Assembly (NCBI GenBank): GCA_006503475.1
Contig: RSEH01000253.1
Location: 1 to 64,000 of the forward strand
Length of the DNA: 64,000 nt
Direction: 5' to 3'
From: Stentor roeselii
Taxonomy: Eukaryota > Ciliophora > Heterotrichea > Heterotrichida > Stentoridae
A program made the translations under genes and the position numbers. How positions within the stretch are numbered: the first letter of the stretch is position 1; the number at the start of each line of letters is the position of its first letter. Positions 1 through 64,000 of the stretch are shown here, piece after piece. The notes under the pieces were generated by a model. The model saw only the letters and a program-made list of their open reading frames with translations, did not search any database and had not been told where the DNA came from.

Positions 1-2
1 AT

Positions 3-335
3 TCTGATACTCTCTTTATAATTGAATATAAGAAAGATAAAAAAGGAAATCATATAAATTTAATAAATACAGGAATGATTCAAATAATGGAATTGTACGC
101 TAGTGAAGCTCTAAATATTTCTAGTAAGTATCAACATATAAAAAAAATTATATTGAGAGCTGTTGGTTTTGCTATTGTTGAAGGAAAATGGAAAATGTAT
201 GCTGATGAGATTGAGTTTAATAAAGATGGATTAAAATCAGCGATTGATTGTTTCAATGAGAGAGCTATTGGTGAGGAGCTAATTTTTGATGAGTTGTCCA
301 AATACGCAATCAATAGATTTAGTAGTTTTAAATAG
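3..335 (+). CDS. AAA-ATPase-like / PD-(D/E)XK nuclease family protein, C-terminal part (5' end outside window)
   Basis: The reading frame is open from the left edge to a TAG stop. The 110 visible residues match the C-terminal end of the intact relatives at 2800-4821 and 32008-34014. They start with the nuclease core (SDTLFIIEYKKDKK, giving the Asp and the E-x-K of a PD-(D/E)XK fold), continue with a conserved helix (MELYASEAL) and end in the family tail (DELSKYAINR). The tail differs from the RVSS end of the two intact copies. About 140 bp past the stop lies a short 3' flank block (GGTGTTATA) also found after the copy at 2800. Whether the missing N-terminal ATPase half is intact cannot be seen. 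Confidence 0.8.
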   Translation, partial: SDTLFIIEYKKDKKGNHINLINTGMIQIMELYASEALNISSKYQHIKKIILRAVGFAIVEGKWKMYADEIEFNKDGLKSAIDCFNERAIGEELIFDELSKYAINRFSSFK

Positions 336-1728
336 TTTAAAAATTAGTTTCTTGATTAAATGTCTCATCTATTTGCATTCACTACACAAAACTATCCCTA
401 ACTTTTTTATTATCATGAAAATAATATAATGATGATATAATTGGTTCATATTTTGATTATGATATATTAAAATTTGGTGTTATAGCACTTGCCATCCTTT
501 ATGTATAAAGCCCTATTAAGATAGCTCGCAGATGACAGTAATCAATAAAGAAAAATATAAAAGTAACAACTGAATATAATAAGGAAAAAATAGACTTTTA
601 TCAACAGCAGATTGATAGAAAAAGCTATCAAATATATAAGAATTAGAAAATTTCTGAATTATAAAAGACAAGAAGAAAAAAGGTATTGAATGGATTAGTG
701 AGTTTAAGAAAATCTACACATAAAAAAATTTTATGATTTATTCAATATTCAGATATTTTGTGGATTTGATAATCTTGTGAAAACATCTAAAGTACTTAAA
801 ATAATATGCCAAGTTATAAGGTCTTTTTATATTTGAATAATTTAAATATTATTATTCGCTCATATAATAATTTTTTCACAAGTTCTTTGTATTTTGATTA
901 ACAAAATGATATCCATCGAACAATAGTAAAATGAATTATTATTATTTGAAAAGGATAGAAGGTATGATTTGGAATATATCACTTGAACATTGATTAATGC
1001 AAGATTTGATAGATCTTAATATAGCAAGATAATTCAAGAACTAAGACAGGCTATATTCGATAAATTATCTTATCTTAATAAAAATTAAATAATTAATCAG
1101 ATGGACCCAGAAGATACTTTGCTGGATTTTGATAAACGTATATTTCTTTAAAATTTAATAATAGAGAATGTTGCATTTATATTTCAAATTCTAATAATCA
1201 TATTTTATTACCATATAATCATACGTTCCATTATAAATCTAGGGAAAAGTCGATACTATCAAATTGTATTGAATATATAATATTGAAAAAAAATATACAA
1301 ATCAATTCAATTTGCATGCCAATTTTTGGAGATGAATTCAGTTTAAGGCTTTTTAATTCAATATAAAAACCATTTTGTATCAATTAGTGCAAATTGTTTT
1401 ATAGTGGAAATGATGTAAATGATCATTATTATCGTAGAATCTGCATCCGAAACAAAATATTACCACATCTTAAAATCAACTTACTTTATTAGTGTATCAA
1501 CTGCAAATATTTCAAATTGTCTAAAAGAAACAAAATATGAATTTAAGCTGATTTTATTTATGGAGTATATAATATCAATAGTGGAAATGATAATAAAAGT
1601 ATAATTTAGGGCTTTAATAATATTGAACTTTTTATATATAGACTAAATTTTAAGGATTTAATTACTGCTTTGATATCAAATAGAATAGAGAACTTTATTT
1701 AAGGCTATATGTAAAAATAAAGTATTAA
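336..1728. other. AT-rich stretch without a supported gene
   Basis: No convincing gene. The first 150 bp or so are the conserved 3' flank of the preceding AAA/nuclease copy. At 560-800 and 950-1650 short open pieces read like decayed coding sequence (for example a Lys/Gln-rich helical stretch near 590-700), but stops occur in all frames and I recognise no family. Confidence 0.5.
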
Positions 1729-2075
1729 TTAACTACTAACTTTTTTGAGTGCGTATTTGGACAACTCATCAAAAATATTTTGATTCTCAATGAAACCCTT
1801 CTGAAAAGAAGTAATTGCTGATTTTAATCCCTTTTTCTCAAACTTGAGTTCATCAGCACATATTTTCCATTTTCCTTAAACAAGAAAAAAGGCCACAGCT
1901 TCAGTATAATATTTTTCAAATGATTATACTGAATCGAATCAGAAATCTCCAAAGCTGCTTCTGCTCTACTGTTTGGCAATTTTTAATTTATCAATATTCT
2001 TCATATCGATATTCTTATAATTTATTTCTCTGTCGAATTTGGGGTTGTAGCATTGTGTGAATTATTTCTACTTTT
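1729..2075 (-). pseudogene. Relic of AAA-ATPase-like / PD-(D/E)XK gene, C-terminal end only
   Basis: Read on the minus strand, the piece ends with the family tail (FDELSKYAL, then KKVSS and a TAA) preceded by recognisable blocks such as ADELKFEKKGLKSA and a degraded EYK nuclease motif near 2050. The frame changes at least once within about 110 codons, and no ATPase half is present. It abuts, in opposite orientation, the 5' module of the intact copy at 2800. It is a truncated, inactive family member, probably left by an older insertion or duplication. Confidence 0.75.
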
Positions 2076-2079
2076 GGAA

Positions 2080-2799
2080 TCTATAAGACTTAGTAAAGAA
2101 ATCCATCTCACTTTCGAAGTGAGATGACTATTACCTCTACGAAGATATAGACAGAGTGGTTAAAGATATAACAAATTTTAATTAAAACATGCTTAAAATA
2201 ATCTAATCGTTTGAGAGTGACTCTGAAGAAGATTCGATGAAATAAGGAAGTCAAAGAAGAAATTATAATAAAATGTAATAATCATGGAAGTCTTATAATA
2301 TATGAGAGAGAACATCTGTTGAAATAATCAACGTTAATCTCTATTCTGCAATGTTTCGGTCTAACTTCAAGACCTTTATTCTTCAATCCGATCTATCCGG
2401 CAGGGGTAGTGAACCTTCTGGTAGTAATCTGGCCAGGCCCAGTAGTGTTAAAATCGCGCTCGCCGAATAATTTCATGCGTCCTTTCTGGAGAGTCATTAT
2501 TTAGGTAATTCTGTGCAAGAGTCATCTAAAACAACTCTCCTGGCCTTACAAAAATATTATTTTCTTCATCAGAACTAGTCTTCACAACCCTTGCCAAGTA
2601 ATAAATCAATTCATTAGACTCAAGTTTATCCCAAGTATTTGAAAGAAAAGAAACCCTATAAAACTAATTCCTACTCGAAAAATTCAAATTTAAACCTTTA
2701 ATAGATTCATTAAGAATCAAAAATAAACCATCTTCAGCCCACTTATACCCTTTATACATTCCTACCAAAATCCCCCTTTAATCTCAGCCATTTATATAA
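2080..2799 (+). repeat. Conserved 5' module of the AAA/nuclease unit, copy A
   Basis: This 0.6-0.7 kb leader recurs before the intact gene at 32008 and, inverted, before the decayed copy at 21168-22603. Shared blocks include GAGTGACTCTGAA (near 2210), a segment around AGAGTCATTA...CTCTCCTGGCCTTACA (2490-2550, shared with 31700-31770), CTACTCGAAAA (near 2670) and ATTAAGAATCAAAA just before the gene. A short hairpin with CTCACTT / AAGTGAG arms lies near 2110. Parts look like the decayed 3' end of another acidic coding region, so the module probably contains a promoter plus fossil coding sequence. Confidence 0.65.
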
Positions 2800-4821
2800 A
2801 TGTTTGCCAAGTTCCTCAGAAACTCTACTCTAAAGAAAAAATCGATTTTCTCTAGGAATTTTGCTGAGACTTCAAAAGAATCCTTCTTTTATCTTGGAAG
2901 TGATTTTGAAGAAATACTAAAAGGAGATAAACTATATGCTGATAAGACTTTATTCCTAAAAAATCTCTTGCAAGAACAAGATTTGTTGCTTGCGAGACCA
3001 AGTAGATGGGGAAAGAGTTTAAATTTGAGTATGGTGAAGAACTTTTTTCAACCTTTAGTCTCTGAAGATGGAATCATTTCAAAAGACGAAGAGAAAAAGA
3101 AAAGTTTCGAGAAATTTCTGATAGGTAAAGAAATTCTGTCATATAATCCTATAACTGGGGAAAAAAAAGAAACTAAATTTATTGACCTTCAAGGAAGTGC
3201 ACCTGTGATTTATTTAAGTTTTAATGAAGTTCAACCGAGAAATGAAAAAGAACTTGTTATTATGATTACAAAAATGCTGAAAAAAGCTATTGAACCTCAT
3301 AAGTATCTACTAAAATCACCACATATTAATTCTTATTATTTAAGCTTCATGCAAGATTACTTTAAAGATGATGATAATTTTGATGATATAAAAACAATTT
3401 ATATTCAAAATATATTAATGTATCTTGCAATTTGCTTAGAAAAGCATTATAAAGCAAAAGTTGTTCTTTTAGTAGATGATTACGACAAGTTTCTCGTGTC
3501 TCTCGCTGAGAAGAACTCCAAGTTATACGATGATGGATATTACTTATATTCTCAAATGTTTACATTCCTTAAAGATTCAGCTCGAGGATATATTTTATTT
3601 TCATTATTAACTGGGGTATCTAAAATAATAAACCCAAGCTGCTTCTCTGGCTTAAATCACTTCTTTTATGATACTGTAGAGATGCCTTTCTATTCGGAAT
3701 TTTGCGGGCTTACTGACACAGAAGTCGATAAGATGATTGAACAAACTCAGAATATGATGCAGATAAAATTTGATATCAAAGAAGTCAAAAACCAAATAGC
3801 TAAATGGTACAATGGATACAATATCGAAAATATTAAACTTTATAATCCTTATTCTGTAATCCAGTGCCTAAAACAATTGAGTAATAACAATCCCAATCCT
3901 TATAAAAAATACTGGTCTGATATTAGTTCAAAACTTCTTTACAACTCAGTCGAAATTATACCATCAGGAAAGTTTATTGATCGACTATTAGAAGTAAACA
4001 AAGTTGTATTTACGCCTATCAATTATGTTTTTAAAACATATAATAGTAGTGTTTCTGATGAAGATAAAGAAAAATCAAGTAAAATGGCATTTAGTAATCC
4101 ATCATCATTTTTAACTTTCATGATTCATGCTGGGTATTTAACAGAACATACTAGTTACCAATATCGCATACCAAATAAGGAAATTTTAGAAATCTTTTAC
4201 ACTGAAATCGCACCTTATTGGATGAAAATTAACATGCCATATTTATTGAATGCTAACTATAATGATAAAGAAATAGAAGACATCATATTGTTTTGTTCAT
4301 CATTTCAAAATAAAATTCTGAATAAAATAAAATTAAACGATGACAATACCCCTGAAAAAGTATTCAAATCCTTGATGTACTTCAGTTCTTACAATAAAGA
4401 AAATCATTTAAAGAAATATAAGATACTATTAGATGATCCAACAAATGTCAAAAAAAGAATCAATTTAATTCTTGTCCCATATGAAAATTTTGATACTCTC
4501 ATTATTATTGAATATAAGAAGGATGATAAATTAAATGATAAAATACTCTTGAAAAATGGAATGACTCAAATAATGGAATTTTATGCAAGTGAAGCTTTGA
4601 AGATTTCTGAAACTATTGAGTATAAACATGTAAAAAATATTATCCTTAGAGCAGTTGCTTTTGTTCTTGTTGGAAAAAAATGGAAGATATTCGCTGATGA
4701 GCTTCAGTTTGATAAAGAAGGATTAAAATCAGCGATTGATAGTTTTAATAAGGGTCCTGTTGAGAATCAAGATATTTTTGATGAGTTGTCAAAATACGCA
4801 ATCAAGAGAGTTAGTAGTTAA
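2800..4821 (+). CDS. AAA-ATPase-like protein with C-terminal PD-(D/E)XK nuclease domain, copy A
   Basis: This 673-residue protein has the two-domain layout of the AAA-ATPase-like plus PDDEXK (DUF1703) family, common in bacteria and expanded in some protists and fungi. Visible landmarks: a Walker A-like ARPSRWGKSLNLS near residues 65-77, a Walker B-like VVLLVDDYDKF near 223-233, a TGVSK...FSGLN block near 270-285, a WYNGYN block near 340, and the nuclease core FDTLIIIEYKKD near residues 565-576 followed by MEFYASEAL. The Walker B has DD where the paralogue at 32008 has DE, so ATP hydrolysis may be weakened. The N-terminus (MFAKFLRNST...) is basic, Ser/Thr-rich and free of acidic residues for about 20 residues, resembling a mitochondrial presequence. 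The cellular role is not known; DNA binding or cleavage is inferred from the family. Confidence 0.85.
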   Translation: MFAKFLRNSTLKKKSIFSRNFAETSKESFFYLGSDFEEILKGDKLYADKTLFLKNLLQEQDLLLARPSRWGKSLNLSMVKNFFQPLVSEDGIISKDEEKKKSFEKFLIGKEILSYNPITGEKKETKFIDLQGSAPVIYLSFNEVQPRNEKELVIMITKMLKKAIEPHKYLLKSPHINSYYLSFMQDYFKDDDNFDDIKTIYIQNILMYLAICLEKHYKAKVVLLVDDYDKFLVSLAEKNSKLYDDGYYLYSQMFTFLKDSARGYILFSLLTGVSKIINPSCFSGLNHFFYDTVEMPFYSEFCGLTDTEVDKMIEQTQNMMQIKFDIKEVKNQIAKWYNGYNIENIKLYNPYSVIQCLKQLSNNNPNPYKKYWSDISSKLLYNSVEIIPSGKFIDRLLEVNKVVFTPINYVFKTYNSSVSDEDKEKSSKMAFSNPSSFLTFMIHAGYLTEHTSYQYRIPNKEILEIFYTEIAPYWMKINMPYLLNANYNDKEIEDIILFCSSFQNKILNKIKLNDDNTPEKVFKSLMYFSSYNKENHLKKYKILLDDPTNVKKRINLILVPYENFDTLIIIEYKKDDKLNDKILLKNGMTQIMEFYASEALKISETIEYKHVKNIILRAVAFVLVGKKWKIFADELQFDKEGLKSAIDSFNKGPVENQDIFDELSKYAIKRVSS

Positions 4822-5080
4822 TTTAGTTTTAGTTTTAAATTCATTCTTAAATGATTCATTAAATAAAAAATTTAAGAAGTTTTGTTTATTTACTCACAAA
4901 AATTATTGAAATCTTAGAACTTCTTTGTGATTTGGTTAATATGAAATGGTAATCAATTTTATAGTGAGTAGTAGAATTTCATAGAAATTTTAGATAATTA
5001 TAAGAATGTTGGTGTTATAACTTATCTAATGAAATTATATTAATTTAATCATGCACTAGATGGTTATTTGTGTATTTATT
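4822..5080 (+). repeat. Conserved 3' flank of the AAA/nuclease unit, copy A
   Basis: After the stop, blocks such as TACTCACAAAAA (near 4890) and GTTGGTGTTATAAC (near 5010) recur after the copies ending at 34014 and 335 in the same order and at similar spacing. The duplicated unit therefore extends roughly 250 bp past the coding region. No terminal inverted repeat was found by eye. Confidence 0.5.
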
Positions 5081-6028
5081 GATTAGCCAGAATCAATTAA
5101 ATTCTTTTTACTCTACGAAAATGGCAAGATTATGAAAAATTCAAACTCACCTCAGACTTATATTGTAAATCAAGACTTTTAATGCCTCTCCTTAAAATAC
5201 TCAGAAATGCTAAGATTGGTTAGAATAGATAAATGCTATTCCTATAAATATTAAAGATTTTTTAAATTCAAACAAAGCTTGCATTCTATGCTAGAATACT
5301 TTTTATTAATTAGACCACTTAATTAATAATTACAAAACTCTCTAAAATTATGATTGAAGGCCAATGAAAATATAGACCTTATATAAACAGTATCGATTAC
5401 AAGCTTCCGGTGACTTGTCTAGAAACTCAGTAATCTTTAAAAATTCAAAGTAGTGCTAACTAGAATTAGATTGTTTTAGACAAGGATAAAGACACCAAAA
5501 AAACTTTCCATGAGTTGGTCTTGACTCAAATGCCAGTTCAAATCTAATTACATTCCTCAAATAGCATTATGCCATTTTTGACTTATGAAGGGGGAACCGT
5601 GACATAATTTATTCGGAGTCTTCAGACTGGATCTACTGTTCAGATTCAAGACCTCAAGTCTCAGGCCCAATGATTAATGTACTTAAATTAAACTATTTTG
5701 CATATTAGGTTAGACAGGTCTATTATGATTTCTTTACGTCCTAAACTTTATATACCTAAATCTTCAAAAATTTATATTATTTCAATTATTTAAAATTCCT
5801 TTTAGATATAAGAAAGCTTAAGGCAGATAATTCTGACTCGCTTGAGTGAAATAATTCTGAATTCTTCTTGAGACTCATAATGACACAAAGCCGAAAAATT
5901 TATATTAGAAATTGAAATTCTGAAACTCATTAAGCACTATTTGATAAGACCTATTATTATGACTCTCATCACTTATACTTGCATTGATCAGAACATTTTA
6001 ATAAGCGAAAATATTTAATTTATCAATA
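5081..6028. other. AT-rich intergenic stretch, possible decayed coding sequence
   Basis: No gene can be supported. Around 5470-5670 there is less AT-rich sequence with short open frames (for example a piece reading SLQTGSTVQIQDLKSQ), which resembles an old coding remnant of unknown identity. The last few hundred bases hold the promoter of the aspartyl-protease-like gene. Confidence 0.4.
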
Positions 6029-7287
6029 ATGCGATATGTTTACTGTCTCTTATTTTTTCAAGTCACTTCACAGTTCCTCCAAATGAGAAACAAGCTCAAC
6101 ATGGCCTATTACGTCACATTAAGTATCGGAAATGATCAAAAAAGTTATTCTCTACTTGTTTCATCTTATTCTTCAGTATTTTTAAATAGCTCTCCTACAT
6201 CCCAGGGCCAGGCTCGCGAGGTTGCAGTGAAGACAAAGAATTCAACTATTCATCTTCAAAAACTTTCGAGATATTAAACGAAAATTACTATCAAAACGTA
6301 AAAAACACTTAGTATGCAATAGGAAATGCTTCAGGTGTACTAGGTAGAGACCAGTTTCGTTCATCAGCGAAAGAATTTTATTTGATTCCTTCTCAAGCAA
6401 TACTTGTAGGAAAGACTTCAAATCTTCCAGATAATGCCAGATGTGGAATATTTTCATTAGGACTGAATTCGTATCAGACAAACTTCTCGGTGGTTTTTAA
6501 TTTGTACTCTTTGGGAAGAATCGAAGATTTATCTTTTTCTTTGTTTCTTAATAACATTGGGTTTGAAGGGAAGGATAAATACGAGATCCCAAGCACGATT
6601 GTATTAGGAACCTATTTTATGGCAAAATATGCAAAAGACCCGACATCAACTTTTAGGTATCATAATATAGCAGCTGAGCATCCTTATTTATGGGCAGTAA
6701 CAGCTTCTAGTTTCTCTTTGGGTTCTTATGTCGTATCGAATACCTCCGAGCCAATGATCTTAGAGCCTTCATTTAGTTTTATTGCAATACCAGAGTCAAT
6801 TCTCAAGAAGTTTAAAGAAAAACTAAACAAAAAAATAATATGTTCTGACAATGGAACATTTCTAATCTGCCCTTGTGAAGAAAGTTTCAAGCTACCAAGT
6901 TTATATTTTGTGATCGACAAGTATGAATACTCTCTTCCAGCCTCTTTTTACGTAAAAAAAGAAGAAGATAGATGTGTTATCTGTGTTATTCCCAAAGACG
7001 CCTCACCCTGGATACTCGGACAGTTATTCCTAAGAAGATATTACAGTTACTACAACATGAGAACAAGACAAATCGGTTTAGTTGAAAGTATTTATTACGA
7101 ATCATCTCATCACCACAAGAACAGCAAAAAGATCAGTGATGAGTGGCTAATGACCATCATCGGCATCACTACCTTTGTAGTTGTCGGCTTTATAGTCACT
7201 TTATGTTGGTTTTACATGAAGCATAAACGACCCCTGAGGTACTCAGTACTCAGCAGTGACTCTGACTTTGTAATCACTGGTAAATAG
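6029..7287 (+). CDS. Membrane-anchored pepsin-like aspartyl protease homologue, predicted inactive
   Basis: Three exons (6029-6175, 6190-6297, 6313-7287) give 409 residues, the usual size for a pepsin-like protein with a tail anchor. The N-terminus is a short hydrophobic leader. The first lobe shows YYVTLSIGNDQKSYSLLV, then SSYSS exactly where the catalytic DTGSS should be, then LSYIPGPGSRGC, the usual position of LWVPG. After the second intron comes YAIGNASGVLGRDQF, the normal flap-region pattern. The second site reads ILEPSFSFIAIP where (V/L)DSGTSLI..P is expected. The end is canonical (WILGQLFLRRYY..., then IGLV), followed by a transmembrane helix (IIGITTFVVVGFIVTLCWFY) and a short basic tail. 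Both catalytic aspartates are missing, so it is probably a non-catalytic surface or lysosomal protein. Its stop lies 17 bp before the next gene. Confidence 0.85.
6176..6189 (+). other. Apparent 14-nt spliceosomal intron
   Basis: GTATTTTTAAATAG starts with GTA and ends with TAG. Removing it joins two frames that are each clearly aspartyl-protease-like (...SSYSS / LSYIPGPG...). Without removal the first frame runs on to a stop at 6275-6277 and the homology is lost. The length of 14 is unusual for a genome whose other introns here are 15; the T-run of five could have lost one T in the assembly. Confidence 0.7.
6298..6312 (+). other. 15-nt intron in the aspartyl-protease-like gene
   Basis: GTAAAAAACACTTAG lies between codons for ...NENYYQN and YAIGNASG..., in phase 0. 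If retained it adds an in-frame TAG. Its removal restores a continuous pepsin-family flap region. Confidence 0.85.
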
Positions 7288-7304
7288 AATAGTTTGTTAT
7301 ACTA

Positions 7305-7616
7305 ATGGGATGCTTTTCAAGTAAAACTGCCGATCATGGACCTATTCGAGCCCACCCTGTCGATAACTTGTTGGAAAGTCAAGGAAAAGAAAATCAAGCT
7401 TCTGAAGAGAAGGCGAAAAAAATACATTGTGATGAGTCTAGGGTTCATACTGTTCCTAATGTTAACTCAAGTGAAAAAAAGAAGAGAGAAAATTATTCTG
7501 ATGGAAAAAAATTGGAGAAAACAGGAATTATTGAGAATAAGGATGATGAGGTTGTTAGAATATGGCTTGATGGGATTTTTTCGGTCGCCAAGTCGAGGAT
7601 TTATACTAAGGTTTAA
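7305..7616 (+). CDS. Small MGC-type (myristoyl/palmitoyl) hydrophilic protein
   Basis: The 103-residue protein begins MGCFSSK, a textbook N-myristoylation signal (Gly2, Ser6) with a palmitoylatable Cys3. The rest is highly charged (Lys/Glu-rich), probably disordered, ending with a short hydrophobic segment (VVRIWLDGIFSVAKS). No domain is recognised. Likely a small protein tethered to the cytoplasmic face of a membrane. The start lies 17 bp after the stop of the aspartyl-protease-like gene on the same strand, and the gene converges on the next minus-strand gene. A decayed second copy at about 30570-30890 supports this being a true gene. Confidence 0.75.
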   Translation: MGCFSSKTADHGPIRAHPVDNLLESQGKENQASEEKAKKIHCDESRVHTVPNVNSSEKKKRENYSDGKKLEKTGIIENKDDEVVRIWLDGIFSVAKSRIYTKV

Positions 7617-7745
7617 TCGTTTATTAAATGTGGCGTAGAGATTTTTAGTTGGTTGATGTGGGTGAATAGAACGGATTAGAATAATTTTAGGGATTTAGGA
7701 GGTTTTATAGTGAATTTAGTTTTAATCATCATCAAACTATTAGAT

Positions 7746-8699
7746 TTAAAAAACAGGGCATTGTTCTTCGAAGGTTTTATCTGCTATAAACTTGTCTATT
7801 GAAGGCTTTCTAGATATTTTTAGTCCTGCTATTTTTTTGAGAAGGCCGCCAATAGAATCTTCATACTTCTCTTTCACCTTGACCAAATCAGCCCTAATCT
7901 CCTGTACATTAGGAACAACATCATCCTCTAATTCAGGTGAAAAGCACTGAGGCACAAAATCAACAGCACCTTCAACAACCCCTTCAACAACATCATTTTC
8001 CCCCCCTTCCGCTTCCCTAACCTCCCTAATAACAGTAGAATACTCTTCAGGAAAAGAAACCCTTTCAATAGTTCCACTCTGCACAAGTTTCACATCATTT
8101 TTATACCCCGTTGCATTTTCAATATCACTATTTCCAATAAATTCTGTATAACTTTGAGGTTCTTTCTGCTTAAAACAAGCAAGTCTAACCTGTGAATACA
8201 TCCATTTAAACAAGAACTGTTTTTTGTAGTACTTTTCAATGATAGGCTTCATAACTTTAAACAAACGCCTGACAAATCTGGACTCGGCTCCAAATCTAGC
8301 AGCAGTGATCATGACACAAACAAAAATAATCAACTTGTTGATTTGACGAGATTCGACCCAGGCTTCATGTGCGGGTCCGGCCGGGTCATAGCTTTTTTCA
8401 GCAGGAATCAAAATATTGAAAGAAGAGTCGAAATATTCAATCAAGATGTAACCGACGTACGTTATTCCAAAGTCAGTTTTAAAGCTGTCTACATAACTTG
8501 CTTCGAATAATGCACTGTCTGAAGATAGTTTTCCATTCGCCTTTGCCACGTATTCACCGTCTTTATGCTCGAATTTGAAGACCTGGCTTGAAAGGTCGAG
8601 TGAGTAGAGGTTTTTTACTTTTGCTAAGGAAAAAGTGAGAAGGTCGTTTAGTGTCTGTGAGTCTGAGACTGGGATTGAGGTGTCCAGGGTGTTAAGCAT
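7746..8699 (-). CDS. Single-pass membrane protein ending in a CaaX-like box, unknown function
   Basis: 317 residues. One hydrophobic helix (INKLIIFVCVMITAARF, near residues 120-136) is followed by a basic stretch (RFVRRLFKVMKP). The C-terminal half is acidic and probably disordered, with a helical segment before the end. The last four residues are CPVF, which fits a prenylation CaaX box; a CaaX protease gene lies about 11 kb away on the same strand. No family is recognised. The start is fixed by a micro-duplication: an identical ATG context 59 bp upstream opens only a short upstream frame (see the repeat at 8672-8783). Confidence 0.7.
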   Translation of the reverse strand: MLNTLDTSIPVSDSQTLNDLLTFSLAKVKNLYSLDLSSQVFKFEHKDGEYVAKANGKLSSDSALFEASYVDSFKTDFGITYVGYILIEYFDSSFNILIPAEKSYDPAGPAHEAWVESRQINKLIIFVCVMITAARFGAESRFVRRLFKVMKPIIEKYYKKQFLFKWMYSQVRLACFKQKEPQSYTEFIGNSDIENATGYKNDVKLVQSGTIERVSFPEEYSTVIREVREAEGGENDVVEGVVEGAVDFVPQCFSPELEDDVVPNVQEIRADLVKVKEKYEDSIGGLLKKIAGLKISRKPSIDKFIADKTFEEQCPVF

Positions 8700-8783
8700 T
8701 TATATTAAGAATTTTTACAATAAAATAAGGAAATTGAGGTTTCCAGGGTGTTAAGCATTTATATTAAAATTTTTACAATAAAA
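8672..8783. repeat. Tandem micro-duplication (about 53 bp, two copies) between two genes
   Basis: Two nearly identical blocks (8672-8724 and 8731-8783) contain TCCAGGGTGTTAAGCATTTA and TTTTTACAATAAAAT, differing by a base or two. The upstream copy, as read on the minus strand, holds the stop of the pseudokinase gene; the downstream copy holds the ATG of the 317-residue gene. The duplicated ATG in the first copy (8756-8758) opens a 17-codon frame whose first five codons repeat those of the real gene (MLNTL) and which ends 7 nt before the real ATG. Confidence 0.85.
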
Positions 8784-10356
8784 TCAACGACCTTGACAAC
8801 TTGCTCGACTTTTCCAAACCGCTTTTCTTTGAATTGGGAAGAGTTCTACGCGACCTGGACGAGTGAAGCGGCGGCAGATTCAAAGGTGCAAGGGGATACC
8901 TCAGGTAGAAATTATGAAGTATAGACAAGAACCCCTCATAAGAAAGAGAAAATTCACTTGCCATCTCACTATCAAAAACTTGAACTAAAGACTGTTCAAT
9001 ACAAATATTCAAATTTTCTTGTTCTTTTATCAAATTTCTCAATATTTCCTTATAAATCTCAGGAAAATCTGCAAGACTCAGTAAAAAACAACTAAAAACA
9101 TTGATTGACTTGTAAAAACTCAAAATTTTTCCCAATATTTCCAAATCTTGAGTCTCGATTTCCTGCCAAGGGACATTAAACCTACTACAAAACTCATGCC
9201 GGGTCTTTAACAATGAGCAATATTTCAATATCACATCTTGTGAAGTCGATGAAAAGTATTTCTGCAGTTTTTCATTCAGGGTGTTAGTCCAAAGCGATTC
9301 AGTTTTCACAATAAAACTCACACAATGCAAGGAATTTCCTATTAACCCACTCTGATTCATGTAAAGATGAAGAAGCGCCAAACTTTTCAAACAAACTTTC
9401 GGACGATTCAAGTCAATTTCAAACAAACTTGAAAAAAACTTTTCAATTTTTTTTGGTTTTTTTTTTGCTTTTGTCAGAAGCCGATCAATGAAAATCTTTG
9501 AAAAACTTGAGTCTTTATCTTCTGTTAATTTTTTCACCCATGACCTGGTCGAGGTTTTCAATTTGTTTAAAAGTGACATGCCTTCTTGTTTCACTTCTCC
9601 GCAACTTAAAAAGCAGAGAAGGTCTTGACTCGTGGCTCTTTTTTGAGGATTTTCGACGAAGACTTTATCTAAAAAAGTATTCCAGTAAATGTTTGGAAGT
9701 TTTAAATTTTCTCGGCTTCTGATAAGTCTTGGCTCTGGCTTTGTGAGGATTTCGTAAACTATCCACCCCAATGCCCAGATGTCGACTTGGGTGGTTATTG
9801 GAAGGCCTAGAGTCAGGTCTTTGACTTCTGGAGACATGATCTCCGAAAAGATGCTGGATTCTAGGTCTTCTGTTAGAAGGACTCCGTATAGGTCTTCTAG
9901 GGACTTTAGAGATACTGATGACTCGAGACCTCCGAATTTCACGTTGAAATAATCGTCTATGAAAATGTGCTCGGGTAATAAGTTTCGGTGGACTATTTGC
10001 TTTTTGTGAAGTTTGTCTAAACTCATGACAATATTCGTTATCAAACGTTTTTGAGTGGAATTAGAAAGACTTTTGATTATAGAATTAATTGGTCTTAACC
10101 CACTGATATCAAATAAAAGTTGTCCGAATGTTGAATTTTTTTTCGAATCCAATAGTTTTAAAAGACATCCAGTGTCTTTAAGAGAAAAGTAAGATGAAAG
10201 TTCTCGTTCATATGAAATTGAAGAGGATGGAAACTGAAATCTTTTCAAGAGAAGTTTTCTTCCTTTAACATCTAATGTGAAATAGTTGACGGATAATGAG
10301 TTCCAAGTTTGATAAGGCAAGAGAGTGATTTCAGGGTTGATGTCTTCTAAGTCCAT
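8773..10356 (-). CDS. NAK/AAK1-like pseudokinase fused to an ENTH/ANTH-like domain
   Basis: 527 residues. Residues 20-250 are a protein-kinase fold: LLLKRF carries the ATP lysine (K38), the catalytic loop reads IVHRNLLPEHIFID (HRD changed to HRN, the usual Lys lost), the DFG site reads GLE, and MSPEV plus TQVDIWALGWIVYEIL give the APE and subdomain IX motifs. The segment ITTQVDIWALG resembles Numb-associated (AAK1/GAK/BIKE) kinases, which act in clathrin endocytosis. Without the HRD and DFG aspartates catalysis is unlikely. Residues about 280-400 (SKIFIDRLL...PKVCLKSLALLHLYMNQSG) resemble the helical ENTH/ANTH domain, although this match is by eye. The tail is basic and Ser-rich. The role would be an endocytic scaffold. 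It starts 26 bp after the stop of the upstream coiled-coil gene on the same strand. Confidence 0.7.
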   Translation of the reverse strand: MDLEDINPEITLLPYQTWNSLSVNYFTLDVKGRKLLLKRFQFPSSSISYERELSSYFSLKDTGCLLKLLDSKKNSTFGQLLFDISGLRPINSIIKSLSNSTQKRLITNIVMSLDKLHKKQIVHRNLLPEHIFIDDYFNVKFGGLESSVSLKSLEDLYGVLLTEDLESSIFSEIMSPEVKDLTLGLPITTQVDIWALGWIVYEILTKPEPRLIRSRENLKLPNIYWNTFLDKVFVENPQKRATSQDLLCFLSCGEVKQEGMSLLNKLKTSTRSWVKKLTEDKDSSFSKIFIDRLLTKAKKKPKKIEKFFSSLFEIDLNRPKVCLKSLALLHLYMNQSGLIGNSLHCVSFIVKTESLWTNTLNEKLQKYFSSTSQDVILKYCSLLKTRHEFCSRFNVPWQEIETQDLEILGKILSFYKSINVFSCFLLSLADFPEIYKEILRNLIKEQENLNICIEQSLVQVFDSEMASEFSLSYEGFLSILHNFYLRYPLAPLNLPPLHSSRSRRTLPNSKKSGLEKSSKLSRSLILL

Positions 10357-10382
10357 TTATAACCCACATTAATAAAAAAATC

Positions 10383-11504
10383 TTAAAAACAATCAGTATA
10401 TTTATCAGATGACCTCAACGAAGCTCTGGACTTATTAAACGATTTAAACTTCAATCCAGTTAAAATCTGATCTTTCCTAACAGTTTCACTAAGTTCACTT
10501 TCCGCATTAAGTTTACTTTTGGCCTTAAGTAACTTTCCAATAAGAAACTTGATTTCATTTTTCAAATTATTCTCATTTTCCATCTGTTCCCTTCGATTCC
10601 TCTCAAGTTGCATCGAAATCTGTTCCACTTCAAACCGACTCCTTTCCAGTTGCACCTTAACTTTTTCATTTTCCAAAGCAAGACTTTCCACAGCCAAGTC
10701 TCTATTTTTCCTTCCTTCTTCCTGACTATTAAACATGCTGTTTTCTTCTCTTCTTTTAACTCTGCTCTTATAAAAATCGAGTTCACTTTCAAGTTCTTCA
10801 ATTCTGATCTCCATCATTTTTGGATTATTTTCACTTCGAAAAGACTCTCTTTTATTTTTTTCTGATCGAAGCTTGTCTTGCGTATTACGAAGTTGAGACT
10901 TAAGATTTTCAATTTCATTTTCATATAAAAGTTTCAATTCAAGTATCGCCTTATCTGACTCCTGCCGAGTTTTGATTACTTCATTTCGAGATTCTTCTTT
11001 AGACAAGTCGATTTGTTTTGAAAGGTCAGCAATTCTGAGTTCTTGTTGATATTTTAAAATGTCTTGTTGGAAGAATTTGTCGTTTTCGTAACTTTTTAAA
11101 GCTTGCTCGACGTTCATTTTGTCTGACTCGAGTTTTTGAAGTTGAGAAATTATTTCAAGTTTTTCTGTCTCGCTTTGGATTCGCTGTTGTTTTAAAGAGT
11201 ATTCTAAGTCATTTACTTTTAAGAGCAGTTCTTGTTTTTCTTTGTCGAGAGATGAGATTTTGTCTTTGTAGGTTGATTTTAACTCGAGGATTTCTTTGGA
11301 TTGAAGATCGTTTGTTCGTTTTAGCTCTTGGAGGCTGGAGGACTATTTTTGAATTACTGTCAATGAAATTTCTGATGTTCCTAAAGCTTGCATTAGACAT
11401 TCGTTGGTTTTTTTTAGGTTTTCTTCTTTCTTTTTTAAGTCGTCTATTTCGATTTGTTGGAATTCTAGCTTTTGTTGAAGAAGGGCCTCGGCTATACTTG
11501 ACAT
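10383..11504 (-). CDS. Coiled-coil protein with one 15-nt intron
   Basis: Two exons on the minus strand (11358-11504 and 10383-11342) encode 368 residues. The frame is continuous across GTAATTCAAAAATAG, which otherwise adds a TAG. Nearly all of the protein from residue 5 to about 330 is coiled coil with Lys, Glu, Gln and Leu heptads (for example QKLEFQQIEIDDLKKKEENL and SELEDE-like stretches), and it ends in a short Ser/Arg-rich tail. No specific family is recognised; a cytoskeletal or basal-body role is only a guess from composition. The start MSSIAEALLQQ is the first ATG of the open frame. Confidence 0.8.
11343..11357 (-). other. 15-nt intron in the coiled-coil gene
   Basis: GTAATTCAAAAATAG on the minus strand, phase 0, between ...SEISLT and SSSLQELK.... 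If retained it adds an in-frame TAG. Both sides have the same coiled-coil composition. Confidence 0.85.
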
Positions 11505-11691
11505 TATTGATTATGAAATGAAAATCGTGGGAAGTTTTGAATTTGGGTTGATAAGAATCTTAGAATATTAATGAGTAGTGAAATAAACAAAGTCTAAAGA
11601 ACCACCCGCTAATTTTAACGACACTAAACAAAAATCAATGAAATCATGGAACAAGGTAGTAATTTAAATAATCTACTCTTATACAACCAAA

Positions 11692-12645
11692 TCAATTCTT
11701 CATAGTTTCATTGATATTATCAGTACTCGACTGTTCCTTTCGACTTCCTTTAGAACAAAAAGAATCACTAGGCACAACCCGATTAAACCCTCTAAGATTA
11801 ACATCATTTCCTTCAAAACTCGCTTTAAACTGAGGATTTTCCATATAAGGTTCATAAACCTCTTCAAGCGGCACTTCCTCCACAATTTCCCTTTCATTAA
11901 TAACCTTAACACTTGGAATTTTATACTGTTCCGACTTTTTCCTTTTACTTAAAATATACTCATAAGTCGTGATTCCCTTAAAAGCAAGAAAAACATGAAA
12001 CCCGATAAGTTGAATCATAGCAAAAGCGGCCAAAGCACTCATAATTTCCATGAAAATCAAAACACTAACATAAAACTTGAACCCTCCTTCAGTATATCTA
12101 ATCATTTCACAGAAGTTCTCAAAAATTCTTCCTTTATTTAATAATCCTTCTAAAGTAAACCCTCCAGTAATCAAAATAATCAAGTTATGCATCTGAAAAG
12201 ACAAAAGAAGAACGCTGTAATGACGATAGTTCTTCCGACCGATGCAGTTATTCAGCCATTTACAGTGATGGTCGAAGTGAAGTACGCATCGATTACATTC
12301 TCTGCAGTGTTTTGTGTCTAGATTCACGTGATTCTTGCAAATTTTACAGATTTTTGGGTATTTTTTGTAGTCAAGAGGCTTTCTAGGTAATGATTACGAA
12401 AGGATCGTGGCTTGAAGAGATTCTTTTAATGCTGGGTCTGTCGGGTCTGCAGCAGTGCAAAAGAACCCTGAAAGTATCACTAAAAATAAAGATAATGCAT
12501 AAAGAATTGAAACGATTATCTTGGGTTTACGGTCAAGTAAAGGAATCACCATGAAGGCAAACATGCTAAACAAAATAATAACATAAACCCAAGAGACTAC
12601 TTGAAGTTTATGAAAAGGTCTTTTAAATCCATTTTTCCTTATCAT
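11692..12645 (-). CDS. DHHC-type protein S-palmitoyltransferase
   Basis: Two exons (12398-12645 and 11692-12382) encode 312 residues. It transfers palmitate from acyl-CoA to cysteines of membrane-associated proteins. Four hydrophobic segments are visible: VVSWVYVIILFSMFAFMV, IIVSILYALSLFLVILSGFF, a third after the catalytic domain and a fourth near ALAAFAMIQLIGFHVFLAF. The cysteine-rich domain is complete only after splicing: ICKICKNHVNLDTKHC, then CNRCVLHFDHHCKWLNNC. The catalytic DHHC is intact, and a TTxE-type motif (GITTYEYIL) follows TM4. The C-terminal tail is cytoplasmic. It ends with TGA, the only TGA stop in the window. Likely an endomembrane enzyme; targets unknown. Confidence 0.93.
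12383..12397 (-). other. 15-nt intron in the DHHC gene
   Basis: GTAATCATTACCTAG on the minus strand, phase 2. Its removal joins the TM2 exon to KPLDYKKYPKICKIC... of the cysteine-rich domain. If retained it adds TAA at once. Confidence 0.92.
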
Positions 12646-12722
12646 TACATTAACCCCAATTCATTAAAACCTAAAATCATCTGACCTCAATCACTTGATT
12701 ATCTTATCCTTACATTAAATAA

Positions 12723-14003
12723 TTATTCAAAATCCTCAGTAATCAAGTCGTTTAAAATCACTTTCGGGTCAAAATTATCATCGCCTTTAGATTCAACTCG
12801 AGTACTGACATAAAGGTCTCCTTCAAAAACGAGACTATTTTTATAACTTATTTTCGAATGATGCTTCACTGAGTTCCTCGCAACTGGAAAGTCATTCGGG
12901 TCTTCAGTGATCTCACATTGACTCATCACTACAAAAGGAGAGTTCGGTTCAGGAGTGACTTCTTCAGTCATCACCACAAAGTTCGATACAGACCTAGGAT
13001 GAAGAAAAGGGAAAACTTTTCCATCAGGTTTCGAATTTTTTCTTTTTTTCTCAAATATCGGGGCAAGTACTTTATTCGAATCAACCCGCAAATCTTTCAA
13101 CCCTGAAAAAAAAACTAAAATTTCTGCAGCGTCTTTCATAAGAAGTTCACTTTCCAAGAACTTCAAAACACAAAGAGTGACATTAGGCAAAACAGAAATT
13201 CCATCAACCATCATGATATCCCAAACATGTAAAACAAGGTTCAAAGGCAGTACCGCAGTGAAAAGTGTAAGAAACCATTTTAACACCCAGAGGTCTTGAG
13301 AAAGGTCATGAACTTTAAAGTGCCAGTAAAGTTGTTTCAAGTTTTTCGCGAAAAGTGAGTCAAATTCACTGAGTGCCTTTTTGAGTGAAGTCATTCCTTC
13401 AGTGAAAAAGTCAGCGAGTTGAAAATGGCAGATAACGGCCTCAAGCATGGAAAATGATTCAATTTCTTGTCCTCCTGAAACGAGTAACAAGAACCCAGCG
13501 ATGAAGTTCATGCCTTGGCAGTACCCGACTTGTGGGTAAGTTGAAGCGAACTTGCTTAGAACCCTCATCAAAGCGAATTGTCCAATAAGGCCGAAGTATT
13601 CCTTGTCGAAGTAGAAATGACTGGGAAAGGTCCGGTCTATGTCTTTTTTAATCACTGGGAGAAGAGGACAGGTTTCGACTGGAATTTTGCAGTAGGCTTG
13701 AAATGAAATTACTGAAAGGTTGATGTAGCTCTTCCAGGTCTGCCATCTCCACTTGACGGGAACTCCTTGTCTTATGTGTGTTGTTAGGAAGCGGCAGTTT
13801 TTTGAGTCTTTCAGAAGAGAATCAACAGGATTTGAAGATTTGTAGTTCTTTAAAAGTCTTGACCAGTCTTCAACTTGGATTTCAGGGATTATGTATTCCC
13901 CGATCAGACACTGTTGACTGTTGGGAGGGTTGAATTCGAAGCGAATCTTGGTTATTATAAGAATTTTCGATTTTTTACGGTTTAGGCTGGAGTTAATTCC
14001 CAT
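12723..14003 (-). CDS. TBC-domain Rab GTPase-activating protein
   Basis: 426 residues. The TBC domain runs from about residue 77 to 320: IRQGVPVKWRWQTW opens it, IDRTFP carries the arginine finger (R124) and YPQVGYCQGMNFIAGF the glutamine finger (Q163). Both catalytic fingers are present, so it should accelerate GTP hydrolysis on a Rab and control a membrane-traffic step. The N-terminus MGINSSLNRKK fits N-myristoylation (Gly2, Ser6, basic residues after), suggesting membrane tethering. The C-terminal 100 residues are hydrophilic. It lies 77 bp upstream of the DHHC gene on the same strand. Confidence 0.92.
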   Translation of the reverse strand: MGINSSLNRKKSKILIITKIRFEFNPPNSQQCLIGEYIIPEIQVEDWSRLLKNYKSSNPVDSLLKDSKNCRFLTTHIRQGVPVKWRWQTWKSYINLSVISFQAYCKIPVETCPLLPVIKKDIDRTFPSHFYFDKEYFGLIGQFALMRVLSKFASTYPQVGYCQGMNFIAGFLLLVSGGQEIESFSMLEAVICHFQLADFFTEGMTSLKKALSEFDSLFAKNLKQLYWHFKVHDLSQDLWVLKWFLTLFTAVLPLNLVLHVWDIMMVDGISVLPNVTLCVLKFLESELLMKDAAEILVFFSGLKDLRVDSNKVLAPIFEKKRKNSKPDGKVFPFLHPRSVSNFVVMTEEVTPEPNSPFVVMSQCEITEDPNDFPVARNSVKHHSKISYKNSLVFEGDLYVSTRVESKGDDNFDPKVILNDLITEDFE

Positions 14004-14059
14004 AGTTTATTAGAAATTTCATTAAGTTTGCATTATGAAAGGAAATTATTCAGTTGGGT

Positions 14060-14290
14060 GGAATAATGAGTGAAATTTAGAGGATTGGGGGGAAAAAAGG
14101 AGTTTTAGGGCGGAAGAAGAATGAATTTTAGAGGATTGGGGGAAAATAGGGTGTTAGGGTTGAAAAAGAATGAATTTTAGAGGATTGGGTGGAAAAAGAA
14201 TGAATTTTAGAGGGTAGGGTGTTAAAAAGGGTTTTAGGGTGGAAAAAAGAGTGAATTTTAGAGGCTAGGGTGTTAAAATGAATTTTAGGT
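14060..14290. repeat. G-rich degenerate minisatellite with telomere-like motifs
   Basis: At least five imperfect units built on GAATTTTAGAGGATTGGG(T/G)GGAAAAA fill the gap between the TBC promoter and the next gene's 3' end. Within them TAGGGTGTTAGGGTT (near 14150) and two TAGGGTGTTA (near 14215 and 14265) resemble the G-rich strand of a TGTTAGGG-type telomere repeat, the kind I recall for heterotrichs. There is no perfect telomere array, so this may be chance in G/T-rich DNA. Confidence 0.6.
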
Positions 14291-14308
14291 TATGGATTTT
14301 AAAAGATG

Positions 14309-16489
14309 TTAAAAAACAAACATTAACACTAAGCCAACTAATAAAAATCCTCCTGAAGATGAACTACTTGCACCGAAGTTGAGACAATAACATGAGTAAG
14401 GAGCTTGTAGGTAGACGAAGATATCCATGTCTTCTGTGAACTCATCGTCTCCGATAAAAACTGTGCCTTGTGAATAGTCTAATGCGAATATTTTACCCCC
14501 TGCACTGCAGAGTCCTAAGGGTTGGTCTAATTCTCGTGAATAGGTGTAGATCTCTTTTGATTCTCTGTTGTAGCTTTTGATTGCACCGTTATTTAGAGAA
14601 TATATGATTCGCTTTTCGGTTACTGTTAGACTTTTTGCTGAGTATTGCTCTTGCACCAATATATCAATATCTTTTGGGTGATCATCATCGATTTTAACAT
14701 TTGCCACGTTTACCGTCCCGTCGTATGCCGAGTCACCTGAATTTACATAATAAAGACTTGTACTTTCTATTAGTTCCAGTGCTGTGGGATGGTCAAGCCC
14801 AAAGGTATTCGAATAAAGAGTAGCTTCGGAATTAGCATAAGCATAATACAAGTCACTATAAGTCATCTTCTTAATAGACTGATCACTTTCCTCAGTAAAA
14901 AACAAATTTCCATAAGCATCAACCTTACAATCAACCGGATTTCCATAATAAACAATAACAAAAACATCATTAGCGAATTTCATTTGATAATCTTCTCCTT
15001 CTATCTGAAACTGATAAATTCCCGATTGATTTCCTCCATTTTCAACAACATATAAAAAGTTGTGATTGTTATCATAACAAACTCCAGTCGGTTTTTCAAA
15101 TCCATTCAAAATTTCAAGATGATTTTCTGGATTATTCGCATCAAAAGCGATAACTTTTCCAGTTCCAGTGGAATTAGTAAGAAAAGTAGTGATAATAATC
15201 ACAGCAAGTCCTCCATCTTTATAATCAACTCCTTTTTCCTCATTTTCCTGTGGAATATAATCCAAGTTCCTTTTCAAAGATTCATCAGGTTGTTGATCTC
15301 CAGTCTGTAAAAACGTTCCATGTTCAGAAGTCCCTTCAAATTTGCTTAAACTAGAAGTTTTCGATGATAACTGAGTGAAAACCTCATCAGTTGAAATGAT
15401 TGGGACATGTTTTTTACGACTTGCTGTTGATTTGATCAGGTCGAAGTAGTCAGAGCCTTTCATCTGGTCAGAAGTTGTGACAAGAGGAGTGACGACAACT
15501 TTTAAGTCTCCATTTTCATCAAAAGTTGCGACTTCTCCAATGTGAAGCTTTTGGTAGATACCTTTTAACTCGTTGTACTTTTCTTTGCTGTCGGACAAGT
15601 CGAAGTCAACTCCCATGATAGAGACTTTTTCATCGTCTTTCAGTATCTTGACCATCTGGTCCCAAGAGTCCAGGAAGTCCTTTACTTCTGATTTCAACCA
15701 GTACTTTCCTGCAGAGCTGTATAAAATTCCGATGTTTACTGCGGCGTTTGATAGTTTTTCTTTATGTTCAATCTCTTTCGCCAGGTCTTCTACACTTTCT
15801 GTGTAAGTTATTAGATCACTGTAAGAATAAACAACTGAAAGGATCTCACAAGAGTCATCACTTCTGAGTTCTGACTGAAGAGCTAATAAAGAGTCATGTA
15901 ATTCAAATAACTGAGCTGAATTCATCGAGTCTTCCACCAAATTCTCAACATTTTTCTCAAGTTTCAACTTACGTATCTGGTATTTATAATCATCAACACT
16001 GATATAAGATTGTTGTCCTTTTTCAACAACCATTACAAGATGCTCTTTTTCCATCTTTTCAAAACTTTCTTGATTTTTCGCTATTTGGTTTTCAAGGTCT
16101 TTAATCATTCCTCCATAATACCCAATATCATCTTCAAAGTTAACTTTTTTCATTCTTGCAAGAATATGTTCTTCATATTTGATTTCTTCTTTCAAATGTT
16201 TTAAAGGAAAGTAAACAATTCCGCCTTTATGATACAATGTTCCGTAATGTTCAATTAACTCAGATATCAGGTTGTCCAAGTCCTCTGACTTCACGTCTTG
16301 GGACTTCTGAATGAGCATATCGCATCCTACCCCGCAGTCACTCAGCTGAATCGCCTCTGATACTGAGTTTGACAAGATTCCTGTTTCGAATTCAGAAAGC
16401 AAGGCTGAAGCGGCTGGGAAAGATGTTGATTCTCCCAAATGAATACCGCCTAAATACAGCGAAATTAAAATAAAAAATCCTTCAACCAT
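14309..16489 (-). CDS. Secreted or GPI-anchored protein with NHL/beta-propeller-like repeats
   Basis: I choose the ATG at 16489 (726 residues), because MVEGFFILISLYLGGIHLG then forms a good signal peptide; a start 20 codons upstream would bury it. Residues to about 360 are helical and hydrophilic with a few cysteines (CGVGC). From about 410 the sequence has repeated blade-like units (GKVIAFDANN, EKPTGVCYDNNHNFLYVVE, NPVDCKVDAYGNLFFTE, DHPTALELIESTSLYYV, DQPLGLCSAGGKIFALD), typical of NHL/SMP-30-like propellers. The end is a Ser-rich linker plus a hydrophobic tail (GGFLLVGLVLMFVF), as in GPI-anchored proteins. Ligand and function are unknown. Confidence 0.75.
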   Translation of the reverse strand: MVEGFFILISLYLGGIHLGESTSFPAASALLSEFETGILSNSVSEAIQLSDCGVGCDMLIQKSQDVKSEDLDNLISELIEHYGTLYHKGGIVYFPLKHLKEEIKYEEHILARMKKVNFEDDIGYYGGMIKDLENQIAKNQESFEKMEKEHLVMVVEKGQQSYISVDDYKYQIRKLKLEKNVENLVEDSMNSAQLFELHDSLLALQSELRSDDSCEILSVVYSYSDLITYTESVEDLAKEIEHKEKLSNAAVNIGILYSSAGKYWLKSEVKDFLDSWDQMVKILKDDEKVSIMGVDFDLSDSKEKYNELKGIYQKLHIGEVATFDENGDLKVVVTPLVTTSDQMKGSDYFDLIKSTASRKKHVPIISTDEVFTQLSSKTSSLSKFEGTSEHGTFLQTGDQQPDESLKRNLDYIPQENEEKGVDYKDGGLAVIIITTFLTNSTGTGKVIAFDANNPENHLEILNGFEKPTGVCYDNNHNFLYVVENGGNQSGIYQFQIEGEDYQMKFANDVFVIVYYGNPVDCKVDAYGNLFFTEESDQSIKKMTYSDLYYAYANSEATLYSNTFGLDHPTALELIESTSLYYVNSGDSAYDGTVNVANVKIDDDHPKDIDILVQEQYSAKSLTVTEKRIIYSLNNGAIKSYNRESKEIYTYSRELDQPLGLCSAGGKIFALDYSQGTVFIGDDEFTEDMDIFVYLQAPYSCYCLNFGASSSSSGGFLLVGLVLMFVF

Positions 16490-17814
16490 TATTATTATAG
16501 TCGTTTCCAACCAATCAGAAATATTTTGAAAAAAGTGGAAAATAGTCACTTGAAAGATTGGAAAATTTTTAAGGATTTCAGAAATTGAGGAGTTTTTTAT
16601 GGGTTTTTTTGGGTTTGGGGATTTTTAAGGTTTTGGGAATTTGATTGAGGTGGTTTTTGGAAGTTTTTTGAGGGTTTATGGGATGATATGTTTTGGAAAG
16701 GGCTTAGTTTGGGTTATGATGGAGAGGTTATGAACTGGAGGACTTTAAAGTATTTGAAATTTAACGATTTTGTTTAGAGGGAGGGATTTTTAGATTATTA
16801 AGTAGAAGGGATTTTTGGTTTAGTGAATTTGGATATTTGTGTTGAAACACTTGTTTCTTTTAAGGATTTGATAGGTGATTAGATATAAATTGATACTAAT
16901 CTTTAAGATTTGCCTTAATTTTTTAGGATAACTGGAGTAAGTGTTTTTATAAGGATTTTAGTGCTGGTAATCATATGAGACTGAAAAAACATAAATAAAA
17001 GCATTTAAATACATAATTTATGATTTGAGAGTTTAATCATTTTGTTGGGTATATTTTCAAATTTCTAAGAGTTTTGACTAAGGTATCTAATTGTTTCACT
17101 AGAAATTATTCTAGATTCATTAAGATCTCTACTTTTCTTAGTTTTTAAATAATAGTAAAACTTTTGTATTCGAGATAACTTGAAATTTATACTAGTTGAA
17201 GATGATTAAACCCCTAATTGACCTAAACTTAAATTGTAATAGGAAATTATATTTAGACAAAAAATAAGCATCCTTCATAAAAGACACAAACAATAAATTT
17301 AAGAAAGACTTAAAGAATCCATTAGAAAAGATTCTTCTTCTGCTAAAGCACTATCAAGTATCTTCAAGGGATTCTTTGATAACCCTTCAGTAATTCTCTT
17401 AATTACTTATTCTTTATTCATTTTTGAAAAAGGAGTTATAAATTTCTTAGAATTTTTTTAAGATTTTTTAGTCAGTGTCAAACTAAATCCTTGGAAAACT
17501 TTCTAATTCTTCTTGATGAACTTAAAGACAAGTATCTTAATTTTCAAGAAAAATTGACTTCAAATTCAAAATTTCATCAAAATTAAATTAAAAAACTCAG
17601 TACTTTAACCCTTAATCACTTGAAAACTAAAAAAAATCAATAAGAAATCAAGAAATCTAGAAAATCTAAAAAATTAAAACATTTTTAACATTCCCAGAAA
17701 ACCTTTCATTTTTAAAGATTAACCAATCCATATTTCTTATTAGTTAGTTTTTCAGTTATATATTTTTAACTGATCATTAAATAATTTCTGATTAATTAAC
17801 TTAACACCTCTTAT
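16490..17814. other. Intergenic AT-rich stretch, no gene seen
   Basis: The 250 bp nearest the preceding minus-strand gene are T/G-rich (runs such as GGGTTTTTTTGGGTTTGGGG) and probably form its 5' region. The remainder is AT-rich with stops in every frame. No RNA gene or repeat was recognised. Confidence 0.5.
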
Positions 17815-18258
17815 TTAAAAAACAGAGCATCCTTCATTACAGTTCTTCATTGTTTCCCTATCATTATCGAAAAATTTCTTATTTTTTTTCTTCAAATCTT
17901 CTAAAATCATGATTTTTTCATTCAACTGTTTATTAAGTTCTAGTTTTTCCTTTAGTAAAAGTAAGTTGATATCAAGATTATCCTCCATTCTCTTAACTCT
18001 TTCCGTAATTTCTTCAATTTCACCGAGATCAAGTACCATGTTTTCTGAATGATAAGAAGAAAATGACTTAAGAAAGCTGTTTGGACAAGTTTTTCCACTT
18101 CCAGGTGAAATTTCGTCTTTTTTTTCATTTTCCTGTTTAGAAGTTTTTGAGCTAGTTATCGAGTTTTCTTTGTGAATTGGTGAAAAATCCCTGAGACTCA
18201 CGACAAAATTAGTTTCTTTGAAGGATTCCAGCTGAAGTTTCAATAGAGGCTTGTTCAT
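17815..18258 (-). CDS. Small coiled-coil protein ending in a CaaX-like box
   Basis: 147 residues. The N-terminal half is Ser/Lys-rich and disordered; residues about 78-130 form a coiled coil (EEITERVKRMEDNL, LLLKEKLELNKQLNEKI). It ends GCSVF, so the last four residues CSVF fit a CaaX prenylation box, possibly with neighbouring basic residues as a second membrane signal. No family is recognised. It is the second CaaX-tailed protein in this window and lies about 1 kb from the CaaX protease gene, but the link is only suggestive. Confidence 0.6.
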   Translation of the reverse strand: MNKPLLKLQLESFKETNFVVSLRDFSPIHKENSITSSKTSKQENEKKDEISPGSGKTCPNSFLKSFSSYHSENMVLDLGEIEEITERVKRMEDNLDINLLLLKEKLELNKQLNEKIMILEDLKKKNKKFFDNDRETMKNCNEGCSVF

Positions 18259-18703
18259 ATTTATATTCTAGTCACTCATTTTTATTCTATATGATCGAAT
18301 ATGGAATAATTTGGATTCGCAGCGTTTTTAGCTTTCAGATGAAAGCCTTATGAGCCCATTAACAATTTTAAAAGGTTTTTGAGTAATCTTACAATTTTCC
18401 AATAATTCTTTACATTAGAAGTTTCTATCTCTCTAAACCAAAATTCACTTTCAACTTCACAACAGGATTTCAAGCCAGTCTCCCAAATGAAAATCAATCA
18501 AATCTTCCAAAAATTCTAAATCTCTCTCGAAATTACTTATTTCAAATAAGCCTAATCCAAAATGTCATTAATTCCACCTAACCCAATCCACAGAAACAAA
18601 AAACCTTCTAATCTCAAAGTCCTCCACAATTCCTAAAAAATCCCTTCAGTAAAAGCAACTAAACCCAAATCTCTTAAAAAAAAATCTCAAAATTTCTAAC
18701 CAT
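18259..18703. other. Intergenic stretch, no gene seen
   Basis: AT-rich, with stops in all frames and CT-rich runs near 18600. It probably holds the promoter of the 147-residue gene and the 3' region of the 152-residue gene. Confidence 0.5.
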
Positions 18704-19162
18704 TTAGCTAATCAGTGATTTTTCTATAATCTCATTTCTGCTTGTAAGGCAAACTCGGTTTGGACTGACTTTCTTTATCGACAAAAACGAATTTTTCTCA
18801 TTTTGTACAAAATCAAATTCTCTTACTTTCATCTTTAAACTTTTAAGTCTTATCTGAGAAGGAGGCAACTTGGGTAGAGTCATATTCTGTTTAACCATTA
18901 TTTGACTACTATTCGAAATCGCGGCGTATTCTTTAGTCCTAATCGAGTAAGGTCTAATCAAATCTTTAGAAACTTTAGAAAGAGATTTGATTTCAGGCCC
19001 AACTTCTTCAACCTGTTCATTTTTGCTAATTTTTTTCATCATTCTCAATGGCGATCGTGGTGTTAAAGAGCTCATAAGTCCAGGTTTTAAAAAAGTCTTC
19101 ATTTTCTGCAGACTCATCTTCTTCTTTTTAACAAGTTGAATATTGAAAACAATATTTTCCAT
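18704..19162 (-). CDS. Small basic protein of unknown function
   Basis: 152 residues, rich in Lys, Arg and Ser, with no membrane segment or recognised domain. A second ATG at residue 16 (MSLQKMKTF) could also be the start. It contains SSLTPRSPLRMM, a proline-directed phosphorylation-type stretch. It begins 31 bp after the stop of the CaaX protease gene on the same strand, a spacing typical of this window, which supports it being a gene. Composition resembles small cytoskeleton-associated ciliate proteins, but nothing more specific can be said. Confidence 0.55.
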   Translation of the reverse strand: MENIVFNIQLVKKKKMSLQKMKTFLKPGLMSSLTPRSPLRMMKKISKNEQVEEVGPEIKSLSKVSKDLIRPYSIRTKEYAAISNSSQIMVKQNMTLPKLPPSQIRLKSLKMKVREFDFVQNEKNSFLSIKKVSPNRVCLTSRNEIIEKSLIS

Positions 19163-19193
19163 GTTTCTTTTACAGTCATAATTATTACTGTGT

Positions 19194-20045
19194 TTATTCT
19201 AGTCTTTTAATAAACTCTCCATGCCAAGAGTTGAAAAACTCGGGATTAAGCATAAGTGGCAATAAGTAAAAGAAAGAAACAATTCCTGCCAAATACGTAA
19301 TTTTGATACTTGTCCTATATCTATAAGCTGGATGTGAAGGGTCAAAGCACCTAAACGACGGTATTCCCATATAATTGCAGAACCCATGAATGATGATCAC
19401 CGCGTAAAGACTTCCAGTGACCAAAAAAATATACCCAACGTAAAGTCCGAAGACCGTCGTAAAGCCAACTTGAAACATCACCGGCGCAAGGCTCATCAAA
19501 GTGATTTGCCTGCCCGCCGCTAAGACGTCTTCAATTCGAAACAAATGACTGAATCCAAAAATCAAAGCAGAAATCCAAATCGAGTTCCACCCAAAGCCTC
19601 CAGCGACTAAATCATTTATAAGGCAAGAACGATACATGCACTCTTCTGCTATTGGCGCTATTATGTAAGCTCGCATTGCTTTTATGTCGAATTTGAAATC
19701 GTAGTGCTCTTCGAAGAACTGCTCGACTAGGAACCCCGCGTATAAAACAAAGGTCACTGCTAAGGAACTTAAGATTGAAATGTAAGAGGATGAGGTTAAT
19801 GAAAGACCTGCCCAGGTTTGAAGCTCGGGACCTTTGGAGGATAGATGATCGTGAGCGAAAAGGTTGTAAAAAAGCGTGTTCCATAGGAAGGTTCCGGATA
19901 AGACCATTAAAAATCGCCTTTTTATCTCCTCTGGGTGGTCGCGTAAGGAACTTGAAGGCTTTTTTATGTAGATGCTGCCGATGAATACGAAGGGAGTCAG
20001 AAATGCCCAGATTAGTGAAGAGGTTGGTGACATTCGAATGTACAT
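19194..20045 (-). CDS. RCE1: CAAX prenyl protease 2 (Rce1-type, CPBP family)
   Basis: 283 residues, the usual size of Rce1. It is an integral ER-membrane protease that removes the last three residues of prenylated CaaX proteins. Several hydrophobic helices cover the length. The catalytic motifs are intact: EECMYR (E134, E135, R139), FGFSHLFR (H167) and HGFCNYMG (H220, N224). The loop PSFRCFDPSHPAYR near residues 229-242 matches the C-terminal region of eukaryotic Rce1. Two other genes here (7746-8699 and 17815-18258) end in CaaX-like boxes and could be substrates; that is inference. Confidence 0.92.
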   Translation of the reverse strand: MYIRMSPTSSLIWAFLTPFVFIGSIYIKKPSSSLRDHPEEIKRRFLMVLSGTFLWNTLFYNLFAHDHLSSKGPELQTWAGLSLTSSSYISILSSLAVTFVLYAGFLVEQFFEEHYDFKFDIKAMRAYIIAPIAEECMYRSCLINDLVAGGFGWNSIWISALIFGFSHLFRIEDVLAAGRQITLMSLAPVMFQVGFTTVFGLYVGYIFLVTGSLYAVIIIHGFCNYMGIPSFRCFDPSHPAYRYRTSIKITYLAGIVSFFYLLPLMLNPEFFNSWHGEFIKRLE

Positions 20046-21167
20046 TTTACTTGAGATTTATTTTAGGTTTTTTTTGGATGGGGTTATGGGTTGATGGGTT
20101 TTAGATTTTTAGGATTTTTTTTGGTTTAGTGTGAATTTGGATTGGAGATGATTATCACTCATCAATAATATTCTTGTTGAGTATATAGAGATGCGATGAT
20201 AATAAATAATTAATCAAGTCGATTTGTCTAGTTCTCAATGTTGTCCTAACTTTAATACCTCTTAAAATAACTATTTGAGTACTCATGCTGATCATCAGGT
20301 ACAAAAAAGAAAAAACATCAATTACTTCCTTTTCTAATCAATACAATAATAAAATCTTCGACTCATTCCTTAGAGGCCAAAATGCCAGAACTTATCAAAT
20401 TTTCATTAATTACTTTAAGAATTTCACCTCTTGTAAAACTCTTTCTGCTTTGTTTCATGAGGAGTCTCAAAGGAGAATAATTTTCGGATTCATCTCACTC
20501 AAGCGGGTCAGAATGTCTACATTGAGCATTTCTTTAATGGTCTTTGAAGAAAAATATAGGATTAATTGAAATCCTGTTAATATATTACGATTTTGCCATC
20601 AATTCTAGAAATGAACTGGGCCTGTTCCGGCTAGAATGATTGATAGTTTTATTACAGTCAATCAATCATTATATCTGAACCTAAAGACTTTTATAATAAT
20701 TATTTTTAGATTTATCATTCTAGGCGAATATCAATTTCATTTGATAATAAATAAAGATTTATATATATTTTTATTACTTAGATAATCAGATTTAACTGCA
20801 GGACCTTAAACAACTTATGGGTTTGCGAAACTTAAACTCCTACAATTTGATTTTAAAGGTGCAGAAAAAGAAATTTGATATAATTTGGTTTAAACGGTAA
20901 AATAAATATCCGACAAGGCCTTAAATGTCTAAAACACAAGATAGCAACTCAATATATTAATTGGTTCATTTTATGAGATTATTATTGCAGGAACATTTTG
21001 TGTAACTATTTAAAATATGTATGGAGACGAGAAAATTGATCAGCATCAATCATCTTAACTAAATTACAATCAATTTTTATTAAGACTTAAGTTTTTAGTA
21101 TAGAAATATAGAAACTAAGTGTTTTGTTGTTGAATGAATATATATGAATATATTTACAGCTATTAAT
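20046..21167. other. Gene desert, left part
   Basis: A 94-codon open frame at 20285-20569 (+) has no recognisable domain and no neighbour support, so I do not call it. From about 20970 the sequence resembles, on the minus strand, the 3' flank of the AAA/nuclease units (a block like GATGCTGATCAATTTTCT). The rest is AT-rich and structureless by eye. Confidence 0.45.
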
Positions 21168-22603
21168 TAACTAAAACTCTTTTTTAGCGGGTTTTTGGAT
21201 AACTGATCAAAAATATCTTTTTCTTATTAGCACCCTTCTTAAACTATTAATTGTTGGTTTTAATCCTTCATTATTGAACTGGAGCTGATCAGCACATATT
21301 TTCAATTTTCCTAAAAAGAACAAAGCCGAAGCTCTCAGGATAATTTTTTATATGATTATTATCATTAGAAATCTCGAGAGCTATTCCATTCTTCATGGGT
21401 GCTTTATCACTTAATTTATAATCTATCTTATATTCAATTACAGAGAGTATCCGAATTTATTTAGTAAAGAGCTTCATTAATTTTTTTTTTCATTTGTTGA
21501 TCTTTCAAAAGTACCTGTGCTTGTTAAAAATTCCATTTTATGGAATGAAGTGCTGCTAGGATCTGAATAAAAATTCAATGAGATTTTTATTTGCTTTTAC
21601 AATTTCATCGAGAATTTTTTTGAGATAAGGAGCAAAACAATGAGTTCTTTGTAAGAAATAGTAGGCTAAAGAAGCCCCTATCCATCCAATAAATTTCTTT
21701 TCAATCATTTTTTGAATTTTTTTAATTATCTGATCAACTTCTGTATCATTAGCCCGTAGAATTCAGAATAAAAAGGTTTCTCTACTGAATCATTGATTAA
21801 GTTATTAAGACTAGAGAGTTTTTGTTTTTCTGCACTTTTAACCCTGCAAACCATGAAAATTGAACATCATTTTTAATTATTTCTTTAAGATATGAAAACA
21901 TTTCTGAATATAAATACAATCCATAATTGTAAAATTCAGAGTTGCTCTCAGCAAGAGACATAAAAATTTATGATATTCATCCACTAAAAGGACAATTTTA
22001 CTTCATACTGCTTTTTAAATATTTTCTTAGATAACCCAATGTGTTTATAATCATAAATTCGTTTAGACTGCAGAACTTATCATCTTTAAACTATTTTGTA
22101 GTATAATTACATCATCAGAATCAATCTTTCGTGATTTCAGTAAATACTTATGAGTTTGAATGGCTGTTTTAAGTATGATTTCTAAAAAAATTCAAAGTAT
22201 GTTTTACTTTCTAGCATATCATCAGTAAACATCAATTTAATCACAGGTAGACTTCGTGAAAGGTAATAATTTTTTCTTTTGTTACAGGAAGAATTTCATT
22301 ACCATTTCAAAGTTTTCTTTTTGTCTCTTGAAATGATTCCATCTTCAAGACCAGGATCTTAAAAAATCTCTGAACTATCCTCAAATTTAATCTTTTCCTA
22401 ATTTCTTGATCTCATAACCAAATGTTTTTTCTTCCAAGAGAGATATAAGGAATAGAGTCTTATAGGCATATACTTGATTTTCATCTAGTAAATCGTTAAA
22501 CTCACTGCCAAGATAAAACAAGTATTTTTCTTGAATCTCAGTAAAATTCTTATAGAAAATCGATTTGAATAAAGCAAGAGTTTTTGAGTACCCTGGAAAA
22601 CAT
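21168..22603 (-). pseudogene. Nearly full-length decayed AAA-ATPase-like / PD-(D/E)XK gene
   Basis: On the minus strand this begins with the same ATG context as the intact copies (ATCTCAGCCATATATGTAAATG) and ends with a degraded copy of the C-terminal tail. Recognisable pieces in order: SLEEKTFG-like lead to a destroyed Walker A site, LEDGIISRDK, a Walker B-like LLVDEYHKF, the FYGL...EVDQ block, a nuclease remnant (SVIEYK) and ADQLQFNNEGLK. The length is about 1.44 kb against 2.0 kb for intact copies, so internal deletions exist, and many stops and frame changes are present. It carries the same 5' module (22604-23110), so the whole unit was duplicated before it decayed. Confidence 0.88.
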
Positions 22604-23110
22604 TTACATATATGGCTGAGATAAATTGGAAAATGATAGGATTAGGAAGAGATAAGCTTTGTAAATTGGTTAAGTTTTGATTCTTAATAAATCTGATTTT
22701 AGGTTTTAAAGTTTGAATTTCGAGTAGAGGTTAAACAAATGGTTTTTCTGTTTTTTCATATAATTTGGGACCCAAACCAGAGTTAATCAATGGATTTATC
22801 ACCTAAAAGATTGTGATGCCTATTCTGATGGTAGAGGTAGTTTAAGAGAATCTTAGCAAAAATGCCCGACTATTAACTTTCTCTCCACTATCATTATCAA
22901 CTACCTAAACTGTGAACCGAAGAGCCTTAAGACAGATAGAAAAATTTTGATAGTGAGACTTATATTGATTTAATAACCAGATGCTCTGTTTTCCAAATAT
23001 TCTTACTTCTCTTATTATTAAGGTCTATCCTGATTCATTCTTTGACTTCCTTATTTCACCAAATCATCTGAAGAGTCACTCAGAATAAGCCAATGATTCT
23101 TAGAATATTT
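22604..23110 (-). repeat. Conserved 5' module of the AAA/nuclease unit, decayed copy
   Basis: Inverted relative to copies A and B. Shared blocks read on the minus strand are GAGTGACTCTTCAGA and ATAAGGAAGTCAAAGAA (near 23040-23085), AAAAACAGAAAAACCATTTG followed by TTTAACCTCTACTCGAAATT (22700-22760) and ATTAAGAATCAAAA (near 22680). It is shorter than in the intact copies, lacking most of the central part. Confidence 0.65.
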
Positions 23111-23620
23111 TCATATCCACTTTTGTAAAATCTTACCCTTATGTCAAACTCTTTATTAATATCGAAGGCCCTTCTAAAGTTCAGCACTTAATGAAAACCT
23201 GCATGTTGTATCATAAAGTCTTGCAAGCCTTTAACTTTTAAAGTGTAAAAGGCCATCAAACTCTGCATATGCTAATCCAAGACATCTGTCTTCATTCGAG
23301 ATGACTAGAAAAGATAAACCTTGAGTCTTCTTCAGAGCAGTAACCAAAGCACTACAATAACTTGTTGAAAAAATTATATGAATCTGAAACGACCAGATGA
23401 AAATTTTCAGATCAATGAAATTTTTTTATTTTTTAAAACAAGCAGCTTTTCCAAACTCTTTTATCGAGTTTTTAAAATCGTCTGTAAAGGCTTGGTAGCT
23501 CTGAAAATTCGATGTCAGAAGGTTAGAAAGTTTCAGATCTTCAATAAAATTGCCTGAGTAGTTTTTTGAAGATTTTAACGAATTTTTTTTGAAAAATAAG
23601 ATCAGTCGAAAATTTTAGCT
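23110..23620 (-). pseudogene. Decayed coding remnant of unknown family upstream of the AAA/nuclease relic
   Basis: On the minus strand one frame reads through SYQAFTDDFKNSIKEFGKAA and, after a break, SYCSALVTALKKTQGLSFLV and ISNEDRCLGLAYAEFDGLLH, with stops between and after. The composition is protein-like rather than random. I do not recognise the family. A short part (ARLYDTT) is echoed upstream of the copy at 32008 (ARLGDTT near 31290), so the remnant may be a passenger gene of the duplicated unit. Confidence 0.45.
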
Positions 23621-25004
23621 GAAAATTCTTATGTTAAGGGCTTCAACAGAGTTTAAAAATAGAGCTATTGGATATGAAAGATATTTTTTTTATATAAACT
23701 TTTTAAAAACATATGTTTTCGATTGAAATGAAAAATTTGTTGAACATTTCTTTCTGCAAAGAAAATCTAGATATTAATCATAGAGGCTGTTTTATATGCG
23801 ATTGGAGCAGGCAGTAGTAGAAATTTCATTTAATATCAAGTATAAATGAGTTCATTATTATTATATTATTATAAAAGATGATTTCGATAATTCAGAAAAT
23901 TCTACACAACTTCATAATACTCCTACTTGTACTCAATTATATACTTCATTATTATTATGTATCAATGATTAGCTAGGCTTAAATAAAATATGAGCATGTA
24001 TCAAGTTTAATTTTCCAAGGTTAAATTCAAGTTAAAAATAAATCATCTTTGAAATTTGTTCATTTTGTATATTTTAATAGCGAGTACATCTTAATATTTT
24101 TATTGATTATCTTACCTTGTAAAATTATATTAATTAAGTACCTAAATTCAATAGAATTTATTAAAATATAACCTTGACATTTATGATATTGTTATTAAAT
24201 ATATAAACTTGCAATTTTATATTTTCAAATTTTGTAAACAAAATATGAAATATTTTCATCACGGAAGTAGTTATGATTTTTTTAATACAAAATAAATTTA
24301 AAAAGCAATAATAATTAAGGGATAATTGAAATGATTAACTCCAAGTCAACACAATGAATCAACTACCAGAAAATCTAGTCATAAATTAAACACTTTTCAA
24401 GCATCTCGAAATTTCAAACACCAAATAATTAAAAAATATTTGAAAATATCCTATTTAACTTATAAACTCAAAGAATTGAAAAATTAATAATATTAGTTGA
24501 AAATTGAGTATTTTTAAATAGTTTTTCATGACTCACAGAAGGAGAAACTCATTTTCTTAACCATAACAATAAGGATGCTAATAAAAATTAATTTAAATAA
24601 ATGTATGAGAATTCAAATTTAAATTCTTTGTATATGAATGAGTGTCATAGTAACTATTAGATGGGGGTTATTTCTCATAAAAACTTAAGTAGGAAAAGTT
24701 TTTATTTTTTTAGTCTGGATGATATTGAAATTTGAAGGAATTAGAATGCTGTATAATCACTGAAAATAAGCTACTTGAAGATCTTCCAGATAATTTGAGA
24801 TATCAGGAAGTTTATTTGATAATTTTAGGTACTTTTAAGGATTCTTTCTTGATATGTTTAATTAGAATATTTGAGATTTAATTCATGGTTTTGATTAGAT
24901 TAGTGATGATTTTTGTTAAGCTTTGTTAGTAGATATTAGTGATACTTTGTTAAAAACTTTAAATCATTAGGTAACACTATCAATTCATTCCCGAATATTC
25001 TATT
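23621..25004. other. Gene desert, right part
   Basis: Very AT-rich, with stops in all frames, poly-A/T runs and no repeat or RNA gene visible by eye. The last 200 bp probably hold the promoter of the next gene. Confidence 0.5.
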
Positions 25005-25823
25005 ATGGATCCAGTATCCAAATCAACCTCACCTCAGCCAAGGTCAAAATCATTGAGTCTTATTCTGGTGCTTTCATTTCTAGTTCTTTTCCTTGCGAGT
25101 TTGTTCAGCTACACACAAAATATACAAAATATTCCTGATCAATCTTCTGAGTCACAGACAAATACAAGAAGTCAGTCTTCATTCCATTCTAAAGCTTCAT
25201 GTGCAACAATATCCCACAGATCTTATCCACTATCTTCAAAACTCGAATACCTAAACACCTCCGCAAAATGGAACTTCGAAACTATCCCAAACGCTAAAGA
25301 CTTACGCGATGCTATTTTCTTCATGAACTGCGAGTTAATCCTCTTATCTCTAAACGATTCCAGTGAAATCTGGCAATTAAATCCAAAACAACTGATAAAG
25401 AAACTAGGACCAATGCAGATGTTTGAACTCGGAACTTCTGAATCTTTTCTGATTTTTGTTCATGATGACAGAAAAATCAGCAGAATGACTTTTCATGATT
25501 TTGAAGATCAAGAAATCGCTGTGCATCGAGGAAAAATCACGAAAATAATCGTTTCCAGTGATGATAAGTTCTGTGTTTTTTTGTATGAGTTTCAAGGAAT
25601 TCAAGGAATCGCTTATCGAGAAGTCGAACTTGTTGGAAGAAGGAAAAAAGTTATTAGAGGAGTTGAAGGAAAGGTTGAAGATCTGAAAATTGTTTCAGGG
25701 TTTTTAGTTTTTAGTGATTTTAACGGGGCTAAAGTTGTTGATTTAGAAGAAAATGAAGTGAAAGGGATTTTCAAGGACTTTCAAGAGGCATATGATTTTA
25801 TTGAGGTTAGTCTTTTAGAATAG
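25005..25823 (+). CDS. Type II membrane protein with beta-propeller-like lumenal part, unknown
   Basis: 272 residues. A short basic cytoplasmic N-terminus (to about residue 20) precedes one transmembrane helix (SLILVLSFLVLFLASLFSY, residues 23-41). A Ser/Gln-rich stalk follows, then from about residue 85 repeated strand-like units (ELILLSLNDSSEIWQL, SESFLIFVHDDRKISRM, DDKFCVFLYEFQGIQGI, DFNGAKVVDLEENEVKG) that look like part of a beta-propeller. There are only two or three blades, so it is either a partial propeller or a fragment. No named family. It sits 264 bp upstream of the CD36-like gene on the same strand. Confidence 0.65.
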   Translation: MDPVSKSTSPQPRSKSLSLILVLSFLVLFLASLFSYTQNIQNIPDQSSESQTNTRSQSSFHSKASCATISHRSYPLSSKLEYLNTSAKWNFETIPNAKDLRDAIFFMNCELILLSLNDSSEIWQLNPKQLIKKLGPMQMFELGTSESFLIFVHDDRKISRMTFHDFEDQEIAVHRGKITKIIVSSDDKFCVFLYEFQGIQGIAYREVELVGRRKKVIRGVEGKVEDLKIVSGFLVFSDFNGAKVVDLEENEVKGIFKDFQEAYDFIEVSLLE

Positions 25824-26087
25824 TACCGATTTAATAGATGATTGAATCTTTCTTAAGATAAAAAAACCAAAAAATTCCACTTTTCCTTTAATAAAATAAA
25901 AAAATCACAAAATCCTTCCCTTAAAAATTTTCCTAAAAACTAGGTGTTACCATAATCCCAAAATGATAATTCAACCCTCTTCCCAAATCCTAAATTTCTG
26001 TAAATTCTCTGAACTCCATTTAGTCAATAAACTGAAATTTGCAATAACGTTAACCTAAATTTTCAACCATTAACGATTAACATAAAC

Positions 26088-29000
26088 ATGAAAGAGAAGC
26101 TAGCCCGTATATCCTTTTGGATCTGCATTTCCATAGGCATCATCCTAATCTTCCTAGGCATAGTAGTACCTCTATTCATAACCGGCCTCGTAAACGACCG
26201 ACTAGAAGATTTATGGTTGAAGCCAGACAAGCACAAATACTGGGGCGAGTTGCCAGGAGAATACAACATAAAGTTAAAAACAACTTTCCGTCTCTTCAAC
26301 TTTTCAAACCTGGAAGCTTTTCTAAACAACTCCAAAGCCAACTTGACCGAGTTGCCCCCAGCGACGTTTGAAGAACATTCAAATATGTTTAACTGGAGTT
26401 ATTTAGACGACAATCTTAAAGACCTCGGACAAGACGACCCAGGCGATTTCGTGGCTTACAATCAAAAAACCAACCTCGTGCCAGTTCCAAGTGATTCAGT
26501 TACAGTCCCCGGGTCAGCTCCAGTGACGTCTGTGAATTACCTGACATACGTGACTTTTTACCAATTATCTCACAGCCCTCCTCCAATATACATGATTCCT
26601 ACCATGTATGAAGTAGTCCAAGCCTTAGAAAACGACTTTTACGTCATGATTCTCGCTTATGTCAGTTGGAAAAGTAACATCAGTGACTTTAACTTTACTA
26701 GAAATTATCTTGAATCACAAGGCTTTGACCCTGACCAGATCATGGATGATGAAGAATACTCTTGGGCTGCTTGGGAAAATTTAAAGCCCTGGGTTCAAAG
26801 CTTGTTGGATTTGAAAAATAATGGTTTAAGTAATTCTTTTGAGAATATTCAGATGAGGTTTCAAATGGAGGGACTTGTGGAATTGATTTCTGAAGGAAGT
26901 TTGTTGTTTGAACTTGTGATGGAGATTCAAAGTGATATGGTGAAAAGATATGGAAGTAATGACCCGAAGTTTATTGGAGATCTTCAGTGGGCTACTGGGA
27001 AAGTTACGTTGGACTTGCCTTTGGGACTTGGAGTTCTTAGTATTCCTGGATCTATTGTTCCTTTTCCGTCTTTTGTCATGATGAATAAGACCTTTGGGAC
27101 TGTTCCTGAAGAGTACTTTTTACAACTGGCAAAAGGGGTTAATAGTCCTTTGTTTTTGAAGAATGTTTCGAAGTTACTTGAGATTTCTTATGAGTACCCC
27201 AGGACTAACACTGGAAGTTTCTTGTATTTGAATAATTTAATCGCACTTTTTAATGATACTGAAAAAGCGAAGGAAATTTTCGGTTTTGACGACCAGCAAG
27301 TGACAATTGCTCAGACTTACCTCGGGTCTTTAATTAACTTTAAAGTCCCTGAGCATAACGTGACTATTGATAAATACTCTTTGACTCTAGCGAAACTTGC
27401 AGGGAGTTCTTTCGTAAGCAACACAATCAATTTAAGAAACGATGCTTATTGGTCAGTCCCAACTGTCATAGTCTTTAAAAACTTCTCAGATGAGAATATT
27501 TCATGTGAAGAGTGGGTTTCTAATGTGAACTCTTCATTAAAATCCGTTTGTAGTTCGAACTTTGGATGGAACATCTCGACGAAAGCTTGGTGGTCGATAG
27601 AGATCTGGGTAAAGGCAGCTTTTAAAGGGTCTAAAAGTCTTGAATTCAAGACTTTAAAAGAAGTGATCCCTGAACCTGCATTGAACAGTCTTTTGTTTCA
27701 GAATAATCCGAATATCTCGCAATTGGCGCAAGAAGCTTTAGAGCTTACTTCAAAGGTTTATATATGTGCTCGGAATATCTGCAATTATGAAGAACTTTTT
27801 TATCTTCAGTGGGGAGGGTCTTTCATCACTTCAGGACCTCCGAGTGACTTGGCTGATTATATCAACTCGTCGAATACTATGAAAACTTGGCTTCCTTTGA
27901 AGTACTCAGTGCCTATTGAATGGTCGAATTATAGTCCTTTACTTATTTATCCTGCTGCTTTTAAGATTTTGAATTATACAACTTTTTTGAGTTCAGGGGT
28001 TATTAGACTCTTCTTGAATTCTTATTTTCAGGGAAATCTTTCTGCTACTGCTAAGATGTTTAAACTTCCGAATGAGGCATATGTAGAAGGACTTTACAAT
28101 TATTTCCTGAAAATCATACCTGGTCTCAATTTCTTCACAACAAGGAGCTACTCAAGCTGGGTATCAGGATATCGAGATGAATTCCCTACCTATATGGCTA
28201 ATCTCGGTATATACCACGGTGGTCTTCCCAGTGTAAACACTGCAATGGCTGCTGCAGCCAATCAGACTGACAAAGGAAAGCCGCGTCATATTGTGAGATC
28301 AGGCAGACTAGACACTGGAGAAACGAAATTTATTTACAAGTATTACAACAGTCGACAAATAAAAAGATATAGGCAGGTCTACGATGAAACCACCAGTGAT
28401 ATGAAAAAATGGGTTTATGAGGATATATGGGCAGAACCTATTAATTATACGGGAGGAATCGGGGGATCTTTTGGAACAAGGATCAATAATGATGATATTC
28501 TTTCTGTTTACTTGCAGGCAGTCATGAGAGATGTCAATTTGACTTATGATAAGGATGTTAGCTATCATGGACTTACTCTTTCTAGATTTCTTCCTGATAA
28601 GAATGACTTGAAAACTTCTGATAAAGTTCCTGGTAATGCGAAATACTTTCAATTACCTCATGGGTTTGATGGGTTTATGAATATTTCGGCGGAGTATGGA
28701 TGTCCTTTTTTTGTGAGCTTTAGTAGGTGTTATCAATGTGAAAGTGATGCTTTGGAGATGTTTGATAGGTTTGAATATGTTGATGTCGGGAAATCAGGAA
28801 AAAAAATAAATCCCAGTCCATCCGATTCTCCATACGCAGAGTTAGAGCCTTTATCAGGAACCGGAATCCGAGTTCGTCTAAACATAGAATTACGTATCGG
28901 TTTTTACAACGACTACTTTTTCAAGAACTTTTACGAGCCAGTTCCAGGAAAAGGAGTCTATTTCCCAATCTACATCCTAGAGCGTAAAATAGCATTAACC

Positions 29001-29225
29001 GATCATCAAGTGAATGAGTTCTTCGGTAGGTTTAAACTAGCTCAACGGGCAAGAAGAAACGTATTTTTAGGAGGAATAATCGGTGGTTCTTTTTTCTTCG
29101 TCTTTGCCTTCATCAGCGCAGTGTTTATCTACAAGACGAATAATTACATGAGCTGGGGCGAGCGACGAAACACGCTGATCAAGCATTATATCAGCATGGC
29201 TGAAGGGAATGATTTCGGTAAGTAA
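26088..29225 (+). CDS. Giant CD36/LIMP-2-like scavenger receptor, copy 1
   Basis: 1,045 residues, about twice the usual 470-500 of the CD36 family. The topology is that of CD36: a transmembrane helix at each end ([20 protein letters not shown] near residues 9-28, and [20 protein letters not shown] near 1003-1022) with a large extracellular or lumenal region rich in N-glycosylation sites. Family-like traits are the entry [12 protein letters not shown], then FRLFNFSN in the place of the Phe-N-(V/I)-T-N strand, and near the end [20 protein letters not shown] and YFPIYILE, matching the CD36 pattern (ieP.tG......Q.N... and fPv.wl.E). A Cys pair (RCYQC) lies near 880. Role: lipid or particle uptake is plausible, inferred from the family only. 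A paralogue is at 59145-62306. Confidence 0.65.
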
Positions 29226-29230
29226 TAATA

Positions 29231-29755
29231 ATGCTTGCTAGAATAACTCGAAACTTTTCAAACCCTTTTAAAATCCTGGGAATTCCTGAAAATTCTTCGA
29301 AAGAACAAGTGAAACTCGCTTATTATCGACTTGCGAAGAAATACCACCCTGATGTCAATTCGGACTTTCAGGTAGTGAGTAAGTAGGAAGAGTTTAAAGT
29401 CATCAATCAGGCTTATAAACAACTTGAAAGTAATGGGTTTAAGTATGAGAAGATTGAAAAAGGACAAAGGGAAAGTCCTCAGGAAGAGTTTGTCAGGACT
29501 TATCGAATGAAAAAGAAAAGAAAGGATTTTGATACTGGGAAAAAAAATTGGGTACTTGCTGAAGTTTTAGTTATGGTGTAAGGAGTAAGTAGAGGACTTG
29601 GAATTTTAGTGTTGTTTAGGGGGATTCTTATTGCTAGTGCTAATCATAAACAGAAGATTATTGATGAGCAGAATCAGAATATGCTGCTTGAGGAAATGGA
29701 AGAGTTTTATGATGAAGATGAAGGGGTTGTTAGGTTTATACCCAAGGATCATTAG
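29231..29755 (+). CDS. J-domain (DnaJ/Hsp40-type) protein with a transmembrane segment and two 15-nt introns
   Basis: Three exons (29231-29371, 29387-29577, 29593-29755) encode 164 residues. The J-domain covers residues 12-63: [18 protein letters not shown], then [13 protein letters not shown] with the HPD motif (H39-D41), then [11 protein letters not shown]. The basic N-terminus ([10 protein letters not shown]) resembles a mitochondrial leader. A hydrophobic stretch near residues 103-123 ([20 protein letters not shown]), formed across the second intron, is a likely membrane anchor, and the end is acidic. It should stimulate an Hsp70 at a membrane, perhaps mitochondrial. Its ATG lies only 5 bp after the stop of the CD36-like gene. 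The coding frame is visible only after removing the introns. Confidence 0.9.
29372..29386 (+). other. First 15-nt intron of the J-domain gene
   Basis: GTAGTGAGTAAGTAG, phase 0, between ...NSDFQ and [10 protein letters not shown].... If retained it adds an in-frame TAG. Its last ten bases (GAGTAAGTAG) are identical to those of the second intron. Confidence 0.9.
29578..29592 (+). other. Second 15-nt intron of the J-domain gene
   Basis: GTAAGGAGTAAGTAG, phase 2. Removal restores the transmembrane helix and a frame open to TAG at 29753-29755. If retained it adds TAA at once. Confidence 0.88.
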
Positions 29756-30569
29756 TAATAAAGGAAGGGATTGGGATGAGATGTTGAATTTATAAATGGA
29801 ATGATTATGGGTTTAGAGAGATTGAAGAGATTATTTTTTTATGAGGAATTGGATTTTTGATAGGAAATAGAATGATTGAAAGTGAAATGAGAATTGAGAT
29901 GTTAGAAGTAATTTAAGAACGGATCAAAGACATAAGAAATGACTTGATAGGTGAAAAAATATAGAAACTTTGAATTTAGACAGTTCAACTTCAACCAAAT
30001 AGCCAGCCTTGGTATAACCGTTTGGGTCATTGAAGACAGTTTAAAGGTGATAATTTTCAAGGAATTAAACAGTTTTTAGCAGGTTGGTGAATAGTTTGGT
30101 TGAATCTGAAGTGTTGCTTCCTCCTGCTTTCTGTGACTTGTAAAGGAGCATTTATGAACTTTCCCTAAGTTTATAAAATATGTAAAGAATTGAGCGAGTT
30201 GTGAGTCTTTCGATGTGGTATTGTACATCATTTTTACTTCTAAAGTTTTTTAATCAAAATTTGTCTGTTATTGGAAGAAAGTGGCTTGGATTTCGCATTG
30301 ATCAAAATAGAAACTCTTCAATCACTTTCAATAAGCCTTAGTTAATTTCTATGATTTTTCTTATAATTTGTAGAAAGAACTTCAGTGATTCCTTATAATG
30401 AAAATTAGAATTTTGCAATAAGAGTTCTTTCGAAACTCCTGGCATCGGCAAATATTCGACTAATTTTAAATCCCAGGTTGATAATCGCTTAAGGTTTGAT
30501 GAGTCAGACTGGATCTCATTCTGTCAATTTTAATTTATATTAAATCTTTAAATTCATTATATGAAATCA
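29756..30569. other. Island DNA without a supported gene
   Basis: No gene can be supported. On the minus strand, 30000-30450 has short protein-like pieces broken by many stops; the family is not recognised. The block TCAGACTGGATCT near 30505 also occurs near 5624, hinting at a shared ancient remnant. Confidence 0.4.
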
Positions 30570-30890
30570 TCAATTTAAAAAGAAAATTATCAGATGATCC
30601 TGAAACTCATTGTTCCAATCTCTCTCAAAATTCAAATCTACCTTAAGAGAAGTTGAAAGATTTATGCAGTGATGAGTCCAAAGTCCATACCTGTTAATAA
30701 TGACTGCTAAAGTGATAGGTTACTGCATGAAAGCCAACCTGATGAAAACAATTTGGAGAAAACTGGAATAATTGAGTTATGATGATGAGGTTGTCTTAAC
30801 ACGGTTTGATGGAATTTTCAATCTAAAAATCAGGCATTGTAGAATGGTTTAATCATTATTTAAATCTTGAATAGAAGTTTTTTTAATTAG
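30570..30890 (+). pseudogene. Decayed copy of the MGC-type lipidated protein gene
   Basis: The sequence aligns by eye with 7320-7640: GTGATGAGTC...GTTCATAC-like (30668-30690), TTGGAGAAAACTGGAATAAT (30753-30772), GATGATGAGGTTGT (30781-30794), GGTTTGATGGAATTTTC and ATGGTTTAATC at the end. The ATG and the MGC start are lost, and several stops and length changes are present. It lies upstream of an AAA/nuclease unit, whereas the intact gene lies downstream of one, so it was not simply duplicated in the same block. Confidence 0.75.
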
Positions 30891-31260
30891 TTGAGTTAAA
30901 GCCTGTTTTGGATACTAACCTATTATTTATTATGCTTGTTTGAAGTGTATTCAAGTTTTATGATGCACTCTATAAGTTACAGGTAATATCAGGAAATTAA
31001 AAAAATTTAACAATAACTTTTGATATGATTAACAAGCGAGAATCTTATCAATAAATTTTCTTCTAGTCTCTTGAAATGAAATATTTAATTTAATTAATCC
31101 TCAGCTACTCAAAAGTAAAACAATTGTTTATTGAAAACCTTCTGAATCAAAAAATCCTGAAATAAGGATCTTTAAATAGCTCCAAAATAAAAATTTAAAT
31201 TTAGCATATTTTAATGAAATCTCGAAAGATTACTTTGATCTAGATTCACAGGTTCAAAGA
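30891..31260. other. AT-rich spacer, no gene seen
   Basis: No open frame of note and no recognised repeat between the MGC relic and the next 5' module. Confidence 0.45.
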
Positions 31261-32007
31261 TCTTCTGTATTCTAAGAATAAAAGTTTTGCAAGGCTTGGA
31301 GACACAACTTTTGGGTCTGTCTCAGAGACCAAAAATTTCAAAGTAATATTTATATCGATGAAGAGGGTAGGTAAAAATAGGAAAAAAGTTCAATGAAAGC
31401 ATGCTGAGAATGATTCACATGCTCGAGAGTGACTCTGAAAAGCATATTGATAAAATAAGGTCAGAATAGACCTATATAATAATGGCAGTCAGATTGTTTA
31501 AGAGAGAAAACATCTTAATTAATCAACCTTAGTTTTAATTTCGCAGTGTTTCGGCCTTATTTGAGACCCGTTTGATCATCGCTAGGTTGAGTTTGTAGGA
31601 AGCTGCTGGTGGGCGGTGCACCTTTTGAAAGAAATCCATTGGGTTAGGAGTGTTTCATTCGCTTGCCAAATTAGTTTGTACTTCTTTCTGAAAAGAGTCA
31701 TTAGTTGGGTATTTCTGCGCGAGAGCCTTCTAAGACTACTCTCCTAGCCTTACATCGAAAAAATAGACCTTTACATATAAACTAGACATCGCAATCCGAG
31801 TCCGATCAAAAATCCATTCATGTAACTTAGGTTGATGTACCAAATTATCTAAAAAAACAGAAAAATCATTTGTTTAAGCTCTACTCGAAAATTGAAATTA
31901 CTTTAATCAGATTCATTAAGAATCAAAATTTAATATTTCAACACTTTATACCTTTTATCTTTTCCTAATCCTACCATTTTCCCATTTAATCTCAGCCGTA
32001 TATATAA
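31261..32007 (+). repeat. Conserved 5' module of the AAA/nuclease unit, copy B
   Basis: Blocks shared with 2080-2799 and 22604-23110 in the same order: GAGAGTGACTCTGAAAAG (near 31424), GAGAGAAAACATC (near 31505), AGAGTCATTAGTTGGGTA (near 31700), CTCTCCTAGCCTTACA (31740-31755), AAAAACAGAAAAATCATTTG (near 31855), TCATTAAGAATCAAAA and TTTAATCTCAGCC just before the gene. A short inverted repeat (GGTCT / AGACC) occurs near 31315. No promoter element can be named. Confidence 0.65.
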
Positions 32008-34014
32008 ATGTTTGCCAGGGTCCTTAGAAACTCTGAACTAAATGCAAAATCGATTCTTTATAGGAATTTTACTGAAACTTCATTCAAAAACTTGTTTTAT
32101 CTTGGAAGTGAGTTTAACGATATACTAGAAGGAAATAAAGTGTATGCTGATAAGACTCTATTCCTTAAATCTTTCTTGGAAGAGAAATATTTGTTGGTTA
32201 CGAGACCGAGAAGATCGGGGAAAAGTTTAAATTTGAGTATGGTCGAAAGATTCTTTCAGCCTTTAGTCTCTGAAGATGGAATCATTTCAAGGGACGAAGA
32301 GAAAAAGGAAAACTTTCAGAAATTTGAGATAAATAAGGAAACTCTTCCTTACAATCCTATAACAAATGAAAAACAAGAAACAAAATTTATTGACCTTCAA
32401 GGAAGTCTACCTGTGATTAAATTAATTATTACTGATGCTAGACCAGAAAGTAAAAGACACCTTGAAATTTATTTAGCAAGCGTACTTCAAACAGCCATTC
32501 GACCTCATAAGTATCTACTTAAATCACCAAAGGTAGATCCTGATGATAAAATTATATTAAAAAATTACTTTAAAAATGATAAGTTCGATAATCTCTACGA
32601 TATTATGATTATAAACACTTTAGCTACTCTTATAAGGTGCTTAAAAGCGCATTATGGAACTAAAGTTGTACTTTTAGTCGATGAGTATGACAAGTTCCTG
32701 ATATCTCTCGCTTTACAAAACTCTGAGTTTTATGGACATGGGTTGAACCTATATTCCGAGATTTTTCTATGCCTTAAAGGCATAATTGAAAACGACGTTC
32801 AATTCTCGTTATTTACAGGAGTATCAAGAGCAGCCAAGATAAACTCTCTATCTGGTCTCAATTGTTTCTTTCATGATTCTGTAGAGAAATCTTTATTTTC
32901 GGAATTTTACGGCCTAACTGAAACAGAAGTTGATAAAATGATTGAACAGTCTCAGATGATTATGAAAGAGAAATTCGATTTCGAAAAAGTTAAAAAACAA
33001 ATAATAAAATATTATAACGGATACAATATACAAGGCAAGACAATATATAATGCTTATTCTGTAATAAATTGCCTAAATTTTTTGACGAAAAATGATCCCG
33101 ATCCTTATTCAGCATACTGGTCTAATAGTGGCTCAACAGAACTTCTTTATAACTCAGTCCAACATTTACCTACAACAAAATTTCTTGATTATCTAAATGA
33201 AAAAAACTCGATTACCTTTGCCCCTATTAATTATGTTTTTAATGAAATAAGTGATGGTGATGAAAAAAATATAAATATTTTCAGTAAAACTGTATTTAAA
33301 GACTCTGATTCATTTTTGACTTTAATGATGGATGCTGGGTATTTAACAAAAGTGACTGATAATGAATATCGCTTACCTAATAAAGAAATTTTTGAAAACT
33401 TTCACAACCAAATCGGACCTCAATGGTTGAAAATTAGAATGCCATATTTACCTAATGCTTCATATGTCGATCAAGAAATAGAAGACATCAAAACGTTTTG
33501 TTCATCATTTCAAATAAAAATTCTGGATAAAATCATAATAGATGATACCCTTGAAAATATATTCAAATCTTTACTGTACTTCAGTTCTTACAATTCAATA
33601 AATCGTTTAGAAAAGTACAGAGTATTCTTGGAACATTCAACAGAACAAAAAAAAAAGATCTATATGGCTCTTTTACCAAATGAAAATTCGGATACTCTTT
33701 TTATCATTGAATATAAAAATGATTACAATTTAAGTAATACAGTACAAATTAACAATGAAATGCTTCGAATAATGGAATTGTATGCTAGTGAAGCTATAAG
33801 GATTTGTAATGAGTATCAAAATATAAAAAAAATTATCATGAGAGCTGTTGCTTTTGTTATTGTCGAAGGTAAATGGAGAATTTTTGCTGAAGAGGTTCAG
33901 TTTAGTGAAGAAGGATTGAAATCAGCGATTGATAGTTTCAATAAAGGTGAGATTGACGAGGAAGATTTTATTAATGGATTATCGAAATACGCAATCAAGA
34001 GAGTTAGTAGTTAA
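32008..34014 (+). CDS. AAA-ATPase-like protein with C-terminal PD-(D/E)XK nuclease domain, copy B
   Basis: 668 residues, collinear with copy A (2800-4821). Landmarks: Walker A-like TRPRRSGKSLNLS near residues 65-77, the shared VSEDGIISRDEEK, Walker B VVLLVDEYDKFL with the normal Asp-Glu, FTGVSRAAKINSLSGLN, YYNGYN, and the nuclease core SDTLFIIEYKND with MELYASEAI. All expected ATPase and nuclease residues visible to me are present, so this is the best candidate for an active member. The N-terminus MFARVLRNS...SILYRNF is again a basic leader like a mitochondrial presequence. It ends KYAIKRVSS like copy A. The biological role is unknown; relatives in other genomes are usually multicopy. Confidence 0.87.
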   Translation: MFARVLRNSELNAKSILYRNFTETSFKNLFYLGSEFNDILEGNKVYADKTLFLKSFLEEKYLLVTRPRRSGKSLNLSMVERFFQPLVSEDGIISRDEEKKENFQKFEINKETLPYNPITNEKQETKFIDLQGSLPVIKLIITDARPESKRHLEIYLASVLQTAIRPHKYLLKSPKVDPDDKIILKNYFKNDKFDNLYDIMIINTLATLIRCLKAHYGTKVVLLVDEYDKFLISLALQNSEFYGHGLNLYSEIFLCLKGIIENDVQFSLFTGVSRAAKINSLSGLNCFFHDSVEKSLFSEFYGLTETEVDKMIEQSQMIMKEKFDFEKVKKQIIKYYNGYNIQGKTIYNAYSVINCLNFLTKNDPDPYSAYWSNSGSTELLYNSVQHLPTTKFLDYLNEKNSITFAPINYVFNEISDGDEKNINIFSKTVFKDSDSFLTLMMDAGYLTKVTDNEYRLPNKEIFENFHNQIGPQWLKIRMPYLPNASYVDQEIEDIKTFCSSFQIKILDKIIIDDTLENIFKSLLYFSSYNSINRLEKYRVFLEHSTEQKKKIYMALLPNENSDTLFIIEYKNDYNLSNTVQINNEMLRIMELYASEAIRICNEYQNIKKIIMRAVAFVIVEGKWRIFAEEVQFSEEGLKSAIDSFNKGEIDEEDFINGLSKYAIKRVSS

Positions 34015-34714
34015 GTAATAGTTTTAGTTTCAAATATACTTTAATATCTAATGATTGCATTAATCAATAAATTTTGAATATCTTTTGGTTATATACTCAC
34101 AAAAAAATATTTATGTTATTAATAAGGAGCTGATTTATTTAGTTGAAGTTGAATGGTGATAAATTTTCTTTTTTCGCAGTTTGACGCTATATATAATGAA
34201 TAATATTTGAATGGCCGTGTTATTCCTAACCAAGATAACTTAATATGAATTTAATCTTATAAGTCATCAAAGGATAAAAAACTCAGAGATGAGTAGAACT
34301 GATTTATTATAATAAACATTAAGAATTTGTTCAATTTTAAATAATTTATACTTGATTTTAAGTTGAAAATAGGCTGTAAAACCATCAAAGTTCTATTGGT
34401 AAATCGATTATTATTAATTCTAAGATTTTTTAGTTAGAGGTACATTCGCTTGGAGGTGCGATTTGAATGAGTGAATATTCCTTCTTTATTTAAAATTCAA
34501 AGCTTTTGATAGCTTTTAGAAAGCACTAGTAAAGAACATTTCGATTTAAAAATTTAAATCTTTCCAAAGATTCTTCGGTATTAAAGATTAAAATTTTTCA
34601 TCTTCTTATTGATTTATCAATCTTTAATTTATTCAGTGCTTGATCAAAAAAGAAACTATTCCTCTTAAACCTTTTAATATAAATACCCTGTAATAATAAC
34701 ATAATAAATTCTTT
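34015..34714. other. 3' flank of AAA/nuclease copy B, then spacer
   Basis: The first 200-250 bp match the 3' flank of copy A (TACTCACAAAAAA near 34100, then a block near GGCCGTGTTATTCC at 34220). The rest is AT-rich with no open frame; the last part is the presumed promoter of the next gene. Confidence 0.45.
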
Positions 34715-35224
34715 ATGAACATTACCAAAAAAATCAGCGACCCTTCTTCAAAATCTCTCAGAAAAAGTCTATCAATTAAAGTATACCGAAATTCAAAAGT
34801 TCTCGACTTTAACTACATCTGGCAATCATCAATTCCAGAATCCTGGAACAGAATAATCGAAAAGAAGAACATTATACCTCTCCAACTACATAAAAACTCT
34901 CGTGATACTCTAGGTTTCCTAGAAGAAACTCAAAAATACATTAGTAGAATTTGCAGTCCAAAAGAGGTCTCAGAATCAGGGCTTCCACCATCATTTACCC
35001 AGTTTCCATCAAAGAAGCGAAAGACTTTATTTCAGTCAAGAAGCGATAATTCAATACTAAGTCCAAAGGCAAAAAATCCTAAACACCCCTCATTTAAATC
35101 TAGAGTGATGAAAAATCGACTTGTTCTTTCAGAGAAGAAGAGTAAAACGGAAATACCGAGTCCGATTATCACTTACCCATATTATTCCCTTCCTGATATC
35201 AGATCGCTTAATATAAAAAAGTAG
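34715..35224 (+). CDS. Basic, low-complexity protein of unknown function
   Basis: 169 residues, rich in Ser, Lys and Pro, with no membrane segment or recognised domain. It has many Ser-Pro and Lys/Arg-rich stretches (KKRKTLFQSRSDNSIL, SEKKSKTEIPSPI). Likely disordered, perhaps cytoskeletal or nuclear. The stop is 20 bp before the next gene on the same strand, whose product has similar composition, so the two may be related small structural proteins. Confidence 0.65.
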   Translation: MNITKKISDPSSKSLRKSLSIKVYRNSKVLDFNYIWQSSIPESWNRIIEKKNIIPLQLHKNSRDTLGFLEETQKYISRICSPKEVSESGLPPSFTQFPSKKRKTLFQSRSDNSILSPKAKNPKHPSFKSRVMKNRLVLSEKKSKTEIPSPIITYPYYSLPDIRSLNIKK

Positions 35225-35244
35225 GTAATTTGATATTCCAGTCA

Positions 35245-35859
35245 ATGGTAATGAATAAATCGAACTCATTAGTTTTTCCATCAGGATTCAGAAAACAAAT
35301 CACTTACCAATCATGTAGATTTGACCTAAACGCCTTGCAAGAAACCAGAAAACTATCAAAGTCCAAAATCAACTCTCCTTCTCCACCTTGCTTATTTGCA
35401 AGAGTGCTAACCCCTGAAATTCCTCTCATGAGAGAAACGCCTGCTCCAAAGAAAGTCACTTCAGATAAAACAATGAACTTTGTCCAAATCTTAAAAAAGT
35501 CCAAATCCGGAAAAAACTTTTTAGTACTGCCAAACTTCGAACTTGTAGGCAAAAAAGTTCCTCATTTTTCAGTCTCTTCACCTTTTTCTGTCAAAAATCT
35601 TGGAGTTACTGATAAGAAAAATTTACAGATTAATAAAAATCGGAAAAAAGCGGAACCTTCTGTTTTCAGGCAAAGTATTGTTAAGAAAATTTACCAAAGT
35701 AAGAAGAATTTTGAAAAAGTTTATTGTAAAAGTGATAGGCCGAAAAAAGTTTTGGTAAAAAAAGTTGAGGAAGGTATTGGGTTGAAAGGAGATGTTTTGA
35801 GAGAACGAAAAGTTTCTTTTAGTATTGAAGGATGGGATGGGAATAGTGAGAGGGGTTAG
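35245..35859 (+). CDS. Basic, low-complexity protein of unknown function
   Basis: I place the start at the ATG at 35245 (204 residues, MVMNKSNSLVFPSGF); a second ATG follows six bases later. The protein is Lys/Ser-rich with proline-containing stretches (SKINSPSPPCLFARVLTPEI) and no recognised domain. No 15-nt intron joins it to the previous gene. It converges on the midasin gene, leaving 70 bp between the two stops. Confidence 0.65.
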   Translation: MVMNKSNSLVFPSGFRKQITYQSCRFDLNALQETRKLSKSKINSPSPPCLFARVLTPEIPLMRETPAPKKVTSDKTMNFVQILKKSKSGKNFLVLPNFELVGKKVPHFSVSSPFSVKNLGVTDKKNLQINKNRKKAEPSVFRQSIVKKIYQSKKNFEKVYCKSDRPKKVLVKKVEEGIGLKGDVLRERKVSFSIEGWDGNSERG

Positions 35860-35929
35860 TTGGCTATACGATAAAATAACTGTACTTAAATCCTAAAATC
35901 CTCATAATTAATACCTTCTAAAATTAAAC

Positions 35930-38900
35930 CTAATTCCTAATCAACTCAAACCACTGTCTAACAACATCAGCCAAAACATGAACTAGCAAATCAGTACTCT
36001 GCACAACCACATAAAACTCAAAAGGAAAATCTTCCAAATAAGGAAAAACCTTAACCGAGCTTTTCCCATCCTTCTTACTAATAACAGTACTTTTCATATC
36101 AAAAACCGAGCTATCCTGATTATCGACAATAACAAACAAGTAAAAAATGCCATCACTTTTCCTAAGACAAGGTCTGACTTTATCCTTATTCATCCTTCCA
36201 TCAGAAATAACAACAACAAGCTGCATTTCATTATTTCCTCTACTTCTTAAAAAACTCTGAGTCTGATTAACAAAATTCGCATAACAATTATCATTTGCCT
36301 TATCCCTTCCATAAGCGAAGTTAAGTTGATTAAGTACAAAAGCTCCATCTTCCGGTAAGAAAAAATTAGAAAAATCATGTAAAACACTTAACCCTTCACG
36401 AATAGCGGCGACAGCAAGTTGTCCAACTTCCAATTTATTCAAAGCCTGAGCGAGCGCAGCGAGTCCTTTTGTCGCAACAGGTCCTAAGCCATTTTGTTTC
36501 ATACTAAAAGAATCATCAATTGCGATTAAGACTTGATATTCTCGAGCAGTTTGTCTTGTCCTTCGAAGCCAAATCTTGTCTTTTCGATAAGAACTTGCGA
36601 TATAAGCTATCACTTTTTTCATATTAATTCTCTTTCCAGTCTTATAATCGCCTTTTAAGCTTTTCGCTTTTGTCGGTTCGAGTAAAATTCTGAGTTGTTC
36701 ACAAAGTTCTGATGAAATTGAAGATGTTTCTCTTTCAAGGTCCTGCCAAGCTTCAATCTCGTAAGCCTCAGGAGGGGTCTGGGGAAGAATTTCGAAGTTT
36801 TCATTGATTTCGCTTTGAATTGATGAAGTTGATAAGACTGGCTGTTTTCCTGATGACCGAGAACCTTCTTGAAATTGAAGAAAAGTTGAAAGACTTGAAG
36901 GCTTTTCTGGTTCTTTTGAAGGTTGAGAGACTTCTGGCTTTGACTGAGGAGTTGAATTAAGAAGGTCTTCATTGCAGTCTAAAATTTGAGTTTCTGACTT
37001 TGAAGGATTTTCAAGATGCTCTGGAAGGTTGGAATTGTTTGGCTCTGAAGACGCTGCTGGAGCTGTTTCAAGACTCGTTTCGGTGAAGGTGTAAAGGTCG
37101 GAAGTCTCTGGTCTTTTAAAGTCTTCGGAAGAGTTTATCACTTGGACTTTGTTTAAAGCTTCATTGTTGGATTGACAGGATTTTGGACCGATTTCACTTG
37201 GTCCTTTTGATTCACTCCATTCAGATTTTAACTTGCTGATTATGTTTTGAGTCTCGCCTTGCTTTCCTGAGTTTTCGTGGCCTTCTAGCATCTTCTGGGT
37301 GTTAGCTTGGAGGTCTTCATTGCCCTGGGCTTGGCTGTCGTATTTGACTTGTTCGCGATTTTTGAATTCATCTAATTTTTTTTCTTCTTCACTTTCTTGC
37401 TCATCTTTTTTATTTTCTTCATGATTTGAGTCGTTTTTTTCTTCTTTTTCTTCATTTTCTTCATTTCCTTCCTTTTCTTCCTTTTCAGACCCTTCTGAAG
37501 CTTCTGAGTCTTCTTCAAGACTATCATCCTGACTTCTTTTATCAACATCGAGTATTTCTTCACTATCTTCTTCTTTCATTTCTTTATCTGAACTTTCCTT
37601 GCCCTGCATGTCGAAATCTTCGACGTCTTCGACGTCGCCTGTTCTATCCTGTGGCATTTCTCCAGCTTTCATATCAGGCGGTTGAGTTAAATCAGGATTA
37701 GCTGTTTCTCTTACACAAGCCTCCGAATTTTCATCAACATCCATACTATTATCTTCATCCATAAGCTGCTCATTCCCTTTCGCTTCTTCAAGTTTATCAT
37801 CTCCTGACTGTTCCTCTTGCAAGTCTTCTTTTTGATCTTCTTGAAAATCATTTTCGACGTCCATGGCTTGATTTTCTTCGCTAATTTCAGAAGAATTTTC
37901 AGGGTTTTCATTGTTTTCTTTGTCTTTCTGCTCACCGAACTGCTCTTCGTCTTCAAGTTCATTTGTGATGTTTTTTTCTCCTCTACCTTCGCCGAGACCA
38001 GTGCCGTTTTGGTCGTTGTCGTCAGGGTCTTGAAGTTCAGGAGGAATGCAGAATCCTTGGGTGAAGAGACTGATGAAAATTGATAATAAAATATGAGTTA
38101 ATTTTCCTAGACTTCGGTAAGTTGATAGAGAAGTACTGTGAAAAGTATTGATTTTTAGGGAAAGTAAATTGATTATTTCTGATGAGGATAATAAGGATGA
38201 TATTTTTGTATTGTAAGTAAGAAGCTGATCTTGAAGAGTGCTTGGAAGAGAAGGATGGTTTAGTAAGGAAGTTAAGGAACGTTCTAGGGTTGTTAGGTCG
38301 GAGATTTCACCGGAAAGAACTGGAGTTTTGAATGTTGATGACTGTTTTGAGTCCAGGTTTTGTTGGAATTGACGAAATTCTTCGGATTTTAAAAAATTTG
38401 ATACTTCTGAGACTAAAGGGGTCAGAGATGCAGGGGTTGACAGGTGAACTTTGAAGGATGAGAGCTCAAGGTTAAGCTTGGTTCTTAATTTAAATAGTTC
38501 TGTCATTAAACTGTTTGCTAGGCCGAGACATGACTCTTTTTCTTCATAGAGTAAGTCTTGGCTGATTGTTTGGGTAAATTGCAAGACTGTCATTTTATCG
38601 ATACATGAATAAAAATAACGCTCGTGAGATGATAGATCAGTAATCCTTTCATATAAGTCAAATCGTGGCAGGTCGAATACTTTCAGATCTGATTGTTTGT
38701 AGTATTTTGAAAATCCTCTGTCATGCAGTTCTTTAAACAGTTCATTTAAAGCGATTTTCTTCTCGTTTTTTCCTGGAAATTGTTTTAGTTCTTCAAGTTT
38801 CTTTATAATTTGAAGACTTAAGCTTTCGAAATCTGAGTCTTCGGAGAATTGATCTTGAACTTTTAATGGTTGCTCTAGTATGTTGACTTGATAAGAATTT

Positions 38901-41900
38901 CTATGTTTTTGAAGCACATGAACTTCAAAAGGAAGTTTAAGCACAGTTTTATACTTAACCACCAACGCATTCAACTGTTTATGAACCTTCGAAACCGAGT
39001 CCTTCCAAAGCAAATAATTCGAAATCTTAAACTTCGCGATTTGAACAATTTCTTTAAGTCTCTCATCAATTTCTTTGTATTGCTCATCAAAAAAGCTTTT
39101 AAACTGCACATTAAAGCTAGAGTAAAAAGCAATAATATGATAAACAGGAAGTACCTGATCACTTGGAATGACTTTCATGAAATCCCTAAGCATTTCCAAT
39201 CTAAACTGAAAAACTCCTAAACTCGACCCTCTAATAAACTCATCTAAAACATCAAACAACTCCTTCCCATTCACTTTCTGCAAATAAAAAACTCTCACAA
39301 GTCTAGCCCAAAGTTTTGCTTCTTTTTCAAAAGCCTTTTGACGAGTCTCTTCCAAAACATTTTCCCAACTCTTAATCTGAAGTTCCCTCCATCTTTTCAA
39401 AACCGCATAAATTTCATTGATTTCTTTTTTAACAGAAACACCTGAATGAGCAAATTTTTCCCAATCTTCTGTTTTCAAAACAACGACTTCTAAAATTCCA
39501 GTCATTTGCATTAAAGGTGTTGAAAAAATCGGTCTTTTTAAAGCTTTATAAGCTAAATACTGGATTTCTTGAATAACTGCATGATCAGGGAACTCTTGGC
39601 TGATTTCAGTCATTCTTTTGAGAAGAGAGACAAGAGGTGAATAAGCCTGCATTGACTCATGAGGGTTTGGGTCTTTGTAGAAGTTGAAGTTTATCACTGG
39701 TTCTTCATATTTTCTCATTAAGGACTTCAGGTGCACTTCCAGAGGTTTCTGCAAGTAACACCCAGGAAAGTTGTAAGGAAGTGAATGAAAAAAACGAGAT
39801 TCCAGCTGATTTTCAAGTCTTCCACATGCAAATTGCCAGTCAATGAACAGGTCAACTATAACTTGCTTTTCTTTTGAACAGACTTGATTCCAAAGAGCCT
39901 CATCTTTAAAAGTTGGAAAAATTTTTTGGATTTGTTTTGATTCTTTTAAGTTTTTTTCTTTTTCATTTTCTTCTGAAGTCTTTTCTCCGATGTTATGTTC
40001 GGATGAGTACCGAGGGATTTGTTTTAGGTGCATTGAGAAGGAATCTTTTGATTTGGTTTGCTTTAGAACTGAAGTTATTAAGTTCCTTAGGAAGTCTGTT
40101 GAACTGAATAAGTGACTTGTTATTAGATGGTCGTTGTAGGATGAAAGTGGAATCGGGTAGGAAAATAACTCGTCTGGCTTTAACGATTCGCTGTGAAGAC
40201 CGAAAAGCATCAGGTATAAGGACTCTAGTAGTGGAAGAGATAAGGGGCTTGTGAATGAAGATGATGAGGAAATTAGAGAGGAGAGAAGATCGGTTAAAAA
40301 CTTTTGGCTTGTTGAAGTTTGCTCTTGGATTAGGAGATTACTTAGACGTGAGTAACTTGGAAGAGATGACAGATAATTCAAAAATTTCTCACTTTCAGGA
40401 TGAACAGGTCGAAGCGAAGGAGCCAACCTAATCGACTTATCATAAAAACATTTCAAAGTTTCCCTATAAAACACAACCAAGCTATTCTCCCACTTAAACC
40501 CCATTCGAAAATCATGAAACCCAATTCTCGTATCAATATTCTTCTGAATTAACGAAACAATCTGACAATAATCTCTATTCAAATCCCAATAAAGAGCATC
40601 AGGATCTTTATTCATCTGCACATAAAGCTTATAAAGCCAAAGTCCCAATGAAGCAGCTTGACTTCTACCAGCGACTTTTTCAATTTTCTCATCACTAAGA
40701 CAACATCTCCTCAGTTCATCCTTCAATTCACTGACATACTTCTCCGGAAGGCAAACCCGTTGAGGCACCTTAGGCCAGGCAAGGATATTATTACAAAGAG
40801 TCCAAAACTTCGGAGCTTCAAGGACACTTGTCTGCTTCATTCCTTGAAAAATCGCTAAAAAATCCTGAGAAATTCCATCAGAAGTCTTTAAAATAGGTAA
40901 AATAACCTCTTTCATAGAAAAACCTTTTTGAATCATCCAAATCGCTTTCAAGTAACTTGAAGGGAAAAAAGTTAAATTCTTCAAAAAAATCACTGAAATT
41001 TTCAGGTCTTGTAAACATTGAAGCAGGTGCTTAAAAAGGACTTGTTCATAAATTTCGAAAATTTCTTCTAAAAATTTTCTTTCTTCACTTTGAAAAGATT
41101 GCTTGTTTGAAAGGACGGGAACGATGAGTTCATTTGAATCTTCGTCGATTACTTTGACGAAAGACCTGGCCTCTTGGGACTCTGCAGCTTTTCCGGATAA
41201 CATCAGGGCAAACTCTCGCTCGGTCACTAGTAAAGGACCTGCCCCGAGGACTGGAAGAGGGTTGGAGGAACGACGAGACTTGTAAGAACTAAGCAGGCCT
41301 TTTGGAAGAGGAGGATTAGAGGAATCGTCTAGTTTTTTCATGATTTTCCAGCAGAGTAACTCACTTGAACTACGGTTTAATAACCAGAAATGTTTCAAAT
41401 CTTCTAAAGTCAAGGGTTTTAAAGGGTTTTTTAAGGGTTTTAATGATTGCCTTGGGTACACTTGGTTGGAAACTGATAGATAATGGAATAAAGAGTTTTC
41501 TAGGTTAAGCACTGGTAAGAATAAATCGCAAGAAGGAAGAAGATGTTCAATAGTCTCACAGCCGACTGCTTCACATCTTTTTTTCACGTCAAAATGACAA
41601 GATCCACTTAAAAAGCACTCTTTGGCTTCTTGTGTTGAATTTTCACTGCAAAATCCAAGATCTTCTAAAAAATAAGCCTTAACAGGGTCCTCTAAGAACT
41701 TTTCAATACTCTGTAAAAATCTCAATCCATTTACCTTCAAATCACATTCTTCCCAATTCCCCTCTTCTAGTCCATAAGCGATTTTCAAAGCTTCTTTCCT
41801 GTTCATCACCCTTTGCAACTGTTTACAAAGAGCAGCTTGCGCAATACTCATCTTTCCAACGCAAGAAAACTCTTCCAAACTAACTGAAAAAATGCGATTA

Positions 41901-44900
41901 AATTCAAAAAACGAGAATTTTCCCTCTACAAAGATTTCAACACAACGATTTCTCAAAGCCCGAGAAACTTCTCCAAAAGCAGGGTCATAAGAAAAAAATA
42001 TCCTAAAGTTCGGATGTGGCCTTACGACATAACTTTTTCCATCAACCAGTCCTCGTTCATTAACCAGAAGTGAACCACCCGGTTCCAACAATGAATTAAT
42101 CCTGTCAAGAACAGCGGCATTGCACTTGTTACAGTTCTTCAGCAACACCCAGCCACCTTGTTGCACAGACCTCAACAAAAAACTATCAAACCAGGCAAAT
42201 TGTCCTTGTTCAGTCTGCTCGAAACTTCCTAATAATGTGGAAGAGTCACTGTTGCTACTTAAGGAAAATTCAAATGTCGAGGTCCCTGAAAGACTTGCAG
42301 CTATTCGGACCAAAGTGCTTTTTCCGCTACCTGAAGGGCCGACAAGTAGCACAGGCCATGAAAATGAAGAAACTTCTAAAATTCTGTCAAGTAAAAAAAT
42401 TTGATTTGGAATCATTTCACAGGTTTTTGGGAAAGAAGAAGAAGGAAATTTTGAATTGTTTATGAAAAAATAATTCGGTGTCAGGTAAAAAAATGGAATT
42501 TTCAGGTCGGTTGAGGAATTGTAAACTTCTGAGAATGTCGAGTGGAATACAGAACGTTGATCGGCGGTTCTTAAACGGGTGAAGTAAAGAGTTGATATTC
42601 GAGCGCCTTGCTTTTCTCTTAGGATGTCACGTAAGTTAAACTCCCAGGGACCTTTTAAACGCGTTTTTAACTTTTCACTGAATTCTACTGTTTTTTTGTT
42701 GGATGGATGGGGGAAAAGGTCTGAAAGGATCTTTTCGTAGTCATCGCTTAGAAGCTCGTCCATGTAGATTTTAGTGAAACGGTTTAGGAAACTCTTTGGA
42801 AGACCTTTTCGACCACCTCCTTGGTTTACCGGGTTTTGGGCTCCGAAGATCTTGAATGTTGAAGAGCATTTTACTTCTAGGTTGATTTCTGGAATGTATA
42901 CCTGGCTTCGGTGGTCTAGAAGAGCGTTTAGACCTTCTATTACTTGTTGAGGACAAAGGTTTAGTTCGTCAAGAATCACCCATTTTCCGGTTTTTAGAGC
43001 GTCGAGTAAGACCCCATCACACCATTCAAACTTTTCACCAACAGGCAAATCACATCCCAACAAATCAATTAAATCAGTTTCTTCACTCAAGTTAATCCTA
43101 ACAACATCAATTCCAACAACCCTAGCAAGGGCTTCCACAATGCTAGTCTTCCCAACTCCCGGCGGTCCTTCTAACAAAACAGCTTTCGGCATTTGCAAGG
43201 CCCTAAGCAAGCAATAAAGATTATTTTTAATATTCGGTCCATCAAACGAGTAATTTTTCACAATAGGATTAATACAAGGTATAAAAAAAGGGTGAATTCC
43301 AATCATTCCATCAAAATAAACAACTTTTTCCTGATTTAAATCCTTTCCAAACATCTCAAACCACTTCTTCATCTCATTCTTCGGAAGAACCAAAGCAAGA
43401 GCCTCTTGAAATCTATTCGGGACCCTTTTGATGAAATCAGCGCAAGTGATGGCATCTCGAAGAGAAAGAGGTACTTTCGTTGTTTTTGAACTATTGTAAA
43501 CTTGAATGAAATCAATTAAATCCTCTGGGTTCGAAAGACGGGCTTTTAAAATTTCTGACATGTCTTCTGGGGTAAGACTTACCCAGATCTCAGTGAATCG
43601 GTTTCTTAAAGCTGGAGAAAGTTCTTTTTTACCGTAGTCGCCTCCTGGGTTCATTGTGGCAAAAATAGCGAATCCTGGAGATGCCTGGATTTCAAGATGG
43701 TCCTCTGAAGGTTTTTCTGGAATGAGAAGTTTTCTTTCAGCTTCTAAGACACTATTCAACCTCTCTAAGACACTGTCATCTGCAAGTGAAATCTCATCGA
43801 TCAAGAAGTAATCACCTGATAAAAAGCTTTGAACAAGAGGACCATCAACCCATTCAAAAAGTTTCAAACATTTTTTCCCTTTATCCAAAACCTGCTGTTT
43901 TTCATTAATTTTCAATTCTCCAGTCTTGACTTTTTCTAAAACTTCTCTTAAAGAATTTTCTGAGATTTCAAATTCAATTCCAGTAATATCTTGAAGATCT
44001 TGAAAAAACTGAGAAATTAAAAGACCCTTGGCCCTTACAGGTCTTAAACTTCCTAAAAAGTCTGAAGTTTCTGTATGTTGGTGACAGTTAAGAGTTCTTA
44101 GAAGTTTATTGTTATGCATTGCGAGTGCTGAACAGATGGAAGTCTTTCCGCATCCAGTTTCTCCAACAAGTAAAACTGGTTCATTGTTTAAAACTGCTGA
44201 GTGGACTAAGGTGAAAAGTCTTTTCATATGAAAGTTCCAAATAATTCCACAGTCTTTTCTGTTAAAATGATGGGAAAAGTAATTGTTGTAAAAGAGAGGC
44301 AAGTTCAGTTTTACTGATTTGCAGTGCTTCTCGATTGTTGATTGAATCATCGATTTTTCTTCTTGGCTTCGAAGACGCTCGGCTAGGAGGATGAAGGTGA
44401 AATGTGCAAGTTCCTCGTAACCTACTGGCTCTCTTTTAGCGATTTTTAAGAGGTCTCTTATTGTTATGAAACCGTATCGGCCCATGAATGCCCGGGTTTG
44501 CTGACGGTGTCTTTGAAGGTCTCGCATTATTTGGATTAAAACGTTCGCGTAAGATGGAGCCATTTTACCTTTTATCTGAAGAATTGTCACAAGTTCGTCG
44601 TCTGGCAGTTCAGGGATGAACATCTCAACAAACCGATTACGAAAAGCTTTTGAAAGTTCCTTCCTACCAGCATAAGCAGTCGGATTCTGAGTTGCAAAGA
44701 GTCTAAAATTCTTATGAGGGGTAATAGTAGTTTGAGTTTCCGGAATAAAAAGTTCCTGGTTGTCATCCAAAAGTCTATTCAAAGCTTCTAAAACTTCAGA
44801 AGGTGCTAAATTTAATTCATCAAGTACCAAGAAATACCCATTTTTCACTGCTTTGACAAGAGGTCCTTCACAAAAAACAAGTCTTCCGGAATTATCAGAA

Positions 44901-47176
44901 ACATAACTTCCGATGTACTCTTCAATATCAGTATGTTCGTGATTATTAATCCTTACAAACTCATGTCCCAGTAGTTCTGACAAGTACTTCACCATGCTTG
45001 TCTTTCCACTACTTGTAGGCCCTTCAAGTAATATCGCATTATTCGAGTAAATAACTGCCCTTGAAAGTGCTTGCAAGTTTGCCTTTACAGAAGGAGTGAG
45101 AATAAAACTAGAGTCTGTACTTGGATTTGCGCCTTTCTCGTGAAAGTATCCTAAAACATTTATGTGAGTTGACTCGAGGTTGCAGTTGGGACGAGCACTC
45201 GCCCCAGGAGCCAACGGGTCAAGAACAGAACTGATCGAAGTTTTCAGTGGAGTCTCAAAGAAGACCTTCAACCCATTATACAAAGAATGTGGAAAAGAAT
45301 AATGTCCAGCAAAAGCAACAGAGTACTTAAGCGCACGACATAAAGTCCTTAAAGTATAGCAAGGAGGTCTTCCATTACCATCTTCAATTAACCCTTGCCT
45401 GCTCATTTTCCTCATTTGAATATAAAAATTCGCTATTTTTTCCATAGTTTTTCGATCAGTTTTCCCATTAAGGTAAAAGTTGATAACTTCCATCAAATCA
45501 TCGAATTTTTCCATATCAGGTACAAAAAATTCACTAAATTTGCATCTCAAGCTGCTTGGAAGGTCTTTCTTGCCAACTTGTTTTCCAGGATTCATGCATC
45601 CAAATAAGCGAAACCCAGGAGACGGTAAAATCGAGTGAGTTTCTCCCTTTTCTATCAAGGTCAGCCCTTGACCTTCTAAAACACTATAAAGCCTTTCAAG
45701 AACTTCATCTTCCGCAAGGTTAATTTCTTCTAACAACACCCAACTGCCTTCTTTTAATGCTTTCACAAGAGACCCTTCTTCGAAATGAAAAGCAAATTGA
45801 GAGTTTTTCATTCTTTTTTTACAGTTTTCTATTAAATCCAGTATTTTTTCCTTAATCTCTACCTCAAAAGAAAGACTTTCTAAAGAATATTCTAAAGATT
45901 TCAGAAACTTTCCCCATTTTCCTGCTGCAAATAGTTGTTTTGCCGACATGGTCGCTAAATGTTCAAAATCTTCTACTTTGTAAGCCTCTTTAACAAAAGT
46001 AGTGAGTAAAGGAAGCATGACTGAAGATAAGGCAACAGGTTTAAAGCCTCCAACAATGTCAGTCGGGTCAGAAGTTTGACTTAAATTGTGAACGTAAAGT
46101 TTTTTATTTGTGAATGTTGCCAGGTACTGAATTATTGAAGTCTTTCCGCAACCGGTCTCACCTATTAAAAGAACATTTTCGTTGAAACTTACTGCAGAGC
46201 ATAATGTTTCGAGAAGTCGCGCTGAATATGAATTTATTGAAAAATTCAAAGAATTTAAATGAGTTGTTTGAATCTCTGGAGAAATACCTACTTGAAGAGA
46301 GTGAGGGGAGGTTTTTACTTGGATTTTACGGTTTTCTACTAGCGCTTGGCACATTGAGAGGTTTAGGTTTAGAACTTCGGAGATTTGTTTTAGTGAGTCT
46401 TCCCGGTCACGGAGGGAGGAGTAGACTGCAAGTGCTTCGAGTAGGATGTTTTCTCTGCATCTTTCTGTTAGGCTTGCGGGTACAGCTTTTCCATAAATTT
46501 TTTCAATTTGAAAGCCAGCTCTAGCAACAAACTTTTTCCAATCATTAATAATAAGTTTCCTTCCACTAAGTTTATCAATTTCCACATGTACCCTTAAAAG
46601 CATATCTTCAACCAATCCTCCGTTGGACACAGGAGGTTTGACGATTTCTTTAAAGCTTTGAAAGTCAATCTGCTGAATGTTGAGCTGCACCCAAGCAGAA
46701 TTTTGAGGAATAGGGCAAGTGGCAGTTCCAAGTATTTTAAATCCATTCGCTGGAATGATAGGCTCAGTTTTATTTGGAACTTGAATAAGCCGAGTAAGCA
46801 GGGTGTTGCTGAGAAGAGTTAAAATGTCTTCAGACATACGGTCCAAGTTTTCAAATAAGACCCAAGCCCCAGTCTGAGCCGCATGTGCCAAGATTCCAGT
46901 TTTCCAGATAAACTCTCCAGGCACCTCAGAACAAACATAAGTCCCAATCAAATTTTTACTATCAACCGAGCTATCCATATAAACCGTCAGCATTTCCTGG
47001 CCCTTCCACTGACTCAAAGCCCTGAAAAGTGATGACTTGCCAGAGCAAGCAGGCCCAACAAGGCAAATTCCATGTTCTAAATCCGATAATCGTTTCAAAC
47101 AGTCCATGTGTGAAGAAAACATCAAAGGAACTGAAAAACTTTCTCTCTCAATCTTCGCTTTTTTCTTCAGTGACAT
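35930..47176 (-). CDS. MDN1: Midasin (Rea1/Mdn1), AAA+ ribosome-assembly ATPase
   Basis: I place the start at the ATG at 47176 (MSLKKKAKIERES), giving 3,748 residues without introns; an upstream in-frame ATG would add 38 hydrophobic residues and collide with the divergent gene. Midasin is a dynein-like AAA+ motor that strips assembly factors (Rsa4, Ytm1) from pre-60S particles in the nucleus. Six Walker A motifs are visible: GPACSGKSS (about residue 40), GETGCGKTS (335), GPTSSGKTS (720), GETGCGKTS (1005), GPPGVGKTS (1335) and GPSGSGKST (1613), with matching Walker B sites such as LDELNLAP and LDELNLCP. A helical linker follows, then a D/E-rich region (about 3065-3300) and the C-terminal VWA domain whose MIDAS reads DDSFSM (about 3554). 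It is shorter than yeast Rea1 (about 4,900). Confidence 0.95.
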   Translation of the reverse strand: MSLKKKAKIERESFSVPLMFSSHMDCLKRLSDLEHGICLVGPACSGKSSLFRALSQWKGQEMLTVYMDSSVDSKNLIGTYVCSEVPGEFIWKTGILAHAAQTGAWVLFENLDRMSEDILTLLSNTLLTRLIQVPNKTEPIIPANGFKILGTATCPIPQNSAWVQLNIQQIDFQSFKEIVKPPVSNGGLVEDMLLRVHVEIDKLSGRKLIINDWKKFVARAGFQIEKIYGKAVPASLTERCRENILLEALAVYSSLRDREDSLKQISEVLNLNLSMCQALVENRKIQVKTSPHSLQVGISPEIQTTHLNSLNFSINSYSARLLETLCSAVSFNENVLLIGETGCGKTSIIQYLATFTNKKLYVHNLSQTSDPTDIVGGFKPVALSSVMLPLLTTFVKEAYKVEDFEHLATMSAKQLFAAGKWGKFLKSLEYSLESLSFEVEIKEKILDLIENCKKRMKNSQFAFHFEEGSLVKALKEGSWVLLEEINLAEDEVLERLYSVLEGQGLTLIEKGETHSILPSPGFRLFGCMNPGKQVGKKDLPSSLRCKFSEFFVPDMEKFDDLMEVINFYLNGKTDRKTMEKIANFYIQMRKMSRQGLIEDGNGRPPCYTLRTLCRALKYSVAFAGHYSFPHSLYNGLKVFFETPLKTSISSVLDPLAPGASARPNCNLESTHINVLGYFHEKGANPSTDSSFILTPSVKANLQALSRAVIYSNNAILLEGPTSSGKTSMVKYLSELLGHEFVRINNHEHTDIEEYIGSYVSDNSGRLVFCEGPLVKAVKNGYFLVLDELNLAPSEVLEALNRLLDDNQELFIPETQTTITPHKNFRLFATQNPTAYAGRKELSKAFRNRFVEMFIPELPDDELVTILQIKGKMAPSYANVLIQIMRDLQRHRQQTRAFMGRYGFITIRDLLKIAKREPVGYEELAHFTFILLAERLRSQEEKSMIQSTIEKHCKSVKLNLPLFYNNYFSHHFNRKDCGIIWNFHMKRLFTLVHSAVLNNEPVLLVGETGCGKTSICSALAMHNNKLLRTLNCHQHTETSDFLGSLRPVRAKGLLISQFFQDLQDITGIEFEISENSLREVLEKVKTGELKINEKQQVLDKGKKCLKLFEWVDGPLVQSFLSGDYFLIDEISLADDSVLERLNSVLEAERKLLIPEKPSEDHLEIQASPGFAIFATMNPGGDYGKKELSPALRNRFTEIWVSLTPEDMSEILKARLSNPEDLIDFIQVYNSSKTTKVPLSLRDAITCADFIKRVPNRFQEALALVLPKNEMKKWFEMFGKDLNQEKVVYFDGMIGIHPFFIPCINPIVKNYSFDGPNIKNNLYCLLRALQMPKAVLLEGPPGVGKTSIVEALARVVGIDVVRINLSEETDLIDLLGCDLPVGEKFEWCDGVLLDALKTGKWVILDELNLCPQQVIEGLNALLDHRSQVYIPEINLEVKCSSTFKIFGAQNPVNQGGGRKGLPKSFLNRFTKIYMDELLSDDYEKILSDLFPHPSNKKTVEFSEKLKTRLKGPWEFNLRDILREKQGARISTLYFTRLRTADQRSVFHSTFSEVYNSSTDLKIPFFYLTPNYFFINNSKFPSSSFPKTCEMIPNQIFLLDRILEVSSFSWPVLLVGPSGSGKSTLVRIAASLSGTSTFEFSLSSNSDSSTLLGSFEQTEQGQFAWFDSFLLRSVQQGGWVLLKNCNKCNAAVLDRINSLLEPGGSLLVNERGLVDGKSYVVRPHPNFRIFFSYDPAFGEVSRALRNRCVEIFVEGKFSFFEFNRIFSVSLEEFSCVGKMSIAQAALCKQLQRVMNRKEALKIAYGLEEGNWEECDLKVNGLRFLQSIEKFLEDPVKAYFLEDLGFCSENSTQEAKECFLSGSCHFDVKKRCEAVGCETIEHLLPSCDLFLPVLNLENSLFHYLSVSNQVYPRQSLKPLKNPLKPLTLEDLKHFWLLNRSSSELLCWKIMKKLDDSSNPPLPKGLLSSYKSRRSSNPLPVLGAGPLLVTEREFALMLSGKAAESQEARSFVKVIDEDSNELIVPVLSNKQSFQSEERKFLEEIFEIYEQVLFKHLLQCLQDLKISVIFLKNLTFFPSSYLKAIWMIQKGFSMKEVILPILKTSDGISQDFLAIFQGMKQTSVLEAPKFWTLCNNILAWPKVPQRVCLPEKYVSELKDELRRCCLSDEKIEKVAGRSQAASLGLWLYKLYVQMNKDPDALYWDLNRDYCQIVSLIQKNIDTRIGFHDFRMGFKWENSLVVFYRETLKCFYDKSIRLAPSLRPVHPESEKFLNYLSSLPSYSRLSNLLIQEQTSTSQKFLTDLLSSLISSSSSFTSPLSLPLLESLYLMLFGLHSESLKPDELFSYPIPLSSYNDHLITSHLFSSTDFLRNLITSVLKQTKSKDSFSMHLKQIPRYSSEHNIGEKTSEENEKEKNLKESKQIQKIFPTFKDEALWNQVCSKEKQVIVDLFIDWQFACGRLENQLESRFFHSLPYNFPGCYLQKPLEVHLKSLMRKYEEPVINFNFYKDPNPHESMQAYSPLVSLLKRMTEISQEFPDHAVIQEIQYLAYKALKRPIFSTPLMQMTGILEVVVLKTEDWEKFAHSGVSVKKEINEIYAVLKRWRELQIKSWENVLEETRQKAFEKEAKLWARLVRVFYLQKVNGKELFDVLDEFIRGSSLGVFQFRLEMLRDFMKVIPSDQVLPVYHIIAFYSSFNVQFKSFFDEQYKEIDERLKEIVQIAKFKISNYLLWKDSVSKVHKQLNALVVKYKTVLKLPFEVHVLQKHRNSYQVNILEQPLKVQDQFSEDSDFESLSLQIIKKLEELKQFPGKNEKKIALNELFKELHDRGFSKYYKQSDLKVFDLPRFDLYERITDLSSHERYFYSCIDKMTVLQFTQTISQDLLYEEKESCLGLANSLMTELFKLRTKLNLELSSFKVHLSTPASLTPLVSEVSNFLKSEEFRQFQQNLDSKQSSTFKTPVLSGEISDLTTLERSLTSLLNHPSLPSTLQDQLLTYNTKISSLLSSSEIINLLSLKINTFHSTSLSTYRSLGKLTHILLSIFISLFTQGFCIPPELQDPDDNDQNGTGLGEGRGEKNITNELEDEEQFGEQKDKENNENPENSSEISEENQAMDVENDFQEDQKEDLQEEQSGDDKLEEAKGNEQLMDEDNSMDVDENSEACVRETANPDLTQPPDMKAGEMPQDRTGDVEDVEDFDMQGKESSDKEMKEEDSEEILDVDKRSQDDSLEEDSEASEGSEKEEKEGNEENEEKEEKNDSNHEENKKDEQESEEEKKLDEFKNREQVKYDSQAQGNEDLQANTQKMLEGHENSGKQGETQNIISKLKSEWSESKGPSEIGPKSCQSNNEALNKVQVINSSEDFKRPETSDLYTFTETSLETAPAASSEPNNSNLPEHLENPSKSETQILDCNEDLLNSTPQSKPEVSQPSKEPEKPSSLSTFLQFQEGSRSSGKQPVLSTSSIQSEINENFEILPQTPPEAYEIEAWQDLERETSSISSELCEQLRILLEPTKAKSLKGDYKTGKRINMKKVIAYIASSYRKDKIWLRRTRQTAREYQVLIAIDDSFSMKQNGLGPVATKGLAALAQALNKLEVGQLAVAAIREGLSVLHDFSNFFLPEDGAFVLNQLNFAYGRDKANDNCYANFVNQTQSFLRSRGNNEMQLVVVISDGRMNKDKVRPCLRKSDGIFYLFVIVDNQDSSVFDMKSTVISKKDGKSSVKVFPYLEDFPFEFYVVVQSTDLLVHVLADVVRQWFELIRN

Positions 47177-47213
47177 TATAAACCATTCCAAATAGCTATT
47201 TAAACAAGTAATA
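47177..47213. promoter_or_regulatory. 37-bp divergent intergenic region (shared promoter)
   Basis: Only 37 bp separate the ATG of midasin (minus) from the ATG of the 496-residue gene (plus). It contains an AT-rich core (near CTATTTAAACAAGTAAT). Both promoters and both 5' UTRs must fit here or extend into the opposite gene. Confidence 0.6.
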
Positions 47214-48704
47214 ATGAAAAAACTTATGAAAAAACAAAAAAACACCGAAAACCTGCTAAACGAAAACCTTGAAATCCTGCAAGACTTCAAAAAACTCCAA
47301 AAAACTCTGCCAAGTCCACAACTTCAAGCAGATCTTCAGAAAATAATGAAAAAATTCAACTTGCTCGGGAAAAGTTACGCGACTTTCAAGTCTAATGTCT
47401 TCAAAGACCTGAACTTTTCGAAGGAAAAAGCGAAAAGTTTCATTTTGAGCATCGAGTCATCAAGATGTGAAGGAAAACAGATACACCGCCAAAAAAGTCT
47501 CATCAAAAGTAAGGAAAATGTTCTCAAGTCAAGAGAACGTGAATGGCAGAGAAGTCTTGGAAAAATTAGAGGACTATGGGAAAAGAACTTGTTTGAAATG
47601 GAAACAAGTCTTAAGTATCAGAGGGAAACAATTAGACGTATTGGAAGCAGCTATTTCAGTAGTATTCGAAATATTGAAAAAGAACTGCAGGATGCTCTTG
47701 ATGGGCCTAAGGTACCTGGGTTGAAATTGGAACAGATTAAAAGTAGCAGAACTTCTGTTAAAGGATCTTCTGCTAGAAGCTCTTCGTCTTTTAAGTTGTC
47801 GGATGAGGATGACCTTATTTCGAATAGAAGCGCTTTTTCTTATGCTACTGAAGATTTGGTTTCGCATAGGTCGAATTCTTCTAGAGCCAGGGCTATGGTA
47901 AGAAGGGTGAACCCTCCTCTTCCACCAACATTACCAGCATTGGCCAGTGGCGTAGCCACTGGCGGTACCTGTGTAAACGCAGGAGACATTAACGAGTCCG
48001 TCGAGTTCGAAAAACTGATGAACGAAATCGAGAAAGAAAAGAAATACAAAGACAACCCGAATAGCATCTCAATGGAAAAAAGCATTGGAGGCTGGAAAAG
48101 TGAATACGAAAGCGAAGAAAGTGTTTCATTCAATCTAAACTCAGATGAAATAAAAAAAGCTCTGATTGTTCTGAAAAAAGCTCGTCTTTTAAATGCAGGA
48201 AATAATCAATTCCTTTTAAAACTTGCTGAAATGATAAGAAACCCTGAAAGCTCTTCAAATGTTGAACTCATGCTGCAACTTATCAACCTTGAAAGGAAAA
48301 AAGGAAAAATCGGGCAGAGAAACGCTGGAAGGTCGAAAGGAAGAGGAAAACCTCCGACTCCAACTAATTTAGCAGCTAGAAGAAGAGTTCCAAGCGATCC
48401 TAATGGGACTTCTCGTGAGAAGTTCCTGTTTTCTGATGAAAAGTCATTCAATAGGACGATTCTTTCTATTGAAAATCACTTTTCCCCGAAGGACCAGGAG
48501 TTTTTCGAAGGTAGCTCAATTAATCAGTTTTCCAATAATGACGTCAACCTTGAAGACCTGCTCAATGTTCCTTCTTATGTAGACAGTCTGGGACTTGCAA
48601 ATGCTGACAACAGTTTCATCACATTAGATGAAGACAAGTCAATCAACAAGTATCTAAACGAAGCTCCCGACGAGTTCCCAGTAAGACTTAGGGTTATGAA
48701 ATAG
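47214..48704 (+). CDS. Coiled-coil protein of unknown function
   Basis: 496 residues. Residues 1-160 are mostly coiled coil and basic (KQKNTENLLNENLEILQDFK, FLSIESSR-like, LKYQRETIRRIGSSYFSSI). The middle is Ser-rich and disordered (SSRTSVKGSSARSSSSF) with a Pro-rich stretch (VNPPLPPTLPAL). A second helical part near 310-345 (SDEIKKALIVLKKARLLN) is followed by an acidic tail. No family is recognised. It shares a 37-bp divergent promoter with midasin and ends 48 bp before the ARMC9 gene. Confidence 0.75.
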   Translation: MKKLMKKQKNTENLLNENLEILQDFKKLQKTLPSPQLQADLQKIMKKFNLLGKSYATFKSNVFKDLNFSKEKAKSFILSIESSRCEGKQIHRQKSLIKSKENVLKSREREWQRSLGKIRGLWEKNLFEMETSLKYQRETIRRIGSSYFSSIRNIEKELQDALDGPKVPGLKLEQIKSSRTSVKGSSARSSSSFKLSDEDDLISNRSAFSYATEDLVSHRSNSSRARAMVRRVNPPLPPTLPALASGVATGGTCVNAGDINESVEFEKLMNEIEKEKKYKDNPNSISMEKSIGGWKSEYESEESVSFNLNSDEIKKALIVLKKARLLNAGNNQFLLKLAEMIRNPESSSNVELMLQLINLERKKGKIGQRNAGRSKGRGKPPTPTNLAARRRVPSDPNGTSREKFLFSDEKSFNRTILSIENHFSPKDQEFFEGSSINQFSNNDVNLEDLLNVPSYVDSLGLANADNSFITLDEDKSINKYLNEAPDEFPVRLRVMK

Positions 48705-48752
48705 CGATAAATGTAAATATTGTATTTAAATTTAAAGTTTCAATAGATGTAA

Positions 48753-50147
48753 ATGGAAGAGTCGCTTATTCAAAAGACCTTTATTGAATATCTTCAGTTC
48801 CATAACCTGGAAAAAACTTTGAAAGTCTTTGAGGAGGAGTTCAAGCTTTCTAATAAAAAGTACAAAGAAGATGAACTCTCTAATATGCCCAAGATTTACT
48901 CTTATATGAAAGGGGCTGCTGCTGTCGCCTCTAGAGAAGCACTCAAGGATAAACAGTTCAAACTTATTGAAAAAAACTACTCGATTATTTTACAGGCTGG
49001 AAAACAACTCATGGCCTTGGCTATTGACTCTGTACAGAAGTTGGAAAAAACTTCTTTTAAAGAATCGGTGCAGGTTTTTAAGGAACAACTTCAAAGGTTC
49101 AACCAGATCTTTACAACTGACTCAAGGGTTGAAGAAAAGGACAACATGGAAGCCTTCTCAGACACCGAATTACGAAACACTAAAAACAAGCTACAACAAG
49201 CCCTAAAGCTAAAAGACCTAACCACAATAAAAGAAACCTTAATCACCATACGTAAATCCTGCCTAGGAGCCTCCGCCAAGAACCGTCGAAAAATCGTAGA
49301 ACAGATGATAAAAAACGATTTATTCAGCGGAAACATCGTATACTTCCTAAAGCTATCCCTTGAAGTAAAACTCCAAGTAATGGCTCTTCTCTGCATATAC
49401 GTTTCAATTCCAAAAGGAGTAATATCAGTCCTAAAGCAAAATCCCCAGCCAGTCCTAAACGCGATTCTCGAAAGCATAACTCAAGAATCTCCCGGTTCAG
49501 TAATTCAACGTTTCGCCTTAGGTTCTCTTCAAAAGATCTCAATTTGGAACGAGCCCAGCAGTTCATTTTTAATCGACGGAGGACTTATTCAATGGCTCGT
49601 CAAAGAAGTCCTAGAACGTCCGATACTAAGCGGAGAATACATGCATCCTTATTGCCTCGACTTCGCAAGCGCCCTCGTCGCTAACCTCGTCGGGTCTCAT
49701 TACGGAATGGTTTATCTGGAAACCAAGCAAAACCAAACTGAGGACCTTATGAACTCAATGCTTGAAATGATTAAAGGAGACAATGTCGCAAGTTGTGTTT
49801 TGATTCATTTGTTAATCGCTCTTACTTCTTTGGCTAATGATCGGTTTTTAGCTATTCTTGATAATACTCAGTTCAATGAAAGGATCTCAGAGTTTGTAGA
49901 GTTTTACTCGGTTAAAAGTGGAGAACAGGAAAATGAAAGTCCGGAAAGTAGAAAAATTATTTTGGATATGTGCGCTCATTTGTTTCATCCGAGGGAATGT
50001 GCTGCGAATTTGGATACTAGTGAAGTTATGGAGTTTAATGTTAGGAAACATCAGGAAGAGGTTAAGGAAATTGAGAAAAAACTTGATGATGAAAATGAGT
50101 TACTTGTTTTTGAATGCTTTCCTGATGAGGTTATTGCTGCTATGTAG
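48753..50147 (+). CDS. ARMC9: ARMC9-like LisH and armadillo-repeat ciliary protein
   Basis: 464 residues. An N-terminal LisH motif (LIQKTFIEYLQFHNLEKTLK...FEEEF, residues 4-30) is followed by a helical region and then armadillo-type helices from about residue 150 to 400 (RRKIVEQMIKNDLF, GSVIQRFALGSLQKISIW, DGGLIQWLVKEVLE, YCLDFASALVANLVG). The DGLI.WLV and L(D/E)..ALL.NL pattern is typical of ARMC9, a basal-body and ciliary-base protein linked to cilium stability. The end is shorter than vertebrate ARMC9. An abundant ciliary surface in a heterotrich fits this role. Confidence 0.82.
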   Translation: MEESLIQKTFIEYLQFHNLEKTLKVFEEEFKLSNKKYKEDELSNMPKIYSYMKGAAAVASREALKDKQFKLIEKNYSIILQAGKQLMALAIDSVQKLEKTSFKESVQVFKEQLQRFNQIFTTDSRVEEKDNMEAFSDTELRNTKNKLQQALKLKDLTTIKETLITIRKSCLGASAKNRRKIVEQMIKNDLFSGNIVYFLKLSLEVKLQVMALLCIYVSIPKGVISVLKQNPQPVLNAILESITQESPGSVIQRFALGSLQKISIWNEPSSSFLIDGGLIQWLVKEVLERPILSGEYMHPYCLDFASALVANLVGSHYGMVYLETKQNQTEDLMNSMLEMIKGDNVASCVLIHLLIALTSLANDRFLAILDNTQFNERISEFVEFYSVKSGEQENESPESRKIILDMCAHLFHPRECAANLDTSEVMEFNVRKHQEEVKEIEKKLDDENELLVFECFPDEVIAAM

Positions 50148-50827
50148 TTTATTTAAGTAAGTAGATAGGATTGAAGTTTTTTTAGTTTTTGGGGTTTGGG
50201 AGGGTTAGAGAAAGGAATTTTTTTAGGTGAGAATATTAGAATTTTAATTGTTGAATCTGGGGATTTTGTTGTTGGTTTAGTTAAAAATTATAGAAATTCA
50301 GAGTTTTCTTTAATTGATTTAGTAAATTAATGTATAAGTACCAACAAATTGTCATCCCTTAAAGTCACATAGGCTTTTAATAATGTCCAATTTTTAACAA
50401 GAACATTAGATATTACGAAAAATCGACTTTCAGTTGTTTAAAAAAGATGCTAAGTCTTAAACTTAAACAGAAGGCATAATTTACTTAATGTATAAGCTTA
50501 AACAAATAAGGCAGAAATCATTAGCTAGGTCTGGTGAAAATTTTTATTTTTTTCAACTTGGAGTTGAGACTCATCTGAAATTAGATATGAAATACTTTTT
50601 CTTGTAAGTCTAGATATTTCAGATGCATGCCAATATATATTGATCTATGAACATAAAATCATTTAAACATCTCTGATCCTAATTTGGATTTTAAGGTAGT
50701 AAAGTGGCGATTCATGGTATTTTCATCTAAATTTATACTAGTCTAAAAATTTACACAACATAATTTTTCTTGTTGAATCTTGGAAATACTTCATATAACT
50801 CACAGTAGAATTTATTAATACTAAAAT
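50148..50827. other. Intergenic AT-rich stretch
   Basis: The first 120 bp after the ARMC9 stop are T/G-rich. The remainder has stops in all frames and no repeat. The last part is the presumed promoter of the B-box gene. Confidence 0.45.
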
Positions 50828-51661
50828 ATGTCCTGCCAATTTCAAAACTGCATGAATCAAGTAGAATATGAATGTATTTCTTGTTCTGAAAAATCTTTCT
50901 TTTGCAATGAGCATGCTCGAATACATTCAAAGATTTCAAAACATAAGGTTTCTTTCATTGATGATGACACCTTACAAAAGTTAAGATATCATTTTCTGAT
51001 ATCGAAAAAAGCTGAATGCATAAACAAGGTTAACAAAGATACTCAAGAAGTAATTGCTGCAATTAAAGTTATTTCAAGAGTAGTTATCAATGGGATCAAA
51101 GAATCCAAAGATTCAACCAATTTTAAGCCTATTCTCTTCAATCAACATAAACTTTCTCTTGTAATCAAAGAGATAAAACTTCTAACTCAAGATTCTGAAG
51201 TATTACCTGCAGATAACTCTGAAAATCTTTCATTCAAATTAGAAAAAAAGTACAAAAAAATAAAAGAAAAGTGTAAAGAACTTGAAGAAATGAATAAAAA
51301 ACTTGAAATTGAAAAAGGAGTTTTGATTGAGCAAAATCGTTTAGAATTACGATACCTCAAAGAAGAAAATGAAAGAATAAGTAAAAAGAATGAGGAATTA
51401 TCAACAGAAATCAACTTAATTAAGTTAAAATTTTCAAGTCAACATCAAATCATTCCTAAACAAAATGAAAGTAATGATTGCAGGAGACAAGGATTTGATT
51501 ATTTAGAAGTGAATAGAATGACTAAAACGGAAAAATGTTCATTTGCTATCTCATTTTTTGATTTGAGGAAAGATCTTGATCAAGTCTTTGATGAACTATT
51601 GATTTCAAATGATGGAAAATACGGGTTTTTATGTATAAAATATTTAGGTATGCTTAAATAG
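50828..51661 (+). CDS. B-box-type zinc-finger and coiled-coil protein, apparently truncated
   Basis: 277 residues. The N-terminus (CQFQNCMNQVEYECISCSEK, then FFCNEHARIHSK) has the Cys/His spacing of a B-box-like zinc finger. Residues 125-200 are a Lys/Glu-rich coiled coil (KYKKIKEKCKELEEMNKKLE). The last 30 residues (FDELLISNDGKYGFLCIKYL) look like the first strand of a WD40/beta-propeller repeat, after which the frame stops. More WD-like sequence follows in broken frames to about 51880, so the natural protein was longer. It may still be expressed in short form, or be a pseudogene. It is the most AT-rich gene of this segment. Confidence 0.6.
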   Translation: MSCQFQNCMNQVEYECISCSEKSFFCNEHARIHSKISKHKVSFIDDDTLQKLRYHFLISKKAECINKVNKDTQEVIAAIKVISRVVINGIKESKDSTNFKPILFNQHKLSLVIKEIKLLTQDSEVLPADNSENLSFKLEKKYKKIKEKCKELEEMNKKLEIEKGVLIEQNRLELRYLKEENERISKKNEELSTEINLIKLKFSSQHQIIPKQNESNDCRRQGFDYLEVNRMTKTEKCSFAISFFDLRKDLDQVFDELLISNDGKYGFLCIKYLGMLK

Positions 51662-51880
51662 ACCGTTAGAAACATTTAGATCATAGTATTTTTAATCAGA
51701 TCAGCATAGTAAAATCAAGTAGTAAGTATCTTGGAATTAGGATATTGTAAAGTTAAATCAGTGCAAATATTTGATATGAAAAGTAAAAGTCAAGAGTTAT
51801 GCACCTTGAGTGATAATGAAAAAGCAGTGTTATGGAAACATAAATACAGGGAGTGCATTTATTAAGGATAGGTTTAGTTA
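51662..51880 (+). pseudogene. Decayed WD40-like continuation of the B-box gene
   Basis: Downstream of the stop, one frame reads CKVKSVQIFDMKSKSQELCT and LSDNEKAVLWKHKY, typical of a propeller strand, with several stops before it and after it. A reading frame shifted by one also has WD-like text (HLDHSIFNQISIVKSSSKYL). Both point to a former repeat domain that has accumulated breaks. Confidence 0.55.
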
Positions 51881-51944
51881 ATTATTTAGATTCTTATTAA
51901 TTTCCCAGAAATCTCCACTCAATTAATCCTCAATGAAACTATAA

Positions 51945-54900
51945 ATGCAAGAAACAGTCTTCGCATTAAAAGAAGATTCACCCTCAGAAAGTCTTCCAAT
52001 AATAAACTCAATCCTCTCCGAGAACCTTTCAGTAAAGCAAGTCCTATCACGTTTCGCCAACAAAGACCTCCAAGCCGTCTCATCAAACGAAAAAGAATTC
52101 CTTCTGAAGCAGACTTACAAATTCATGAAATCTTTATTAAGCCACCAACATCAACTTCAAAGTTCTCTTCTAAATTCCTCACCAGAGCCATTACCCCAAA
52201 ATCAAGAATCCGACTTACACCCAGAAGTTGCAAAGTCAATTAAAATTCCATCAAATTCCGTCGAAATTCAAACAGAGCAAGATTCAGATTCTTCTTCATT
52301 AGAACTCGAACTTTCAGCGACAAAGGCAAGATTAACAGAAGTTCAAAACAATTACGACCTTCTCGTGCAAGACTTGATGTCCTACAAAAAATACGCGGAA
52401 TATCATCAGGTACAAAAGACTCGAATACTTGAACTGGAAAATAAAATATCAAGTCTCTCAAATCAAGTAATCGACTTAGAACCGCAACTTATGATGAAAG
52501 TTCACAAAAGAATGAAAAATATCGACGAAGAGGTCAGAGGAAAAATGATGGCCGATCTTCCTATCTGGCAAAAAGCTGCAATTAAAATACAGTCTAATTG
52601 GCGACGTCACCAAGCAAGTAAAAACTACTTGAAACTCATCCAAAAAGCACAAACTTCAAAGGAAAAAATGAGAAAAACTTCAAATTTCGCATTATTTCAA
52701 AAGTTTTCAGGTCTTCTCAAACAAAAAAAACTGACACTAGAAGAATGTTTCCGCGCTTCTGATATAAACGGAGATAAAATCGTGACTTGTGAAGAATTTT
52801 CAAGATTTCTATCAAAACTTAAACTAGGTGTCCAGGCAGTGGAACTCTCTCGATTAATTGAAATTCTAGATGAAGATCTTTCAGGAAAGTTGGAAAGTCA
52901 AGAATTTTATGAAATTTTAGCGGCTTATCAAGTTATTTCAGATACAAGTAAAGTCAAAGGGTATTCTCGGCAAGTTTTAGATAAGTTTTTACAACTGATG
53001 AAGGAAAGAGGAGTCACTTCTGAAGCCTTGTTTAACTCTTGTGGACCTGATGAGAAAGACACTGTTAATTTAGAAGAACTTCGGAAAGTCTGTAGTGGCT
53101 TCGGCTTGATTAAGAGAGAACTGATGGTTTTAGTAGATTTACTCGATGTTGATGGAAATGGAGTCATTAACCGACATGAGTTCATGACCAAGTTACGAGA
53201 AGAAGAGTCATTATTTAAAGTAGAAATCGAGAAAAGCACTTCAACAATGCCGAGAAATATTTCTTCAGTGATCAGCACAATAGAGTCATCTGGAATGACC
53301 TTGACAAAAGCCTTCGACTTGATTCACTTCCCCGAGTCAGGCCGGGTGAAGATCTCTTACATTTCCGGTTCATTTGCCAAGTTATTCCCAAATGTTGAAA
53401 AAAGCGACATCGACATGTTGCTGTCCTCAATCGACTCTTCAAAGACAGGGTTTATTCAATACAAAGACCTGATCGTCTTTCTTCATTCCTACTCAGGAAC
53501 CAGTGAATTCACCGACAGTCAAGTAAAGCAACACATCATTTCAGTCCTTTCAAGACAAAACATCACAATCAACGACCTTCTTCAATCAAAAGGCTACGCT
53601 TCAATACTTGACATAAGTCATTTCATTCAATTTTCACATGAATCGTTTGATATCAGTGAAGAACAAAGTATTTCACTTTTCAATAATCTCAGCAACTTCA
53701 CGGGAAGAGTCACTTTACAAGACTTGCAAAAATTCATATCTCATGAAAAAAGAGAAAATTTTGATGAACCTTTGTCGCCCAGGTCTCATTCGATGCAGGT
53801 CGCTGAGAAGATTACGAAAATGATTGCAAGTCATAATATTAAAGTTTTGAATATTTTTAAATTCGCTGACTGCAAAAATACCGGAAGATGCTCGGCTAAG
53901 GACTTTTGCTCCGCGATGAAGAAACTTATTCAAAGTGCTCGGGATGATGAGCTTTTTGAATTGGCGAAAATACTTCCTCCAAGTTTTAGTTTAAGTGACT
54001 TGCAGGTCTTGCTGCCTGAAGCGCGTGAAATGGATAAGGATCAGTTTGGAATGAATGAAGAGCAGGTCTTTTGGGTTGTCACGTTGAAACTTGCTATTGA
54101 AAAAATGGGAGTTAGTCCTTTGACTATCTTTACTGATGCTGATTGGAACAGAGATAAAAAAATCTCAATGGACGAGTTCAAAAGTGCTTTAAAAAGATGT
54201 GTTCCTGGTTCAATTCTAACCTACACAGACATCTGTTTAATTTTCCGAACCTTCGACAAAGACTCAAGTGGCGGTATCGACCAACGTGAATTTCTCTCAA
54301 TTTTAGAAAACGTAGAAAAATCCTCATTTTTCCAAGACGCACAAGGAAAAATAAAAGAACATCAACGTCAAAACGATTTCCTAAAAGGTTCCTTAAGACC
54401 CAAGCAAAAAACCGACGAGTTTCCAATCCCCCCTCTGCCTTTGATGCACTTAAGCAAATACCAAGACTGTCACCGAATATTTGAAAATTTCTCTCAAAAG
54501 ATAAGCTCTTCAACCCTAACAAGTGAATTTCTTCTGATATACAAACTTCGTCTATCATCTTTAATTACCTGGAAGCACTTGCAAAGAGTTTTCAACATTT
54601 CTGACCTGGAAGCTGAAAACTTATTCAGGTTTATCGACCTTCACAGTAAAGGAGTGACTTATTGTTTTATTCTATGCACAGTGATTGATTCTTATCGCAT
54701 GTCTTTCAGTAACTTTCCTATTCCTCATAATCAGTCAGCTGACCCTGCAGTTCTGAAAATTTTGGAAAAAATGAGAATGAGTTTAAATGAAGAACCGGTT
54801 TTTACTAGTTTGATGCCTTTGGATAAAGTTTTAATATGGGAAAATTTTACAAGTCTTCCTCTTGAGCCTCATGAAGTTTATAGTGTTAAGTCGGCTTTTC

Positions 54901-57900
54901 CGAGAATTTGTTTTAATTATCACTTGGCTGCTGCTTTAGTCAATCTTAGTGTTGGGTTAAATATTTGTACTGAAGAGATCTTGCATAATTCTATTAGAAA
55001 TTTTGAATTTGTTGCACAGGCTAGTGAGTTCTTTCAAAGGTTTAGCTTGTATTGTACGGATTCTATGGAAAGAGGGGAATTTGTGGATAAGATTTCGAGG
55101 ATTTTAAATGTTTCTGTTGTTGAAGCGGATACTTTGTTTACCAAGTTTAATAGAAATACTGGAATGTGCAAAATGGTCACTTTTTTCACGTTTTTTGATA
55201 TGGTTTTGTCGATGTATAGTCATGGGGAAATTTGTTATAAGTTACCTATCCTTCCATTCAGCACCACAAAAAATTTAAACCTAGGCAAGTCCAATTTCTT
55301 CTCAAAGCTATCAAAATACATCGACAAGCCCTTCATCCGCTACAATCTAAACCTAAGCGATAGTTATTCTCCAGGTGAGCTAGCATCAGCATTCGAAGGT
55401 TTCGATTCCAGTCAATCCGAACGTGAGACCTACTTTCAACTACTAATCCTAAACAACAACAAAAAAATAAAATGTTACCACCTAGCAGCCGTCTTAGAAT
55501 CTTACGACTCATTCAACAAGACCTGGGTATCATCCTTCGACCTCTCACCTCTAAAGCAATACTTCTCCAGCGGAAGAATCACAGGTCTAGGTCTATTAAA
55601 AAGCCGAGGAATAAACCTGGATTCAACTTTAGCCTTTCAAGACCTAAAAACTCTTCTTCCCTTAACACCTTCTGAATACCTGAACATTTTATTTAACTTT
55701 CTCGATACCTTTGGACGAGGGTACATCTTCGGTCATCAGCTTGCAACAGTTCTAGACCTTTCATTGAAAATCCATACATTTAAAGACTTTCCCCTTTGTG
55801 GAAACACTGACATTCCTCGAGACGTAAGAAGTCTTTTTACTTCAAATTCAAGACATTTGGACATTTACAACAAGTCAGCCTTATCCTTTTATTTAAGCAA
55901 CAAAATAAACCCAGAAGACGAGTTAGACATTCAAAGGTTTCAAGTTGTCTTCAGCTATGAACTGACTCAACCTGAAGCTGAAAAAATCTTCATTGCTGTA
56001 GATTTCCGGAATATTGGAAAAATCAGGACTTATCATTATATTGCTTGTGTTGAGTCTTTTTGTAGAAACTCTTCAGATCGAATTTCGATTATTTTAGACT
56101 CGCCTTTGAATGTGATGATTCAGATCGCTTTAGGAATTCCTTCTGGAGTTTCGACAACTGAGTACTTTAACGACTTGCAGTGGTTTCGACTGATGAGGAC
56201 TGATGAACTTGAACATTACTTGGCGAATAGGTTTAGTTGTAGTATGCCGGTGATTAACTCGATTTTAAATGATTTGGTTCAAGAAAATCGCCGTGATTTG
56301 TTTACTTTTCAGTTTTTTGCTTTAGTTGATATCTACCGAAATTGTGTAGATCAGGGAAAAATTGCAAGACAACCTGTTTTTCTTCCTTTTAAACAGAAAG
56401 AAAAGGACTTACAGACTGAATTGATTTTACAGAACTTCGCGAATCGACTGGATTATGAAGAAAAAGGAAGTTGTGACTATTTCTGGGCGAAAGGACTTGA
56501 CCCTACTGAAGATATTTCAGTTCAAGAGTTTTTTGTATCTTTTCCTGATTTGAACAGTCAACAATGTGCTCAGTTGTTTAAAGATTTGAACTTTCGAAAG
56601 ACTGGAATAGTGAATTTGTATCATTTTCTAGCAGTTCTTGAAACGTACAGAGAAAAAGTTTGTGAAAATCGCTGTCGTCCTGTCTTTGCCAAGAAAAAAA
56701 CAAAAGTTGAAAAAGTCTTACCTTTAGTTTCTAGTCCTTTACAAGACGCTTTGAATAAACTTGGAAGGTACTTCGCAGGAGACAACCCAAAACGAAGACC
56801 TTTGACTTCAAATGAAATTTTTGGAATCATGGACTATAACAATGACGGGAGTGTCTCTATGAATGAGTTTTTAGACTGTCTTAACATGTTGCCTCTTCAA
56901 TTAACTCAGAACCAAATTTATCTTCTGCTTAAAGAAGCTGACTTGAACGGTGACGGGATTATTAATTATAAAGAATTCACCAATTTTATTCTTGACTTTG
57001 TGAAAAAACCGGAAATTAAAGAAATTCAAAGTGTCGTGATTCCCAAGCCAGAAATCAGAGAAGTGAAAGGACTTTCAAGTGGCAAGATATTTCCTCAAAA
57101 TTCAATAGAAGAGGCTATTTTAAACCTGAAACTTTACCTGGAAAATAACAAAGGAAGTCACTTCGCATTAGAAATCGTCTTCGGAAAGATAGACTACATG
57201 TCTACCGGCTCAATGAAACCTGATGAGTTTTCATTAGCGCTTGACAGGTTAAAGCTTCCTCTCTCACCAAACCAAAAGAAAGAACTCATTCAACTCGCAG
57301 ATAAAAACCGGAACGATTTAATCCCCTACAAAGATTTCATCGACTTTCTCTACAACTTCACATTTGAAGAACTTCCAGACAACCTTCCAAAAGGTCTCAG
57401 TATTTTTGACTATATTTTAAAACCCTCTGATTTTTTCGACAAGTACTTCAAAAACTCCACAATTCTCAATTCAGAAAAAGCTGCATTAAAAAGATGCTTT
57501 GAACTTTTATCAGGAAAATCAAGATTTATCGACCCAGATTTCGGCCCTGAACAAAAAAAGAACGGTTCAAGTTGTTTGTACTTTACAGGAAAACCTCCAA
57601 CGTCTTCATACCCGAAACCTGCAAATCTTGAATGGCCTGACCTGCTTCAAGTGTTGCAAGGTGCAAGTTTTTTTAAAGACCATATAAGTTCTAATGACGT
57701 GATTCAAGGAAGCCTTGCAAATTGTTGGTTTATCGGCGCTTTAAGTGTTTTAGCCACTCGAGATGAACTTGTAAGAGGAAGTGTTCAGGACTTAAGCGAA
57801 TCTCGTCAAATTGATGCATCGAGTGCTTTAGGACTGTTTAAAGGTGTTTATCCTCCGATGTTTCATTTTCTTAGCAGATTTGGACTTTTTGTTATTCGGT

Positions 57901-59144
57901 TTTTTAAAGAATTTTCTTGGAGATATGTTATTATTGACTCTAGGGTTCCTATGTGCAGGTCTGCTGGAGAACTTAAATTTGTTTTTGGACAGTGCAGTGA
58001 TAGTAGTGAGTTGTGGGTACCACTCATTGAAAAGGCTTATGCGAAATTGCATGGATCTTATGAAAGTTTGAATAATGGACTTATTGATGATGCTTTAGTT
58101 GATTTAACTGGACTTGCTGCTGATCGAATCTTGGTTTTTGCACAAGAACCTGAAAACTTGTGGAAAAATTTGAAGATGTTGATGGAGAGTGGAAGTCTTT
58201 TAGGATGCTCTATTGAGTCGAAGGAAAGTCATACTGAAGTTGTGGTTGATGGAGAAGCTTCTGGACTTTTAAGTAGACATGCTTATGGAATTATTGATTT
58301 GTTTGAAATTAATAACCCAGCGGCTCCTAAGAAAAGACACAGGCTTTTAAGGATCAGAAATCCTTGGGGACAAAGAGAATGGAAGGGTAAATGGAGTTCT
58401 GATGATGATAAACTCAAGTCAAATATCTCTCTTCTAAAGAACTTCCTTAAAAGCAGATCACAAGACGAGGATTTCGACCCACTGAACGCGAATGACGGGA
58501 CATTTTTAATGAGTTTCAAAGACTGGAGATCAATTTTCACAACTCTTTTTTCATGTGTCGACTTTCCAGATCACTGGTCAGGTCTTCGCATGTCAGGCAG
58601 TTGGACCGAATCAAGTTCAGGAGGAGTCCCATCTTCAAAATCCTCAAAAGAGCTGAAGTCCTGGTCAAAAAACCCTCAATTTATCCTAACCCTCGAAGAA
58701 AACAGTGAAGTTTTCATCAGTTTGAGTCAAAAAGATGCAAGATTCTCAAAAGAAGCCTTTCCATTTAAAAAATCTTTATTTTACATCTGCTTTTCAGTCA
58801 TGAAACTTGAACCCAACGAGTCAAAACTTTCAGAATTTGATGAATTTCGAATAGTGAAACTTAGCAAATTGAGACTTCATCGAGAGGTTCATTTAAGAAC
58901 AGTCCTTTCATCTGGAAGGTACTGCATCGTTCCAGCTACTAAGAAATTTGGACAATTTGGAGATTTCAGCCTTTCAGTGTACTTTTCATGCAACAAGTCA
59001 AAAGTCAGTCTTTCTTTAGGATCTGCCAATGCTCTTGTTATTCAAGAAGAAGAGGAATTTCCTGAAGCTGACTCGAAAACTATTAAAATACTTAGAAATA
59101 CTTTAGAAGAGGTTAAAAAAATCAACCTTTTGAATAATAATTAA
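51945..59144 (+). CDS. Giant EF-hand calpain (calcium-activated cysteine protease)
   Basis: 2,399 residues, one exon. Order: coiled coil to about residue 185, IQ motif (AAIKIQSNWRRHQ near 210), then a very long array of EF-hand pairs, some with good Ca loops (DINGDKIVTCEEF, DEDLSGKLESQEF, DVDGNGVINRHEF, DADWNRDKKISMDEF, DKDSSGGIDQREF, DYNNDGSVSMNEF, DLNGDGIINYKEF) and others degenerate. The calpain protease core begins near residue 1850 (FIDPDFGPE, then NLEWPDLLQVL). The catalytic triad is intact: C1927 in GSLANCWF, H2112 in SRHAYGI, N2139 in RIRNPWG. A C2-like beta domain ends the protein. It should act as a Ca-switched cytoplasmic or cortical protease. The stop abuts that of the opposite gene with no spacer. 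Confidence 0.92.
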   Translation: MQETVFALKEDSPSESLPIINSILSENLSVKQVLSRFANKDLQAVSSNEKEFLLKQTYKFMKSLLSHQHQLQSSLLNSSPEPLPQNQESDLHPEVAKSIKIPSNSVEIQTEQDSDSSSLELELSATKARLTEVQNNYDLLVQDLMSYKKYAEYHQVQKTRILELENKISSLSNQVIDLEPQLMMKVHKRMKNIDEEVRGKMMADLPIWQKAAIKIQSNWRRHQASKNYLKLIQKAQTSKEKMRKTSNFALFQKFSGLLKQKKLTLEECFRASDINGDKIVTCEEFSRFLSKLKLGVQAVELSRLIEILDEDLSGKLESQEFYEILAAYQVISDTSKVKGYSRQVLDKFLQLMKERGVTSEALFNSCGPDEKDTVNLEELRKVCSGFGLIKRELMVLVDLLDVDGNGVINRHEFMTKLREEESLFKVEIEKSTSTMPRNISSVISTIESSGMTLTKAFDLIHFPESGRVKISYISGSFAKLFPNVEKSDIDMLLSSIDSSKTGFIQYKDLIVFLHSYSGTSEFTDSQVKQHIISVLSRQNITINDLLQSKGYASILDISHFIQFSHESFDISEEQSISLFNNLSNFTGRVTLQDLQKFISHEKRENFDEPLSPRSHSMQVAEKITKMIASHNIKVLNIFKFADCKNTGRCSAKDFCSAMKKLIQSARDDELFELAKILPPSFSLSDLQVLLPEAREMDKDQFGMNEEQVFWVVTLKLAIEKMGVSPLTIFTDADWNRDKKISMDEFKSALKRCVPGSILTYTDICLIFRTFDKDSSGGIDQREFLSILENVEKSSFFQDAQGKIKEHQRQNDFLKGSLRPKQKTDEFPIPPLPLMHLSKYQDCHRIFENFSQKISSSTLTSEFLLIYKLRLSSLITWKHLQRVFNISDLEAENLFRFIDLHSKGVTYCFILCTVIDSYRMSFSNFPIPHNQSADPAVLKILEKMRMSLNEEPVFTSLMPLDKVLIWENFTSLPLEPHEVYSVKSAFPRICFNYHLAAALVNLSVGLNICTEEILHNSIRNFEFVAQASEFFQRFSLYCTDSMERGEFVDKISRILNVSVVEADTLFTKFNRNTGMCKMVTFFTFFDMVLSMYSHGEICYKLPILPFSTTKNLNLGKSNFFSKLSKYIDKPFIRYNLNLSDSYSPGELASAFEGFDSSQSERETYFQLLILNNNKKIKCYHLAAVLESYDSFNKTWVSSFDLSPLKQYFSSGRITGLGLLKSRGINLDSTLAFQDLKTLLPLTPSEYLNILFNFLDTFGRGYIFGHQLATVLDLSLKIHTFKDFPLCGNTDIPRDVRSLFTSNSRHLDIYNKSALSFYLSNKINPEDELDIQRFQVVFSYELTQPEAEKIFIAVDFRNIGKIRTYHYIACVESFCRNSSDRISIILDSPLNVMIQIALGIPSGVSTTEYFNDLQWFRLMRTDELEHYLANRFSCSMPVINSILNDLVQENRRDLFTFQFFALVDIYRNCVDQGKIARQPVFLPFKQKEKDLQTELILQNFANRLDYEEKGSCDYFWAKGLDPTEDISVQEFFVSFPDLNSQQCAQLFKDLNFRKTGIVNLYHFLAVLETYREKVCENRCRPVFAKKKTKVEKVLPLVSSPLQDALNKLGRYFAGDNPKRRPLTSNEIFGIMDYNNDGSVSMNEFLDCLNMLPLQLTQNQIYLLLKEADLNGDGIINYKEFTNFILDFVKKPEIKEIQSVVIPKPEIREVKGLSSGKIFPQNSIEEAILNLKLYLENNKGSHFALEIVFGKIDYMSTGSMKPDEFSLALDRLKLPLSPNQKKELIQLADKNRNDLIPYKDFIDFLYNFTFEELPDNLPKGLSIFDYILKPSDFFDKYFKNSTILNSEKAALKRCFELLSGKSRFIDPDFGPEQKKNGSSCLYFTGKPPTSSYPKPANLEWPDLLQVLQGASFFKDHISSNDVIQGSLANCWFIGALSVLATRDELVRGSVQDLSESRQIDASSALGLFKGVYPPMFHFLSRFGLFVIRFFKEFSWRYVIIDSRVPMCRSAGELKFVFGQCSDSSELWVPLIEKAYAKLHGSYESLNNGLIDDALVDLTGLAADRILVFAQEPENLWKNLKMLMESGSLLGCSIESKESHTEVVVDGEASGLLSRHAYGIIDLFEINNPAAPKKRHRLLRIRNPWGQREWKGKWSSDDDKLKSNISLLKNFLKSRSQDEDFDPLNANDGTFLMSFKDWRSIFTTLFSCVDFPDHWSGLRMSGSWTESSSGGVPSSKSSKELKSWSKNPQFILTLEENSEVFISLSQKDARFSKEAFPFKKSLFYICFSVMKLEPNESKLSEFDEFRIVKLSKLRLHREVHLRTVLSSGRYCIVPATKKFGQFGDFSLSVYFSCNKSKVSLSLGSANALVIQEEEEFPEADSKTIKILRNTLEEVKKINLLNNN

Positions 59145-62100
59145 CTACTTACGGAATTCTGACTCGAACTCTTTTGGCTCTTTCATTGTGATGAATTTTT
59201 TTAGTGTTGTGTTCCGTGGAGAACTCCAACTTTGGAATCGTTTATGAGATCTGTAAATTAATACCACGCAGATCAGTGAAAAGACGATGAAAGCTGATCC
59301 GACAATAACTCCAATCAAAAAAACGATGGTTCTAAGTTTTTGTATAAACTTCAAATTTCCAAAGAATTTTTCAACCTGATGCTTAGAAAGTTCAGCTTTT
59401 CTCTCAAAAAGATAAATCGGGAAGTAAATCCCTTTCCCTTTAACCGGTTCATAAAAGTTAGTAAAAAAGTAGTCATTGTAAACACCAACACGAAACTCAA
59501 GGTTGAGGTAAACATTTACTCCTGTACCTGTCAAAGGCTCGACTTCAACATAAGGAGTGTCGTCATCATCAGGAGTGATTTTTTTTCCAACTTTTCCGAC
59601 CCCAGAGTACTCATATCGATCAAACATATTCTGAGCAGATGATTCACATTCAAGACATCTTTTGTAGCTAAAAAAAACTGGAACGCCGAATTGAGAGGAA
59701 AGGTTCATGAACCCGTTGAAACCATGAGCAAGTTGATAATATTTCGCGTTTTGAGGAGCCTTGGCTGTAGTTTTCATACCATCCGGTTCAGGCAAGAACC
59801 TAGAAAGGTCAAGTCCATGATGCGTTGTATCTTTCTCATAAGTCAAGTTAACATTTCTCATCACAGCCGAAATAAAAACCGTTAAAACCTCATCATCATC
59901 AATTTGAGTTCCATAAGTCCCACCATCACCTCCGGTAAGTTTAATCGGTTCAGCCCAAATATCCTTATAACTATAAGTAGCCATAACAGGGGAATACTCA
60001 TCATAACTCTCTGAATATTTCCTCAAAGTCCTGCTTCCCACATACTCATAATAAAACTTAGTCTCTTTCGTATCTACCCTTCCCGAACGTACCATATTCC
60101 GAGGCTTAACTTTATCCTTTTCACTTGTATTCGTTGCAGTTGCTCCAACATACTGCGCTAAAGGATACCCACCTTGATATATATTCAAAGATTTCACATA
60201 AAGTCCAAAAGGATCCACAAATCCAAACATCCATTGTTTATAACTTCTTGTCTGGAAAAAATTAAGACCTGGTATCAGTTTAATTAAATAGTTGTAAAGT
60301 TCTTTTACATAATCCACATTTGGAAGCTGAAATTTCAATGCAGTCGCTGTAAGGTTACCTTGGAAATAAGAGTTTAAAAATAATCGAACTATTCCAGGAT
60401 TTAAGAACATGTTGTAGTTTAATGCGACTAAAACTAACTTGTCTGTTGGAAGAGTCCCGTAGTTTAACCATTCGATTGGAATTTGGTATCTTTTCGGAAG
60501 CCAGGTCATCATTGTTGAAGAAACTTTCACGTAATTCGTTAATTTGAATGGAGGACTTAATGTGATCTTTGAGCTGCTCCATTGAAGGTAAAACAACTCG
60601 TCGTAATTACAAATTGATTTCTTGCATTTGTAAAGATCGGAAGTGCTTTCTAGTGCATCTAAAGTTAGTTGGTATATATTTGGAGTTGTTTTGTAAAGTA
60701 ACTCGTTTAAATCGTCTGAAGAGATGTTTAGTAATAAAGTTTGATACTCTTCACTTGAGGCGTTTTTAAAAGCGGCTTTCATCCAAACCTGCAGGTTGTA
60801 CCAAGAGTTAGTTGAAATATTCCAGCCTAGAGACTCAGAAAAGCAAAGCTTGGAATAAGAAGGGTTAACTTTTGAAAGCCATTCCTCACAATTAACACCC
60901 AAGTCTGCAAAGTTTGAGAATACGGTTAAGGTTGGGATTGACCAATATGCGTCGTTTCTTAGTAAGGTTGTCTGAGAGACTAGCATGTTTGTAGATAGTT
61001 TTGTGAGGAATAAAGTGTACCCGTCAACTGATACGTTGTAAGCTTTCACTGGGAAGTAAACTAGTGACCCTAGGTAATTTTGGGATATATTAATTTGCAG
61101 TTGATCGAATCCAAATAATTCTTTTGCTGCTTCGGTGTTGGTGAAAAGAACTCCCAAGTTGTTTAAGTTCAAAAAAGACTGATAGTTCTTCCTTGGGTAG
61201 TTGTAATCAACTTTTAATAGCTCAGAGGTATTCTGACTGAACAAAGGAACTGAGACATTTAATGTAAGTTGTAAGAAATACTCTTCTGGAAAAGTACCGA
61301 ACGTTTGGTTCATCATCAGGAAAGAAGGCAGTGGCACTGTGGACCCAGCTATTGCCAGTCTTCCCAAGTCCAAAGGAAGGTTTAAAGTGACTATACCGGT
61401 TGACCATTGAAGTTGTCCTAGGGTGACAGGGTCGTTGGTTTCATATCTAATCAACATATCAGCTTGAACAGCTTGAACAAGTTCATAAAGAAGACTACCA
61501 GGGCTGATAAGGCTGATGAGTCCATCTAACTGAAACCTCATCTGAATCTTTTCAAAAGAGTTAATAAGTCCAGTTTTATTATAATCCAGAAGGCATTCAA
61601 CCCAGATCTTCAAAGTTTTCCAACTGTTCCATCCATAGTCAAGATCAGACCAAAGCGTAGGATCAGTAAACCCTTGACTTGCGAAATAATTATTAGTAAA
61701 CGTTGAGTCTCTGAAGTACTTTTGCCAAGGGACATAAGCTAAAATCATTACATAAAAGTCTTTTTCAAGAGCATTAACCACCTCGTACAATGTTGGAATC
61801 ATGTAAAGAGGTGCTGGTGAATGAGTCAATGGATAGAAATTGAAATAGGTCAAGTAGTTAAATGATGTCACTGGTGCATCTTCAGGAACTGTTGTTTTGT
61901 TTGATGGGATTTTGACTAAATCAGTTTTGTAATTGAAGATAATAAAATCTTTCGCATCTTTTTGACTGAAGTCGGTCTTTTCTTTGTTCGTGTAGTTCCA
62001 GTTGAACATTTTTGAGTACTCTTGGAATGTCGTACCTGGTAGTTCTGTCATTTTTGCCTTTGAACCGTTTAAGACATCAGGAACGTTTGTGATGTTGAAT

Positions 62101-62306
62101 AAACTGAACTGTCGAACTATTTTTATCTCATTATCGCCTGGAGTCTCTCCCCATTTGTCGTAGTCGTCTGGTTTAAGCCATAAGTCACGAAGACCATCGT
62201 CCACTAGTCCTCCGAAGAACAAGGGAACTACTACTCCTAAAAAGATGGAAACCACTCCAAGACTTAGAAAGACCCAAAACAGAATTCTTAGGATTTTCAC
62301 TTTCAT
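59145..62306 (-). CDS. Giant CD36/LIMP-2-like scavenger receptor, copy 2
   Basis: Start chosen at 62306 (1,053 residues, MKVKILRILFWVFLSLG) by alignment with copy 1 at 26088-29225; the frame is open 42 codons further up, with another hydrophobic stretch. The two proteins are collinear: IFLGVVVPLFFGGLVDDGL at the first helix, LRDLWLKPDDYDKWGETPG, SFNYLTYFNFYPLTHSPAP, YLQWS...SPP, the Cys pair RCLECESSAQ near residue 885, YVEVEPLTGTGVNVYLNLEF and YFPIYLFERK, then a second transmembrane helix (VFLIGVIVGSAFIVFSLICV). Many N-glycosylation sites. Placement in the CD36 family rests on topology and the C-terminal pattern. Divergent from the unknown gene at 62456. Confidence 0.65.
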   Translation of the reverse strand: MKVKILRILFWVFLSLGVVSIFLGVVVPLFFGGLVDDGLRDLWLKPDDYDKWGETPGDNEIKIVRQFSLFNITNVPDVLNGSKAKMTELPGTTFQEYSKMFNWNYTNKEKTDFSQKDAKDFIIFNYKTDLVKIPSNKTTVPEDAPVTSFNYLTYFNFYPLTHSPAPLYMIPTLYEVVNALEKDFYVMILAYVPWQKYFRDSTFTNNYFASQGFTDPTLWSDLDYGWNSWKTLKIWVECLLDYNKTGLINSFEKIQMRFQLDGLISLISPGSLLYELVQAVQADMLIRYETNDPVTLGQLQWSTGIVTLNLPLDLGRLAIAGSTVPLPSFLMMNQTFGTFPEEYFLQLTLNVSVPLFSQNTSELLKVDYNYPRKNYQSFLNLNNLGVLFTNTEAAKELFGFDQLQINISQNYLGSLVYFPVKAYNVSVDGYTLFLTKLSTNMLVSQTTLLRNDAYWSIPTLTVFSNFADLGVNCEEWLSKVNPSYSKLCFSESLGWNISTNSWYNLQVWMKAAFKNASSEEYQTLLLNISSDDLNELLYKTTPNIYQLTLDALESTSDLYKCKKSICNYDELFYLQWSSSKITLSPPFKLTNYVKVSSTMMTWLPKRYQIPIEWLNYGTLPTDKLVLVALNYNMFLNPGIVRLFLNSYFQGNLTATALKFQLPNVDYVKELYNYLIKLIPGLNFFQTRSYKQWMFGFVDPFGLYVKSLNIYQGGYPLAQYVGATATNTSEKDKVKPRNMVRSGRVDTKETKFYYEYVGSRTLRKYSESYDEYSPVMATYSYKDIWAEPIKLTGGDGGTYGTQIDDDEVLTVFISAVMRNVNLTYEKDTTHHGLDLSRFLPEPDGMKTTAKAPQNAKYYQLAHGFNGFMNLSSQFGVPVFFSYKRCLECESSAQNMFDRYEYSGVGKVGKKITPDDDDTPYVEVEPLTGTGVNVYLNLEFRVGVYNDYFFTNFYEPVKGKGIYFPIYLFERKAELSKHQVEKFFGNLKFIQKLRTIVFLIGVIVGSAFIVFSLICVVLIYRSHKRFQSWSSPRNTTLKKFITMKEPKEFESEFRK

Positions 62307-62455
62307 TTTATTAGTGAATGTTTGTTGTGGAAAAAATTGCAAGGCAATTCCAAGTTCAATTAAAAATATGAAACAACAGCAAATTAAAACATTCCCCAGT
62401 TCCCAACCCATAATTAATTGAATTATCACCAAAACCGATATCCCTTAACCAAAAC

Positions 62456-63013
62456 ATGAAATTTCCTAATTTCTCAACAACTTATACTATGTCAGTCTAC
62501 TCCGGCTTTTCCACAAGATCACTCGAATCCCTTTACAACCACAGCCTCTGCGAAATGATATCAACCATGCAAAAGTTCATCATAGAACTTTTAAAAATGC
62601 ATCCAGGTCTATCCCCAGAGTCCTTCAGCCAAGACTTCTACAGAAACTTCTCAAAAATAAAGAAACTCGAAAAACAAAAGCATCTTCAGCCAAATTTTTC
62701 GCATTATCTGGAAGATCTGGACAACTGTCTAAGAAAAAAAGGTTTAAAGCCAGAAAAACAAGAAGACCGAGACACTCCGATAGAGCCAAGTCGAACTTTA
62801 AACACTTCAGTCGGTTATTTTGACCATAGATCAGATTTCATCAAGAAAACTTATAAGAAGGTTGCAAGTCCTGTTAGTCCTAAAACGAGACAAAGGGATG
62901 AAACAGGTTCTAGAAGAGAAAGTCCGAGATTTTTTAGCCGTGATCGTCATATTAAGGTGTATCAGGACAGGATACTTAAAAGTATTATTAAGGAACTGAG
63001 TAATGATATTTAA
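62456..63013 (+). CDS. Small hydrophilic protein of unknown function
   Basis: 185 residues. The first 110 residues are mostly helical (LYNHSLCEMISTMQKFIIEL, FYRNFSKIKKLEKQKHL). The remainder is Arg/Lys/Ser-rich with proline-directed sites (VASPVSPKTRQR). No recognised domain. Other in-frame ATG codons follow close to the first (residue 12). It diverges from the CD36-like gene, 149 bp between starts. Confidence 0.65.
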   Translation: MKFPNFSTTYTMSVYSGFSTRSLESLYNHSLCEMISTMQKFIIELLKMHPGLSPESFSQDFYRNFSKIKKLEKQKHLQPNFSHYLEDLDNCLRKKGLKPEKQEDRDTPIEPSRTLNTSVGYFDHRSDFIKKTYKKVASPVSPKTRQRDETGSRRESPRFFSRDRHIKVYQDRILKSIIKELSNDI

Positions 63014-63125
63014 TGTTAGTTTGTATCAGGGATTTTAGGAATCGGTTTATTTAAATGGGTTTCTATGTGGATTTAAAAAAGATTGAAAAATGGTGTGGGG
63101 TGAAGAAGGATCTTTATTATAATAA

Positions 63126-64000
63126 ATGGATACTTCAGGTCATTATATTGATACAGTTTCAAAAGTTCGGTTAAATTTCATTTATTCCTCAATTCTGCAA
63201 GAGATTCTAAGCTGCTCTTCAGAGCAGCTTGACGAGAATTTCCTTAAAACTTGCAGTGACCCAATGTTAATAAAAAACATCAAAAAAATCACAGAATCTC
63301 CCAGGCGGGAAAGTTTTTCCTTGAAACTCGTCGAAAACATCGAAGGCTGTCGTCCAATTCTAAGACAGATCTGGAAAGTTTCCCTTCACCCGATGCCTAA
63401 AACAAGCAACTCCATCATCACTGCTAAAGAAGTGCTTAAAAAGATTTTAAATTTCACTTCTTCTTTACCTTCACAGTTTTTTATTTATTCAGGATCTGTC
63501 AGTATTGACTTGATAAGAGAATCAAACGTTTTGAATCACTGGGAAGCTGATCAGAGACCTCAAGTAAAGCTTTTCCCTGATTCTGCTTTTAAAATTGAAT
63601 CTTTTCGTTATTTTGTACTTTTTCAAGTTGAATTCTGCGATTTGGACTTCAAACCGAAAATTAAAGAAGAGAATTTGGGAATTAGACCTCGACTTTTTAG
63701 TTTGGAAATCGAGGACTTCAAAGAATTTAAAGATTTTCTTGGGTTTTCTAATGAAAGTGCCTCGCCTGATAAGAAAATTAAGCAAAAACAACTTTCTTTG
63801 ATTACTTCGGAAAGTTTTTATCAGGAATATGAAATTGGGTTTAACTTGATTAGTAGTACTCTTCCGGATAATTTGGATAGTGAAGATGAAGATTTTAGTC
63901 AAAATTCTTTTGATTTGGATTTGGAGGTTAGTCAAAATGATGAAGACAGTCAAGTTTCTCTCTACATAAAAAAATGCATAAAAACCTCTCAACTAAATCT
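63126..64000 (+). CDS. Unidentified protein, N-terminal part (3' end outside window)
   Basis: From the ATG at 63126 the frame stays open to the right edge, 291 complete codons. The first part is helical (VSKVRLNFIYSSILQEIL), then ILRQIWKVSLHP, KEVLKKILNFTSSLPSQFFI and SFRYFVLFQVEFCDLDFKP, suggesting a mixed alpha/beta fold; from about residue 240 it becomes acidic and Ser-rich. The W-K-V-S-L ... SLP order faintly recalls the HORMA domain of Atg13 proteins, but I would not name it on that. An opposing open frame at 63522-63992 is its antisense shadow. Confidence 0.7.
   Translation, partial: MDTSGHYIDTVSKVRLNFIYSSILQEILSCSSEQLDENFLKTCSDPMLIKNIKKITESPRRESFSLKLVENIEGCRPILRQIWKVSLHPMPKTSNSIITAKEVLKKILNFTSSLPSQFFIYSGSVSIDLIRESNVLNHWEADQRPQVKLFPDSAFKIESFRYFVLFQVEFCDLDFKPKIKEENLGIRPRLFSLEIEDFKEFKDFLGFSNESASPDKKIKQKQLSLITSESFYQEYEIGFNLISSTLPDNLDSEDEDFSQNSFDLDLEVSQNDEDSQVSLYIKKCIKTSQLN

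Follow-up and report, generated by a model that had tools for sequence, protein, structure and literature searches.

Our analysis suggests that a bacterial-type ATP-driven nuclease has become, in a heterotrich-like ciliate, a nuclear gene family that is probably retargeted to mitochondria and evolves by birth and death, with nuclease-live and nuclease-dead paralogs side by side; we place the probability of this whole explanation at roughly 0.55. The portions of the DUF1703 literature consulted report no tested function for DUF1703 proteins, and a eukaryote that keeps, amplifies, and apparently retargets such a protein to its mitochondria amounts to a natural experiment. Since sequence alone reveals the leader, the start-site element, and whether each active site is live or dead, candidate functions (control of mitochondrial DNA, organelle defence, or drive) would be directly testable in the ciliate. 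If import is true, the family would be one more instance in which a bacterial-type ATPase-nuclease has found new use within an organelle that itself descends from bacteria.

Family copies and their prokaryotic relatives

The window, meaning the whole 64,000-nucleotide stretch of DNA that we analyzed, is contig C176 in a 44.4-Mb, 522-contig assembly (G000) that looks like the macronuclear genome of a heterotrich ciliate. A sequence-only reading of this DNA had listed five copies of one unit, and tblastn places all five in one protein family:

3..335, plus strand: edge copy, the last 110 codons (C-terminal), severed by the contig start; 64% identity to residues 565-673
1729..1964, minus strand: relic, the C-terminal end of a copy, frame-damaged
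2800..4821, plus strand: copy 1, a 673-aa open frame with AAA-ATPase_like domain, then PD-(D/E)XK-like C-terminus; Walker A RPSRWGKS, Walker B DDYD, nuclease Asp changed to Asn
2800..2886, plus strand: copy 1 leader, residues 1-29, mitochondrial-import-like
2995..3018, plus strand: copy 1 Walker A RPSRWGKS
3466..3489, plus strand: copy 1 Walker B LLVDDYDK
4453..4524, plus strand: copy 1 PD-(D/E)XK motifs, KRINLILV (without the Asp) ... IIIEYKKD
21168..22603, minus strand: decayed copy with many stops, matched in pieces
32008..34014, plus strand: copy 2, a 668-aa open frame; Walker A RPRRSGKS, Walker B DEYD, nuclease Asp changed to Tyr
32008..32094, plus strand: copy 2 leader, residues 1-29; model confidence below 50 at residues 1-27
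32203..32226, plus strand: copy 2 Walker A RPRRSGKS
32671..32694, plus strand: copy 2 Walker B LLVDEYDK
33652..33723, plus strand: copy 2 PD-(D/E)XK motifs, KKIYMALL (without the Asp) ... FIIEYKND

Copies 1 and 2 had been called intact. Their frames are open, but the PD-(D/E)XK site is incomplete in both, with the motif-II Asp replaced by Asn and Tyr, respectively; being intact by frame length does not guarantee that catalytic residues are kept. Both match PF09820 (E 3.7e-28 and 99.1 bits for copy 1, E 2.4e-26 and 93.2 bits for copy 2, against a Pfam cut-off of 26.1), while the Pfam scan found no match to PF08011 (PDDEXK_9) in either at E 0.001.

Across the whole assembly, tblastn gave 65 family places, and PF09820 gave 46, with 45 above the Pfam cut-off. 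These places range from open frames to relics, include copies with a single nonsense codon, and form clusters on C144, C158, C379, and C476, a pattern that supports the birth-and-death part of the earlier reading. PF09820 (AAA-ATPase_like) was present in 18/18 members scanned (best 2.1e-32) and PDDEXK_9 in 8 of the 18 at E up to 1 (best 1.3e-11); all four prokaryotic relatives scanned carry both. Among the relatives found, prokaryotic DUF1703 proteins, which join an AAA+ ATPase to a PD-(D/E)XK nuclease, come closest, and in the tree 27 ciliate rows lie on one side of a 100/100 branch with 45 prokaryotic or viral-contig rows opposite. By sequence comparison, the ciliate copies are one group relative to the sampled prokaryotes; the window copies are members of a single family of nuclear genes in a heterotrich-like ciliate, with bacterial DUF1703 proteins as relatives.

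DUF1703 domains and PD-(D/E)XK motifs are described by Knizewski et al. (2007, PMC1913061) for bacterial members and one archaeal member in the part of that paper drawn on here. The ciliate family resembles these proteins in its domain order, its RPRR(F/W)GK(S/T) Walker A and DEYD Walker B, and, in part of its members, its PD-(D/E)XK motifs; unlike them, it is nuclear and has a leader, a start-site element, and frequent catalytic-triad change. A lineage-specific DUF1703 expansion is also reported, in the relevant passages of PMC6387759, for the bacterial symbiont Cardinium cCpun, with 25 paralogs at a mean 39% identity, recombination, and predicted signal peptides in 10 of the 25. Unlike that bacterial expansion, the ciliate one took place in a eukaryote and shows triad changes and a leader of organelle type.

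Structural comparison gave weak likenesses. When the copy 2 model (mean pLDDT 73) was compared with the PDB by Foldseek, the list contained AAA+ and PD-(D/E)XK entries, all weak; none reached E 0.001, and TM by query length was at most 0.22 among the 50 rows listed. First came RdrA of RADAR (8hr8; E 7e-3, TM 0.18), an AAA+ ring ATPase, as is proposed for the family, and the restriction-type entries EcoRV, HincII, and BsaXI also appeared, none under E 0.04. When copy 2 was compared with PDB sequences by phmmer, only weak Hsp90 matches came up (best E 0.01), and RdrA was absent from the list.

A virus or phage origin was rejected: a first scan of viral contigs gave no family match, and of the eight loci found by an alignment scan (at most 28% identical), the four placed in the tree all fall among prokaryotic rows. 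The table 6 alternative code was also set aside, as it lengthened most window genes just slightly. TGA as Trp looks unlikely, with 187 TGG codons in 35 family frames, but frames of this kind exclude TGA by construction. Introns of 15 nt counted by pattern were not above chance; two were read in conserved genes.

The N-terminal leader and start-site element

A basic leader of about 25-30 residues is present in 23/23 N-termini measured (those of 26 first-set pieces that fit the start pattern, the other three beginning within the domain), and most prokaryotic relatives lack it. All 23 have the conserved DK motif 45-53 residues from the N-terminus. Of 83 relatives, 71 have this motif no further in than position 34, and 5 have it at position 45 or beyond. 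Over the first 24 residues, the family has a mean charge of +3.70 and 0.96 acidic residues, compared to +0.28 and 3.55 in the relatives and +0.59 and 2.29 in 17 other window genes. An R-x-F-S-like site, scored by a loose pattern chosen after viewing the family, occurs in 16/23 members, 2/83 relatives, and 3/17 other window genes. The hydrophobic moment gives no separation (family mean 0.48 vs 0.43 in prokaryotic relatives), and a cytosolic CCT also has a charge of +3. Leader dN/dS exceeds 1.2 in three pairs, on just 29-34 codons. Because the family leader resembles those of Hsp60 and ATP-synthase beta of the same genome (both of the two mitochondrial proteins looked at), mitochondrial import is likely, and we consider it quite probable that the leader is a mitochondrial presequence and that the proteins work in the mitochondrion.

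The family also has its own element at the start site. The pattern CAGNCATNTTTATAATG has 24 exact matches in the genome, 23 directly before a family copy and the remaining one 5 bases away from the end of a contig; its reversed-pattern control had 3 matches at up to one mismatch. The window copies carry:

2785..2802, plus strand: copy 1 start-site element CAGCCATTTATATAAATG, last three bases ATG; a variant, inexact to the main genome-wide pattern
31993..32010, plus strand: copy 2 start-site element CAGCCGTATATATAAATG, last three bases ATG

The short core TTTATAATG is also found at the start of 1/20 other window genes (midasin), so only the longer element is family-specific, and the TTTATA core is missing in one member (C251, L004).

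Active sites, selection, and proposed function

The nuclease triad D...E-x-K is intact in 13/27 ciliate rows vs 45/45 prokaryotic or viral-contig tree rows (Fisher p 6.7e-8), and in the whole alignment it is intact in all 76 aligned prokaryotic or viral-contig rows, which are sequence relatives and not all potential nucleases. The 14 changed ciliate rows (NEK in copy 1, YEK in copy 2, and 12 others) require at least 9 changes along the tree. ATPase residues are altered in 6/26 rows (copy 1, C33, C119, C17, C20, and one C158 copy), which weakens a description as dead nuclease with live ATPase there. NG86 dN/dS, computed for pairs of copies, was 0.35-0.60, hence below 1, in all 15 chosen pairs (dS 0.19-0.70), including the C33/C119 pair at 0.57 despite altered ATPase and nuclease motifs in both. 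As judged from these alignments, frames stay open at moderate divergence and nuclease residues have changed repeatedly.

We propose that a bacterial-type ATPase-nuclease gene gave rise to a nuclear ciliate family with a mitochondrial leader, whose imported members would assemble AAA+ rings and spend ATP on nucleic acid. We give about even odds to the proposal that the proteins form such rings and act on nucleic acid, with the triad-intact paralogs cutting mitochondrial or invading DNA. Mixed live/dead rings are an idea from general AAA+ biology. By analogy, dead-nuclease paralogs might be kept as non-cutting, regulatory, or dampening subunits of such rings, or as competitors, so that the live/dead mix would tune activity; we hold this part only tentatively. 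Fast turnover would fit a conflict inside the organelle, whether with bacterial symbionts, with mitochondrial plasmids, or over DNA that is surplus, damaged, or foreign. A bolder version, which we regard as improbable, sees a rapidly renewed set of nucleus-encoded, ATP-driven nucleases that are imported into mitochondria, where live and dead paralogs either assemble together or work against one another. With it the ciliate would police its own mitochondrial DNA, or a selfish copy would attack that DNA, and a bacterial ATPase-nuclease would have become an immune or drive system at the level of the organelle, with a start-site promoter of its own.

Three other functions, or lack of function, were weighed against this mitochondrial nuclease reading. 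A defence family, which the earlier reading had also raised and which would act on viruses, plasmids, or endosymbiont DNA invading the cell or organelle, in analogy to the ATPase-nuclease immune systems that bacteria have, is given a minor chance: the family combines AAA+ and restriction-type nuclease relatives with fast evolution and clustering, and PF09820 is listed for RADAR (RdrA), PARIS 1, and Old-tin in the part of PMC10952713 consulted, but PADLOC-DB 2.0.0 models match 0/5 proteins (2 ciliate, 3 prokaryotic relatives), and the leader points into the organelle. Less likely again is a poison-antidote or drive family, in which nuclease-intact copies would harm the mitochondria of progeny or mates, dead copies would serve as antidotes or blockers, and turnover would reflect an arms race. 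The repeated triad changes would suit such a system, and the Tribolium Medea selfish factor reportedly contains a bacterial-origin DUF1703 protein (the cited portion of PMC6387759, citing Lorenzen 2008), likewise a bacterial-type DUF1703 protein in a eukaryote. However, live and dead copies are not split into two clades, and, unlike in that selfish factor, drive would be hypothetical in the ciliate family. We consider it comparably doubtful that these are ordinary dispersed paralogs drifting to death with no common function left. Many relics, single-nonsense copies, and the changed nuclease residues would agree with drift, but long frames remain open at the dS values above, dN/dS is below 1 even for C33/C119, and the leader and start element are common to paralogs just ~31-38% identical to copy 1.

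Flanks and mode of duplication

The flank alignments suggest that gene duplication, and not movement as a mobile element, multiplied the family. The sequence-only reading had raised a mobile or selfish 3-kb unit with a 0.5-0.7 kb 5' module in three copies and about 250 bp of 3' flank shared by at least three. The 5' module holds for copies 1 and 2, whose blastn alignment spans -647/-644 to +81/+91 relative to the gene, with 71.7% over 2807 columns, and is weaker in the 21-23 kb relic, where blastn ends at about -195 to -235 and fainter 5' similarity lies further out. The nearest intact relative, on C88 (L001), has ~275-290 bp of 5' flank in common with each window copy. The 3' claim was not confirmed, as blastn gives ~257-265 bp for copy 2 and L001 only, and other pairs of the window-copy clade have 0 to ~140 bp in common, the longest being copy 1 vs the 21-23 kb relic. 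The flanking segments concerned are:

2153..2799, plus strand: copy 1 5' flank in common with the copy 2 flank at 31364-32007
34581..35260, plus strand: downstream segment with an ORF at 34715-35224, common to the flank of the C88 (L001) copy, where the ORF is broken

This co-duplicated downstream ORF is a sign of segmental duplication.

Of the 231 pairs that 22 copies form, 19 gave gene-to-gene alignments with at least 72% identity; their 5' extents were 81-868 bp and their 3' extents ~0-1221 bp, some limited by copies cut at contig ends. Shared precise ends, target-site duplications, or terminal inverted repeats are not what the alignments give, since extents differ among the 19 pairs; no target-site duplication was seen at the copy ends, which are too vague to reveal one. 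Extents on the 5' side are alike within some clades (840-868 bp in 3/3 C476 pairs and 523-767 bp in 6/6 L006-L009 pairs), which would allow clade-wise ends. The earlier reading saw no transposase, and we agree: PF09820 and PF08011 are the only strong Pfam scores in family members, no transposase, integrase, or reverse-transcriptase model was found in the members scanned, and no transposase model in the other window proteins scanned. A mobile or selfish 3-kb unit with defined ends, moving gene and flanks together, is therefore very improbable: it would account for both orientations, the many contigs, the ~0.64 kb of 5' flank common to copies 1 and 2, and the like extents inside some clades, but not for extents that vary across clades and pairs, the co-duplicated neighbouring ORF, or close relatives that often lie on one contig.

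A coding 5' module was rejected as well: when translated pieces of the AT-rich islands were compared with the window and loci L001-L018 and L020 of G000, the hits were relics of the family, flank matches, and the downstream ORF that is broken in L001. Six of 1044 contig ends, counted by hand, fall within copies (C176, C286, both ends of C393, C144, and C379), and two more (C368 and C25) lie at the very start of a copy, against a rough expectation of 2.2 (P 0.023 for 6, 0.002 for 8). The two C393 ends have a suffix of 77 nt exactly in common, set in a region that is 88% identical, and we read this end pair as a probable break in the assembly where two copies have an identical stretch.

Family copies and how they spread

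In a 44.4-Mb assembly of 522 contigs, the window is contig C176. Five places in it had been assigned to one AAA-ATPase/PD-(D/E)XK family by the sequence-only reading, and a tblastn search with the full-length gene at the left (copy 1) as query recovered all five as members of one family:

6 to 326: edge fragment, matching query residues 565 to 673
1732 to 1905, minus strand: relic
2800 to 4818: copy 1
21836 to 22099 and 22087 to 22569, minus strand: relic pieces, with more pieces down to 21179
32008 to 34011: copy 2

Full-length open frames are present at two of the five (673 and 668 aa), the other three being the edge fragment and relics. The same query found at least 65 family places in the genome, and the PF09820 profile found at least 46, of which 45 are above the cut-off and every one overlaps a tblastn place; both counts are lower bounds. 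No place was found by the profile in 14 named prokaryotic control genomes. Family copies are clustered on contigs C144, C158, C379 and C476. On C158, the open frames of two paralogs (L020, at 3680-5635, and L116) start at identical residues (GLHVDKS), which fits either a stop common to both further upstream or use of another start.

Repeats of CACCCTAA lie at the beginning of contig C70, and seven of them in a row are matched exactly 221 times genome-wide; among the matches listed, those in forward orientation fall within 80 bases of a contig start, and those in reverse orientation have high coordinates. A family relic on C70 (L010, 2153-2414) lies about 2.2 kb from the telomere, beside an open copy of the same contig. 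Stretches of 15 nt with the form GTAA...TAG split two conserved genes of the window:

6298 to 6312: in an Asp protease gene
12383 to 12397, minus strand: in a gene that we take, from its motif, to be DHHC-like

In the heterotrich Blepharisma, in which UGA is read as Trp, CCCTAACA repeats and mostly 15-16 bp introns are described in PMC9942806, and PMC11441545 puts the share of 15-bp introns in heterotrichs at about 95%. We took the assembly to be the macronuclear genome of a heterotrich without the UGA-as-Trp reading.

Copy 2 and its relative on C88 are 85.8% identical, with common flanks of 279-288 bp on the 5' side and 257-265 bp on the 3' side. Past the 3' flank, about 310 bp are found only in the window, followed by an 80.6% stretch common to the copy 2 locus and C88 (window 34581-35260), within which an ORF is broken in C88. 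The alignment of copies 1 and 2 is common from -647 to about +81-91, and the copies at C144:63 and C144:11845 are 98.6% identical across the gene and out to -84 but divergent beyond. A mobile 3-kb unit, as suggested from the sequence alone, is disfavored by the differing flanks, the ORF copied along and the clusters. Spread of the family by duplication, with some exchange and with decay of copies, fits these data better than the insertion of one defined unit.

The ends of contig C393 sit in two family copies (L118 and L119), which are 88% identical in the last 300 bases and exact over the last 77 nt. A 77-nt exact run at 88% identity has a probability of about 5e-5 per site, but since the contig end itself selects such a run, it is a hint, not a test, of recent exchange. 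A length of 77 is also a usual assembler word length. The two ends look like an assembly-graph break inside family copies, and the assembly probably lacks parts of some copies. A 1.5-kb segment at L007:1881-3395 separates family flank segments that in L006 are almost adjacent; its long minus-strand open frame resembles an axonemal radial-spoke protein.

Relatives and altered active sites

The PF09820 domain was matched by all 18 aligned members and PDDEXK_9 by 8 of the 18 (E up to 1); both were present in 4/4 prokaryotic relatives scanned. A scan of prokaryotic genomes confirmed at least 562 relatives, and among the best 80 of these, which were the ones used, the best matches came from Alphaproteobacteria, Rickettsia endosymbionts and Firmicutes, none of which stands out as a donor. 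We built a tree of 72 rows; 27 are ciliate pieces longer than 550 aa, and the other 45, from prokaryotes or viral contigs, were hand-picked for spread. In this tree, which is unrooted and includes two rows with very long branches and nine with odd letter make-up, the ciliate rows form one side of a branch of length 1.42 (support 100/100). These sequence comparisons support the ciliate members as one group relative to the sampled prokaryotes. A gene transfer, its direction and its donor are inferred.

We modelled copy 2 with AlphaFold2, adding to the input copy 1 plus 29 prokaryotic or viral-contig relatives; the model had a mean pLDDT of 73 and a pTM of 0.68. Foldseek found nothing in the PDB at E <0.001 with this model; the weak PDB matches were headed by the RdrA ring (E 7e-3, TM 0.18) and included AAA+ and RecA-like ATPases and PD-(D/E)XK restriction enzymes. 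In the viral model library, the model matched a Sylvanvirus protein over 507 columns (E 7e-6) and a Pithovirus ATPase domain protein (E 1e-3).

An intact D/E/K nuclease triad is seen in 13 of the 27 ciliate rows compared to 45/45 of the remaining tree rows (Fisher p 6.7e-8, with related rows treated as independent), and in all 76 non-ciliate alignment rows. At least 9 triad changes are required on the tree. Two altered rows (L014 and L017) are near-copies, and 12/27 ciliate rows are still altered when D-to-E is counted as tolerated. ATPase residues are altered in 6/26 ciliate rows compared to 2/45 others (p 0.045). In copy 1, the catalytic Asp is replaced by Asn and DEYD by DDYD; in copy 2, the catalytic Asp is replaced by Tyr, and the scored ATPase residues are as usual. 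The active sites of the C88 relative are intact. In the C33 and C119 members, ATPase and nuclease sites are both altered, yet the frames are 670 and 679 aa long with a dN/dS of 0.57; values across 15 chosen pairs, some from partial frames, were 0.35-0.60.

N-terminal leaders and a start-site element

A leader lies ahead of the domain in 23/23 family N-termini, for example, MFNWITRNMISSVKAIRKRFSTD in the C476 copy (L016), and all 23 have a conserved DK motif at 45-53 residues from the start. These are the N-termini of those among 26 first-set pieces whose start fits the start pattern, the other 3 beginning inside the domain. Seven later copies (L112-L115 and L117-L119), outside this count, have similar leaders by eye. 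Of 88 relatives, 83 have a usable ATG; counted from the first ATG in frame, the DK motif of these 83 lies at ≤34 in 71 (61 of them at 21-28) and at ≥45 in 5. The family leaders are set apart by charge and acidic residues, both from relatives and from the window's other genes; the hydrophobic moment gave no separation of family leaders from relatives. The two mitochondrial proteins examined in the same genome, Hsp60 and ATP-synthase beta, begin MLSRISSTFSRSLIRSFGA and MVMRSLSRVFSNPVSRFFSEA, respectively. Residues 1-27 of the copy 2 model have confidence <50. Putative import of the family proteins into mitochondria is our best reading of these leaders. In a literature search that covered few subscription papers, none of the titles and abstract starts listed dealt with a ciliate DUF1703 family targeted to mitochondria.

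The sequence upstream of 30 copies is conserved over roughly the 15 bases that precede the ATG, with a mean of 1.1 bits/base over the last ten positions compared to 0.1-0.2 beyond about -50; naive upstream alignment misplaced at least two rows (L114 and L115), and L004 has no TTTATA core. Since clades differ by one base in the element-to-ATG spacing and, in the window clade, a stop codon immediately precedes the ATG, the conserved start signal is in the DNA, not the protein. Genome-wide, the element CAGNCATNTTTATAATG is matched exactly at 24 sites; 23 of them (paired by hand with tblastn places) lie immediately before a family copy, and the remaining one is 5 bases from a contig end. Matches with one mismatch could be assigned to copies or relics in 10/26 cases, the reversed control pattern had 3 genome matches at ≤1 mismatch, and none of 20 further window genes has the stricter form. 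Copies 1 and 2 bear a variant missed by the pattern. We read the element as a putative family-specific start-site promoter. At window 47174-47182 (minus strand), TTTATAATG, a short core of the family element, lies exactly at the start codon of a midasin-like gene.

Proposed working and other window genes

Judged from sequence, the family probably works as follows: the leader would direct mitochondrial import, the AAA+ domain would assemble rings, nucleic acid would be engaged in an ATP-driven manner, and triad-intact paralogs would cut, while triad-altered paralogs may be non-cutting subunits or competitors. Rival explanations are a defence family; a poison-antidote drive, for which Medea is a precedent reported in PMC6387759; drift; and a mobile unit.

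Elsewhere in the window, two long proteins (26088-29225 and 59145-62432; 1045 and 1088 aa as scanned) have a CD36-family domain at the end and a large extra N-terminal part, and the DNA of their genes is 66-68% identical over two stretches. G-rich repeats lie between two genes at 14065-14291, with copies 49 and 81 bp apart. A 59-bp direct tandem duplication (80% identical) at 8674-8791 spans the start of the minus-strand ORF 7746-8699.
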